64,000 nucleotides of DNA from assembly GCF_032854445.1 (NCBI RefSeq), contig NC_088295.1, forward strand, positions 58,261,249-58,325,248, read 5' to 3'. A model generated the notes under the pieces. It worked only from the letters and a program-made list of their open reading frames with translations, was not told where the DNA came from and made no database searches. This DNA comes from Liolophura sinensis (Eukaryota > Mollusca > Polyplacophora > Chitonida > Chitonidae). Position numbers and translations under genes: made by a program. Numbering within the stretch: the stretch's first letter is position 1; each line of letters opens with the position of its first letter. This document shows positions 1 through 64,000 of the stretch, piece by piece.

Positions 1-1068
1 TGGCAGCTTAGGTGATTCTATCTAACGTAAAACCACAATGTGGTTGGATGCTCTGTGTCTTGCATGGAGACGTGTGAGTTTCTATACTAAGTCTTAAAAC
101 CATTTATGCGGATCATCTTCAACAATTTAAAATGCCGGCTGTAACGATCTCTGGGGCACGCGGCTTTATTTACATAGCTTAAAAAAGATTACATCCTAAA
201 AAAAAACACTTTGCTGGCAAAATGAAACGGTCACTCTTACATTTACTTTGGTTGCAGGATAATTCCATTTGATTGATCAAACCAGGAGAGCGCAAACAGA
301 TTAACCAGTAAAGTGGATTCTCTATTCCTTTTTTATTATGGCAGATTCCTCTCGTTTTAAAGCACTGTCAAACAAAGTTTTCAGAAATTTTATGGACTGT
401 AAATTAAAAAAATATTAATCATTAATGGCTTGAAAATTCTCAAGTTTGACAGGGGCCCGATCTCAACCTAGGCACTCGGTATCCCTATTTCAGATTGGTG
501 TGCTAACAGGAGAAACACGTCCTCTTTTAATAATACACATTATTACACGGCTCAGAATTGTCTTTCTGTGCAACATAGAAAGGTGACGAATATATTACTT
601 CATACCACAAGGATGGCCAAAGACCGCAAGAGAGAAAGGCATGGAATGTGACGAAGATAACAGAAGTTACATGTATCATCACATTTACATTAAGGCATAT
701 AAATGATTGGATTTTGTTTACAGCCGTGTTGCTTTCATTAGATCTTTCACACTTTCATACTTACAAAGTGAGGTGGATTAGAACTTTCATCTTTTAAACC
801 TCTTTAATATTCGGTGGAACTCTTGGATTTGTGAAACTAATAGTATTAAAATGTATAAAACCATGCAACGAGTTCGTTGATAAAACTTACACAAACTGGT
901 TGGAAATATAATCCGACAAAAGGACAAGAATTATTCCAAATATTTTTTTAATATATAATTTATTTTTTACGCCATATTTACGAATTTTTCATGAGACCGA
1001 TGGCGGTGACACTGCTAAAGGTCGCCTCCCGTACAGGCTTAAACACAAGCGGTACTTGATGTCGTTTT
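1..1068. other. Intergenic, nothing recognised
   Basis: AT-rich sequence with no convincing open frame, no Ig or FN3 similarity and no clear repeat family. It lies upstream of the first receptor copy. Confidence 0.5.
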
Positions 1069-1268
1069 TGAGTGAGTGAATGATTGGGGTTTAACGTCGT
1101 ACTTAACAACTATTCAGTCATATGACGACGGAGCTCTTAGAGTGTATATAATGTGCCCCTTTGTAGCAGGACGGATTTCCACTCCTCTTTTATCTAGTGC
1201 TGCTTCATTGAGACGACTTATCGAAAGCAAGTAAGCCGTTCCGCCCGAGCCATTGTACTGATAGGGTG
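1069..1268 (-). repeat. SINE-like repeat, family 2 (partial)
   Basis: Reverse-complement copy of the family seen at about 2970, 4736, 10506 and 56330. Its 3' end (left side here) is a run of GAGTGAGTGA followed by GGGGTTTAACGTCGTACTTAAC. The core resembles 'AGTGAAGCAGCACTAGATAAAAG' of the other copies. Short open frames across it are repeat noise. Confidence 0.75.
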
Positions 1269-2877
1269 TCGTTTTTGACGTAATTCCGTCAACTCGACGT
1301 CTTATTTTGCCTTTACAGGAGAGAGGTATACTAATCCAGTAGCAAATTAGGATATTAGGCCTATATAGTTCTAATTTGTTTTCACTCCAATTTAGAAACA
1401 TGCGAGTTGCAAAAGAATAAGGAATTTGTAAATGATTTTCTTTATTTATGTTTTACTCTGAGGTTCATGAACTAGTCTTTTGTAATCTACTGATGCATAG
1501 CCTGATGATGGTTTTCTGTACAAACGAAAAGCTAGTGGATCAAACTTGGCTGAAACTGGACTTACACAACATAAATTCAGCGGTCAAAATTTTATCGATG
1601 AGATGCGTACATGTAAGAATTTATATAAGTATCTTAAGGTGATATTATTTATGTTACCCAGATGATCAAAACCCGAAACATGGCCCTCGTTCCCGTTCCT
1701 GAAATTTTGTTTTGTTGTCTCTATACGCAAAAGCAATTTACCATTGCCCAAGACGTGTAGTTAAACAGAGAAGGGTCCTAGAATACCTGACGTGAGAGTG
1801 TTAGCATCAGTTTTGAATCAGATCTTGAAAAGCTCCAAAATTACATCAAATTAAACGAACTGAACATTATGACATTTTCGCTTGGCTTTAGCAAATTTAA
1901 TATACATTATTACAAACATATACACACTGACGTATTAATTATCTGCTTGGAAATTGTTAAATAAAAAGTGTATGCAGGAAGATATTGTTTCTGGGCTGAT
2001 CTGATGCATTAGCTATGGGCCAAACCCTACCTTAGCGCTTCACTGCCGAGGAACGCTCCAACAGGGCGGTCCCGTCACATCATTATTAAGAACAAAATAA
2101 TGATGTTCGTGATTAGCCATAAAAAAAACAAAACACAAGTGCATGCTGAGACACCAAAGGTAGAGCTTACTTATTATTTTACTTATCAGTCAGTTGTTAC
2201 ATCGTTAAAGGGGGATGTCGTCCAACAAGATATTTTGTCATCGTATGTTTAATGAATTGAAAGGAAGATAATGTGGCTTGGGCTGCCTGATCATAGAACA
2301 GAGGGCGTTGGCAAGTGCACATAAAAACATGCAATACTCTCACACACATGTGTGTGTGTCGACCTATATTATGTGGTTGGTTGGTTTTGCCTTAGACCAT
2401 ATTTGCATATTTCACACTGAAGGCAGCCCTCTCCCCTTGGGAATTGCCGAAAAAACTTCCTCATCGCGACTGTTTAATCGTCTGACAAGTCAATCATGTT
2501 TATTCAATCTCTGTAGGGATGCAGAACACATACATGCCTGTATTTGTTGTTTCGTTTACGACGTTTTCAAAAAACATTGTCCTGTTTGATGTGTTCGACT
2601 GACAAAGAGTGAACTGGGTTATTGATAGTCTGTGCGCAATACGGCGTATTTAATTTGACTTCCGGGCTAACGGGATTATACATTGAACTTTTGCTTGTTA
2701 TGAATGCGTTTTTGTTTTTAGAGACAGAAGTGGGACGTTTGAGTTTACAGCACTTTAGCTACCTTACAGATCAGAATATGGTGTACAATGTGAGCGAACC
2801 TCAGTGATTGTTGTACGTATTCCGGAATAGACACAACAAACGAACGTCCTACTTGGCAAACGTAGCAGGCGGAAATA
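1269..2877. other. Upstream region of G1, no gene seen
   Basis: No conserved exon is visible. It contains a short (CA)n/(TG)n stretch near 2340-2360. The small open frames here have no family resemblance and no splice context. Confidence 0.45.
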
Positions 2878-2908
2878 ATGAAAGGTTTATTAGCGGTGTT
2901 TCCCAAAC
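2878..2908 (+). CDS. G1 exon 1, signal peptide start
   Basis: Reads MKGLLAVFPK and ends phase 1 at C|GTAAGT, as in the other copies. It lacks three codons present in the 40-nt exon 1 of G2, G3, G5 and G7. Confidence 0.65.
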
Positions 2909-2969
2909 GTAAGTATATTTTCTGTGTGAATGACTGTGTACATATTGTATATCTGTCTTCAAGTCTTTG

Positions 2970-3322
2970 AACCAGCCTTAATAGCACAGTTTGTGGAGCG
3001 ACCGCTTCGGGAGCGGTACATCCAGGACAATTCCTTGGTCGAGTCACACCTAAGACTTTAAAAGAGGTAGTTGTAACTTCCTCGCTTGGTGTTCAGCAAT
3101 GACTGGTTGACAAATATCAATATATTGTCTCGGGCGGGGCGCCATACTTGCTTTCGGTACGTCGTCTCAGTGAAGCAGCACTAGATAAAAGGTCGGTAGA
3201 AGTCCGTCCTGCAACAAAGGAGGCACATTACGTGCACTCTAAAGATCCCCTTGTCGTCTTATGACTGAAAACTTGTTGAGTACGATGTTAAACCCCCAAG
3301 CACTCACTCACTAACTCACTCA
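2970..3322 (+). repeat. SINE-like repeat, family 2
   Basis: Full-looking copy starting near the phrase 'GTGGAGCGACCGCTTCGGG' and ending in CACTCACTCACTAACTCACTC. It sits inside the first intron of the G1 pseudogene. Copies at 4736, 10506 and 56330 share the internal GGGCGGGG..CTTTCGGTA..GTCGTCTCAGTGAAGCAGC region. Confidence 0.75.
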
Positions 3323-3414
3323 ATTATTGGAATTGCTATACGTATTTATAAGTTTATGTTACAAGAATACATCGTATTTAACTAAAACTTTTGGTTTGTG
3401 ACCCTTGCTTTTAG

Positions 3415-3734
3415 TTTCATTTGTGTCCAATCTGACTATCACAGCGCCAGGAGATGTCGTGGCCGGTCGTCCAGACCGACAGGTGACACATCTGTTCTCA
3501 CCTGGACCTGGGATGCTGGTCAGACCTCATCCCGTATATACTCCTCCCGTGAGTGTACATCATCAATACAGCTATCATCACAATCACCAGCTGGGTTATC
3601 AGGGGGATGTCAACACGTCAACGGTACAGAGGTTTACACAGTGACGATACAGAACGTCACTGTAGACGCGGGCCGGGGAAGATGGATATGTCAGTATGGA
3701 CTCGGGAATGACAGTGTTACTCTGGATGTATAAG
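3415..3734 (+). pseudogene. G1 V-like exon, frameshifted
   Basis: The acceptor TTTTAG precedes TTTCATTTGTGTCC, then the diagnostic ITAPGDVVAGRP. The next 25 bases of other copies (encoding FTLQCKIT) are missing, with CCA at both breakpoints, so the frame shifts. The downstream frame resumes with the conserved SRIYSSREC, GGCQHVNG and GRWICQY. An in-frame TAA (3731-3733) replaces the CAA codon before the donor. Confidence 0.85.
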
Positions 3735-4735
3735 GTAGACCTATTTCAACATAATTAGTAAACATTACAGAAACGCCCCCTTCAACAACACCGGAGATAT
3801 CCCCAAGAATTAGACTTTTAAGTTTATTATCCCCGTCACGCATTCCGCACAATCCACGCGGATGTCACATTGCCGGCACGAGGACCACTTGTCGCAACTC
3901 TTATTAACATAAATTACGCCTGTAGTGAAATTATTGATTCAAACATCGCTGCACTTGTAACACTTATTGAAACTATTATTAAAATATGCATAGGGGGTGC
4001 ATTGTATATTTTAATATGTATAAGCGTCATGTCCGACATTCGTATACCATTCGTAGTTATTTCAATAAATGTTGCAGTGCCTTGGCAACCTTTGTTAAAA
4101 TACTATTTCAACATGTGTTACATCTGAAACTCTTACTGTAATATTTATTGCACACAAAGTGTCTAACTGAAATAATCATGACAAACTTAGGAATTGGCAC
4201 TGGCCAGAGAGACCCTGTGCATCACTATGTTGAACCGTCCTCATTGTTACGAAGTAAATGCTATTAGATTAGTATTTTCAAATTTATGTGCGTGTTTTCG
4301 AAACAAGGATTTCAGTGCATCGCAAAACATCATGACTATTGAAAAAGAAATAGCATGCTGCACAGTGGACGTGGAAAGTAGGCTACTGGGTTTGACTCTA
4401 GCACCTCATGGTGTAACTACGAACTGAAAGTAGTCCACAATTGAGCATGAATCTAGTTGTAAAACAATCCATTGTAATTTTGTAAATATTTAAGAGGGGT
4501 CAAAATCACCAGCGCAGCCCCTGCAGAGGCTATGAACTGAACCAGGAATACTCCGGCTGGGCATTTGCAGGTAGGTTTGGGTCGTTGGAGTTCCTTGTAA
4601 ATTATTTAGCAGGCCTCTGTATCAACAATTTAAGCAGTGAAAGAAATATTTTTCCATTGTGTCCAAGTTAAAAGAAACATTATTTGTCATTTGGGCCTTC
4701 ACCGCCGAAGTCCACAACTATCTTCGAGGCTATCT
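3735..4735. other. G1 intronic remnant, no exon seen
   Basis: The sequence directly after the V exon (ACATTACAGAAACGCCC...) is similar to the G5 intron near 42420, but none of the Ig2-Ig5 motifs is found. Confidence 0.45.
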
Positions 4736-5075
4736 ATAACACATTTCGAAGAGCGTCCGCTTCGGGACCGGTAGATCAAGGCTCATTCTGGGCCGAGTTA
4801 CACCTAAGACTTGAGAAGAGGTATTTGTAACTTCCTGCCTTGGCGTTCAGCATGAAGAGGATAATGCAACTACCATATCAATACATATCAATATCATGTC
4901 TCGGGCGGGGAGCCTTACTTACCTTCGGTAAGTCGTCTCAGTGAAGAAGAGCTAGATAAAAGAGCGCTGGAAGTCCGTCCTGCGACAAGGAGGCACATTA
5001 CATACACCCTAAGGATTCCTTTGTCGTCATATGACTGAAAAATTGTTGAGTACGACGTTAAACACGTAAAACAGA
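4736..5075 (+). repeat. SINE-like repeat, family 2
   Basis: Contains GAGCGTCCGCTTCGGGACCGG, GGGCCGAGTTACACCTAAGACTT, GGGCGGGG and GTCGTCTCAGTGAAG, and ends near GTACGACGTTAAACACG. It lacks the long CACTCA tail. Confidence 0.7.
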
Positions 5076-5317
5076 GGTTGCACCATGCAGTTGGCAATAT
5101 GCGATACATATAAACCTGGAAAATAATTTTAACCAATCGTAACTGACGTAATAAAAACCGGAAATTATTGTATCTCAGGTTGAGAATGATGCACTGGTAT
5201 ATCAATACGCGGAGAAATGTTTCTTTAAACATAGAATAAAGTTATAAAGCGCATTGGTCATCTCGAACCCCGTAAATGCTGCTTCACATTATTTTTTAAT
5301 TGTTTCCCTTATTTTAG

Positions 5318-5614
5318 AAAAGGTCTGTATCCAGCCGAGGTTATTCTTTTTCGGCCGTTATTCTGTAGCAACAACCAGGTTTCTATTATGTGGTTGTCTT
5401 ACACGGAGGTCTCTGTAGTGGAATTCTACAAACTGGAGTACAAAAGAACAGAGGAGGCTTGGAATGAAGAACTTGTGAGAAATCCGGGGTTGGGAAAAGT
5501 TGTGTAGCAAACCTTGAAAGATCTACAACCTGGAGTGTTATACCAGTTCAAACTTCAGCCTAGCTTGGACATAGTCATGCCAAAACCCCTTACAACAAAC
5601 TGTACCATTCAAGG
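5318..5614 (+). pseudogene. G1 FN3 exon relic
   Basis: Aligns by eye with the G2 and G4 FN3 exons: FYKLEYKRTEEAWNEELVRNPG, LKDLQPGVLYQFKLQP and TTNCTIQG. TAG at 5505-5507 replaces the CGG/GAG codon of the paralogues, and the donor is CAAG|GA instead of CAAG|GT. Confidence 0.8.
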
Positions 5615-5814
5615 AAGGACAAACTTTATCTTTATGGTGTCAACATATTTTGCACACAGATCGTACCAACAAGGGTTAGTGCGGAACACACTTTAAATTT
5701 ACTAATTAACAGAAAAATAATGAAGATAAATGACACTTTAATTGTGGATAGTTGTATTGAGTAAGCAGAGAAGTATGTTATGTGAACAACTGCCGTTAGC
5801 TTCTAAGTTTAGCT

Positions 5815-6430
5815 TGTCACTGTTTACATATGCTGAGTTCAGGGCCCGCTGTCTGCCTCTACCTTAGAATGTTCCAGAATACGCTCAGTTCGTGGCCAGT
5901 TTGTTTACGACAAGTGTTCGAGAATTTTCTTATTCTAGGAAATTTACACCAGTCTATATAAGACCTATGAAAGCAGGTCAAAGGGGGAGAAGGAGAATTA
6001 TTGAGAGTTTTGGATGCTTTCGCTGTGTGTTACTTTAGTAGGCCTTTTGTGCTGAATTTTGGTGTCTTTATAGCCTCTGGCTTTGTTATATCATATCTCC
6101 ACCGAGCACTTGTTCAGCCTGAACTTGTATATTTAATTTGTGCTCTTGTGTACACAGTGCTTATTAGTACACTGACCCTGTCTGTAGAATTTTGTGTATA
6201 TTTCGTCATACACTCAGTTACACTGTGGATTTTCCCTCTTTTGAATATTGCCTCTGTGCATTTTTAAGCATTGTGGAGTATATGCGTCCATTTGGACTGG
6301 ACATGTAAGTACTTTAGTATTTGTATAGATACTGCTATCCTTTCTTGTTAAACTTAAGTGCTTTAGTACCGGTATTTGTATAAGTCTTGTTATCTGTTCT
6401 TGTTAAACCTAATAAATTGTTGAAAAATAA
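5815..6430 (+). repeat. Possible solo LTR-like insertion
   Basis: This stretch between the G1 FN3 relic and tail exon has no counterpart in the other receptor copies. It has a TATA-like TATATAAGACC at about 5955-5965 and AATAAA near 6411, and begins near TGTCACTG. Boundaries and target-site duplication are not established. A hydrophobic open frame (about 6001-6267) lies inside but has no conserved motif. Confidence 0.25.
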
Positions 6431-6640
6431 AATCTGCTGGTTTTGGTTACTTTTTTGTGCGGCTAAACTGTCGTGTATTTCGAACAAACCATCTCTTTAT
6501 AATACAGACAGTTTGGGTCGGAACACTGTCTATACAAAATGTATTAAATTTAAACTAAATATCAAAATAGTGATTTCCTTGAGGTCTTTATTAATTTTTT
6601 TTACTAACGTGACATAATGACGACATTTTGTTTGTGACAG

Positions 6641-6676
6641 GTCACTATGAGGATCTGGACACCTCACCTAATCCAG
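6641..6676 (+). CDS. G1 tail exon with YEDL
   Basis: After TTTGTGACAG, reads (G)GHYEDLDTSPNP and ends phase 1 at CCAG|GTAAGA. This is the first half of the ITAM-like motif. It is undamaged although the gene body is decayed. Confidence 0.75.
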
Positions 6677-6819
6677 GTAAGATCCTTTCATTTGAAACTG
6701 TCTATATCCTTGTTCTACTTTGGTGTGGAATTATTAAATTGTCCCTGTATCTATTCGGAATAACTATGAATATTTTACAATATTCCAATTAAAGCATGGC
6801 ATTTATACAGAAGTAAATG

Positions 6820-7035
6820 ACCCAGAGCCTCTGGCCAATGCTGTCGCTTTGAGTCCGCTCAGATCATGTTGGCTTCTTCTCTGGCCCTACGTGGGAATGT
6901 TTGCCAGTAACCTGTGGATGGTCGTGGGTTTCCCCCCAGGCTCTGCCCGGTTTCTTCCCACCATAATTGGCTGCCGTCATACAAATGAAGTATTCTTCAG
7001 TATGGCGTGAAATACCAATTATGTAAATATATAAA
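6820..7035 (+). repeat. tRNA-derived SINE fragment, family 1
   Basis: Diverged copy in the last G1 intron: TACGTGGGAATGTTTGCCAG..GGATGGTCGTGGGTTTCC..CCCACCATAAT..GTATGGCGTGAAATACCAAT. A copy at the homologous position of the G5 last intron (51715-51885) shows that it predates the segmental duplication. Confidence 0.75.
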
Positions 7036-7059
7036 ATGTAATATTTTTTCATTCAGCAG

Positions 7060-7145
7060 GTCCACATTATGAGGAGCTCTCTGGAAGACCATCGTCATCC
7101 ACACCTGGTGAGAACAGGGTCTACGAAAATGCAACCGTGTTCTGA
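7060..7145 (+). CDS. G1 last exon: YEEL, YENA and C terminus
   Basis: Reads GPHYEELSGRPSSSTPG then ENRVYENATVF and TGA. The acceptor is a NAGNAG (CAGCAG at 7054-7059), so an extra Ala could be added to the linker between the two tyrosine motifs. Confidence 0.75.
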
Positions 7146-9669
7146 GGGTCAACGCACAGTGTGTCGATCTGCTCCTGTGAAGACATAAGTTATCAAACAA
7201 GTGAACAGGACAAGCGTCATTTATATTTGATGCCATTCCGTTTGGGCATTGGGTTTAGGTACTGTACAAGAAAGCAATATGCAGTGTTAACGGTATCACC
7301 AGAAAATCCACATCTTCAGGAGCTCCGTTACAAAAGGCGATAAGGTTTTCCTAAGTTTGTTAAGTTTGATAACCGGAAAAGCACATCGATAATATTAATT
7401 AAATATTTTATAAAAATTCTTCTACTGACCCCATTTCAGCTTCTCCTAGAACGGTACTGATCATTTTGACTTATTTCGGCCTTGGTTATATCTTATATCT
7501 TATATCAGCAAATAATATGTGTGGGAAAGAATTGTACTGTTCCGTGTACACATGTATAATTTCCCTTTTTGTGGTATATTTGGCTTTCTCATTTTTTATC
7601 AGACATTTCTTTTCTGTTCTATTGATTACCCATCATATTTACGTATGAAGACATGTACATGATATGTGACCAACTAAAAAAGAGGACTTGAAGTCTCATG
7701 CATATGGGAGACAACTGTCAGTCGCCTTGTGTTATAATTCTAAATGTATAATTTTCTTTTGTGTGGTATATTTGGCTCTTCTATTTTTACGATACATGAT
7801 ACACTAGTATAACGATGTCGGAAAGAGAGAACTTGAAATCTCATGTACGTGGGAAACAACTGTTCATTTTATAAAGATATAATTTTCGTATATATGCATG
7901 TATTTGGTATATTTAGCATTTCTGTTTTGTGATACAAATTTATTTGCCATTCCGGTGATTATGCATCAAATACGTAAAATACGATGTATGTAAGCTTGAG
8001 CTGATGACAAAGGCCACGATATGTGCTAAAAGCAATGTACAATGATTCCGTCAGATTGAAAAGTAACGACGGTTTTGAGTGGGATGTGGAATTGGTCAAT
8101 GGCTACAAGTGCCACGCCGTTACCAGAGTAAGCCAGACTAAGGCAAATACAGGTCCATTTCAGATACCTATCATGTCGAGTTGTTTTTGTTGCAAGGTAA
8201 TAAATTTTCAGTGTCCTTAATGCACAGTTGCGCAAGTTTCTTTGCTGTTTTTTCTTGTTTGAGCTGTAACGTAGTTTTCAAGGTTATTTGGTTATTTCAA
8301 GTGTTGACAAGTTTATGGTTCTGCCTCAATAGAGTGCAGTACAGAAGAATAAAATACTTACAAATGTGTTTAACATTTTGATTTCCTCCCTCTCCACAAA
8401 GTAATATAGCAGTAGCTCTACATAAATCAATTGTTACGCAGAACTACCCTTACCGAATCTTGTGAAAATCAACAAGAGCTAAATTAACCTAAATCTTGAA
8501 GATCTGGATTCGAACATTTGATTAAGAGGAAATTATTTATCATTCATCTTAACATACCTTCCTCGTCAAAAATATATAATTTTGATAAAAATAATCAGTT
8601 TGTAGCGACAGATAATATATGGTATATTACGTTTGATACTACTTTTGAGAATATATACTAAAAAAAGTTCTGTTCAGTAGGAGAATATCGCTAAACATGA
8701 ATGGACCTTCTGGAAATCTTTAAATGGTGAATGAACTAACGTGTCCTAATGCTAGGTAATATATAAAGCCAAGTACATAGTTTGCAACGAAACTCTTCAC
8801 AGTTTATACATGGTCAATGTACGTACTATAATTGTTAATTTGATTGCTACTTACTCAAGAATGTTTAACCGATACGATCGGAGTTAGTAGTAAGGATAGA
8901 GGGAACCAGAGTAACCCATGTAAACCAGCGTCCCTTGATAAGTTACTGACGAACTTTCTCATCCACACCGTATCGCTGGAAGACAAGTGGTCTTCAAGTT
9001 CTCCTCTATCAACGTTAGGACTCGCAGACGGACATACAATCGTAATCAGCTGCTTATTGTCACCGAAACCTGAAAAAACAGTGGGAATGTTTATTCTTAG
9101 TTGGACATACATTTAAAATACAAAAGCAAGTTATGGCTTTTTTAAGTTTAGTCCGCTTTAGGTGCCTGTCACTACAGTTGAAAAGCATATTTAAATAGAA
9201 ACTAAAATGCGTTACGGTGTAGTTGGTATTAAACAAATACGAGGATGGCATATTCAATGCATGGAAAATTGAGCAATATCTGTGAAAAGCTATTCTCCCT
9301 TTCACGTGTATATAGGTCATTTCTAACTCCACTGACAAGTGTGTATAGACACCGACCTATTTGTTGTCTTTGAATGGTTTTAGGTGAGAACTATATTGCA
9401 TACTTCCCGCAGTAAACCGAGACGAGACACTTGCTGTGAATGTGGTCTTTACACAGGGCTACTTTTCACGACCTGACAGAATTGGGTATTAAAAGAGTCC
9501 CTGGGTGGTCTGTGCTTTAGATTCCCAGGGGCAGAAGTAGGCCATTTGGATTACACCACTTCAAGTTATAAGCTATTGAGAATATGGTGTATTTGCACAC
9601 AGGGAATGTTTTTTTCATATTATGAGTTGGTACGTCAAGCATATCAGACAAACGAGACCCACAGAACCA
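7146..9669. other. G1-G2 intergenic, duplicated at 52.0-54.8 kb
   Basis: Collinear with 51990-54840, indicating a segmental duplication that includes the G1 tail, this spacer and G2. No receptor exon is present. A conserved stretch at about 8840-9115 is described separately. Confidence 0.7.
8844..9116 (+). other. Conserved open stretch, possible exon relic
   Basis: An open frame reading LDKLLTNFLIHTVSLEDKWS and, further on, LADGHTIVISCLL. The same segment at 53869-54120 is similar but frameshifted by small deletions. The 'LADG-TIVI' pattern is loosely reminiscent of ubiquitin-fold C-terminal strands, but this is weak. It lies upstream of G2 and G6 and may be a decayed exon of an unrelated gene captured before the duplication. 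Confidence 0.25.
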
Positions 9670-9709
9670 ATGAAAGGCCTATTAACGCTCTTTGTCATCT
9701 TGTGGCGAC
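9670..9709 (+). CDS. G2 exon 1, signal peptide
   Basis: MKGLLTLFVILWR followed by C|GTAAGT, phase 1. With the start of the next exon it gives a hydrophobic leader ending near SSQ. The upstream in-frame ATG at 9622 (MSWYVKHIRQTRPTEP) would weaken the leader, so 9670 is preferred. Confidence 0.8.
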
Positions 9710-12700
9710 GTAAGTATATCCTTTGCAGGAACAACCAAAACATAGTGGACTACATGTAAATTATTGCGTTTTAATAAATAATGCGTTGAAACATATGTTT
9801 AAAACGTCGTGAAATGTTGATAGCTTATATTTCTATTAGAACTCCTACGTTGAACTAAAACACTGGTTTATAATGCGTTTTATTTTAGTCCCATTTGCCT
9901 CCAGTCAGTCAGTCACAGCACCAGGAGATGTCGTGGCCGGTCGTCCATTTACCCTGCAGTGTAAGATAACCAGACAGACAGGTGACAGGTCTGCTTTGTT
10001 CTGGGATTACATCAATCAGACACTATCCCGTATATACTTCTCCCGTCAGTGTAACTCGTCAGTACCAGTATATCCGGATGCACCAGATGGAATATCAGGG
10101 GGATGTCAGAACATAAACGGTGAAGAGGTTTACACAGTGACGATAGAGAATGTCACGGAAGACATGGGCTGGGGCAGATGGTTATGTCAGTATGCAGGCA
10201 AGAGAGCCAGTGTTACTCTGGATGTTCAAGGTAACAGCATTTAACATAATTAGATTAAAACACCCCTGAAATGTCTAAACAAAAAGCAATTTGAAATTAT
10301 TTTTCCTCAACATTCAGCCACCTGTGTTTGACATCCATTATAATTTCTGCTTACGCCATCCAGTAGGGTTACAGCTATTAGAGCACACACAGATATTGAG
10401 AACTGTCACGCTGCTGCTTACCATATACCGTCGCCATAGCAGCTTTTTCAGTTTGGATATTATTTGAATTGATTGGTGTTTTACGCCGTATTCAAAACTA
10501 TTTCAGCGGCCCCGACTGCACAATTGGTAGATCGTCCGCATTGTGAGCGTTACATCCAGGGTAAATCCCGGGTAGGGTGCTACCTAATACTTAGGTAGTT
10601 ATAGTAGCTTCCTCGCTTAGCATTCAGCATTAAGGGAGCAGAGCAACGACCGGTTGACCCGTATCATGGTAATGGCTTGGGTCGGGCGGCCTACATGCCT
10701 CCGGTAATTCATCTCAGTGAAGCAGCACTAGATAAAAGAGTGATGGAAATCCATCCTGCAACAAGGAGGCACGTTACACGTATATGCACCCTAAGGAGCC
10801 CTTCGTCGTTATCTGACTGGAAAAATTGTTAAGTACGACGTTAAACCCCAAGCAGTCACTCACCCACTCACTAAAGAATATTTCACTTATGCGACTTTCC
10901 GGCGTTATGGTGGGTGGAAACTTTATATTATGCCGATACACTAAGAGAAAAAGTTTGGGACAATTGACTCAAAATCTCAATTATGCAAATAAGCTACTTT
11001 AGCTGAAAAAATCATCTGACCAAAACAGTGGAGTTATGTATACCTCAGATTTTTCAGTCATTTGATCCAAACTTTTCTTTTAGTGTACTGGAGGCCATGT
11101 CATGTGTTTGTCCAAGCTCAACTAAAGCGATAAAATATTTCATTTATCTGTATTTTTTAAAATAAAGAAAAATATATCAGAAGTGCCTCTGCAATTGCAA
11201 TAATGGTTTTTGAAGGTGACTTGATTATTGTGTTCAAAGCTTTTGCTTTATCTTGGCTTCATTTCAGTCATGGTGGCCAGTGTGACCTTGATGAACCCTC
11301 CAGGTGTGGTATTAGCCGGTGATCACTCCACCTTTACCTGTGTTACCTCGGCCAGTAAACCACAGGCCTGTATAAGAGCGTACATACGGAGTCCCGGTAA
11401 TGTCCGGGAGATAGACTTGGTAGACTGTAACGAGGACTCCAGCTCCGTACAGATCACTACCCGGACACTGATGTTTACAGCCAGAGCCGAGGAGAATGGA
11501 GCTGAGCTGTACTGTAACGCCTCCAACAGGGTGACGGATCCTCCTGTACGATCAGAAGTCTACACACTGAATGTACAACGTGAGTATGATGTCGTGACAG
11601 ACTATTTCGACTCTCGGGAAATATTTAATTATTTATGTATGTATCAATCTTTAGGATTAAATATCAAATTTTTAAATAAGACAGAAATAAGTATATAATT
11701 CCTTAATAACAGCAGGCGAAAAATGTAGAGAGAAAAGAAAGATATCCTTGTGATTGCCCGTAATCCGATAAAGGTTGACTGGTCTGCTCCAGGCCGTCCC
11801 GATTTTTCTCAGTGAGATTTGTTTACATGCGTTGTACTTTGTGTCGATTATCCACTATTCAGACTGACAACTTCATCATGTAGCATATGTATTTACAGCA
11901 CAGGAACGCCATGTCAAAGAAACCAAACACGGTGTCCTATACAGTTACAACATACTGATACAGTATGTTTGCTATAAATACAACAGTATTTGTAAACTTA
12001 GCACCTGTGGTTATTGAAAGTAGAAACTGGAAAAAAGACATCCATATCATCACAAAGGCCTGCAAAGTGCCTAACTGGCACGTAAGAAACTCTCCCACTT
12101 ACCTCACATTTATTAAAGGAAATCATAACTAATTTACTAGCATAGACCCATTTGGAATGTAAACGTTCAAAGTGATTTCAAAAAATGTTGGTGGTAATAT
12201 GTAATATCGTAATATGTTTTTTGAAACATACATACGAACTGAATGACGATTATTCTGTTGTCAGATCCTCCACGGAGTGGCGTCCTACTGTCAGGTTATA
12301 TTAGCAACACAGCTGTAGAATCTGGAGAAACACTGACCTTGACCTGTCAGGTGGGAAAGGGGAATCCCCGACCAGCACTCTCCTGGTCATCGGAGTGTGG
12401 ACAGACAAACACAGTTGACGGTAACGCTGGAAGTCAGCAGATCAGTATCAGTATAACTGTCAGTCCGTCCATGAACCAGAAGACGTGTGTGTGTAAGGGG
12501 AGTCAAAACGGGACGTTGTCAAGATGGACGGAGCAGAAAAGCAGAACATTCAATGTTTTATGTAAGGCTTTGGAGGCTAGAATATGCCACATATCTATAT
12601 ACTGACGCGAATTCCTTGCAATAAGTAGCGTCATTGTTCAGCGACTTGGACCCGAGTACAAGGTCATCCATGCGGTAATGTAAGGTCATGCTCTAAAACA

Positions 12701-15700
12701 TTCGTGCTGTGTTAACTTTTGATCTCTTTACACAATTAAACGGAATAAAACTTAAGAAGAAATTCTGTCATTTGTGATAACGATATTTGCTATTGTTAAT
12801 AATATTGAAGTGACGAACATTGACATGCCTACATTGGTCGGATGACATTCAATCGAAACTATAACCATTAAAATCAATCGAAGGTAGGAGCATCAAAGAA
12901 TTTTGCATTTTTGGTAGCGACTACTAGGATAAGAGAATTAATTTAATGATTGTAAAAGTTATTATTTTCCTTTCCATAAATATTAATTTGTATATTTCAT
13001 TGATATTTCACGTTGTACTCAAGAATATTTCACTTCTACAACGGAGGAAAACTAGACACAGAACGGATGAAACACATGACCAATCGCAGATTGCTGGCAG
13101 ACTATCCCGGAGAAGACGCCAGCATGAACTCACTGCGACCACATTGGTGAGAGGCTTCGCGTCATTGCGCCGCGTACGTGGGAAGGTATGCCGGAAACCT
13201 GCGGATGGTTGTGGGTTTTCTTCGGGCTCTGCCCGGTTTTCTCCCACCATAATGTTCCTAAATTAATAAATTAATAAATTAGTGCACCGCGGTGGCAACC
13301 AAGACCCCTTAGCCACTCAGACCCCGCTTTCCATAAGTAACCTCATGGATTTTTAATTGTACTGCCGTTAAACGTTCATTGACTTCCTGACCTACCGATG
13401 TTAACCAGCCTGTGTTCATTTCAGTCGGACCTGGCAGCATACAGCTCAGAGCAGACTCCGGACAATCAGGAAACACAGTCACCGTCAAAGAAAACAGCAC
13501 AGTGACATTTACATGTAACACTAGTGAGTCCAATCCTGCTGCCGTCCTATCCTGGTACAACAACAGCAGTCCTGTATCAGCAGGAGAGATATCAGAAGTG
13601 AGCTCGCAGCCAGGGTCCAATCACGGATACCTGACCACACAACAGTATACAGTGAGGGTTGATCGATATCAGGATGGTAATGTCATCAGATGTGAGGCTC
13701 AGAGACCTGGCAATGGAGGTAGTAAACGTGTATCTCCCAGTTTAACCCTGGATGTGATGTGTAAGTATGTTATTGTTTATTGTTTTCGCAGATATATATT
13801 GTCGTGTTGCAAAATATGAAAGCAAGACGAGAATACACATTTCTCTCTAGGCGTCGTTTAAGTTACAAATGATATCTGTTGTGGAATTTCTCTCTAAGCG
13901 TCGTTTAAGTTACAAATGATATCTGTTGTGGATGTAACGTTTAGTGAGATGAGTGCGATGGATGTTATCGTTGAAAAGGTAGTTTAGAAATAATATAATG
14001 TGCATGTGGAACGGATATTGTTTATGACTTTTTAACTTTTTATTTAAACAGATGCCCCAGAAATAACATGTAACACAACTCAAGTGACACTGTTCGAAGG
14101 TCAGAGACTAAAAATCTCATGTGACGTAATATCCAACGATGATGTCGTCATCCATTGGTATCAAAGTGGCCGTCGAATTGATAACGCTGTGACGACAAAC
14201 TCCCGAGGTCCTGCTCGACGTGACGTCACCATGTCGACAGTGGAGTTTGAGTCAGCCGAAGCGAGGATTTCCGGCGTGTATCAGATCGAGGCTACGAACA
14301 GTATTGGATCATCAACTAGGGAAATAACAATAAGTGTGACTGGTATAGTATTTTATTTGAAAATTTTGAATATGTGGCAAAAATAAATGTATTTATTCAG
14401 GGAGAGATCTGTTGTGCCATCTATGTGATAAACATGTCTTACAATTTCAGTCAGATGTCAGCGATCTGAAATGAAAAACTATTATCTTTTTTATTGATTA
14501 GACTTTTTTTTTTATTATTAGAGGGTCAGTTTATACCACAGGAGATAGAGGTGATATCCTGTGCTGACAACCAGGCCACTCTGATTTGGGCGTCTGGAAT
14601 TGATGACTCTCTGGTGGAATATTACAACTTGGAGTATAAAAGAAAACAGGGGGAATGGAAAGCAGAACTCGTCAGAAATCTAGGAAGAGTAAAACTTGTC
14701 CGGAAAACCCTGTCAGGTTTACAATCTGGAGTGTTGTACCATTTTAGACTTCAGCCTGTCTCAGACATCACCTTTTCACAATATGCTACAGCCAACTGCA
14801 CCGTTCAAGGTGAGTTTTATACATTGCACTTTGGCCCATTTGATGATAGCTATTGCTAGCCTCAGATGTGACGTTTTGGCTGTAATAATAATGTCAGTAA
14901 TACGTTTGCGGCATCTTTTTCTAAATAGCCAATATTGTGTTTGCAGCTGCACAGGCGATCCATGGACAGAAGGACGTTCATGAAGCCGGTGTCAGTAAAG
15001 GTGGTATGCTTGCCATAGGTGTTGTTATTGGTATTGCAGTCGTCACCATTATTGTTGTTTCCGTCACTTGCCGGCAGCTGCGAAAAACGCCATCAACAGG
15101 AAACAAAGGTTAGGTCTAACCGTTATGCATACCTCTCTATACAGTTATGTTAACGATTTATTATTTGTCTCTATTAAAAATGTACTTGTGTGTTACAATC
15201 TCTTATATTCAAGTCTGGTTAAAAACCACACCTGGTTATCCTTTTTCTAATGGTACAAAATGTGTGGTGTAAAATGGGAGAATAGCACATAACAGTAGCC
15301 TCTTGTTTTAATATGTCCGCACTTGTACGTCTTAAATTCCTCTGTTGCCTTTCTTGTTGTCAGAAGACACCTCAGACAAACAGGGTACAGGACAAGTCAT
15401 GAGGTACGTATTTAACACCATCTGTCTTCCAGCATTCTTTCATCACAAATGTCCTCTACTAAGATTATGATGTTCTCATCTGTAATTTTATCTGCAGTTT
15501 CGTGCAAGTTATTAATGCCGATGTGTTATGAACTAGGCATAAATCTTTAGAAATATACCCTTGTGGATAAAGGTAAATGACCTTGTTGAATGTTGTTACT
15601 TTGGCAGGATCATAGAAGACAGAGGTACAGAAGATAGAGTTGTGGAATATAGGGGTATAGAAGACACAGTTGTGGAAGATACGACTGACCTTGAACTTGT

Positions 15701-16499
15701 TTCACATGGTAAACTCAACATTATGTTTTCCGCACACAAGTATTTGGAACATTATGTAACAAAGAACTCAGTTCTTTGGGTAAAAGCATTTGGTGAATAT
15801 TACTTATTGTAAATGTTTAAACTGTGTTGGATTCAAACTTTCACAATGAATTGAAGTCAGATGTTCACTGATGGCTACTCTTCGCTTGTCACAGGTCACT
15901 ATGAGGATTTGGACACCACACCCAACCCAGGTAAGATATTTCTGATGAGCATCACCCAATATCCTTAATCTGATTTAAAATGACATTTTGAGTAAAATGT
16001 TTTGCGTACTTTTTAATTGCTTAGGTGAGATTAACAAAATAAGTAACATTTATTCTCCCTGATTCATATTACAGGTTGCTGTAAGCTATTTTAAGTGAAT
16101 CCTTGTTAGAAGAAGTGTTTCTCCGCTTTTACCATTCGCTGACTCGGCAGTTCTAGAACCACTGTCATAACATCAAAAATCTTTTCTTCTCGTAGTTGCT
16201 TTTCGTAAGCAAGACATTCTGATTTGTAACGTGATGTTGGAAAATGTCCATCGAAAAAATTGAATTGAAGCTCAATAGGTTGGTTATGTTCATACACAGT
16301 GTAACACGAAATAAATAAATGGAATAAACCTCATGCTTAATGTGGCGGACGGCGGGTGTAGGTATTTTGGTCATATTCTGTACGGACTTTTTACGTGTGT
16401 TTACAATCACCAGGACCACATTACGAGGAGCTCTCAGGAACAACGGCGTCATCCACACCTGGTGAGAACAGAGTCTACGAGAATGCAACCGTGTTATGA
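9670..16499 (+). CDS. G2: intact 5-Ig/FN3 transmembrane receptor
   Basis: Predicted 776-aa type I membrane receptor from 12 exons: 9670-9709, 9889-10230, 11268-11579, 12265-12561, 13425-13760, 14052-14342, 14522-14809, 14947-15108, 15364-15403, 15608-15708, 15895-15930, 16414-16499. All have consensus GT-AG sites and the summed length (2331 nt) is in frame. Order: signal peptide, V-like Ig (about 20-127; Cys38/113 plus extra Cys68/86), Ig2 (128-231), Ig3 (232-331), Ig4 (332-443), Ig5 (444-540), FN3 (541-636), TM (about 656-677), tail. The tail has ITIM-like VEYRGI (Tyr717), ITAM-like YEDL..YEEL (Tyr739, Tyr752), Y-E-N at Tyr770 and C-terminal TVL. An in-frame ATG at 9622 would add 16 residues. 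Likely function is ligand recognition and tyrosine-kinase signalling at the cell surface (inference). Database searches would probably return generic nephrin-, hemicentin- or CD22-like labels. Confidence 0.88.
9889..10230 (+). CDS. G2 V-like Ig exon
   Basis: Acceptor TATTTTAG, donor CAAG|GTAAC, phase 1-1. Encodes SVTAPGDVVAGRPFTLQC, SRIYFSRQC, GGCQNINGEEVYTVTIENVT and GRWLCQY. Four cysteines suggest the canonical disulphide plus a second one. It is the most divergent exon between copies. Confidence 0.9.
10506..10870 (+). repeat. SINE-like repeat, family 2
   Basis: In the V-Ig2 intron. Has the family core (CTCAGTGAAGCAGCACTAGATAAAAG) and the CAGTCACTCACCCACTCACT tail, followed at once by a family-1 SINE fragment (AAGAATATTTCACTT at 10874-10888). 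The G6 homologue lies at 56330-56655. Confidence 0.8.
11268..11579 (+). CDS. G2 Ig2 exon
   Basis: Phase 1-1. Encodes VTLMNPPGVVLAGD, STFTCVTSASKPQAC, AYIRSPGNVREID and AEENGAELYCNASN. Cys152/210 are the Ig pair; Cys162/181 probably form a second disulphide. Confidence 0.88.
11580..12264. other. G2 Ig2-Ig3 intron
   Basis: No repeat family or exon recognised in this 685-base intron. Confidence 0.5.
12265..12561 (+). CDS. G2 Ig3 exon
   Basis: Phase 1-1. Encodes PPRSGVLLSGYISNTAVESG, TLTLTCQVGKGNPRPALSW and KTCVCKGSQNG. C2-like Ig fold with additional cysteines (SECGQ, TCVC). It is intact only in G2 and G5. Confidence 0.88.
13009..13300. repeat. Composite SINE family 1 fragments
   Basis: Left part (13009-13150) is in reverse orientation (TACTCAAGAATATTTCACTT). 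Right part (13160-13300) is forward (GTGGGAAGGTATGCCGG..CTCCCACCATAATG). The same arrangement is at 56655-56940 in G6. Confidence 0.7.
13425..13760 (+). CDS. G2 Ig4 exon
   Basis: Phase 1-1. Encodes VGPGSIQLRADSGQSGNT, STVTFTCNTSESNPAAVLSW, YTVRVDRYQDGNVIRCEAQ. Typical C2/I-type Ig with several N-glycosylation sequons. Confidence 0.88.
14052..14342 (+). CDS. G2 Ig5 exon
   Basis: Phase 1-1. Encodes APEITCNTTQVTLFEGQRL, ISCDVISNDDVVIHWYQSGR and a membrane-proximal Ig end AEARISGVYQIEATNSIGSS. The second Ig cysteine position is Tyr (GVYQIEA), whereas G5 has Cys (GVCQIEA). Confidence 0.88.
14522..14809 (+). CDS. G2 FN3 exon
   Basis: Phase 1-1. Encodes EGQFIPQEIEVISC, QATLIWASGIDDSLVEYYNL, LSGLQSGVLYHFRLQPVSD and ANCTVQG, a fibronectin type III layout (W, L-E-Y, L-x-P-x-x-x-Y/F). 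It is the membrane-proximal domain. Confidence 0.88.
14947..15108 (+). CDS. G2 transmembrane exon
   Basis: Short stalk (GQKDVHEAGVSKGG), then the hydrophobic helix MLAIGVVIGIAVVTIIVVSV and a basic stop-transfer CRQLRK. No charged residue lies in the helix, unlike G3. Confidence 0.88.
15364..15403 (+). CDS. G2 cytoplasmic exon 1
   Basis: Reads EDTSDKQGTGQVMR, phase 1 to phase 2, acceptor TTGTCAG, donor AG|GTACGT. Conserved in G3-G6. Confidence 0.75.
15608..15708 (+). CDS. G2 cytoplasmic exon 2, ITIM-like repeat exon
   Basis: Five 5-residue units of type R-V-V-E-D then TTDLELVSHG. The third unit is RVVEY, so VEYRGI fits the ITIM consensus (S/I/V/L-x-Y-x-x-I/V/L). Phase 2 to phase 1. Confidence 0.8.
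15895..15930 (+). CDS. G2 cytoplasmic exon 3, YEDL
   Basis: (G)GHYEDLDTTPNP between CACAG and CCAG|GTAAGA, phase 1-1. First half of the ITAM-like motif. Confidence 0.85.
16414..16499 (+). CDS. G2 last exon, YEEL/YENA
   Basis: GPHYEELSGTTASSTPG then ENRVYENATVL and TGA. Completes YEDL-x9-YEEL. C-terminal T-V-L matches class I PDZ ligands. Confidence 0.85.
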
Positions 16500-18062
16500 A
16501 CATAAAGTGTACTTCTTAGTATCAGCTCATGTATGTGATAAAAGAAACAATTCCTGACACGTATTTAATGGTATAATGCGTTGCATTTTGAGAGGCCTAA
16601 TGAGGGAAGTGTTGTAAATGTTGGAAGAAATGTTGGATAGCGATTATCACACGTACATTAATAATTATCACCTTATTAATCCTTGTCAGGATTTAATTTA
16701 AGTATATGTCGTAGTATATATGAAAGGCCAAATGAGGGAAGTGTTGTGATCTTGGAAGAAATGTTGGAAAGCAATTATCACTAGTACATATCTACAGCCC
16801 CTTATTAATCCTTGTTAGGATTTAATTCAAATGGTCGATTATGGCTCAACCCCACATTGGCAGCACTTTAGCCGTACTGTGGTTATATTCGAACTTCGGA
16901 CGTATAGATAAAGTAGCATGAGTGTGTATGGAAACCGCCATTGTGAAACTTCTGTGAAGGTAATTAGACCGAACAGGCGGCGGAATGAAGAAACGCTGAA
17001 TAAACGCTGAATAAACTGTACTAATGCCATAAACCCTCTTGCTTATATGTCATTAAGATTTGTTAGTCTAGGCTCTAAAATGATGAGAGACATTAACATA
17101 TAACGGTAATGTAAACTTTGCCAAGGAGAGGAGGAATAAAGTTGAAATCTCATGTAGGTGGAACATTATATAAATGTGTACTTTTTAAACATGTAAATGC
17201 TTTTTGTTTCATTTGGCTGTCGTATTTTATGTCACGCTTTAATCGATCTGGGGATTACGCGTCATGTATGGAATGAAATTTTGTCATCGTGTCCTTGAAA
17301 CTGACGATGAAAGCTATACTAAAAGTCCAGAGCATTGCACGGATGAGCACGAACATCAGTGAAGGTAATGACCGACAGCTAGAACTGGCCACTGGCCATA
17401 AGCCATGGTCAAATTGGGGGAAGTAAAAGCCAATTTCTAAAACCGAATTGACCGTGTGTTAATTTGCTGGTTTGTTCTTTCCTTTATATCTTTTGTCAGA
17501 TCATTGTTTCACGACGCGGATTATTTGTCGAAAACTTGTTATAGTGCCGTTAAGTTTATGGTTCTGCCTGAATGGAATAACATGCCGACGACACCAGACA
17601 GAGGTGGATTCGAACTCGTAGCCAATTTATCCAAGGCCTAGGAAACTTCCCACAGTATTTAAGTTAAATATGACAGGCTGGAGAAAATGCATTTACTTTA
17701 GCCCTTCAAGGGTGACGTGCAAGAATATTTTAAACGTAGATTTATCAATTAATTACAACGAATTTGAATTTTAGGTGTATGTCGTAGTATATATGAAAAC
17801 TGTTAATTAAAATATTACGTCTACATGTGGGTGTTAAATTCGGATTAGATGTACTCTACCAGTAGTCGCTATGGAATGAGGAAAGATTTATTTAGACTTT
17901 ATAATGACATTTATATACTATTTCTTTATATAACTATGACTTGTTTTCAATTGTAATGATCAGAATTTGTCACATGACATGTCACAGAAAAATGCATTAC
18001 CACATTGGAATAATATTTAGATCTGTTATGATGCGGCGACTAATTTCCATTCTTGTCGTCAT
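16500..18062. other. G2 3' flank, duplicated after G3 and G6
   Basis: Similar sequence follows G3 (25473-26560) and G6 (60107-60870). Two AATAAA hexamers at 16999-17004 and 17010-17015 have counterparts after G6 (60475-60480, 60486-60491) and are candidate poly(A) signals. After G3 the site reads AATAAG. The open frames here are short and not conserved between copies. Confidence 0.5.
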
Positions 18063-18290
18063 TTATTTATTTATTTGATTGGTGTTTTGTATCGTACTCA
18101 CATATACGACGGCGTCCAGCATTATGGTGGGCAGACCCCGGGGGAACCCCACAACCTTTCTTATTGACAGACCTTCCCACGTAAGGCCGGAGAGGAGCCC
18201 AGCATGAGCTGGACTTGAATTCACAGCACCCGGATTGGTGGGAGGCTCCTGGGTGCTGGCGTGCTAATCTTCTCCACCACTGAGGCCCCT
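18063..18290 (-). repeat. tRNA-derived SINE, family 1
   Basis: Reverse orientation: ATTTATTTATTTGATTGGTG at left (tail), CCAGCATTATGGTGGG core, GGCCGGAGAGGAGCCCAGCATG, and the tRNA-like head near 18230-18290. Confidence 0.8.
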
Positions 18291-19805
18291 CATTCTTGGT
18301 ATTACTCCTCTTGCGTATATGTCATTGAGATTTGCTGGCCTCTACTCTAAATTTCTGTACTCGTATCTCTTCGTAGGCGGGGCAGCTCCTCCTGGAGGCT
18401 TAAAAGCTGAATGAAATGCTTTGTTTTTATTTCTTATTAAGTAGTTTAGGATGTAGGCTAACATATAAAAGTACATCAAATGTTTTTAATTTTCACGGAA
18501 ATATTCGTCCTGGGCATAAAGAGATCAGCCAGCTGTAACATGTACGTGTGTTAAGTTACTCACACAGTTTCCCTCGCGGAGTGTGAAATACTAAAGCGTG
18601 AGGAGGTGAAAGATTCTGTTTTGACGTACTGGAATGGATTTAATTTTTTTTATTGCGATTCGTAACCCACAGTTTGACAATAGCTGTAAACCAGGGTGCA
18701 ACACAGCGTTTAAACAATGCCCGGAGAGTGGCACATGTAATGTTTTAGTAAAGTTCTGAAGTGTATGGACTTTGACGTTGTTCCTGATATCAATATAGAA
18801 CTTATCAATACATCGACTTCTGTTTTTAACATTTTCATGACCTATATATCCCTTGAACTTTCTGCACCCTAAGACGCATCCTCTGTACTTAGACATGTAC
18901 CCCAAATTTGTCTGATTAATTCACATACTGCTGTGGGCTCTAAAAAGGAGCATCTTTTACGGTGGTCTGTAGCGCCCCAGAGAGCATCAGTGACATCATA
19001 TCCATCAGTTGTACTTGAAATAGTTCGTTTCAATGTTCATGCCGTAAATGCGTACATGTAATCATGTAGTCTTTAGTTACCGGAAACCTGATGTGACATC
19101 ACTAGCCCCAATATAAGCAGAAAAGTACGCCGTTTAATGCAAAGTTTCACAAGTATGTTACTAATTTAATAAAATTCTATTGGGTAATTCACACTGTTTA
19201 GGTGGGCAATGTCTAAAGGCCTTTCATCTGACATATTCTTCACGTTAGTGTTTTCTTGTCTTTAAACATTCTCCTATTGACGTTATAGGTCATTACTGTG
19301 TTGTAAGGCGGGGTGGGAGATCAGTAACAAACTGGTGTTCATCGTGATGTCGCGAGAGGGTCAACATACTTACATGTATATATAATTGACAAAGAGCAGA
19401 AAAATACCTGCAGGAATACCTGGAGAAAGTATTCTAATAGGCATCACAGATCTAGAATTACGTACAAAGGTTCATGTTAACGTGTAAAACAAACAAAGGG
19501 TTTTGGTTGTCATCTGGGTTGACGTTAGGCTCATTTCAAATTTGTGCAGTAGAATGTAAAAACTTGTAAAGAGTGTCAGTTTCATTGAGGTTACCTGTGG
19601 CCTATTTTTACTTCCTGAATGACAATGTTATATTTTGGGCTTTTGAATATTTAGGCTGTGTCGAGATTTCACGGGCTAAAGTAGACCGTTTGCCTCATAC
19701 AATATACTGTAGCTGAACGTGCAACAACTTGTATAAATTTATTCGAGGACAGATACATCAAGCGCACGTTTTACATGTACCTGGGCCAAGAGACGAGCAG
19801 AAATA
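18291..19805. other. G2-G3 spacer / G3 upstream
   Basis: Homologous to 27.25-27.5 plus 28.87-29.94 kb (before G4) and 61.2-63.4 kb (before G7). At 18783-18815 it holds only one to two units of the CATATCAATATAGAA minisatellite that is expanded at the homologous positions. A TATAAAT at 19732-19738 lies about 70 bases before the G3 start codon and could be a core promoter element. Confidence 0.5.
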
Positions 19806-19845
19806 ATGAAGGACCTACTTACGGCACTTCTCAGCTTGTGGCAAA
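19806..19845 (+). CDS. G3 exon 1, signal peptide
   Basis: MKDLLTALLSLWQ then A|GTAAGT. Continues into ILSVSC-QSITAPGD in the V exon, a convincing secretory leader. Confidence 0.8.
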
Positions 19846-20030
19846 GTAAGTACAGATACATAGTGTTTGCACAAAACAACAGAACCTGATTACATGCATT
19901 TACCGGAGAGCGACATCTGTCTTCAACTACTTGACGTGTACATTGTATGGTTTTTATTATCAGTTTAGGCTGCATAAGCACATGAATATTTAACTAAAAG
20001 ATTGTTGGCTTGTTGACATCCTTGTTTCAG

Positions 20031-20381
20031 TCTTGTCTGTCTCCTGTCAGTCAATCACAGCACCAGGTGATGTCGTGGCCGGTCGTCCGTTTACCCTGGA
20101 ATGTAAGATAACCAGACCGGCAGGTGACAGGAATAGTATGGTCTGGTTTAGTAGCTATAATCAGACGATATACCGAATATACTCAAGCCGTGAGTGTACA
20201 CCGTCAATACCACTATTACCATCACCATCATCGCCAGCTGGGTTATCAGGCAGTTGTCAGAACATCAACGGTGAGGAGGTTTACACATTGACAATAGAGA
20301 ACGTCACAGAAGACACGGGCCAGGTCAGATGGTTATGTCAGTATGCAGGCGGGAATGTCATTGTTACTCTGGATGTTCAAG
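20031..20381 (+). CDS. G3 V-like Ig exon
   Basis: Open throughout, phase 1-1, donor CAAG|GTAAA. Conserved APGDVVAGRPFTLEC, GSCQNINGEEVYTLTIENVT and RWLCQYAGG. The CDR1-like and C-C' region (NSMVWFSSYNQTIYRIY) differs strongly from other copies. Confidence 0.88.
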
Positions 20382-20415
20382 GTAAATGCATAGCATACGT
20401 TGTATTACGTTGTAT

Positions 20416-20646
20416 AGGATTAGTTTACATTGGAGTTACTTATCCCCTATATACTCCTCCCGTGACTGTACATCGTCAACACCTCTTGCACCACAATCAC
20501 CAGCCGGGTTATCAGGGGATGTCAACACGTCAATGGTGAAGAGGTTTACACAGTCACGATACAGAACGTCACCATAGATACGGGCCGGGGCAGATGGATA
20601 TGTTATTATGCAGGCAAGAGTGTCAGTGTTACTCTGGATGTTCAAG
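20416..20646 (+). pseudogene. Extra 3' half V exon in G3 intron
   Basis: Matches the 3' two-thirds of the G4 V exon almost base for base, including the flank after it. There is no acceptor at its left end. A missing G (TCAGGGGATG versus TCAGGGGGATG) shifts the frame. This is a relic of a second V exon. Confidence 0.85.
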
Positions 20647-20941
20647 GTGAATGTATATCATACAATGTATGTGGAAAACCGAACACGACAAAAAAGACGC
20701 TGAAGGTTTTGACAATGTCACTTAATCCGTTGCCCTAAGGACCTCTGCCTACTAGGAGACTTTAAACGGGTCCACGAAATGTATTTGCCAAGCTAGAGCT
20801 AAGTGGATAAAATCTGTTACAGTAATGCACTGTCTTTCTTATACAAATGTAAATGTTGGGATATCCTTTACAAATATTTGTGATAAAACATTAGAATAGG
20901 AGACCAGATTTGGAAAACCCTCCATTTTTCTTTCATTTCAG

Positions 20942-21253
20942 TAAAGGTAACCCAGGTTACTCTGACGAACTCTCCAGGTGTAGTGTTAGCCGGTGATCCC
21001 ACCAACTTAACCTGTGTGTCATCGCCCAGTAAACCCCAGGCTTGCATAAGGGCATACATACGGAGATGCGATAATGTCCGGGAGTTAGACCCGCATAACT
21101 GTAACGAGGATACCAGCTCGGTACAGACTACAATCCGGACAGTGACGTTTACAGCTAGCGCCGAGGAGAACGGAGCCGAGCTATACTGTAACGCCTCCAA
21201 CAATGTAACGGATCCTCCCGTACGCTCACAAGTCTACACACTCAATGTATACT
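20942..21253 (+). CDS. G3 Ig2 exon
   Basis: Open, phase 1-1: KVTQVTLTNSPGVVLAGDP, NLTCVSSPSKPQACIRAYIR, RELDPHNCNED, GAELYCNASNNVTDPPVRS. Donor T|GTAAGT. Confidence 0.85.
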
Positions 21254-22046
21254 GTAAGTATTATATTGTGTAAATTGGCTGTATCCGAAAAGAGAGAAAA
21301 CCAAGTATGTCGACTGCATACAGGAGAATAATGTGTGACAGTTGAGTTTGTAATTCAATCAGTTTTCAGACTAAAAATGGATTTTTAAATGAGAGATTGT
21401 ATATAGACAAGCTTCAAGTAAAGGAAAAAACACATATAAAAGGATACCTTGTGTGACTGCCACTGTTTAATGAAGTGTAACTGGCTTTTTTCAGGCCATT
21501 TTATATTTTTTTTATGACAAGTTGCGTTTTATTATTTAGGCTACGTAGGGAGCAGAATATTGGGCATCTTTAGTTAAAAGTCAAAAGCTCTGCGTCTAAC
21601 TTCAAACCAGAACAGGTAAACTAATTCGAGTTTCTAACTAAAGGCCTGTATTGACGTACATGGAACGTCACGTGAAAGACGTTGACCATGTCGCCCCTTA
21701 CGTGTACAGACACAGGGTTCTTATGCTGTGCTTGAGCTATTGGCATAGCCTATCACCTCCATTTACAAGAAATTCTAAGAGAACCATTTTCAGAGTCTTA
21801 GTCATAACCCTTCTTGGTATCGAACGAGGGTACCCCTGACCCAACACTTGGTATCAGCAAAGCTGATAAATTATACAGCATTTGTGCACTTGCTAGTTGT
21901 TGTACAAACAAAAGTGTCCCTAATTTAACCATGGATGTGGAATGTTCTTGTTCACAGTAACATGCTCTTGTGACCAGTTGTTACCTGTTGTGTGTGTGGA
22001 ATATGCAGGGTAGTTCACAATACATTACAATTTATGCTATTGTCAG

Positions 22047-22136
22047 ATCCTCCACGGACAGGCGTCCTCCTGTCAGGTTATGTTAACAACACAGGCGTGG
22101 AGCCTGGGGGAACACCGACCTTGACCTGTCAGGTGT
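22047..22136 (+). pseudogene. G3 Ig3 exon, truncated
   Basis: Only the first ~85 bases remain (PPRTGVLLSGYVNNTGVEPG to LTCQ). Homology to G2 and G5 Ig3 stops at CAGGTGTTG. The same breakpoint occurs in G4. Confidence 0.85.
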
Positions 22137-22508
22137 TGTAGCATTTAAAGAAACAAGTGAAAATACTTAAATGCCTCCATTTTCTGTACTTAAGATGCAG
22201 CACATGGGCAGCTATGTTAAAAACGCCGTTCTTGACAATAATAATTCGATGATTATTTATTGATGAACGATGAAAACTGAAATCACCATAAGAATGTCTC
22301 AGCAGTCAAACGTCTTGATAGCATGAACGTGACGGAGAACTCCAGAATAGAGACAGACATGCTAGACAAGAGTATGAATTGAATGTTTCCCAATGGTATA
22401 ATTTTGACAACTTTAACATTGATTAGGAATTGTTAGGTGAACTGTCTTAACTTTATCATACAGCCAATAAATGCCCAACGACAGTCGTGGTTGGTGTGTT
22501 CATTACAT

Positions 22509-22740
22509 TTGGACCTGGTAACGTACAGCTCCGTTGAGATTCGGGACAATCGGGAAACACAGTCACCGTCACAGAAAACGGCAACATGACATTTACATGT
22601 GCCAGTGGTGAGTCCAATCCTGCTGCCGTTCTCACCTGGTACAACAACACCAATTCTATTGCAGAAGCAGAGATATCAGAAGTGAGCTCACAGGGAGGGC
22701 CCAATCTCGGGTACCTCGCCACACAGCGCTATATACGCTA
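22509..22740 (+). pseudogene. G3 Ig4 exon, broken
   Basis: TTTCAG acceptor of the paralogues reads ACATTT here. CGT TGA GAT gives a stop (22535-22537). After GYLATQRY the exon runs straight into the intron preceding Ig5, so the VDRYQDG..CEAQ part is deleted. Confidence 0.85.
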
Positions 22741-22783
22741 TATTTTGCGAGTCAGATCGTCACGTACTGTTTGTTTTTAGCAG

Positions 22784-23071
22784 ATTCACCCCGAATATTG
22801 TGTAACTCAACTCAAGTGACACTGTTCGAAGGACAAAGACTAAAAATCTCATGTGACGTAACATCCAACGATGATGTCGTCATCCACTGGTATAAAAGTG
22901 GCTGTCGAATTGATGACGTTGTGACGAACTCCCAAGGTCCATCTCGGCGTGACGTCACCATGTCGACGGTGGAATAAGAGTCAGCAGAAGCGAGGCTTTC
23001 CGGCGTGTGTCAGATCGAGGCTACGAACAGAATTGGGTCATCAACTAGACAAATAAGAATAAATGTGATGG
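22784..23071 (+). pseudogene. G3 Ig5 exon with stop
   Basis: Starts at a TAGCAG tandem acceptor. Conserved TQVTLFEGQRLKISCDVTSN. One codon is missing near VVTNSQGP and GAA TAA GAG (stop 22975-22977) replaces GAA TAT GAG of G4. Confidence 0.85.
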
Positions 23072-23235
23072 GTACAGTATTTTAATTACTTAAAGTAGAC
23101 CTGTATCACAGCAACAGGTAATGTGTAATGTCATACCACTGACCTACACTCGTGACTGAAGCGTGTGCGATATGTGACGAAGTCCGTTGTGCTATGCAGT
23201 ATGTTTTACACGTTTGTCAATCTTCTCGTTTACAG

Positions 23236-23397
23236 ATTCACCGCCAGTTTGTGGACAGAAAAATGTCCTTGAAGCCGGAGTCAGTAAAGGTGGTATGCTT
23301 GCCATAGGCGTTGTTATTGGTATTGCAGTCGTCACTATCATTGATCTTTCCATGATTTGCTGGCGGCGTCGAAAACCACAATCAGCAGAAAACAATG
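23236..23397 (+). CDS. G3 transmembrane exon with Asp in helix
   Basis: SPPVCGQKNVLEAGVSKGG then MLAIGVVIGIAVVTIIDLSM and CWRRRK. The Asp in the membrane segment is shared with G4 but absent in G2, G5 and G6. It follows Ig5 after only 164 bases because FN3 is deleted. Confidence 0.82.
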
Positions 23398-23918
23398 GTT
23401 AGTTTTTTGCTCTTACCTATGTACACAGTTGTTTTAATAAGTGTGTTTAATGTGTACCGGTAAGACATGTGCATATCAGTTGGATCTATATGTCATGATG
23501 GTCTTGTTAACATGAAATATTTTGTAAACATTTTAGTTTTACTAACATGGTGTCACACCTTCGGCGCAATCCAGTGTACAAATACCTCACGGAGAAAGGG
23601 GACAGTACTCTGCATTTTTATCTTATCTCGGAATAGTGAAGGCTGGTTTTAAAAATTCTGGATACGGATTCAGATCCAGATTACAACCAAATTACAAATG
23701 AAATAAGGGTTGTTTCTTCTCACATGGCGAAGAAGTTTAATGGAAATCCCATGTTTAACTTCTTTACGACATCTGGCAATAGCGACGAATTGATTAAACA
23801 TGGGTGTATCCCAGTGTATATCGTATCACCATCAAAGTGGAAATGCTCAGTGGTTGTATTAAAATTTGTACGAAACACAGACATTTGACAACAATTCCAT
23901 ATCTTTTCTTGTCCTCAG

Positions 23919-23958
23919 AGCACAGGTTTGACCAGGAGAATACAAAACAAGTCATGAG
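23919..23958 (+). CDS. G3 cytoplasmic exon 1
   Basis: EHRFDQENTKQVMR, phase 1 to 2. G4 has the nearly identical exon at 35282-35321. Confidence 0.7.
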
Positions 23959-24119
23959 GTATACAATTAACACTATGTGTTGTTTTTACAGTCCGTGATC
24001 AGAAATGTCCTCTACTAATGTTATTATGTTCTCGTTTGTTATTGTATCTGCAGTTTCAAGCATGAAATCAGTGCCCTATGTTATGAGCCAGGTATAAGTC
24101 TTTAGGTGGTGGTATGGGG

Positions 24120-24385
24120 GGGGGATGGGGTGGCTCCGTGGCTCTGTTAGTTAGTACGCTAGCGCAGCGTAATGCCCCTGGAGTCTCACACCAACTCACT
24201 GTGAGTTCAAGTCCAGCTCATGCTGTCTTTCTTTTCGGCCGTACGTGGGAAGGTCTGACAGCAACCTGCGGATGGTCTTGTGTGTGTGCCGGAATTCCTA
24301 CCACCATAATGCTGGCCACCGTCGTATAAGTAAAATATTCTTGAGTAGGGCGTAAAACACCAATCAAACAAACAAATAAATGACC
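24120..24385 (+). repeat. tRNA-derived SINE, family 1
   Basis: Near full length, in a G3 tail intron: GTGGCTCCGTGGCTCTGTTAG head, box-B-like GTGAGTTCAAGTCC, core CCACCATAATGCTGGCCACC, tail AAACAAACAAATAAA. It is absent from the homologous G2 and G6 introns. Confidence 0.85.
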
Positions 24386-24410
24386 TTGTTGTATGTTGTT
24401 ACTTTGGCAG

Positions 24411-24676
24411 GGTCATAGAAGACAAAGGTATAGAAGAAAGAGTTGTGGAAGATAGAGGTATAGAAGACAGAGTTGTGGAAGGCAGAGTTGTGGAAGACAG
24501 AGTTGTGGAAGACAGAGTTGTGGAAGACAGAGTTGTGGAAGACAGAGGTATAGAAGACACAGTTGTGGAAGACAGAAGTACAGAAGACAGATGTATAGAA
24601 GGCAGAGTTGTGGAAGATAGGGGTATAGAAGACACAGTTGTGGAAGATACGATTGACCTTGAACATGTTTCACATG
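24411..24676 (+). CDS. G3 cytoplasmic exon 2, expanded coding minisatellite
   Basis: Sixteen 5-residue units of the R-V-V-E-D type (15 bp each) before TIDLEHVSHG, against five in G2 and G6. The exon is 266 nt instead of 101 nt, a gain of exactly 11 units, and stays in frame. Four consecutive RVVED units are the core of the expansion. No tyrosine remains: the ITIM-like VEYRGI of G2 is VEDRGI here. Confidence 0.85.
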
Positions 24677-24862
24677 GTAAACTCAACATTATGTTTTACG
24701 CACACAAATATTTGGAACATTATGTAACAAAGAACTCAGTTCTTTGGGTAAAAACATTTGGTGAATATTACTTATTGTAAATAATTAAACTGTGTTGGAT
24801 TCAAACTTTCACAATGAATTGAAGTCAGATGTTCACTGATGGCGAATCTTCGCTTGTCACAG

Positions 24863-24898
24863 GTCACTATGAGGATCTGGACACCACACCCAACCCAG
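24863..24898 (+). CDS. G3 cytoplasmic exon 3, YEDL
   Basis: Reads GHYEDLDTTPNP, identical at protein level to G2 and G6. Confidence 0.8.
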
Positions 24899-25386
24899 GT
24901 AAGATATTTCTGATGAGCATCACCCAATATCCTTAATCTGATTTAATGTGACATTTTGAGTAAAATGTTTTGCATACCTTTTAATTGCTTTGGTGAGCTT
25001 TACAAAATTAGTAACATTTATTCTGCCTGATTCATATTACAGGTTGCTGTAAGCTATTTTGAGTGAATATTTGTTAGAAGAAGTGTTTCTCCGCTTTTAC
25101 CATTCACTGACTTGGCAGTTCTAGAACCACTGTCATAACATCAAAAATTTTTTATTCTCGTTGCTGGTTTCGTAAGCAAGACATCCTGATGTGTAACGTG
25201 ATTTTGGAGAAAGGCTAACGAAAAAGTTTATTGACGTTTTATGTATATGCACAGCGTAGCACGAAAGAGATAAATACGAAAAAACTCCCATGCTTAATGT
25301 GGCGGTACTGCTCAGCAATCGGCCGGCAGTTCTTGGCATTGTGGTCATATTCTGTACTGACTTTTCCGTGTGTTTACACTCATCAG

Positions 25387-25472
25387 GTCCACATTGCGAG
25401 GAGCTCCCAGGAACGACGGCGTCATCTATACCTGGTGAGCACAGAGTCTACGAGAATGAAACCGTGGTATGA
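25387..25472 (+). CDS. G3 last exon, ITAM Tyr replaced by Cys
   Basis: GPHCEELPGTTASSIPG then EHRVYENETVV and TGA. TAC to TGC destroys the second ITAM-like tyrosine. The Y-E-N site and the T-V-Φ C terminus remain. Confidence 0.8.
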
Positions 25473-27519
25473 ACATAAAATGTGATTTTAATATCAGGCC
25501 ATGTATTTGATAACAGAAAAAATTACTAGCATGTATATGATGGCATAATCCGTTACATTTTGAAAGGCCAAATGAGGGAAGTGTTGTGATGTTGGAAGAA
25601 ATGTTAAAAGCGATTATCACTAGTACGTATCTACAGCCCCTTATTAATCCTTGTTAGGATTTAATTGAATTGGTCCATTATGGCTCAATCCCACATTGGC
25701 CGTACTTTAGATAGATAAAGTAGCATGAGTATGTATGCAAACCGGCATTGTCAAACTTCTGTGAAACTAATGAGACCGAATAGTCGGCGGAGTGAAGAAA
25801 CGCCGAATAAGGTCTGCAAAAGCCAGTTGCTGAGAGACATCAACATGTAACGGTAGTGTAAACTTTGCCAACGAGAGGAGGAATGAAGTTGAAATCTCAT
25901 GCAAGTGGAACATTATATAAATATGTACTTTTTTAAACATGTAAATGCTTTTTGTTTTATGTAGCTGTCCTATTTTATGTCACACTGTAATGAATCTGGT
26001 GATCATGTATGAAAGGAAAACTTATCATCGTGTCCTTGAAACTGACGATGAAAGCTATACTAAAAGCCCAGAACAATGCACGGATGAGCACGAACATCGG
26101 TGAAGGTAATGACCGACAGCTAGAACTGACCACTGGCCGTAAGCCATGGTCAAACTGGTGGAAATAAAAGCCAATTGCTCAAACCGATCATGTCAGCTTG
26201 TTTTTGTGTACAACATGCAATTCTGCGGTGTTCTTAAGGCTTAAATGACCCTGTGTTAATTTGCTGGTTTGTTTAACGTTGGAGTTTAAAGACCCTTTTC
26301 ATCATATTGTTTGTCAAATCATTGTTTCGCGACACTGACTATTTGCTGGAAACTAGTCACAATGCCGTTATGTTTATGGTTCTACCTGAATTAAATGCCA
26401 TGCCGACGACAACAGACAAGACTCATTCAGTTTTTTACAGACTGTCTCCCCTCGTCGGGTTCTTGAGAAACACTTAAATCACCAAGAGCTGGATTCGAAC
26501 CCGTAACCAAGTTATTCAAGGCCTGGGAAACTTCCCACAGTATTTATGTTAGATATGACAGGCTGAAGAAAATGTATTTACTTTAGTCCTCCAAGGATAA
26601 CAGGTCAGCATGAGCTTGACTTGAACTCACAGCGACGGGATTGGTCGGAGGTTTCTGGGTTCTGGCGTGCTAATCCCCTGAGCCACGAGGACCCCTCATT
26701 CCTGCCATCACGTCTTTTTTATATTTCTTATTATCGAGTTTAGGATGTGGGCTTACATGAAAAAGTACATCAAAAATTCAGTTTTCTTTAGCTTGATCGA
26801 TGACATCATTTCTGTATATTTCGATCATTGAAGGGAAATATGCATAAATCAGAGTTATTAAGAAACATAAAATATACATTAAAAATGAATTGTTCTCATT
26901 TCACTTAACTCCATACCTTTCGTTTTATAGTATCTCTTCATGTATCCTTTAATAAAAAAACATTGACTACATTTATAGCCTGTTCGTTCTTAAGAATTGA
27001 TAAGGTGTCACATATAGACGTTTGGATGCACTTTGTTGTGCGATTCTGTGAAATGGTTTTTGGTAGCGCCTTTGGTGTCGAAATCGTTCCACATAGCGAT
27101 GTCAGATTAACTCGTTATCATAGGATCTGTAATGTAGGGGCAAACAGGTCAGAAGCTTACGTGATAGGGACATCAAGCATTGCTTGAACTATACTGTTGA
27201 ACAGCTGTACAGAGATTAATCTCCTCGAGTACTATTCACGGGGATGTTCGTCGTTGAGTCCTATACGCCATGGACATAAAGAGATCAGCCAGCTGTAACA
27301 TGTGCGTGTGTTAAGTTACTCAGACAGTTTCCCTTGCGGAGAGTGAAATACTATAGCGTGAAGGGATGGAAGATCATGTATCCACGTACTGGAATGGATT
27401 GAATTGTTTTTATTCCGAATTGCAACCCACAGTTGGACAATAAATGTAAGCCAATGTTCAACATAGCGTTTAAACAACGCCCGGGGAGTGGCACGTGTTA
27501 TGTTTATATCAATGTTGTA
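25473..27519. other. G3 3' flank and spacer
   Basis: First part (to about 26560) parallels the G2 and G6 3' flanks. A partial reverse SINE family 1 lies at about 26605-26700 (AGCATGAGCTTGACTTGAAC). 27278-27500 parallels 18520-18740 and 61205-61410. No receptor exon seen. Confidence 0.5.
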
Positions 27520-28482
27520 TATCAAAAACTTATCAATATGGACCATATCAATATAGAACTTATCAATGTAGAACTTACTTATATAGAACATGTGAATAAA
27601 AAACATATCAATACAGAGCACATCAACATGAACCATATCAATATAGAACATATCAATACACAGTATATCAATACAGAACAACAATATATACCATATCAAC
27701 AGACAGCATATCAAGATAGAACATGTCAATAGAGAGAATGTCAATGTAAAAAATATCTGTATAAAGCATATCAATACAGAGCATATCATTATAGAACAAA
27801 TCAATACAGAAATATCAATACAAAGCATATCAATACAGAACTTATGAATGTAGAACTTATTAACATAGAACATATCAATAAAATACATATCAATACAGAG
27901 CATATCAATATTGAACATATCAATACAGAGCTTATAAATGCAGAACACATCAATATAAAACATATCAACACAGAGCATATAAAATATAGAACATATCAAT
28001 ACAGAGCATATCAATATAGAACTTATCAGTATAGAAGATATCAATATGAAACATATCAATACAGAGCATATCAATATAGAACATATCAATACAGAGCATA
28101 TCAATATAGAACATATCAATACAGAACATATCAATATGGAACATATAGATATAAAACATATCAATACAGAGCATATCAATATAGAACATATAGATATAAA
28201 ACATATCAATACAGAACATATCAATATAAAACATATCAATATAGAGCATATTAATATAGAACTTATTAATATAAAATATATCAATGCAGAGCATATCAAT
28301 ATAGAACTTATCAAAATAAAATACATCTATGTAGAGCATATCAATATAGAACTTATCAAAATAAAATATATCATTGCAGAGCATATCAATATAGAGCTTA
28401 TCAATATAAAATATATCAATGCAGAGCATATCAATGTAGAGCTTATCAATATAAAGCATATCAATGCAGAGCATACTGATAT
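27520..28482. repeat. 15-bp minisatellite array (CATATCAATATAGAA)n
   Basis: Roughly 60 imperfect tandem copies of CATATCAATACAGAG / CATATCAATATAGAA. As 15 is divisible by 3 and the unit lacks stops in several frames, long open frames appear on both strands (Ile/Tyr/Asp- or His/Ile/Asn-rich). These are artefacts of the repeat and not genes. Confidence 0.92.
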
Positions 28483-28744
28483 ATATTTTTTTATTTGACT
28501 GGTGTTTTACGCCGTACTCAAGAATATTTCACTAATACTACGGCGGTCAGCATTATGGTGGGTGGAAACCGAGTCCGGGGGGAAATCTCCGACCATCCGC
28601 AGGTTGCTGCCAGACCTTCCCACGTAAGACCTGAGAGGAAGCCAGCATGAGCTGGACTTGAACTCCAGCGGCCACATAGGTGAGAGACTCCTGCTTCATT
28701 ACGCTACGCTAGCGCGCTAACCAAGTGAACCACAGAGGCCCCCA
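28483..28744 (-). repeat. SINE family 1 inserted in the minisatellite
   Basis: Reverse-oriented, near full length (TTATTTGACTGGTGTTTTACG at left; AACCAAGTGAACCACAGAGG head at right). The 15-bp repeats continue on both sides, so the SINE inserted after the array expanded. Confidence 0.88.
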
Positions 28745-28862
28745 TAAAGCAATGTAGAACATATCAATATAAAACATTAATACAGAGCATATCAATATAG
28801 AACATATCAATATAGAACTTATCAATGTAACACTTATCAGTATAGAACATATCAATACAGGG
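28745..28862. repeat. 15-bp minisatellite, right part
   Basis: About eight further units of the same array beyond the SINE. Confidence 0.88.
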
Positions 28863-29099
28863 ACTACTTATTAAAACTATCTCATGACCTCTATATGCCT
28901 TAAATATGCTGCAACATAACATGCATCCTCTGTACTCATACATGTACCCCAAACTTGTTTGATTAATACACATAGCGCTGTGGTCTCTGAAAGGGATTTT
29001 AAGCAGCATCTTTTACGGTGGTCTGTGGCGACCCAGAGAGCACCAGTGGCATCATGTTCCATCAGTTGTACTTGAAATAGTTCGTTTCAATTTGTTTAC

Positions 29100-29240
29100 A
29101 TATATATTTGATTGGTGTTTTACGCCATACTCAAGAATATTTCACTTATACGACGGCGGCCAGCATTATGGTGGGAGGAAACCGGGCACTGCCCGGGGGA
29201 AACCCACGACCATCCGCATGTTGCTATGTGACCGTTCCAC
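29100..29240 (-). repeat. SINE family 1, truncated
   Basis: TATTTGATTGGTGTTTTACG.. CGGCGGCCAGCATTATGGTG.. CCCACGACCATCCGCATGTTG. The tRNA-like head is missing. Confidence 0.8.
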
Positions 29241-29946
29241 AGTTCGTTCATGCCGTGAATGCGTAGATGTAATCCTGTAGTCTTTGTGTTTAGTTGCCAG
29301 AAATCTGATGTGACGTCACTGGCCCCAATATGGGCAGAAAAGTTCACCGTTGAATGCAAAGTTTCACACGAATGTTTCTAATTTAATAAAACTCTATTAC
29401 ATAATTCAAACTGTTTTGATTCTTCACGTTAGTCTTACCTTTAAACATTCTCCTTTTGACGTAAGAGGTCATTGTTTTGCTGTAAGACAGGATGCGAGAT
29501 CAATAAGAAAATGGTGTTCCTCGTGTTATCATACGCGACAGGGTCAACATACTTGCAAGTATATTTGATGGGCCAAGAGCGGAAAATGGAGATATACCCG
29601 TAGAAAGTATTCTAACAGGCATCGCAGGTCTAGAATTACTCATAAAGGATCATGGTAACGCGTGAAACAACCAAAGAGTTTTTGTTGTCATCTGGGTTGA
29701 CATTAGGCTCTTTCCAAATATTGTGTAGTAGAATGTGAAAACTTGCACAGAGTGTCCGTTTACTGGCGTTACCTGTGGCCTATGCTCAGTATTTTTACTT
29801 CCGGATTGACAATGTTGTCAACATTTTGCTTTTGACAATTTAGGCTGTGTGGAGGTTTCACGGGCTAAAGTAAGCCGCTTGATTTTCAATACTTTAACTG
29901 CCTCATACAATGTACTGTAGCTCAACCTGCAACAAGTTTTATAACT
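29241..29946. other. G4 upstream region
   Basis: Parallels 19060-19735 (before G3) and 62480-63360 (before G7). Relative to G3, about 100 bases holding the TATAAAT, start codon and most of exon 1 are deleted at about 29940. Confidence 0.6.
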
Positions 29947-30138
29947 TTGTGGCAAAGTAAGTACAGATACAAAGTGTTTGCACAAAACAACAGAACCTGA
30001 TTACATGCATTTACCGGAGAGCGACATCTGTCTTCAACTACTTGACGTGTACATTGTATGGTTTTTATTATCAGTTTAGCTTGCATAAGCACTTGAATGT
30101 TTAACTAAAAGATAGGCTTGTTGACGTCCTTGTTTCAG

Positions 30139-30433
30139 TCTGTCTTCAGTCAGTCAATCACAGCACAGGGAGATGTCGTGGCCGTTCGTCCGTTTACCCT
30201 GGAGTGTAAGATATCCAGATCGGCAGGTGACAGGATTAGTTTACATTGGAGTTACTTATCCCCTATATACTCCTCCCGTGACTGTACATCGTCAATACCT
30301 CTCGCAATCACCAGCCGTGTTATCAGGGGATGTCAACACGTCACGATACAGAACGTCACCATAGATACGGGCCGGGGCAGATGGATATGTTATTATGCAG
30401 GCAAGAGTGTCAGTGTTACTCTGGATGTTCAAG
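30139..30433 (+). pseudogene. G4 V-like exon with internal deletions
   Basis: Open to the donor, but a 1-bp and a 5-bp deletion compensate each other, replacing the usual SPAGLSGGCQ with ITSRVIRGCQ. A 24-bp in-frame deletion removes NGEEVYTV. The 5' end is also shifted by 5 bp relative to G7, so it would be out of frame with a normal exon 1. Confidence 0.82.
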
Positions 30434-30712
30434 GTGAATGTATATCATACAATGTATGTGGAAAACCAAACACGACAAAAAGGACGCTAAAGGTTTTGAC
30501 AAGTGTCACTTAATCCGTTGCCCTAAGGACCTCTGCCTATTAGGAAACTTCAAAAGGGTCCACGAAATGAAATTTGCCAAACTAGAGCTAAGTGGATAAA
30601 ATCTGTTACAGTAATGCACTGTCTTTCTTATACAAATGTAAATGTTGGGATATCCTTTACAAATATTTGTGATAAAACATTAAGATAGGAGACCAGATTT
30701 GGCTTATTTTAG

Positions 30713-31023
30713 TAATGGTAACCCAGGTAACTCTGACGAACTCTCCAGATGTAGTGTTAGCCGATGATCCCACCAACTTGACCTGTGTGTCATCGCCCTG
30801 TAAGCCCCAGGCCTGGATAAAGGCGTACATACGGAATTCCGGAAATGTCCGGGAGCTAGACCCGCATGACTGTAACGGAGATACCAGCTTGGTACTGACC
30901 ACAACCCCAAAACTGACGTTTACAGCTAGTGCCGAGGAGAACGGAGCCGAGATGTACTGTAACGCCTCAAACAGTGTAAGGGCCCTCCCGTACGCTCACA
31001 AGTCTACCCACTCATTGTACAGT
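30713..31023 (+). pseudogene. G4 Ig2 exon, frameshifted
   Basis: VMVTQVTLTNSPDVVLADD then NLTCVSSPCKPQAWIKAYIR. One base is lost between GTAAGG and GCCCTCC, shifting the last ~20 codons. The second-disulphide Cys (QAC) is Trp. Confidence 0.82.
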
Positions 31024-31799
31024 GTAAGTATTATGTTGTACAATTAGGCTGTATCCGAAAAAATACAGGAGAATAATGTATGACAGTTGAGTTTGTGATT
31101 GAATCAGTTTTCAGACTAAAAATGGATCTTTAAATTAGAAATTATATATAGACAAGTTCAAAGTAAATTGAAAAAAAAAACCATTTAAGAGGATATCTTG
31201 TGTGACTGCCACTGTTCAACGAAGTGTAACTGGCTTTTTGTCAGGCCGTTTTATATTTTCTTTATTACAACTTCTTTTTCATTATTACGGCTACGTAGGG
31301 AGAAGAATATTGGGGATATTTTGGTAAAAGTCAAAAGCTCAGCGCCTAACTTCAAACTAGAATAGGTAAACTAATTGAAGTTTCTAACTAAAGGCCTGTA
31401 TTGCAATGTGCATGGAACGTCATGTGAAAGACGTCGACCATGTCGACCCTTACGTGTACAGTCACAGGGTTCTTATACTGTACTTAATTTATTGGCATAG
31501 CCTATCACCTCCATTTAAAAGAAATTCTAAAAGAACCATTTTCAGAGCCTTAGTCATAACTCTTCTTGGTATCGAACGCGGGTCTCCTCTTATCCGACAC
31601 TTGGTATCAGCGAAGTTGATAAATTATACAGTATTTTTGCACTTGCTGGTTGCTGTACAAAAAAAAGTGTCCATAATTTAACCATGGATGTGGAATGTTC
31701 TTGTTCACAGTAACATGCTTTTGTGACTAGTTGTTACCTGTTGTGTTTGTGGAATAGACAGGATAGTTCACAATAAATTACAATTTAGGCTATTGTCAG

Positions 31800-31889
31800 A
31801 TCCTCCACGGACAGGCGTCCTCCTGTCAGTTTATGTTAACAACACAGGCGTGGAGCCTGGCGAAACACTGACCTTGACCTGTCAGGTGT
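31800..31889 (+). pseudogene. G4 Ig3 exon, truncated
   Basis: Same breakpoint as G3 (after LTLTCQV), then intron-like sequence shared with G3. Confidence 0.85.
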
Positions 31890-32267
31890 TTCTAGCATTT
31901 AAAGAAAACAAGTGAAAATACTTAAATGCCTCCATTTTCTGTACTTAAGATGCAGCACATGGGCAGCTATATTAGAAACGCTGCTCTTGACAATAATAAT
32001 TCAATGATTATTTATTGATGAACGATGAAAACTGAAATCACCATAAGAATGTCTCAACAGTCAAACGTCTTGATAGCATGAACGTGACGGAAAACTCCAG
32101 AATAGAGACAGACATGGTAGACAAGAGTACGAATTTAATGTTTTCCAACGGTATGATTTTGACAGCTTTAAAACTGATTAGGAATTGTTAGGTGAACTGT
32201 CTTAACTTTATCATACAGCCAATAAATGCCCAACGACAGTCGTCGTTTGTGTCGTGGCTCATTACAG

Positions 32268-32500
32268 TTGGACCTGGTAACGTACAGCTCCGTTGAGATT
32301 CGGGACAATCGGGAAACACAAGTCACCGTCAAAGAAAACGGCGACATGACATTTACATGTACTAGTGGTGAGTCCAATCCTGCTGCCGTCCTCACCTGGT
32401 ACAAGAACACCAGTTATACTGCAGAAGCAGAGATATCAGAAGTGAGCTTACAGAGAGGGCCCAGTCTCGGGTACCTCGCCACACAGCTCTATATACGCTA
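32268..32500 (+). pseudogene. G4 Ig4 exon, broken
   Basis: Acceptor TTACAG retained, but TGA at 32294-32296, an extra A near 32321 and the same 3' truncation as G3. Confidence 0.85.
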
Positions 32501-32552
32501 TATTTTGCAAGTCAGATCGTTGTCTATGTCACGTACTGTTTGTTTTCAGCAG

Positions 32553-32843
32553 ATTCACCCCGAATATTGTGTAACTCAACTCAAGTGACACTGTTCGAAG
32601 GACAAAGACTAAAAATCTCATGTGACGTAACATCCAACGATGATGTCGTTATCCACTGGTATAAAAGTGGCCGTCGAATTGATGACGCTGTGACGACAAA
32701 TCCCCGAGGTCCATCTTGGCGTGACGTCACCATGTCGACGGTGGAATATGAGTCAGCAGAAGCGAGGCTTTCCGGCGTGTATCAGATCGAGGCTACGAAC
32801 AGTATTGGATCATCAATTAGACAAATAAGAATAAATGTGATGG
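32553..32843 (+). CDS. G4 Ig5 exon, open
   Basis: 291 nt, phase 1-1: SPRILCNSTQVTLFEGQRLK, VVIHWYKSGRRIDDAVTT, SAEARLSGVYQIEATNSIG. Tandem acceptor TTTCAGCAG. Confidence 0.75.
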
Positions 32844-33697
32844 GTACAGTATTTTAATTACTTAAATCCGCTATAAAATTACCAAAACATCTTCATCAAG
32901 AGATACAAGTATACATGTATATATCTGCGTGGTAAAACGCGTTCCCGTTAAACACTTTGATATCAGTCTTCTGAATGAAAAGCTTTACCTTTGAAATAAC
33001 GAGGAAATTAAGCCTTAGACCGGAACCCGTGTTGTATCTTGTAGGATTATTATTGTTCTAGCCAAACTTGTGGAGCACTTCTATACTTCTTACAGCGCAT
33101 GCCCCACTGTCTAAGGTTCGCTTTACATCGCTGTTTTTTTTTACAAAAATCTTCAATAACGCCATGGTCATTGTGGTCACGGTGATCTTTATTGATAAAC
33201 GTTGATCATAGGTTCACATTAGGAGATTAGTGATAAGGCATTAAGCCGAAACAAGCCCACATCCGTCCCACAGGCTCCAAAGGTCGAGCTTCTCTAGTGG
33301 TGACACTGATATAGAGGCCGTAGAGAGAGCGACACAACTGCTGTAAGGAGTAAGGAGCGCATTCAACAAACTAAACGATAAACCAAAATTTAGGACAGAT
33401 GAGGTATAATTTAGCTTTGGGTTTTGGATTTGATTACAAATTGAACAGATTTTCAATTACCAATATGCCATAGACTTATCGTCTATCACGTTTAACAAAC
33501 CAAAAGTGGCGTGGACAAAACCGCAAGGCATGGTATCTTGTTTGAAAATAATGCAAGAGATATGGGAGAAAATCATTGACCACCCCTGTATAAGGAGACA
33601 AATTTTATTCAACCTGAAATGGTGTTCTAAACCGAAAACGTCAGCCTGAAATCACCATTGTTGCTTGAAAACTGTATTATTTATTTTTCATTGTTAG

Positions 33698-33985
33698 AAG
33701 GTCAGTTTATACCAAAAGAGTTGCGGCTGATATCCTGTACGGAAAACCAGACTTCTCTTGTATGGGCGTCTGGCATCGAAGACTCTCTGGTGGAGTACTA
33801 TAAGCTGGAGTACAAAGGAAGAGAGAAGGGTTGGGAGGGAGGACTGGTCAGAAATCCGGGAAGGATAAAACTTGTGGAGACGAATGTGAACAATCTACAG
33901 ACTGGAGTGTTCTATCAGTTCAGACTTCAGCCAAACTCCGGCATAGCTTTGTCGCAGTACGCTACAACAAACTGTACTATTCAAG
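33698..33985 (+). CDS. G4 FN3 exon, open
   Basis: EGQFIPKELRLISCTENQTS, VWASGIEDSLVEYYKLEYKG, NLQTGVFYQFRLQPNSG, TTNCTIQG. The G3 counterpart is deleted. Confidence 0.78.
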
Positions 33986-34585
33986 GTGGGTAAGATTTGT
34001 AATCTTTATACCGTCGAGATACTTTTGCACACAGATGGGTCAGTTTGAACGGCAGTCTAGGAAAATATTCAAGACAAAACACCTTTTCGCTTATTTGTAG
34101 TTTATTAGGTAAGTACAAATACATCAATAGAATGTTGTTGTAAATGTATAACTCCTTAAAGTTATGAACTAATATCGGTTTGTCAACTACCACATTAACC
34201 GCCCGGAAGGCATTTACAACTGTGGAACTCGGTCTTGTCACCTGAGCGTGGTTTCAAGCTTGCGTACTCTTTCACATGTTAAAAACAGCACACTTGTAAA
34301 GACCGAGCCCGTCTGGTGAATACATTAGGATTTCCGGGGACTAAGTTTAGAAGAATGAAATAAATTTCACAACTTAGTGATTGATCACTTCGGAGGAGGC
34401 CAAAAAACACCCTCTTGAGTCCTATTGGACCTGATTTGATAGGATGAAGATGAAGCTAAAATTAGACTTGTATCACAGCAACAGACTGTGTAATGTTATA
34501 CCATTGACCTACACTCTTGACTGAAACGTGTTCGATAGAGTTACGAAGTCCTCTTTTACACGTTTGTTCACTGAATCGTTTACAG

Positions 34586-34746
34586 CTTCACGGCTAATCC
34601 GTGGACAGAACAATGTCCCTGAGGCCGGCGTCAGTAAGGTGGTATACTTGCCATAGGTGTTGTTATTGGCATTGCAGTCGTCACTATCATTGATCTTTCC
34701 GTGAGTTGCTGGCGGCGGCGAAAACCACATTCAAGAGCAAACAAAG
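34586..34746 (+). pseudogene. G4 transmembrane exon, frameshifted
   Basis: AGTAAGGTGG instead of AGTAAAGGTGG loses one base and leads to TAG. Downstream the original frame still reads GVVIGIAVVTIIDLSV with the G3-type Asp. The donor is AAAG|GCTAGT. Confidence 0.85.
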
Positions 34747-35281
34747 GCTAGTTTCTTTCTTTTACCCACTTAAACAGTTGTTTTAATAAGTCTTTTTAAT
34801 GTGTACATGTAAGACATGTGCATGTCAATTGGAGCCATATGCCATGATGGTCCTGTTAACATTAAAACATTTTAGTTTTACTAACATGAGGTCACACCTT
34901 CGGCGCAGACCAGTGTACAAATATCTAACAGAGAAAGAGGACAGAAGTCTGTAATTGTATCTTATCTCGGCATAGTGAAGATTGACTTTTAAAATTCTGG
35001 ATACGGATTGAAGTTCAGATTACAACCAAATTACAACTGTAATAGGGATTGGTTGTTGTGCCGTAGAGAAGCTATGACACAAGAGTTTAATAACAGAGTT
35101 TAATAAAAATCCCATGTTTAACTTCTTTACGACATCTGGCAATAGCGTCGAATTGATTAAACATGGGTGTATCCCAGTGTATATCGTATCACCATCAAAG
35201 TGGAAATGTTCAGTGCTTTTAGGAAAATTTGTACGAAACACAGACATTTGACAATAATTCCATATCTTTTCTTGTCCTCAG

Positions 35282-36474
35282 AGCACAGGTTTGACCAGGA
35301 GAATACAGAACAAGTCATGAGGTATACAATTAACACTATGTGCTTTTTTAACAGTCCGTGATCAGACAAGGCCGCTGCTATGGTTACTATGTTCTCATGT
35401 GTCGATGTATCAAGCACTTTGTGGCTGTCCCTCAATCAAGAAAAATCCCCAGTTTTGTTTGCAGTCTGTAGTTAGTGAGTAAATAATCAAGCAGTTTTCA
35501 TATAGATATAGAATACAGGAGAAAAGAAAATGAAATGGCTGCGTACTGTTACATTGACAGGGTTGTTGAAGACAGGACATTGGAAGATAGAGGTGTTGCC
35601 GACACGGCTGGCCTCGAAAAATTTCCACGCGGTAAATTTAACTTTATACGTGTTTTATTTTTTTGTTTTTTTTTCTGTCTTTTTTCCGTTTGAGTATTGG
35701 GAACATTCTGCTGTAAAGAAATATTGGGCCTGTGTGAGCCATTTTGTAAAGACTGTTAAAGTACATGTACTTTGGCTCATATTAGTACGCGATTTTTTTT
35801 CTCTTTATCAATGGAAAAATTAAAAATGAAGACATTGATTTCTGATCTTCACTGATTCTCTAAAACGTAACATAATGACAGCTTGTATTCGGTTGCTTGT
35901 TGCAGGTCACTATGAAGATCTGGACACCAGACCAAGTTCAGGTACGATACTTTCATTTAAAACTATGTCCTTGTTCTGCTTCAAGATGTTATTCTGAACA
36001 AAACGTGACAAATAATTCTGTAAAAGTAAAGTAATTTACACCAAACCAAATCCTAAATTTAACCACATTTCATTCCATTCTAGCTTCTTTCTTTTGCAAA
36101 TGAAGATTTCGCCCCAAGAAATTTATCCTTTTTACTCTTTTTTGTCTTTTCACAAAACGTCCTATATTCTTAATTTGAATACGGTTAATTTTAAAAGTTG
36201 CTTGTCTGAGGAACGCCTTAACGTCATAGTTGAGGTTCAAAATGATTGATTTTTATAAGCAACGTAAAAATGCCGAAAAGAAACCCTTGGCTGAATTCTG
36301 CAATGCTCCTCACAGATCGCCCATATATTTATAAGTGCCTGCTTTTCTCATGTTCTGTAATACCTTTACATGTGTTTTCATTCAGCAGGTCCACATTACG
36401 AGGGGCTCACAGGAACAACATCGCCATCCACATCTCGTGAGAACAGAGTGTACGAGAATGCCACTGTGTTCTGA
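35282..36474 (+). pseudogene. G4 tail exons (4)
   Basis: 35282-35321 EHRFDQENTEQVMR; 35561-35631 RVVEDRTLEDRGVADTAGLE; 35906-35941 GHYEDLDTRPSS; 36389-36474 GPHYEGLTGTTSPSTSR then ENRVYENATVF-stop. All open with usable splice sites. The ITAM-like pair is preserved as YEDL..YEGL. Confidence 0.75.
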
Positions 36475-37704
36475 AGACTCAATGCAATTTTTGTTATCCG
36501 GCCATAACAAGATAAATACTAATTCCTGAATCATAATCTTTATATGTGAAGACGACATACATGTACTTGTAATTAAACATATCGTTATGAAATAGTGAGA
36601 AAGTTTTTAAATGTTACAATAATATATCAATGTTATAATAACAAGTATATCATAATCTCTACGGGATTCTTAAAACGAGCCGTTATGTTGTTAAACATTA
36701 AATATTGTTTCTTGATAGAGAACTGGTCCATGTGATCGCCTTCTTATTTTACTCTCAATTCGACTGCATGTAAGGACATCAACAAATCAACCACTGGCCA
36801 CAATCCGAATTCGAATTCACAGTGCTGAAAGGAGTGAAAACTTGAGGAAATGAACGGAACCTTCCGGGACCAGTCATATCGGAGTGTTTCTGTGGACAAC
36901 ACATTGCCTTAACTGTCCAGAACACACAGTTCAGCAAATTTTCGGACATTTCAAGACGATGCTCCACATTCTAGTAAACAGGGGCCAATGTCCATATGCT
37001 TATGGTAGTATACAGATATAATAGATCGCCTTGCTCAATACACCATACATGGCCTCTAGCCCACCCATCAAGTTTAGTCCGACTAGACTTTGGCGTGCCC
37101 CTTTCGAAACCGTAAAGTATCAATTGTAGGTCTGACTCAGCAAATACTTTCCCTTCCCTCTACGAGTGGGGGCAAAAAAACAGACACAGTAGTTGCTGGT
37201 TTCCTGCCTTGAACGTGATGTCAAAATACGTTTTTTCAGCGTTGTCCGCCATGTAGTCCTAAGCACTTGCAATGCACACAGCATTTGATTGGTGCGTCTG
37301 AAATTTTCTGTATGCATAAATCCGATCTGATTGGATAACGGTTAAGTTCTGTTTAATTTCGATAAGAAGACGTGGCCGTCGGACTAATATATGATACGAG
37401 TTATAGCGTAGCAATATACCTGATTTAACGAAGATGGATGTACCTGAGGAACTTTTGAACTGGATTGGTATAGTTCCCAAGTTCTGGATTCTAATGGGTG
37501 TACTGGTGAAGTAATGAAGCCATTAGTTCCCATGATCAGCGAGGGACAGATCATGCACTTGTACCAGTTATGAGCGCAAATTCCCACGCAGTGATTTGTG
37601 TCGTCTTGCACGCAGTCCTTTCGTTAAGAGCATCATACATATATATCATGACCTCCATTTCATGATGATCTTGTCGCACTCTACTGTATATGCTTTGCTC
37701 TCCG
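36475..37704. other. G4 3' flank, no gene seen
   Basis: No receptor exon, no recognisable repeat family. Short open frames on the minus strand (37120-37611) have no conserved motif. Confidence 0.45.
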
Positions 37705-37855
37705 TCCAGGAAGGTCTGCCTGCAGCCTGCAGATGGTCGTGGGTATCCCAGGGCTCTGTCAGGTTTCCTCCCACCATAATGCTGCCCGCCATCGGAGGAG
37801 TGAAATATTCTTGAGCACGTCGTAAAACACCAATGAAATAAATCAATAAATAAAT
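37705..37855 (+). repeat. SINE family 1, 3' part
   Basis: GGAAGGTCTGCCTGCAGCC.. GGTTTCCTCCCACCATAATG.. GAAATATTCTTGAGCACGTC and an AATAAATAAATA tail. Confidence 0.8.
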
Positions 37856-38155
37856 ATATATGCTTTGTGTGGGTAAACCCTGAAACACATTGGACGACTA
37901 AGAAAATGTCAACGAACTAATTATCGTATTCTACGCATTATGTCTAACAGATAATTGATTTGCGAAATCCAGAACGGTGTGATGTTTAGAAGGTAAATAA
38001 AAGCATTTGCATAACAACGCTCATGCAAAGAGTGACATTGCTCTTTGCTCTCTATGATGAGGGAAAGAATCCAGAAATACCACACACAAATTCTTGTAGT
38101 AATTACGTCTGACGTTAATTCAAATCGTCACACAACACACAAGATCTAACAAATA

Positions 38156-38182
38156 CACTGTTGACCATAAAGTTGGAATAAA
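38156..38182. repeat. Tc1 left inverted repeat
   Basis: Perfect inverted match to 39780-39806, preceded by TA. Confidence 0.95.
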
Positions 38183-38474
38183 TTAATTCGACGACTGAAT
38201 TCGGAGTTATTCTAATTGTACGCGGTATTGAATGCTTGATTATGGCGTAGATATCAGCATTACACCAAATGTTGGTCTTTTCTACACATATCAGCCTATT
38301 GTAATCTTTAATGGATCGATTATAGGCTGTAGAACGGCGTAAAAACAAAAACTGGCATTTTAAGACGAAAGGATTGAAGGCTTTACTGCAATGTCTCCAT
38401 ATCACAAACATAAACGTATTTGTTCCCTTCGTATTATAAGTTACAGACAATACAGTTTGTAAGAGAAACAGTCA

Positions 38475-39497
38475 TTAATATCTCGTATGACCACCCCTGA
38501 CACGAATCAATGCGTCAAGACGTCGTTGCATGCTGTCGACCAGATTGTTAATGAATTCAATGCGCAGAACGTTCCACTCATTGATTAGAGCCTGTGCCAG
38601 TTCTTGCAGATTTTCAGCAATATTGTCACGTGCGTTGATGGCTCGCCCTAACTTATCCCAGGCATGTTCTATTGTTTTCATATCAGGGGAACACGATGGC
38701 CAAGGTAACTGCTCCACCCCTTGTGCCCGAAGAAATTCTCGTGTTGCAGCGGCCCTGTGTGGTGTAGCGTTGTTGTCTTGCAAACGAAAATTGTCTCCAT
38801 AAACCCTTCGTGCGTATGGAAGGCAATGGTTTTCAAGGATATCAATGTACACGACGGCGTTGACGTTTTCGTCGGGCACCACCAACGGCGTTTTTCCACC
38901 ATAGTGAATACCGGCCCAAACCTTTACTGAACCGCCACCCCCTTGATTGTTTTCCTGCACACAGTTATCTCAAAGGCTTTCTCCTCGCAAACGACGAACC
39001 CTTTGCCTTCTGTCCACAGGTTTCAGGAAGAAGCGACTCTCATCCGTGAAGAGCATATGTCGCCAATGCCCTAACTGCAATTGTCTGTGCTCCCTAGCCC
39101 AGCGAAGCCTTTGGACTCTATGTTGGGCGGTTAGGCGGGGACATTTGGTCATACGTCTTGCTCGATAACCATGCTGAAGTAATCTGCGATTCACCGTTGT
39201 TCGGGAAACATTGATTCCGTAATGCCTCCGCCACAAACGGCGAAGATGGTTCGCAGACATTTTCCGGTTTGTGCGAGAGAGATTGAGCAGTCGGCGGTCA
39301 TCCCGTCTCGTAGTCAGTCGTGGTCGTCCTGGAGTTTGACGTAGCCGCAAATGACCCACGTCTCGATGACGTCTGATGATTTTGCTGACTGTACTTTGCG
39401 ATATGCCTACAAAATCGGCAACATCGGACTGTCTGTAGCCTTCTTGATGGAGGGCAATCACTCTCCGGCGTATTGGCATTGGAGTAGCACGAGGCAT
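38475..39497 (-). pseudogene. Tc1/mariner transposase with one nonsense codon
   Basis: A 340-codon frame interrupted by a single in-frame TGA at 38970-38972 (codon 176, probably from CGA). N-terminal helix-turn-helix (RRRVIALHQEGYRQSDVADF..GISQSTVSKIIRRH), GRPR motif near residue 57, and a DDE domain: D152 in LFTDESRF, D241 in LQDNNATPH, E277 in SPDMKTIEHAW. The D-to-E spacing counts as 35 residues rather than the 34 of classic Tc1. The stop separates the first Asp from the rest, so the protein should be inactive without readthrough. Both halves are otherwise clean, indicating a young copy. Confidence 0.93.
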
Positions 39498-39779
39498 AGC
39501 CGGAATCCCCGCTACACTACTTTTTGTTCCATGCGAAACCGAGAACTCCGTTATGCGCGAGGTAATTTGACCTCTCTCTGAATGAAGATCACTGGAGAAG
39601 CACCAGGCACAGGGCTTTTTATCACTACCATCAGAGCCTCTTATGTAATTCTCATATTAGCATAGAATAAAACATTTTTGTACTCGTAGTAGAGAGAGAT
39701 TATGCATCAATTCGTGTCGGCTTATATTATTTTTGAGGCGAAAAATAATATTAAACTTCTGGGATTGTGGCTAAAATAT

Positions 39780-39806
39780 TTTATTCCAACTTTATGGTCA
39801 ACAGTG
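39780..39806. repeat. Tc1 right inverted repeat
   Basis: Perfect inverted match to 38156-38182, followed by TA. Confidence 0.95.
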
Positions 39807-39808
39807 TA

Positions 39809-41194
39809 TTACAATACGAAACATGTACAGGCTATATGCAGAACCTTTTGGTATATATAACTATCCGAAGGATAACCCACTGCGTCAAAATTAAAACTAT
39901 TTGTCTCATGGTAAAGTCGGCGTGACAGGAAACATTTGTGGTCTTTGTGTGAATAAATGTTGATGGTGCATACGCTCAAACGACAGTCTAATTATTTACA
40001 CTTTGTTTTTTCGAGGCTTGTACTGAATGTTGTTTTGGTAAATGATCTTGTGTGTGTTACCCAGGAACGTCCATCATGAGTGACGCCTGATTCTTTGACA
40101 GTCCTCAGTTTCGACGCCTACATTTATACGCTATTGCCTCATTATAGGGAGATCTTGTTCTCTGGCTACAAATGACAATGAAGGCCGCGTTATTATGATT
40201 ATAAACGCACACGTATCTTTACAGTTTTCAAAACAACCGACTACCAAGATAGTAAAGGAATGCCCAATTTGATCCTGCCACACATAACATTCAGGTACTT
40301 GTCTGATTGTTGATTATCGACAGACTCCAGAACGTTCCTTAACTCTACAGAGCCCAGTTTCGTACCTGAAGGTGGGGTTATTGATGGGATGCTATGTTAA
40401 AGGCAAAGAAGTACATGTCAGATGAAAGATCGATAAATGTTGTCCGGAAAAATAGTTTGGTTTATTTTTTAGAATATTTTTCGACTGAGTAAAATGCATT
40501 TAAACTTTGGATTCTACTGTAGCCTTTTCTGACTATGTTGGGACCAGTGATATCACTTGAGCTTTTTGCCGCTGGACACACACAGAGGTCATCTTGTAAC
40601 GTTGACCGCAAGTGTGTCAATATATTTATACGCAGTGAGTGGAAATGTTCTGAACAAAGAACTGAAGTGGTTTGACAGTACCTAGAATGTTGCACATTAC
40701 CCAGCAAACAGGTGTGGACTTACTTTCTTTGGTTGGTTGGTTTTACATAAGTTCCATATTGCAGACTGAAGTCAAATTTTCAACCGTTCATTTTTGAAAA
40801 AAAACCCCAAGAAAACAACCTAATATGAAAATGCCGAAGGATGAACTCACTCTCAGCATCATGAATGATTGCAAAGCTGACGTCTGAGTACTAGTTGTGC
40901 TATTGCAGCTGACCCGACGTGTACATACCTATATACATCGTGTAATCCGAGTAAGCTGTGGCCTCAATGTAGGTTTTATTTTTACTTCCGGATTGACACT
41001 GTTATGTATGTATCTAGCATGGGTTAGTCTGGTTATGTAGATATTTTCACGGACAGAGTAACGCAACTTAAATTACAACAGTTTAGCTGTCTTGTTGCCC
41101 AGTGTATGGTGCAGTAACAGGGAACTTCTATTCTGGAATGGAGATCTGTGCATCGAGCGCACGGCCTACCAGGCCTACCAAGCTGACAGTAACA
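39809..41194. other. G5 upstream region
   Basis: No exon recognised. 40730-40770 weakly resembles the sequence before G1 near 2375. The stretch just before exon 1 (AGCATCGAGCGCACGGCCTACC) resembles the leader before other copies. Confidence 0.4.
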
Positions 41195-41234
41195 ATGACA
41201 AAATTACTAACTCTGTTTGTCAGCTTTTGGCAAC
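41195..41234 (+). CDS. G5 exon 1, signal peptide
   Basis: MTKLLTLFVSFWQ then C|GTAAGT, phase 1. Confidence 0.8.
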
Positions 41235-44200
41235 GTAAGTATACTGTGTGTATGAACCGACAAAATCTCCTGAACTATGTATAAAATGCACCTGGACTGT
41301 TTGAAACTGAACCTGGACTGTATGTAAAACTGCTCCGGCTAGCACAGCGTAATGACCCAGGAGTCTCTCACTAATGCGGTCGCTGTGAGTTCAAGTCCAG
41401 CTCATGCTGCCTTCCTCTCCGGTTGTAAGTGGGAAGGTGTGCACCAACCTACGAATGATCGTGGGTTTCCCCCGGGCTGTGCCCGGTTTCCTCCCACCAT
41501 AATGCTGGCCGCCGTCGCACAAGTGAAATATTCTTGAGTACGGCGTGAAACACCAATCAAATAAATAAATAAATAAATAAATAAAACTGCACCTGGGTGT
41601 GTGTAAACTGCACCCGGACTGTGTGCAAACTGCAACTAGACTGTGACATCTCTGGCCAATTATTTGTAATATACCTTGTCACATCTTCATTATTTTATGT
41701 TACAAGGGTACATCCCTCCGATTTGTAACTCCTACGTTTCAGTTTCAATGGTGTCAAGTCTGACTATATCAGCGGTAGGAGTATGTTGGCACTAGAACTG
41801 GACTGTAGTTAAAGGATTCCTCACCTCCATTGCTATAAGAGAAATATGGTTCAAGCTGACAGTGTAGCCTTGTGCCTAAGCAAACAAACATGCAAACAAT
41901 ATTTTCAACTGTTGTCATGGATCATCTATGCAGATCATTTGTATCCGCTCTTTGTTATATTTTAGTGCGCTCTGTCCCGGGTCTGTCAATCTCTGCACCA
42001 GGTGATGTCGTGGCAGGTCGTCCCTTTACCCTACAGTGTAAGATAACCAGGCCGACAGGTGACAGGCCTGTTGTCTCCTGGACCCGTGTTTTTGGTCAGA
42101 GCGCATCCCGTATATACGCCACCCGTGAGTGTACACCATCAATACAGCTATCATTACAATCACCAGCTGGGCTATCAGGGGGATGTCAACGCGTCAACGG
42201 GGAAGAGGTTTATACAGTGACGATAGAGAACGCCACAGAAGACACGGGCCGGGGAAGATGGATATGTCAGTTTGCACGGGGGAGTGTCAGTACTACTCTG
42301 GATGTTCAAGGTAACGGCTTTTAACATAATCAGATGAGATATGGTTATGTCAGCATAGACTGAAGAGTGCCAATGTCAATCTGGACGTACAGGGTAAACG
42401 TGTCATATCGTGATTTGTAAACATTGCAGAAAGACCCACCTCAATAACACCAGAGATTTCCTCATGAAATTTCCTCTCAAATTTGATTTTGATGTCACTC
42501 ATTCCTTATATGTTCTCCATCAAGTTTATTACCAACACTGTCATTGCCTGCATGAAGACTCATAAGGTACACAAATGGTGTTAAATTTAATATTTTTGGT
42601 TTTTGTGGATCAACTTTGTGTATGTGTGGAAAACTGCCAGTACCAAATAAAGTGATGTGTAGGAACTGAGTATTAGACTATAAATACGTATTGTTGTTTG
42701 CTTGTTGTTTAAGTACATGTATGTAGAATATTGTTTAATATTGAAACAGTGCTCATAGTCGATGGCTTATCACGTGTCCGTAATCGGCAGCTCCGAGCTC
42801 AGTTCCTAGTTGAAAATCGACAGTTTTGTTCTTACTAGTTTGGCGACCAAGTAAAAGAGGTTAGTCCAAGTATTGGTCATTCGTTTTTAGTGTAGAGTGA
42901 ATGTACTGGTCTTGACATGTGGTGTCTGCAGCGTGACGTTCAAGTGAGTCAGCACTGTATGTATGTTCACTCTAGAAATGGACTGCAGTTAGAGGTGATG
43001 TCGTGGCCGGTCGTCCCTTTACCCTACAGTGTAAGATAACCAGGCCGACAGGTGACAGGTTTGTTGTCGCCTGGACCCGTGTTGTTGGTCAGGCCTCATC
43101 CCGTATATACATCGCCCGCAACTGTACATCGTCAATAGCGGTATCACCATAATCACAAGCCGGGTTATCAGGGGTATGTCAGCATGTCAACGGTGAAGAA
43201 GTTTACACAGTGACGATACAGAACGTCACAGAAGAGATGGGCCCGGGTAGATGGAAATGTCAGTATGGGCTAAAGAGAGTGGATATCAAGCTGACAATAC
43301 AAGGTTTTTATAATCATAAATAAATTCACTTCAGAATCAAAATGACTATAAAAAGGTATAAAGTTAATATTCTGTTTCTTTTATTATTCAGTTATATGCA
43401 AAATTTCTCTTACTAGGTACAATTTTGCAACAAAACTCACAAAGCAGTAACAAAGCCCACATTACAGTCTCCCTGAATGGCTTTTATTAGAGAATTTACA
43501 TCATCAGTCATGTTCCATGTGTTGCATAATTATGAGGAAAAGAAGTCTTGGTTTCAAAAGCACACTGAAAGAGTGTAACATTATTAATTCGAAAAAAATA
43601 TTGTAACAACGTTACCCTTTAATATGGACTTTATGCTTTAATATGGACGCCAAGCAATGACGTAATTTTATAGGAAGCTGAACGTTGTCAAGCTGTAATA
43701 AAATAATAAATAGTATATCATCTGTATTTGGGAAAAGGACGTTATATGAGAGGGTTTGTCACGTTGCGCAGGTATATGTTTTCCGTGCTTGTTATGGGTC
43801 ATAACTTTGCGGACTTTTGCTTTTAAATTGCATGTCAGGTTTCGGTCTCTTGGCTTTATGAATGTTGTCAAGGCAGTTAGATATGGATGTGTATGTGTAC
43901 ACGTGAAACACTAATAAAACAATAAAGCAAATGGAAAAAAATGATAAATAAAAGTTAAATTTATTTTATTCCCCCAGTTATGGTATCCCGTGTCACTTTG
44001 ATGTATCCCCCAAATGCAGTGTTAGATGCTGACAACTCCACCTTCATCTGTGTGACCTCGGCCAGTAAACCTCAGGCCTGTGTAAGGGCATACATAAGGA
44101 CGTCCGCTAATATCCGGGAGCTAGACCCAGGATACTGTAACCAGGACTCCACCTCGGTACAGACTACAACGCGGACATTCACGTTTACAGCTACTGCCGA

Positions 44201-47200
44201 GGAGAACGGAGCTGAACTGTACTGTAACGCCTCCAACAGTGTGACGGATCTTCCCGTCCAATCACAAGTCCACACACTGAATGTACAATGTTAGTATGAT
44301 GTGATGTAATTAGGCTGTTTCAGCAGATAAGAATAATTAACCTGCGGATGGTTGTGGGTTTCCCACGGATATTGCTTTTTTTCCTGCTATCATTAAGCTG
44401 ACCACCTTCGAATACGTGAAATATTCTTGAGCACGGCGTAAAACACATATAAAAGACATATAATAATAATAATTATTATTTATCTTCCATGACTACTGCA
44501 TTCCAATGGTGCCTTTTTGACCTTCTCAGGCGGATATCGTCTGTACGGCGTGCTTTTAAAACATTATGACCATGTCGTCTCTCTGAAACTGCATACCGAA
44601 CACGCCGGGGATCTCGCCCTAAAATACTGATACTTTATTTGAATTATTCTCTTCATTAAAGAAGAAATTCCGAGAGCACCCATCTTGGAGTCTCAATTAT
44701 GACCCTACTTCTCCAAATGAGCGATGTATGTCAAATGCACCTGTTCTAAAACTTGCTGTGGTTAGAATAGCTGACAATAAATGACATTTTATCTGTTGTC
44801 AGATCCTCCACGGAGTGGCATCCTCCTGTCAGGTTACGTTAACAACACAGCTGCAGAATCTGGAGAAACACTGACCTTGACCTGTCAGGTAGGAAAGGGG
44901 AATCCTCGACCAGTACTCACCTGGTCATCGGTTTGTGGTCAGACAAACACAGTCCCTGGTAACGATGGAAGTCAGAAGATGAGTATCAGTATAACAGTCA
45001 GACCGTCCCTGAACCAGAAGACGTGTGTGTGTAAGGGGAGTCAGAGCGGGGCGTTGACAAGATGGACGGAGCAGAAGAGCAGAACATTCAATGTAATGTG
45101 TAAGTTTTACAACACAGGTTTAATAGACCCACGTAAACGGCTATCCGTGCGCTAATCGCCAATGATCTTTATGTTATAGAACTTTCGTGCTGCGATTAGA
45201 CTAAAGTTCCAGTAACTGTTTGATCCGGATAAAATTCCATAATGGGTTATATTTGTATGTATATATTTGGGCTGGATAGGCCTTTGTTTCCTGCGGAATA
45301 AGTGAAAGAGAGGGTGAGGTGGGAAAAATTATGATAAATTCTGCGATTTCGTCTTTATAAAAAGAAGTGACCAGTAGTGACATGTCCACATTGGCAGGAC
45401 GAATTGTATTAAAATGTGACTACAAGAACTGTACCTCAACAATCATTTCTCGTGACAGCCTTCAAGCATTTAAAAAATCTGAAGACGCAAGAGAAGAAAA
45501 GCGTATTCATTTAATGGTTCTAAAAGCATTTAGTTTGCCTCCCTCAAATGTTAAGGGAATTGTTACATGGACTGTCATAACGTTTCAATAAGTGTTTATT
45601 TTATGGTAGTCGGACCTGACAGCTTACAGCTCCGGGCAGATTCCGGACAATCGGGAAACACAGTCACCGTCATAGAAAACAGCACCGTGACATTTACATG
45701 TATCAGTGGTGAGTCCAATCCTGCTGCTGTCCTCTCCTGGTTCAACAACAACAGTCCTATAGCTACAGCAGAGATATCAGATTTGAGCTTACAGCAAGGG
45801 TCCAATCACGGGTACCTCACCACACAGCGGTATACAGTGAGGGTTGATCGATATCAGGATGATGACATCATCAGATGTGAGGCTCAGAGACCTGGTAATG
45901 GACAGAGTAAACCTGAATCCACCAACCTCACAATGGCTGTTTTCTGTAAGCATGATTTTTTTCTGTTTTACACGAGGAAAGCAAAAAAGGGCTGTCTGGC
46001 TTTGTTACCATACGAAATCTCACAAACTGACAAAAGTAAAGCTAAGATAAAACTCAGACGTTTTTTTATGTGGATAGATTTGATATTGAAGGATCCAAAC
46101 CGAACATTTTCTTTGTCACTCACTCTTTCTTTTTAACAGATGCCCCAGAAATAAAATGTAACTCAACTCACGTGACACTGTTCGAAGGCCAGAGACTAAA
46201 AATGTCATGTGACGTAACATCCAACGATAATGTCGTCATTAACTGGTATGAAAAAGGCCGTCGAATTGATAACGCTGTGATGACAAACTCCAGAGGTCCT
46301 ACTCGGCGTGATGTCATAATATCGACATTAGAGTTTGATTCAGCCGAAGCGACACTTACCGGCGTCTGTCAGATCGAGGCCAAGAACAGTGTTGGATCAT
46401 CGACTAGGGAAATAACAATAAGTGTAATAGGTATAGCATTTATTTAAGTATATCTATCATCAGTGAATCTCTTACTAAATACTGTTCCTTTTCTACTTCG
46501 ACGACTACAATACAGTAGTTCCTTTTCAGATCTAATGCAAGTTTGTATGATAGGCCTTTGTGTTGAAACGTCTTAATATTCCATTGGATTACTAACAATG
46601 TCTCAAACATGAAATTTCATAATTCGCCTTTTTTCAATGTTAGAGGGTCAGTTTATACCAAAGGAATTATTGCTGACATCCTGCATCAACAGCCAGACTT
46701 CTCTTGTCTGGGCGTCTGCGATTGACGACTCTTTTGTGAAATACTACAACCTGGAGTACAAAGCAAACGGAGAAGACTGGAAGAAAGAACTCGTCAGAAA
46801 CCCGGGCAGAGTAAAACTTGTGCGGAAAACGTTGAAAGATCTACAGTCTGGACTGTTGTACCAGTTCAGACTTCAGCCTGTCTCTGACATTAGCCTTTCA
46901 GAATACGCTGCGGCAAACTGCACCATTCAAGGTGGGTTGCATTTTGCAGTATGGACAATTGTTGATGTTAAATACGACTGGCGTAACGGCATTGTCATTA
47001 TTTGATTGTTGCATTACCACAGTGATTTGAGGCAACCAAAGTGGCATGTACATATATATGTACATGCTACATGTCATAGCAAGGCACGTTGTCTCTGGGA
47101 AACTTCACGTACGGCTATACAAAAGGCCACCATGGACATATTCTTGCCACCAAGGTCCGGAGGACAATAGATGTAGAGGTTTCTTGGGAATTCCTGTTCT

Positions 47201-50200
47201 ATGATTGTAAGATACAAAAACCACATTACTCACGGTACAGACACACCCCACACAAGCAGGATGATACTACTAAATAAGCTGTTTTACAGATGGTCAGCCA
47301 CTCCGAGGACAAAACGATGTCCCTGCAGCGGGCCTGAGGAAAGGTGATATGTTCGGGATAGGTGTTGTTGTTGGTGTTGCTGTCGTCACTGTCATTGCTG
47401 TGTCTGTGATTTGCTGGCTGCGGCGAAAAACACCATCCACAGGTGGGTCAGTTTGGGTCTTGGTCACGCTCTCCATATGGTTAACTTTTTTTTTATTGTA
47501 CTGCATTGTTAGAGATATTCATGTAGTATTGTCCTGAAGCCTATTTACTATTAACGTCATTATAGAAAAACATATGAATGCTATCATCTTAACTGTGTGA
47601 AATCCCTGTATAATGATTTAAATGTGAAAACAGCACATTCTTTGACTTGAAAATATTCGCAATGGTTTATTCCTGGCACTGTTTTCTTTTTTCGTTGTCA
47701 GAAGGCACCCCAGACAAACAGGAAACAGGACAAGTCAAGAGGTATACAGCTAACACTGTGGTTCGTTTGACAGCCTGTATGTATGCACGTTTGGGGTTTA
47801 ATGCCGCACAATTTTCCTGTCATATGCTAACAAGGGGTCATTAGATGTGTGTACATGTATTGTCTCATGTGGCAGAGCGAGTCGATGACACCAAAGTGAT
47901 GACGCCACTGCAGGATCATGTCGAAGACACCAAACATGATACACATCCAGTCAAATTATACTGACACCAGGCCAACGAGTCCTGTTTCTTCGCTCGAACC
48001 TCTCAGTGCTCAGCATCAACTCAGGCAGCAACAAGTACCACAAGTAAAAGTCTGTGGTATTACGTGATCCCAGGTCTCCCGATTTTCGAGGCGGATGCTC
48101 TAGCCATTAGGTCACCGAAGCGCTCTTTTAACATCTTGTAATCTGATCTGTCTCTGCTAAGATTATTATAACCTCCTTTGCCGATGTATCCGTTATTTCG
48201 TGACAGTTCCAAGTTCTAATGTATTTTTGCAGCCTGTACTTCATAAGTGAGTCGTCAAACAGTTTTCAGGGAGATATAATGAAGGATAATGAAACATGTC
48301 CTCGCTGTATTTTGTTACACTGACAGGGCTGTGGAAGACAGGAGAACAGGGGAGAGAGCTGTAAAAGACACGACTTACCTTGAGTCTTCTGGTAAATGGT
48401 TTTCTTCGTCTTATTCATATCGGTAACATAAAACACATAGAAATTTGACAACAATGAAATGTATCCCTTGTTCAAGATATGTTCCATAAGATGTTTTTAC
48501 TCCAATGGAACTCTGATGAACTTAAGTCCTCTAGTCCTACCTCTGGGGGGGGGGGGGAGGTGTCGTTCGTGAAAATGACAATATATATTACATTTATATA
48601 AAAAGTCAAGATTTAAAATGTATAAATGTATTATTTTGATTACATTGAATTTTTTGCACTAAAAACGTTGTTTTCTGTTTTTATTTTGCTCCCATAAAAA
48701 GTGTTCGAAAGTTTGGCAAAAATGAAAAAAAAAAAAACAATTTGGACTTTGAAGTTAATAAAAACTTTAAATAGTGTGTTTCTACACCATATTAAAGGTA
48801 AGGCTTCAAATTTAGTTGAAAAAAATTATCAAATACGTTTACTTATAAGCTCTTCTCACCTCTACAACTTTCAATGTGAATGACAAAAAAAATAGTTTTC
48901 CAGAAATAAGGCTTGATGTAAGTGAAAGTCATGCATACCTTAAAGTTAGCGCTATTATTGTTTTTTGATGGAAATATCTTTCAAAATATGTTTTGAAATA
49001 AGCACATGCACACTCAAAATGTGGTTTATGACATCAGGATATTATTATGTGTGTTACATATCTGATGTATTTACTTTCTCACGTTTCAAACTTTTAAATA
49101 ACTTTTTTGCTGACAGTGTTAACAAGTTTCTCCAACTGCCATTTAACTTCACATTTAGTTTCAACAATGGAATCTGTGACATTATCAAAGTCACCCACAG
49201 ACACTTCTTTTCATGTTAATAAGTGTATCAGTAATGGATGTAAAAGAATACGAGACGCCAGTGACATTCGCCGCCTTACAGACACGAGGCGAACACCTCT
49301 GTGTGAGGTATAGATGAGGTATATATGGATTGTATACCATATGTACACCTCAGTGTGAGATATCGATAAAGTGTACACCCCATCTATATATCTGAGGTGT
49401 ACTGTGCCTCAGGAATATGCCTAAACCTCAGATATACCTTAGAAGAGTTTTTAAAATGAGATAATGTACCCCAAATACACCTCAGCAACATAGAAAAATT
49501 CTTCACTTTAAAGATATACCTTAGGTACACCTCAGAAACGTCGAAAGTTAAAGAAAAATGAATGATGTACCTCAGGTACACATTAGAAACTTTGACAGGT
49601 TGACTGCTATAATGTTAACCAAATTAAAGATAAACCTTTGTCTCACCTTGTACTGATTTGCCGTTCAGTGTGCAAATATTGCCCATTCACAGAACAAGTA
49701 TTTCTCAATGATTATTCCAAGATGGCTGCTCTTAACAATGTGCATATTCCAGGCTGTGCACTGATTGATGCTTCCTGGGGCTGAATTTGTGACCTGTGGG
49801 CACACGAAAAGTTCTAAAGGTCATAGAAAAGAAGAAGCGTTAAATTTTGAACAAATCTCAAATAAATGCATATGTCATGTTGTTGATTTACAGATACTGT
49901 AAACAAAGAACTGCAAAGGCTTAAATTTATCCATAATTTGTACCACCAATATCAAAGTGTTTTGAGCTTTCTATCAAAATAAAAGTGAAAACAGTGAGTT
50001 AAATGTGAGTTACCCTCAGGTACATCCACTTTGCCCTTGAGCACACGTTAGTACCTGGGCTATACCTAAAGTATACCTCGGATACATCTCAGGCATCATA
50101 TTTTTACCTAATCTTTCTAGGGTACACCTCCACAGAAGTGTACTATGGACGTACTCGAGGTATTAAATTGCAAACGAAAGTCTAGACACACTGATAAGCG

Positions 50201-51989
50201 AACAGAAAACATGATGACAGAAGTACTCGCTCTCAGAATTTCCGAAATCCACCCATTACAGGTTCAACAGCAACAACAAAACGATGCATCAACTGTATTA
50301 TACGCTACAACAAATCCTACAAATAACAGTACAATAGATATCGCATCAGTGAATCCAAGCCTGCTGCGTTGTTACTTGCCGCAACAAACTTTTTCCAACA
50401 TGCTGTTTTCGCGCGAACTTATAATCTTCAAGACCCGCAATCTGTTTTTGGAGCCGATGTCTGCTGCTAGAAGGAATGTATGACGAAGTACTTGTAGAAA
50501 TACGAATCACGTTCCAAAGACAAACAGCACAAATTATAATTCCAGTTCCACTGTGGAACAAAAATAAAGATTTGACAGTTATTCCAATAAATAAAGTAAA
50601 TTAGACAAGAAATTAGCTCACCGCGGTAAATAAATTAATGTTATGGTTTACTTTGAACTACATTCACATTTATAGTTAGAAGACAAAAATGTGAAAAATA
50701 AATTCCAAAAATGTAATGTTTACATGGTTGATGAATTTATTTATTATTTATTTATTTCATTGGTGTTTTACGCCGTACTCAAGAATATTTCACTTATACG
50801 ACGGCGACCAGCATTATGGTGGGTGGAAACCGAGCAGAGCCCGGGTGAAACCCACGACCATCCGCAGGTACGGCCGGAGAGGAAGCCAGCATGAGCTGGA
50901 CTTGATCTCAAAACAATCACATTGGTGAGAGACTCCTGGGTCATTGCGCTGCGCTAGCGCGCTAACCAACTGAGCCACGGAGTTGATAAAGGAAACATTC
51001 GGGCAACTCCAGTAGCTGTAGCATTAAATAAACTGTACAGGGAAATAATCAACTTTTTCAGTATACTACAAGGTAAAATTACAATTATTTTTAATTAAAA
51101 AACGTGATATTCTGTCAATTTTAATTAAATGTAAACAATTACATGTTGTTATGCACAGAAACCATTCAACATAAATTATCAAGAGCAACTTATACATGCA
51201 AAAGAAAAAAACAAAATGATAAACTGTGGCTTTTGGATATTTGACCGAAAATCTTACAATGACTGTGTAGAGAAAATGCACTTAATGTGAAAGAAAGTGT
51301 TACCCAGATGTTTTTTGATGGTCTAGATGCATAAAGCAATAATAGCATGGGCAATACTCTGAATGTAAAATGTACAGGAACTCACCTCTGAGCCTATGCT
51401 ATCTGTCCATACAAAAGGTGTTAAATTAAAAACTACAAATCAAAATAGCGATTGCCATGAGATCTTTATTAATTTTTTTTTACGGACCTGACCCCATGAT
51501 GACATTTTGTTTGTGACAGGTCACTATGAGGATCTTGACACCACACCTAACCCAGGTAAGATGCTTCATTTCAAAATTCTCTATATCCTTGTCCTGTTGT
51601 AGAGTGACATTTGTTATAAACTGTCCCTATAGTGCATGTATTTGCAATAACTATGAATATTTCAAAGTATTCCATTAAACTAATGACATTTATAGAGAAG
51701 TAAATGACCCAGGAATTGACGTGGGAATGTTTGCCAGCAACTTGCGAATGGTTGTGGGTTTCCCCCGGGCTCTGCCCCTGGGCTTTGGTCCTTTTCCTCC
51801 CACCATAATGTTGTCCGCCGTCGCATACGTGAAATATTCCTGAGTATGGCGTGAAAAGCCAATCAAATTAATAAATCAAATGTAATACTTTTTCATTCAG
51901 CACGTCCACATTACGAGGAGCTCTCTGGGAGAACATCGTCATCTACACCTGGTGAGAACAGGATCTACGAAAATGCAACCGTGTTCTGA
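41195..51989 (+). CDS. G5: intact 5-Ig/FN3 transmembrane receptor
   Basis: Predicted 763-aa type I receptor. Exons: 41195-41234, 41966-42310, 43978-44289, 44803-45099, 45610-45945, 46140-46430, 46644-46931, 47290-47442, 47702-47741, 48327-48391, 51520-51555, 51901-51989 (2292 nt, in frame, all GT-AG). Signal MTKLLTLFVSFWQ, V-like Ig (to 128), Ig2 (232), Ig3 (331), Ig4 (443), Ig5 (540), FN3 (636), TM in 637-687, tail with Tyr725 YEDL, Tyr739 YEEL, Tyr757 Y-E-N and C-terminal TVF. There is no ITIM-like VEYRGI; tail exon 2 has TTYLES instead. The last exon uses the upstream AG of the ancestral CAGCAG acceptor because the second is CAC, lengthening the ITAM linker to 10. The intron before the YEDL exon is 3.1 kb instead of about 0.2 kb, owing to an insertion. 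V-exon relics flank the working V exon. Confidence 0.87.
41335..41585 (+). repeat. tRNA-derived SINE, family 1
   Basis: In the first G5 intron: AATGACCCAGGAGTCTCTC.. GTGAGTTCAAGTCCAGCTC.. GGTTTCCTCCCACCATAATG.. tail (AAATA)n. The extreme 5' head is missing. Confidence 0.88.
41743..41785 (+). pseudogene. V-exon 5' relic upstream of G5 V
   Basis: TTTCAG acceptor followed by TTTCAATGGTGTCAAGTCTG and TATCAGCGGTAGGAG, matching the first ~40 bases of the G1 V exon, then breaking off. Confidence 0.7.
41966..42310 (+). CDS. G5 V-like Ig exon
   Basis: Phase 1-1, open: LSISAPGDVVAGRPFTLQC, VSWTRVFGQSASRIYATREC, GGCQRVNGEEVYTVTIENAT, GRWICQFARG. Donor CAAG|GTAAC. Confidence 0.9.
42341..42396 (+). pseudogene. 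V-exon 3' relic in G5 intron
   Basis: Matches the last ~55 bases of a V exon (TGGTTATGTCAGCATAGACTG..GGACGTACAGGGTAAACG), with a stop. The following intron sequence resembles that after the G1 V exon. Confidence 0.7.
42994..43313 (+). pseudogene. Second V exon copy in G5, nonsense
   Basis: GDVVAGRPFTLQCKITRPTG, VVAWTRVVGQASSRIYIARN, then CCA TAA TCA (stop 43150-43152), then VNGEEVYTVTIQNVTEEMG and RWKCQYG. It lacks the 5' part of the exon and an acceptor; the donor has become AAG|GTTTTT. Confidence 0.85.
43978..44289 (+). CDS. G5 Ig2 exon
   Basis: VMVSRVTLMYPPNAVLDADN, TFICVTSASKPQACVRAYIR, RELDPGYCNQD, GAELYCNASNSVTDLPVQS. Donor T|GTTAGT. Confidence 0.88.
44338..44450 (+). repeat. SINE family 1, 3' fragment
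   Basis: CCTGCGGATGGTTGTGGGTT.. GAAATATTCTTGAGCACGGC.. GTAAAACACATATAAA in the Ig2-Ig3 intron. Confidence 0.72.
44803..45099 (+). CDS. G5 Ig3 exon
   Basis: PPRSGILLSGYVNNTAAESG, TLTLTCQVGKGNPRPVLTW, KTCVCKGSQSG. Very close to G2 Ig3. Confidence 0.88.
45610..45945 (+). CDS. G5 Ig4 exon
   Basis: VGPDSLQLRADSGQSGNT, STVTFTCISGESNPAAVLSW, YTVRVDRYQDDDIIRCEAQ. Acceptor TTATGGTAG, donor T|GTAAGC. Confidence 0.87.
46140..46430 (+). CDS. G5 Ig5 exon
   Basis: APEIKCNSTHVTLFEGQRLK, VVINWYEKGRRIDNAVMT, AEATLTGVCQIEAKNSVG. Unlike G2 it has a Cys in the F-strand (GVCQIEA). Confidence 0.88.
46644..46931 (+). CDS. G5 FN3 exon
   Basis: EGQFIPKELLLTSCINSQTS, VWASAIDDSFVKYYNLEYKA, LKDLQSGLLYQFRLQPVSD, ANCTIQG. 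Confidence 0.88.
47290..47442 (+). CDS. G5 transmembrane exon
   Basis: GQPLRGQNDVPAAGLRKGD, then MFGIGVVVGVAVVTVIAVSV, then CWLRRKTPSTG. 153 nt, three codons shorter than G2. Confidence 0.86.
47702..47741 (+). CDS. G5 cytoplasmic exon 1
   Basis: EGTPDKQETGQVKR, phase 1 to 2, donor AG|GTATAC. Confidence 0.75.
48327..48391 (+). CDS. G5 cytoplasmic exon 2
   Basis: RAVEDRRTGERAVKDTTYLE then SSG. Short form of the R-V-V-E-D repeat exon, phase 2 to 1. Confidence 0.72.
49300..49610. repeat. Degenerate tandem repeat with TACACCTCAG
   Basis: About four to five imperfect units with AGGTACACCTCAG / TACCTCAGGTACAC and an A-rich spacer. Units are roughly 60-65 bases, best seen at 49460-49590. Confidence 0.5.
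50735..50985 (-). repeat. tRNA-derived SINE, family 1
   Basis: Reverse, near full length: TTTATTTATTTCATTGGTG left, CGACCAGCATTATGGTGGG core, CGCTAACCAACTGAGCCACG at right (tRNA-like box A region). Confidence 0.9.
51520..51555 (+). CDS. G5 cytoplasmic exon 3, YEDL
   Basis: GHYEDLDTTPNP after TTTGTGACAG; donor CCAG|GTAAGA. Confidence 0.82.
51715..51885 (+). repeat. SINE family 1 fragment in last G5 intron
   Basis: GACGTGGGAATGTTTGCCAG.. TTTTCCTCCCACCATAATG.. GTATGGCGTGAAAAGCC. Positionally equivalent to 6820-7035 in G1. Confidence 0.78.
51901..51989 (+). CDS. G5 last exon, YEEL/YENA
   Basis: ARPHYEELSGRTSSSTPG then ENRIYENATVF and TGA. The G1 CAGCAG acceptor is CAGCAC here, so only the first AG is available and one extra residue enters the ITAM linker. 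Confidence 0.82.
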
Positions 51990-54799
51990 AGATTCAACGT
52001 ACTCTTTGCCGATCTGCTCCGAAGATCTGAAGACATGAGTTCTCAAACAAGTGTATATGACGTCAGTCCGTTTGGGCATTGGGTTTAAGTACTGTACAAA
52101 GAAAGCAATATGCAGTGTCAACGGTGTCACCAGAAAAATCCACATCTTCAGGAGCTCGTTAAAAAAGGCGATGCAGGTTTTCCTAAGTTTGTTTAATTTG
52201 ATAACCGGAAAAGCACATTTATGATAGTAACTAAATATTCTATAAATAGTTCTTCTAATGACCCCATGTCAGCTCCCTTTAGAACGATACTGATCTTTTC
52301 GAGTCATTTTAGTCTTGGTTAAGGTGTATTTATATCCTATATCAGCAACTCATGATACTCACTTAACCTTATAATCCGCTGCATTTTTAGAATACAGTAT
52401 TGAGTGTAAAACCAGGGCAGCGACAGCATTGTGATATTTGGCAAATGGTTTCGCGTAACCGGTGAAATATGGGCTCTTGATAAGTTACCTCAGTTCGGGA
52501 TTTATTCTAACTTTTCATGTAAATGCTTAAATAATAGCAAATATTACACAATTTTCCACAATGCCTTTAGCGGAATAAGGTACAAAAAAATACAGTTGAG
52601 TAACTTGCAAGCTATAGACGTCACTGGTCTAGAATTACTGAAAATTCTGTGTTGTCAATATATTTAGACGTGATAACATCCATACAGTGTGGGGAAGAGA
52701 ATTTGAAGTCTCATGCATGTGGGAGACAACTGTCTTGTGGCTTGTTTTATAATTATAAATGTATAATTTTCTTTTGTGTGGTATATTTGGCTTTTCTAGT
52801 TTTTATCAGACATTTATTAACCATTCTGGTAATTATGTAGCATTTACAACAATGTTGAAATGTCCGTGATATATAACCACCTCGTGAAGAGAACTTGAAC
52901 TAAAACAAGTATATGGGAGACAACTGTTCATTGTATATACGTAAGAATCCAATCTATTAAGCTTGAGCTGATGTCAATGGCCAAATTATGTGCAAAAAAC
53001 AATGTACATGTATGATTCTGTCAGACCGAAAAGTAACAACGGTTTTGAGTGGAAGGTGGAATTGTTCAATGGCTACGAGTCATGGTCGACATTCCCATGT
53101 CGTTACCAGAGTAAGCCAGACTGAGGGAAATAAAGGCCAAGTTCAGATACCTACCATGTCGAGTTGTTTTTATTGAGAACACACAAATTTTAATGATCAG
53201 TTCTACAAGTTTCTTTGCCGTTTTTTTTTCTTATTTGAGCTGTAACATAGTTTTCAAGGTTATATGGTTATTTCACTCGGTTGACAAGTTTATTATTCTG
53301 CCTGAGTAGACTGCAGTGCGGAAGAACAAATACTTACAAATGTGTTTAACATTTTGATTTCCCCCTTCTCCACAAAGTAATATAGCAGTAGCTCTACATA
53401 AATCATTTGTTAAGCAGAACTACCTTTACCGAATCTTCTTTAAATCAGAAAGAGCTGAATTAACCCAAATCTGTAAGAGGTGGATTCGAACATTTGCTTA
53501 AGAAGAAATTATTTTTGATTCAACCCAACACACTTTTCTCGTCAAAAATCTGTAATTTTGATAAAAAGAATAAATTTATAGTGACGGATAATATATGGCA
53601 TATTACGTTTGATATTACGTTTGAGAATATATACTAAAAAGAGGGCAAATAGTTCTGTACAATATTAGAAGATCGCTAAACACAAACGGACCTTCAGAAA
53701 AGCATCGAAAAGATCAAATTTATCGGAGCGTGTGCCATGCCTTTTATACACTTCATTTGGTGAATGTGTCCTAAAGCTAGGTAACATATAAAACCAAGTA
53801 TATAGTTAGCAACGAATCTCTTCGTAGTTTATACATGGTCAATGTGCGTACTATAATTGTTAATTTGATTGCTACTTACCCAAGAATTTTTAACCTGTAC
53901 GATCGGAGTTAGTGTTAAGGATCGAGAGAACCGATGTAAACCACCGTCCCTTGGTAAGTTACTGACGAACTTCCTCATACACACCGTATCGATGGAAAAC
54001 AAGCGGTCTTCGACCAACGTTAGACCTCGCAGACGGACACACGATCGTAATCAGCTGCTTATTGTCACCGAAACCTGAAAAATCAGTGGGTATGTTTATT
54101 CTTAGTTGGACATACATATAAAATACAAAAGCAAGTTATGACTTTTTAAACTTTAGTCCACTTTAGGTGTCTGTCACTACAGTTGTAAAGCATATTAAAT
54201 AGAAACTAAAATGCATTACGGGATAGTTGTTATTAAAAAAAAATATGAGGCTGGCATTTTCAATGCATGGAAATTTGAGCAATATCTGTGAAAAGCTATT
54301 CTCCTGGTCACGTGTATAAAGGTCATTCCTGACTCAACTGACAAGTATGTATAGACACCGACCGACTTTCTGTGGTTGAATGGTTTCAGGTGAGAACTAT
54401 ATGGCATATTTTAGCCAAATTTCCCTAGTAAACCGAGACGAGACACTTGCTGTGAATGTGGTCTTTCCGCAGGGCTACTTTTCAGGACCTGACATAGACA
54501 TTCTTTTACTCACAATTATTGTACGGCTAATCTGTCTACATGTTATTTATTATTATTGTACTGGGAACCAGTTCACGTCTTATTCATGAACCCAAAGATT
54601 CCAAAGGTGTACATGTACATGTAGAGGTTGACGTTTACAGGTGAGAATAAACGGAGTCCTGGTCTTATCTGGGTTACCCGTGGTCTGTGCTTATTACCGG
54701 CTTTAATCTCAGTTCAGGCTGGTTTTGAGATTCCCAGGGGCAGAAGTAGGCCGTTTGGATTACAGCACTTCAAGTAATAAGCTATTTTTTTTTCATATT
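51990..54799. other. G5-G6 spacer, duplicate of 7.1-9.6 kb
   Basis: Collinear with the G1-G2 spacer. Holds the frameshifted counterpart (53869-54120) of the open stretch at 8844-9116. No receptor exon. Confidence 0.7.
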
Positions 54800-54887
54800 A
54801 TGAATTGGTGCGTCAAACACATCAGGCAAACGAGACCCACAGAACCAGTGAAAGGCCTATTAACGCTCTTTGTTATCTTGTGGCGAC
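54800..54887 (+). CDS. G6 exon 1, altered start
   Basis: Coding VKGLLTLFVILWR with GTG (54848-54850) where G2 has ATG. The upstream ATG at 54800 is in frame and also conserved in G2 (9622), so a longer leader is possible. Confidence 0.6.
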
Positions 54888-57800
54888 GTAAGTATATCCT
54901 TTGCAGTAAAAAGCAAAAGATCGTGGACTAAATGTCAATTATTACGTATTAACACATAATGCTAATAAACTACAATATCTGTTCAAAACGTGGAGGAATG
55001 TTTATACCTCATATTTTTTTTTATTAGAGGCCTGCGTTGAACTAAAACGCGAGTTTGTAATACGTTTTATTTTAGTCCCATTTGCTTCAAGTGTGTCAAT
55101 CACAGCACCAGGAGATGTCGTGGCCGGTCGTCCATTTACCCTGCAGTGTAAGATAACCAGATCGGCAGGTGACATGAATGGGACGGCCTGGTATCTGAAC
55201 AGATCCCGTATATACGCCACCCGTGTGTGTACATCATCAATACAGCTATCATCACAATCACCAGCCGGGTTGCCACGCGGATGCCAACTCGTCAACGGTG
55301 AAGAGGTTTACACAATCACGATACAGAACGTGACTGTAGACACGGGCCGGGGCAGATGGTTATGTTCCTATGCGGACATGAGTGCCAGTGTTAGTCTGGA
55401 TGTTCAAGGTAACGGTTGTATGTTCTGGGTCATAATAGAATGCATACTCCTTTCTGTTAAGGGGGTCTCCGTGGCTCAGTTGGTTAGCGCGATAGCGCAG
55501 CGTATTGACCCAGTAGTCTCTCACCAATGTGGTCACTGTGAGTTCAAGTCCAGCTCAAGCTGGCTTCCTCTCCGGCCGTACGTGGGAAGGTCCTGCAACA
55601 ACCTGCGGATGGTCGTGGGTTTCCCCAGGGCTGTGCCCGGTTTCCACCCACGACAATGCTGGACGCCGTCGTATAAGTGAAATATTCTTGAGTACGGCGT
55701 AAAACACCAACCAAATAAATAAATAAATAAATAAATACCTTTCTGTTAATGTCATTTTCTTTATTGCATGTATATAAATGACTCTTTGGTACATACAATT
55801 CTCTTGGCTTGGCACTACAGGCATACTCATGGGTGTGTAGGTGAGTGTGACTGACTGTAAGAAAAAATTTCTTTACACAAGTAATCAACATTAGGCTGTC
55901 ACATAACGTTTATATAAGCCCTTTAAATTGCTGTGAAACCTTTACTGCTTGTGGAAGTCGCCATTATCATGTCTTGCGCTTGCAGAGGCAAGGGAGACTA
56001 CAATGGTGTAAAGTGCAAGAGTTGTCTCCCTTGATCAGTACATAACTATGGTTAAAACATCATATCAGCCTTTAAGGGAGAAAGTAAAAAAATCATTCTA
56101 AAGATTTGACCATTACAACGGTATTTAACACAACATTCAGACACCTGAATATGACATTCATTCTAAATTCTCCTCATGCCAACCAGTAGGGTTACAACTT
56201 ACAGGGTACACACAAATATTGAGAACTGTCACGCTGCCGCTTACCTAAACCGTCGCCATAGAAGCTTTGTATAGTAGGATATGATTTTGATTTGATTGGT
56301 GTTTTACGCCGTTATCAAGAATAGTGGAGCGTCCGCTTTGTTAGCGGTAGATCCAGGGTCAATTCCCGGGTTTGGTCATACATAAGTTATAGCTCCTCTA
56401 TTGGCGCCAGTACTTACAGAAAAGAGCAACGACCGGATGACCCATTTCGGTACAATGGCTTGGGCGGGGTGGCTTACTTGCCTTCGGTAAGTCGTCTCAT
56501 TGAAGCATTACTAGATAAAAGAGCAGTAAAAATCCATCCTGCAGCAAGGAAACACAGTACACGTACATGCACTCTAGGGACTCCTTCATCGTCATGTGGC
56601 TGAAAAATTGTTAAGTATGACGTTAAACCCAAAGCACTTACTCACTCATTCACTCAGTTGTACTCAAGAATATTTCACTTCCACAACGGGGGGAAACTAG
56701 ACACAGAACGGATGAAACCCACCACCAATCGCAGATTGCTGGCAGACTTTCCCACGTGCTGCCGGAGAAGAAGCCAGCATGAACTCACACCGACCGCATT
56801 AGTGAGAGGCTTCGCGGTCATTGCGCTGCGTGCGTGGGAAGGTATGCCAAAAACCTGCAGATGGTCGTGGGTTTTCCCCGGGCTCTGCCCGATTTTCTCC
56901 CACCATAATTCTCCCAAACTAATAAATAAATAAATCAGTGTAACGCGCTGGCGCGCAAGCCCGCTTAGCCACGGAGACCCCGCTTTCTATAAGTAACGTC
57001 ATGGATTTTTAATCGTACTGCATTTACGTTATTAAACGTTCATTAACTTGCTCACCTACCGATGTTAACCAGCCTGTGTTCATTTCAGTCGGACCTGGCA
57101 GCATACAGCTCAGGGTAGACTCCGGACAATCGGAAAACACAGTTACCGTCAACGAAAACAGCACAGTGACATTTACATGTAATGCTAGCGAGTCCAGTCC
57201 TGTTTCCACCCTCTCCTGGTACAACAACAGCGGTCCTATAGCAGCAGCAGAGATATCAGAAGTGAGCTCACAGCGAAGTCCCAACCACGGATACCTGACC
57301 ACACAGCGATATACAGTGAGGGTTGATCGATATCAGGATGGTGATGTCATCAGATGTGAGGCTCAGAGACCTGGTAAAGGAAACAGTAAACGTGTATCTC
57401 CCAGTTTAATCCTGGATGTGCTGTGTAAGTATGTTATTGTTTATTGTTTTCGCAGATTTATTTTGACGTGTTGCAAAATATGAAAGCAAGACGAGAATAC
57501 ACATTTCCCTCTAGGCGTCGTTTAAGTTACAAATGATATCTGTTGTGGATGTAACGTTGAGTGAGATGAGTGTGATGGATGTTATCGTTGAAAAGGTAGT
57601 TTAGAAATAATATAATGTGCATGTGGAACGGATATTGTTTATGCCTTTTCTACTTTTTTTTTAAACAGATGCCCCAGAAATAACATGTAACACAACTCAC
57701 GTGACACTGTTCGAAGGTCAGAGACTAAAAATCTCATGTGACGTAACATCCAACGATGATGTCGTCATCCATTGGTATCAAAGTGGCCGTCGAATTGATA

Positions 57801-60106
57801 ACGCAGTGACGACAAACTCTCAAGGTCCAGCTCGGCGTGACGTTACCATGTCGACAGTGGAGTTTGAGTCAGCCGATGCGAAGATTTCCGGCGTGTATCA
57901 GATCGAAGCTACGAACAGTATTGGATCATCAACTAGGGAAATAACAATAAGTGTGATTAGTATAGTATTTTATTTGAAAATTTTGAATATGTGGCAAAAA
58001 TAAATGTATTTATTCAGGGAGTATTTTATTCTATGTGATAAACATGTCTTACAATTTCAGTCAGATGTCAGCGATCTGAAATGAAAAACCATTATCTTTT
58101 TTATTTATTAGACTTTTTTATTATTAGAGGGTCAGTTTATACCACAGGAGATAGAGATGATATCATGTGATGACAACCAGGCCACTCTGATCTGGGCGTC
58201 TGGGATTGATGACTCTCTGGTGGAATACTACAACTTGGAGTATAAAAGAACACAGGGTGAATGGAAAGGAGAACTCGTCAGAAATCTAGGAAGAGTAAAA
58301 CTTGTCCGGAAAACCGTGTCTGGTTTACAATCTGGAGTGTTGTACCATTTTAGACTTCAGCCTGTCTCAAACATCACCTTTTCACAATATGCTACAGCCA
58401 ACTGCACCGTTCAAGGTGAGATTTATACATTTTACTTCGGCCTATTTGATGATAGCTATTGTTAGCCTTAGATGTGACGTTTTGGCTGCAATAATAATGT
58501 CAGTAATACGTTTGCGGCATCTTTTTCTAAATAGCCAATATTGTGTTTGCAGCTTCACAGGCGATCCGTGGACAGAAGGACGTTCATGAAGCCGGCGTCA
58601 GTAAAGGTGGTATGCTTGCCATAGGTGTTGTTATTGGTATTGCAGTCGTCACCATTATTGTTGTTTCCGTCACTTGCCGGCAGCTGCGAAAAACGCCATC
58701 AACAGGAAACAAAGGTTAGGTCTTACCGTTATGCATACCTCTCTATACAGTTATGTTAACGATTTATTATTTGTCTCTATTAAAAATGTACTTGTGTGTT
58801 ACAATCTCTTATATTCAAGTCTGGTTAAAAACCACACCTGGTTATCCTTTTTCTAATGGTACAAAATGTGTGGTGTAAAATGGGAGAATAGCACATAACA
58901 GTAGCCTCTTGTTTTAATATGTCCGCACTTGTACGTCTTAAATTCCTCTGTTGCCTTTCTTGTTGTCAGAAGACACCTCAGACAAACAGGGTACAGGACA
59001 AGTCTTGAGGTACATATTTAACACCATCTGTCTTCCAGCATTCTTTCATCACAAATGTCCTCTACTAAGATTATGATGTTCTCGTTTGTAATTTTATCTG
59101 CAGTTTCGTGCAAGATATTAATGCCGATGTGTTATGAACTATGCATAAATCTTTAGGAATATACCCTTGTGGATACATGTAAATGACCTTGTTGAATGTT
59201 GTGACTTTGGCAGGGTCATAGAAGACAGCGGTATAGAAGACAGAGTTGTGGAATATAGGGGTATAGAAGACACAGTTGTGGAAGATACGACTGACCTTGA
59301 ACATGTTTCACATGGTAAACTCAACATTATGTTTTACGCACACAGATATTTGGAACATTATGTAACAAAGAACTCAATTCTTTGGGTAAAAGCATTTGGT
59401 GAATATTACTTATTGTAAATGTTTAAACTGTGTTGGATTCAAACTTTCACAATGAATTGAAGTCAGATGTTCACTGATGGCGAATCTTCGCTTGTCACAG
59501 GTCACTATGAGGATCTGGACACCACACCCAACCCAGGTAAGATATTTCTGATGAGCATCACCCAATATCTTTAATCTGATTGAATATGACATTTTGAGTA
59601 AAAGGTTTTGCGTACTTTTTAATAGGTGAGATTAACAAAATTAGTAACATTTATTCTCTCTGATTCATATTACAGGTTATTATAAGCTATTTTAAGTGAA
59701 TCCTTGTTAGAAGAAGTGTTTCTCCGCTTTTACCATTCGCTGACTTGGCAGTTCTAGAACCACTGTCATAACATCAAAAATCTTTTCTTCTCGTAGTTGC
59801 TTTTCGTAAGCCAGACATTCTGATTTGTAACGTGATGTTGGAAAATGTCCATCGAAAAAATTCAATTGAGTTGAAAAGCTCAATGGGTTGTTTATGTTCA
59901 TACACAGTGTAACACGAAATAAATAAATGGAATAAACCTCATGCTTAATGTGGCGTACGGCGGGTGTAAGTATTTTGATCATATTCTGTACGGACTTTTA
60001 CGTGTGTTTACAATCACCAGGACCACATTACGAGGAGCTCTCAGGAACAACGGCGTCATCCACACCTGGTGAGAACAGAGTCTACGAGAATGCAACCGTG
60101 TTATGA
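54800..60106 (+). CDS. G6: short 3-Ig/FN3 receptor lacking Ig2 and Ig3
   Basis: Exons: 54800-54887 (or from 54848), V 55076-55408, Ig4 57089-57424, Ig5 57669-57959, FN3 58128-58415, TM 58553-58714, tail 58970-59009, 59214-59314, 59501-59536, 60021-60106. The usual start ATG is GTG at 54848. An in-frame ATG at 54800 (MNWCVKHIRQTRPTEP..) would give a 586-aa product. From position 54848 the length would be 570 aa. Ig2 and Ig3 are absent because the genomic segment is deleted, and phase 1-1 exons keep the frame. The tail keeps VEYRGI, YEDL, YEEL, Y-E-N and TVL. It is the closest relative of G2; FN3-to-tail introns are almost identical. Whether the altered start still yields a functional leader is unknown. 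Confidence 0.83.
55076..55408 (+). CDS. G6 V-like Ig exon
   Basis: VSITAPGDVVAGRPFTLQC, MNGTAWYLNRSRIYATRVC, RGCQLVNGEEVYTITIQNVT, GRWLCSYADMS. The CDR1-like loop is three residues shorter than in G2. Confidence 0.9.
55461..55738 (+). repeat. tRNA-derived SINE, family 1, full length
   Basis: Best complete copy: GTCTCCGTGGCTCAGTTGG (box A), GTGAGTTCAAGTCC (box B), CGGATGGTCGTGGGTTTCC core, GAAATATTCTTGAGTACGGC, tail (AAATA)n. Confidence 0.93.
56330..56655 (+). repeat. SINE-like repeat, family 2
   Basis: GTGGAGCGTCCGCTTTG.. GGGTCAATTCCCGGG.. GTCGTCTCATTGAAGCA.. CACTTACTCACTCATTCACTC. Homologue of 10506-10870 in G2. Confidence 0.8.
56655..56940. repeat. Composite SINE family 1 fragments at deletion junction
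   Basis: Same composite as 13009-13300 in G2 but directly abutting the family 2 SINE. Marks the breakpoint of the Ig2-Ig3 deletion. Confidence 0.75.
57089..57424 (+). CDS. G6 Ig4 exon
   Basis: VGPGSIQLRVDSGQSENT, STVTFTCNASESSPVSTLSW, YTVRVDRYQDGDVIRCEAQ. Phase 1-1. Confidence 0.88.
57669..57959 (+). CDS. G6 Ig5 exon
   Basis: APEITCNTTHVTLFEGQRLK, VVIHWYQSGRRIDNAVTT, ADAKISGVYQIEATNSIG. The last exon base is A (A|GTATAG) instead of G, a slightly weaker donor. Confidence 0.87.
58128..58415 (+). CDS. G6 FN3 exon
   Basis: GQFIPQEIEMISCDDNQATL, WASGIDDSLVEYYNLEYKR, LQSGVLYHFRLQPVSN, ANCTVQG. Confidence 0.88.
58553..58714 (+). CDS. G6 transmembrane exon
   Basis: ASQAIRGQKDVHEAGVSKGG then MLAIGVVIGIAVVTIIVVSV and TCRQLRKT. 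Nearly identical to G2. Confidence 0.88.
58970..59009 (+). CDS. G6 cytoplasmic exon 1
   Basis: EDTSDKQGTGQVLR, phase 1 to 2. Confidence 0.75.
59214..59314 (+). CDS. G6 cytoplasmic exon 2, ITIM-like
   Basis: RVIEDSGIEDRVVEYRGIED then TVVEDTTDLEHVSHG. Contains VEYRGI. Confidence 0.8.
59501..59536 (+). CDS. G6 cytoplasmic exon 3, YEDL
   Basis: GHYEDLDTTPNP, phase 1-1. Confidence 0.85.
60021..60106 (+). CDS. G6 last exon, YEEL/YENA
   Basis: GPHYEELSGTTASSTPG then ENRVYENATVL and TGA; identical in protein to G2. Confidence 0.85.
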
Positions 60107-61400
60107 ACATAAAATGTACTTCTTGGTGGCAGCTCATGTAATAGAAACAATTCCTGACCCGTATTTAATGGCATAACCCGTTACAGTTTGAGAGGCCCAA
60201 TGAGGGAAGTGTTGTGATGTTATAAGAAATGTTGGATAGCGATTACATTACACTCGTACATTAATAATTAACACCTTATTAATCCTTGTCAGGATTTAAT
60301 TCAAATGGTCCATTATGGCTTAATCCCAGATTGGCAATACTTCAGCCATATTGTGGCTATATTCGAACTTGGATGTACACATAAAGTCAAAGCATGAGTG
60401 TGTATGGAAACTACCATTGTCAAACTTCTATGAAGGTTATGTGACCGAACAGGCTGCGGAATGAAGAAACGCCGAATAAAGGACGAATAAAGTCTACTAA
60501 AGCCAGTTGATGAGAGACATTAACATACAGCGGTAATGTAAACTTTGCCAACGAGAGGGGGAACGAACTTGAAATCTCATGCAGTTGGGGCATTTTATAA
60601 ATATGTTCATTTTTAAACATGTGAATGTTTTTTGTTTTATTTTTATTCTATGTCACGCTTTAATCAATTTCTTGATTACGCGTCATGTATGCAAGGAAAT
60701 CTTATCATCGTATGCTTGAAACTGACGATGAAAGCTATACTAAAAGCCCAGAACAATGCACGGATGAGTAGGGACATTAGTAAAGGTAATGGCCGACAGC
60801 TAGAACTGGTCATTGGCCACATGCCATGGTCAAACTAAGGGAAATAAAGGCCAATTTCTGAAACCGATCATGTCAGCTTGTTTTTGTTTACAACATGCAA
60901 GTCTGTGGTGTTCTCAAGGCTTTATTGACCGTGTGGGAGGCTCCTGGGTACTGGCGTGTTAATCCTCTCATCCTCGGAGGCTCCTCATTCTTGTCATAAC
61001 CATTCTTGCACTTTCTGTACTTGAGTCTCTTCGTAGGTGGGGCAGATCCTATTAATCATAGGTTCTGTAATGTTGGGACAAACCGGTCAGAAGCTTCCAA
61101 GCTAGGGACATGAGGCATTGATTGAATCAGATTACTGTACAGGGACTAATCTCCTCGAGTATTATTCACGGGTTGAATTCATTGTTGATTGCTATATGTC
61201 GTGTGCATAAAGAGATCAGCCAGCTGTATCTGTAGGTGTGTTAAGTTACTCAGACAGTTACCCTCGCGGAGAATGAAATACTATAGAGTCAAGGGGTGAA
61301 AGATCTTGTCACAACGTACTGAATGGATTGGATTGTTTTCATTGTGGTTTGAAACCCACAGTTTGACAATCACTGTAAGACGCCAAGGTGCAACATAGCG
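60107..61400. other. G6 3' flank
   Basis: Parallels 16500-18700. Candidate poly(A) signals AATAAA at 60475-60480 and 60486-60491. No receptor exon. Confidence 0.5.
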
Positions 61401-61953
61401 TTTAAAGAGGAAAATTTTTAAAATGGCACTATAAGCGGAAAAGAACACATTTTTTTCACTTGTTGTGCCTGCTGCATAATATTGCGATTATTCCTCGCCA
61501 TTCACGTAAAGCCTGAAAACGGCAAAGCTCGCATAAATCGCTAAGTCCATCAAGCACACTGATGTTAAATTCTTTAAAACCCTGTAATTCGTTAAAACTG
61601 CCGGCTTGTTCGTGTACACTCGGAACCTACATTCTAGATTCCGATTTTCCCGATCGTCAAGCGGAAATCACCGAAGCAACGCGAAGCACAGGCGGTTGGC
61701 AGGTCATTTTCTACCGGAAATGAACGAACTGCACTTCGGCGGTTTCGGACGGAAATTCTCCTCCTTAGACAGAAGACTTCAGGACTAGCTCTTACGCAAA
61801 ATAGAGTTGCCCACAGGGGATTTTGGCGCTGACTTTTTTTTATAATTTATCAACTTGAGGTACATATTAGAATTTTTATGGCATGCACGTGCATGGAAAT
61901 GCATACTCTTTTGGGTATTTGTTTGATATTTTTGAATTTCCTTCTCCTTTAAA
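61401..61953. mobile_element. MITE-like insertion flanked by TTTAAA
   Basis: Absent from the homologous site near 18709. Both ends carry TTTAAA (61401-61406 and 61948-61953). The termini are imperfect inverted repeats (TTTAAAGAGGAAAATTTTTA versus TTTAAAGGAGAAGGAAATTC on the other strand). No transposase is encoded in about 550 bp. Confidence 0.6.
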
Positions 61954-62026
61954 GAAAGACCGAGGAGTAGCACTTGTAATGTTTTCGTAAAGTTCTGAAC
62001 TTTATGGACTTTGGCTCTGTTCCTGA

Positions 62027-62240
62027 TATCAATATAGAACATATCAATACAGAACATATAAATATAGAACATATCAATACAGAGCATATAAATATGGAGC
62101 ATATGAATATAGAACATATCAATAGAGAGCATATCAGTATAGAACATATGACTATAAAACATCAATAGAGAGCAAATCAAATGTATACAACATAGCAATA
62201 TAGTGCTTATCAATGTGGAACTTATCAATACAACGACTAC
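62027..62240. repeat. 15-bp minisatellite, short array
   Basis: About 13 units of CATATCAATATAGAA type before G7, at the position homologous to the long array before G4 and the one-to-two-unit stub before G3. Confidence 0.85.
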
Positions 62241-63439
62241 TTTTATAAACTACTTCATGACCTCTGTAACCCTTGAACATGTCGCACCTTAACACGCATC
62301 CTCTGTACTTGCACATGTACCTCAAACCTGTCTGACTCATTCACATACTGCTATGGACACTAAAATGGTTTTAAAGCAGCGCTTTACGTTGGTCTGTAGC
62401 GATCCAGAGATCATCAGTGGCGTCATATCCATCAGTTGTACTTGAAATAGTTTGTTTCAAGGTTCATGCGGTGAATGCGTAGATGTAATCATGTAGTCCT
62501 TGTGTTTAGTTGCCAGAAACCTGATGTGACGCCACTAGCCCCAATATGAGCAGAAAGGTTCACCGTATAATCCAGTTTTACAAGTTTTCCAGGCATTCAC
62601 GCTAATTTAATAAAATTCTATTACATAATTCACACTGTTTTGGTGGGCAGTGTTTAAAGGCCTTTCATCTGGCATATTCCTCACGTTAGTGTTTTCTTGC
62701 CTTTAAACATTCTCTTTTTGACGTAAGTCATTGTTGAATTGTAAGACGAGCTGCGAGATCACTGACAAACTGGTGTTCAAAGAGTAACCATACGCGAGAG
62801 GATCAACCTACCTACATGTATACATGATGGGCAAAGAGCAGAAAATGGAAAGAAAAGAATATCTGGAGAATGTATTCTTATAAACATCACAGGTCTAGAA
62901 TTACTCAAAAAGGCTCATGTTAACATGTAAAACAAACAAAGAGTTTTTGTTGTCAACTGGGTTGACATTAGGCTCATTTTAAATGAAAAGTGAAATGTGA
63001 AAACTTGGCAAGAATATGCGTTAAATTATCACAGTGATGTATTCAACTTAATTTGCGACGGTTAGACAATCTGGCGTCTATGTCCCTATAGTGTTTAAAT
63101 ATAACTGTATATACTTGTATATGTAATTGATTTTTGTGTCATTTATGTTTTAGACATTACCGAAAAATATCGTTCACGGGTAAAACAAGCAAAGAGTGTC
63201 AGTTTACTGGAGTTATCTTTAGCCAATAATCGGTATTTTTACTTCCGGATTGACAATGTTATACCTTGGATTTTTGAGTATTTAGACTGTGTCGAGGTTT
63301 CACGGGCTACAGTAGGCCGTTTGCTTTTCAACACTTAAATTGCCTCATACAATATACTGTAGCTGAACCTGGAACAGCTTGCACAGATGCACTAAGCATA
63401 CGTCTTACATGTAACTGGCACAAGAGACGAGCAGAAATA
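62241..63439. other. G7 upstream region
   Basis: Parallels 18830-19805. Contains a local insertion (about 63010-63180) not seen before G3. No TATA-like element as clear as that of G3. Confidence 0.5.
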
Positions 63440-64000
63440 ATGAAAGACCTATTTACGGCACTTCTCAGCTTGTGGCAAAGTAAGTACAGATTTACACAAC
63501 AAAACCTGAGTGTAAACTACTTGAAATGTACATTGTATGGTTTTTATTATCAATTTCGGTTGCATAAGCAACTGGATATTTAACTAAAACACAGGCTTGT
63601 TGACGTCCTTGTTTCAGTTTTGTCTGTCTTCAGTCAGTCAATCAAAGCACCAGGAGATGTCGTGGCCGGTCGTCCTTTTACCCTGGAGTGTAAGATAACC
63701 AGACCGACAGGTGACCTATTACCTCTCATATGGTACCATGATGCTGATAATGTCATATCCCGTATATATGCCACCCCTAAGTGTAGCCCATCAATACAGC
63801 TATCACTAGTTGGGTTATTCGGGGGATGTCAAAACGTCAGCGGTGGAGAGGTTTACACAGTAACGATAGAGAACGTCACGGAAAACACGGCCCGGGGCAG
63901 GTGGGGATGTCAGTATGGAAGCAGGGAGAACAATGTTACACTGGATATTAAAGGCAAGTGCAAATACTCAATTGAAAGAATTTTTAAAAGTTTTATTATA
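63440..64000 (+). CDS. G7: Ig receptor, 5' part only
   Basis: Exon 1 63440-63479 (MKDLFTALLSLWQ) and V-like exon 63618-63953 (ILSVFSQSIKAPGDVVAGRP, LIWYHDADNVISRIYATPKC, FGGCQNVSGGEVYTVTIENV, RWGCQYGS), both open and joined in frame. The donor after the V exon is AAAG|GCAAGT, a GC donor with an otherwise strong consensus. The gene continues beyond the window, so domain content and integrity are unknown. The closest relative by leader is G3. Confidence 0.82.
63618..63953 (+). CDS. G7 V-like Ig exon with GC donor
   Basis: Phase 1-1 with four conserved cysteines. CDR1-like loop LLPLIWYHDADNVIS is unique among copies, and a short deletion occurs in the SIQLS..GLFGGC loop. Confidence 0.85.

Follow-up and report, generated by a model that had tools for sequence, protein, structure and literature searches.

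What does a mollusc genome encode in a head-to-tail array of Ig and FN3 genes of which many copies are broken, and do these genes form a recognition locus? The window, that is, the whole stretch of DNA analysed (64,000 nucleotides), contains seven head-to-tail units built from V, Ig2-Ig5, FN3 and transmembrane (TM) exons, as detected by tblastn with exons of the G2 and G5 copies as queries (E-values mostly 1e-20 to 1e-72). These matches and the spliced models agree with a first-pass annotation, which had described seven Ig/FN3 paralogues with a V domain and a TM segment.

Gene models in the window

The following features were delineated; T1, T1b, T2 and T3 are the tail exons.

2878..7145, + strand: G1, decayed; signal exon 2878-2908, V fragment 3435-3736 with a frameshift and a stop, FN3 5364-5615 with a stop and a lost donor, T2 6641-6676, and T3 7062-7145, which is still open
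9670..16499, + strand: G2, intact 12-exon gene, 776 aa
9889..10230, + strand: G2 V exon, phase 1-1
11268..14809, + strand: G2 Ig2 (11268-11579), Ig3 (12265-12561), Ig4 (13425-13760), Ig5 (14052-14342) and FN3 (14522-14809)
14947..15108, + strand: G2 TM exon
15364..16499, + strand: G2 four-exon tail, T1 (15364-15403), T1b (15608-15708), T2 (15895-15930) and T3 (16414-16499)
20051..25472, + strand: G3, decayed; V and Ig2 intact, partial second V at 20443-20648
30154..36474, + strand: G4, decayed; deletions in V, truncated Ig2 and Ig3, broken Ig4
41195..51989, + strand: G5, intact 12-exon gene, 763 aa; signal 41195-41234, V 41966-42310, Ig2 43978-44289, Ig3 44803-45099, Ig4 45610-45945, Ig5 46140-46430, FN3 46644-46931, TM 47290-47442, T1 47702-47741, T1b 48327-48391, T2 51520-51555, T3 51901-51989
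42979..43305, + strand: second V exon of G5 with an in-frame stop, outside the G5 model
54800..60106, + strand: G6, possible short form without Ig2 and Ig3; V 55076-55408, Ig4 57089-57424, Ig5 57669-57959, FN3 58128-58415, TM 58553-58714, T1 58970-59009, T1b 59214-59314, T2 59501-59536, T3 60021-60106
63618..64000, + strand: part of G7 in the window; V exon 63618-63953 with a GC donor

Two of the seven copies only, G2 and G5, are clearly intact. Both had been viewed as full length and both yielded complete spliced models with an uninterrupted frame between ATG and stop, canonical AG/GT sites at all junctions and consistent phases. The exon order in G2 is signal, V, Ig2, Ig3, Ig4, Ig5, FN3, TM, T1, T1b, T2 and T3, and the ectodomain exons of both models are uniformly phase 1-1. 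Pfam scans of the two complete proteins returned Ig, fn3, one marginal PKD match and nothing else. The models and these matches describe type I membrane proteins with an Ig ectodomain and one TM segment.

The decay attributed earlier to G1, G3 and G4 was evident as frameshifts, stops and missing exons. G1 is without Ig2-Ig5. In G3, Ig3 is truncated, Ig4 and Ig5 contain stops, and FN3 is missing; the TM exon is present, and an ITAM tyrosine in T3 is replaced by Cys. The Ig5, FN3, TM and tail exons of G4 are open. G5 and G3 each have a second V exon, extra or partial. The G7 gene, described as cut by the window end, was completed outside the window, where it reaches roughly window-equivalent position 71,300; its V, Ig2, Ig4, Ig5, FN3, TM and tail exons are open, and its Ig3 exon is dead with a lost acceptor and a stop.

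G6 is without Ig2 and Ig3, and its designation as a short form stood in part. The ATG used by G2 is GTG at 54848 in G6. Loss of the start codon was considered as a cause of gene death and was dropped owing to an upstream in-frame ATG at 54800. Because this ATG keeps the frame open, G6 is possibly a short form.

The array forms the left end of a ~340-kb cluster with ~18 gene units on both strands. The units come in two architectures, with class II genes carrying two V domains. Open exons occur not only in G2 and G5 but also in several genes at 58.44-58.60 Mb. G8 consists of a series of V exons with the downstream gene absent within 8 kb. Sibling genes are located at 60.5 Mb, with sibling families at other places on the chromosome as well as on unplaced contigs of the same genome. 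An eight-unit haemocyanin gene marks the genome as that of a mollusc. The genome compared was one haploid assembly, in which the closest other DNA matches to the array were 92-93% identical and lay inside the same cluster. As no copy elsewhere exceeds 93% identity, the array is not a haplotype or assembly duplication; an assembly artefact was among the refuting outcomes named by the first-pass annotation.

Fold and variation of the V domain

The N-terminal domain is predicted to have a V-type Ig fold. An AlphaFold model of 9909-10232 (pLDDT 80) superposed on antibody and T-cell receptor (TCR) V domains, with a best VIA Z of 10.0 over 94 residues and an rmsd of 2.5-2.6 A to antibody V domains. 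The V-like label given from the letters alone was thus right by predicted structure, though the domain had no curated Pfam V-set match (E 0.14 in one member at best). The Pfam profile proved uninformative as a V-domain test, and structure comparison was used instead. Sequence relatives in the PDB were weak V-domain matches only, among them the adhesion protein CADM3.

Pooled NG86 estimates were obtained per domain. The dN/dS of V was 0.65 (0.51-0.82), approximately twice that of the other domains (Ig2, 0.33; Ig3, 0.31; Ig4, 0.40; Ig5, 0.37; FN3, 0.29). Differences between copies are located in the antibody-like loops BC, CC' and FG. The V framework gave 0.41 and the loops 1.23, the latter value being biased upward because the loop boundaries were set after inspection of the variable columns. 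The contrast between domains is free of this choice, and the V domain as a whole does not exceed 1.

The Ig5 and FN3 exons of G2 and G6 are 96% identical in nucleotide sequence, but the V exons are only 77% identical. A second pair, at 58.52 and 58.55 Mb, showed values of 95% for FN3 and 75% for V, the dS of V being ~3-fold that of FN3. Since near-identical genes carry diverged V exons, the V exons have their own history, being either exchanged or older. Together with the ~18 units on both strands and the decayed copies interspersed among intact ones, these separate histories uphold the earlier proposal of birth-and-death clustering.

Motifs of the four-exon tail

The tail consists of T1 (40 nt, phase 1 to 2), T1b (phase 2 to 1), T2 (36 nt) and T3, as had been claimed, and T3 was found in all seven window copies. 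T1 was considered as a non-coding conserved element or a frame-breaking switch exon. Both options were ruled out once T1b was found, as T1 and T1b together restore the frame in G2, G5 and G6. In G2, T1b is a coding 15/30-nt minisatellite, T2 encodes YEDL, and T3 encodes YEEL and YENATVL. The TM segment is without charged residues.

The order of motifs in the tail is YEDL-x9/10-YExL (x9 in G2 and x10 in G5), then YEN, and then a C-terminal TV-hydrophobic end. Three tyrosine boxes are conserved among 15 tails at C1:58.26-58.60 Mb: all 15 keep YEN and the first YE[DE]L box, and 14 keep the second YExL, and with it both boxes together. The C-terminal hydrophobic residue follows T-V or S-A in 13 of the 15. 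ITAM spacing is 6-8 residues in the strict definition and 6-12 in the broader one. The two Yxx[LI] boxes, 9 or 10 residues apart, fall within the broader range and outside the strict one. The ITIM-type motif [SIVL]xYxx[ILV] is absent from the tails inspected at C1:58.26-58.60 Mb, and an ITIM-bearing inhibitory partner was sought among the same tails and not found. SH2 and tyrosine-kinase exons are present in the genome as Pfam families, with no tandem-SH2 or Syk-type kinase resolved exon by exon. The raised V dN/dS and the conserved tail boxes lend support to the variable ectodomain and ITAM-like tail reported at the outset.

Interpretation and comparison with known systems

We consider it probable that the locus is a birth-and-death cluster of germline-encoded, single-chain ITAM-type recognition receptors that were diversified in the germline; no description of this set was found in the literature searched. 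A role in immunity or self-recognition may be suggested from the sequence. Each protein comprises a cleaved signal, a V domain (two in class II), two to four further Ig domains as a stalk, one FN3, the TM segment and the tail. The V loops may bind variable ligands, whether microbial, parasite or allogeneic. Receptor clustering would lead Src-type kinases to phosphorylate YEDL-x9/10-YExL, which could then dock a tandem-SH2 kinase of Syk type. The YEN box may recruit a GRB2-type adaptor, toward ERK, and the C-terminal T-V-hydrophobic end may anchor the receptor via a PDZ protein. New specificities would come from genes duplicating in tandem and from V exons being duplicated and exchanged, together with the decay of older copies. 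Expression is most likely in haemocytes. A further reading is offered only tentatively: the locus would be an immune or allorecognition complex of a protostome, its antibody-like V exons being duplicated and exchanged among genes with a constant stalk and ITAM tail. Such a germline cassette system would produce single-chain V-ITAM receptors, with co-expressed partners encoded by head-to-head gene pairs.

The anatomy of Ig domains, FN3, TM and a PDZ-type C-terminus also is that of adhesion receptors. The cluster might instead encode adhesion or neural-recognition proteins of the Dscam, Beat/Side or nephrin type, with an adhesive V domain (homophilic or partner-binding) and with tail tyrosines and a PDZ end that organise junctions. 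The CADM3 match fits this alternative, as do invertebrate IgSF families that act in both nervous and immune systems (PMC11999971). It is nevertheless unlikely: nearly all copies, even otherwise decayed ones, retain the paired YxxL boxes, and loop-focused V variation and high turnover with pseudogenes are unusual for developmental adhesion genes.

An allorecognition or gamete-recognition complex, with V loops that read alleles of self or of a mate in the manner of Hydractinia Alr, would also fit the layout of the cluster, the variable loops of its V-type tip and the tyrosine tail. However, we know of no colonial fusion in haemocyanin-bearing molluscs, and this possibility is judged remote. There is similarly little likelihood that the array is mostly a decaying relic with one or two working genes, its apparent diversity reflecting relaxed constraint. 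Broken G1, G3 and G4, the lost Ig3 of G7 and the orphan V run of G8 point in that direction, but dN/dS is 0.29-0.41 in all non-loop parts and constraint therefore persists; moreover, exons are open in G2 and G5 as well as in several of the genes at 58.44-58.60 Mb, and the tail boxes endure.

Clustered, diversifying receptors in which one chain carries both an antibody-like variable tip and an ITAM tail are known mainly from vertebrates. If the recognition-receptor reading is true, the mollusc cluster is a concrete, testable candidate for multi-target recognition in antibody-less protostomes and offers a point of comparison for how ITAM-based immunity arose. At its length, haplotypes of the locus can be compared by long reads.

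The nearest known systems in kind are oyster Ig-ITAM haemocyte receptors, snail Ig/FN3 transmembrane clusters and Hydractinia Alr. The likeness to the vertebrate leukocyte receptor complex (LRC) and Alr, drawn at first sight, is sound as an analogy of layout, with two mollusc systems, oyster CgIgIT2 and the snail single-pass clusters, being nearer analogues than either. The LRC, CEACAM and Fc receptor clusters resemble the array in birth-and-death, ITAM-type signalling and pseudogenes. In contrast, the array is an independent lineage, always places the ligand-binding domain and ITAM in one chain, and has no ITIM-bearing partner among the tails inspected. The Hydractinia allorecognition complex holds the Alr family of 41 genes. 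Like the array, it is a large cluster whose single-pass receptors have one TM and combine V-set-like with I-set Ig domains. The array differs in its FN3 and its phylum, and the likeness is one of layout; self-recognition, controlled in Alr by allelic polymorphism, is at most a possible role of the array. The gastropod FREP/VIgL defence proteins also have variable Ig domains, whereas the array proteins are membrane-anchored rather than secreted, are without a lectin domain and have antibody-like loops in V. No fibrinogen, C-type lectin or galectin domain was found by Pfam after the Ig domains in complete G2 and G5.

The Biomphalaria clusters PTC1/PTC2 and LG16/LG5 comprise hyperdiverse single-pass membrane genes proposed as pathogen receptors and, like the array, combine Ig and FN3 with a fast-evolving extracellular part (PMC10875847). 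Many of these genes have C-type lectin or TMEM154 domains, neither of which was found here by Pfam, and an ITAM-like tail goes unmentioned in the available portion of that report (PMC10875847). Red-class genes of PTC/LG16 have at least three of C-type lectin, FN3, Ig and TMEM154 (PMC10875847); Pfam detected only Ig and FN3 in G2 and G5. The Crassostrea gigas receptor CgIgIT2, as outlined in a review, has five Ig domains, a TM and an ITAM, occurs in haemocytes and signals through ERK (PMC11999971). The review calls it an activator, and the title of one of its references says inhibitory receptor (PMC11999971). CgIgIT2 and its relatives (PMC11999971, its refs 93-95) parallel the array in having five Ig domains, one TM and an ITAM in their own tail, and in being from a mollusc. 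Likened thus by description, the array proteins add to the oyster plan an FN3 before the TM, a fast-evolving V tip and a YEN box with a PDZ-type C-terminus, and their genes form a large tandem cluster in which V exons have been duplicated.

Receptor genes in the window and across the genome

Contig C8 of the genome contains a single gene encoding eight molluscan haemocyanin units, the product of which matches haemocyanins of gastropods and cephalopods; this identifies the host as a mollusc. Exon searches of the window (58,261,249-58,325,248 on a 96-Mb contig; whole genome 609 Mb) revealed seven units arranged head-to-tail, here G1 to G7, matching the paralogues proposed in the first-pass annotation. 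The two genes judged there to be full length, G2 and G5, splice to complete reading frames that encode 776 and 763 residues, respectively, with AG/GT at each junction. The ectodomain exons in these spliced models all are phase 1-1, which permits the loss or gain of entire domains with the frame preserved. G6 is without Ig2 and Ig3, and Ig3 of G7 is lost, with a broken acceptor and a stop. A Tc1/mariner-like transposase split by a frameshift (Pfam matches HTH_Tnp_Tc3_2 and DDE_3) is located at window 38475-39656 on the minus strand, and AT-rich 15-bp tandem arrays of similar unit are interspersed between receptor genes at window 27527-28465 (62.7 copies) and 62026-62230 (13.6 copies).

The observation of an array in the window is confirmed, and also is extended. 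Whole-genome exon searches yielded 56 V-exon, 33 FN3 and 45 Ig2 matches, and ~18 units plus fragments occupy 58.26-58.60 Mb on both strands. The arrangements are as follows.

Receptor gene arrangements (C1, contig carrying the window; L, receptor locus)
Class I: V-Ig2-Ig3-Ig4-Ig5-FN3-TM-tail
Class II, 58.37 and 58.44-58.47 Mb: V-V-Ig2-Ig5-FN3-TM-tail
C1:58336036-58342948 (L032; 58.336-58.343 Mb): signal exon, then five V exons in 1.085-kb units, ~95% identical
C1:58517311-58596513 (L045-L052; 58.517-58.597 Mb): head-to-head class I-type gene pair, three repeats, period ~30.5 kb
C1:62806036-62817220 (L053, L054): sibling family with cluster-type V and Ig2, and an Ig4-plus-I-set cassette three times

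The two V exons of the head-to-head pair are separated by ~3 kb, and the region upstream of both genes could act as a two-way promoter. The last gene of these repeats is without Ig3 and Ig4. Domain exons downstream of the L032 V run were not found within 8 kb. An 18-codon remnant of the V 3′ end, WLCQHRLKSANVNLDVQG, is positioned ~30 nt past the V exon of G5 (window 42342-42395) and likewise past each V exon of the L032 units; it may be a relic, or else provide an alternative end to the FG loop.

The region at 60.5-62.8 Mb, as well as some unplaced contigs, contains sibling families that possess V, Ig2 and Ig4 exons as in the cluster, but with different 3′ parts. Additional V, Ig2 and Ig4 exons are present on unplaced contigs C18, C32, C43, C62, C93, C162, C172 and C186, including seven V exons on one strand of C18 at ~75-110 kb spacing. 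The exons on unplaced contigs may represent an alternative haplotype or unplaced paralogues.

Fold and divergence of the V domain

The V domain has no curated match in Pfam. Its predicted structure can be superposed on V domains of antibodies and TCRs (Z 10.0, 94 residues), which bears out its earlier designation as V-like. The pooled dN/dS of 21 V exons from the cluster locus was 0.65 (column bootstrap 0.51-0.82) compared to 0.29-0.40 for Ig2, Ig3, Ig4, Ig5 and FN3. Within V, the combined BC, CC′ and FG loops gave 1.23 and the framework 0.41; as loop boundaries were fixed only once the alignment had been viewed, the contrast between domains is the safer result.

V and the stalk also differ in history. 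Identity between G2 and G6 is 96% for Ig5 and FN3 and drops to 77% for V; the paired genes located at 58.52 and 58.55 Mb share 95% identity in FN3, compared to 75% in V. In both comparisons, dS of V was ~3-fold that of FN3. Between G4 and G7, identity of 94% across Ig5-to-tail decreases to 72% around V, introns included. The sequence comparisons fit a 5′ part that has been exchanged or replaced, or else homogenization of the 3′ part; an increase in dS would not be expected from selection alone.

Tail motifs and candidate signaling

The four-exon tail with ITAM-like and other tyrosine motifs that had been described was recovered. In G2-G7, T1 has a length of exactly 40 nt and its splice sites are conserved; the tail is put back in frame by T1b, which is a short coding minisatellite; T2 encodes YEDL; and T3 encodes YExL followed by YENATV-hydrophobic-stop. 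In-frame 15/30-nt minisatellites occur in the T1b region at window 15615-15681, 59221-59287 and 24415-24647, the last being expanded to ~15 copies in the decayed G3. All of the 15 tails read have YEN and the first of the two boxes, YE[DE]L, and 14 have the second YExL box, the exception being the decayed G3 (Cys). The YxxL boxes are separated by a distance of 9 (10 in G5). Thirteen tails terminate in T-V-hydrophobic or S-A-L and two in D-V-M. An ITIM consensus was not seen on inspection of the 15 tails. The TM sequence is without a charged residue and a partner chain therefore is unnecessary for signaling.

Beyond the V fold and the conserved boxes, the mechanism proposed here draws on established ITAM, GRB2 and PDZ biology. 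Receptors would become clustered when their V loops bind ligand, the paired YxxL boxes would be phosphorylated by kinases of the Src type, and a tandem-SH2 kinase would dock on the phosphorylated pair; an exon-wise search did not resolve a Syk-type kinase in the Liolophura sinensis genome. The YEN box may recruit a GRB2-type adaptor leading to ERK, and the C-terminus may bind a PDZ scaffold. The initial interpretation of the array as immune or allorecognition-like receptors is plausible and in part supported, with the function itself putative.

Comparison with known systems

A review (PMC11999971) covers the oyster Ig-ITAM receptor CgIgIT2, which has five Ig domains, a TM segment and an ITAM, is expressed in haemolymph and signals by an ERK route, and the 41-gene Hydractinia Alr allorecognition cluster with V-set and I-set domains. 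Snail genomes contain hyperdiverse gene clusters for single-pass membrane proteins of Ig/FN3/lectin type, which are proposed pathogen receptors (PMC10875847). The present cluster would work like all three in outline. No description of this receptor family was found in the open-access literature searched, although one may exist elsewhere. The cluster is distinct in its combination of features: an antibody-like tip that evolves rapidly is joined in one chain to an ITAM-like tail, V exons are duplicated, and the genes form a large cluster on both strands.
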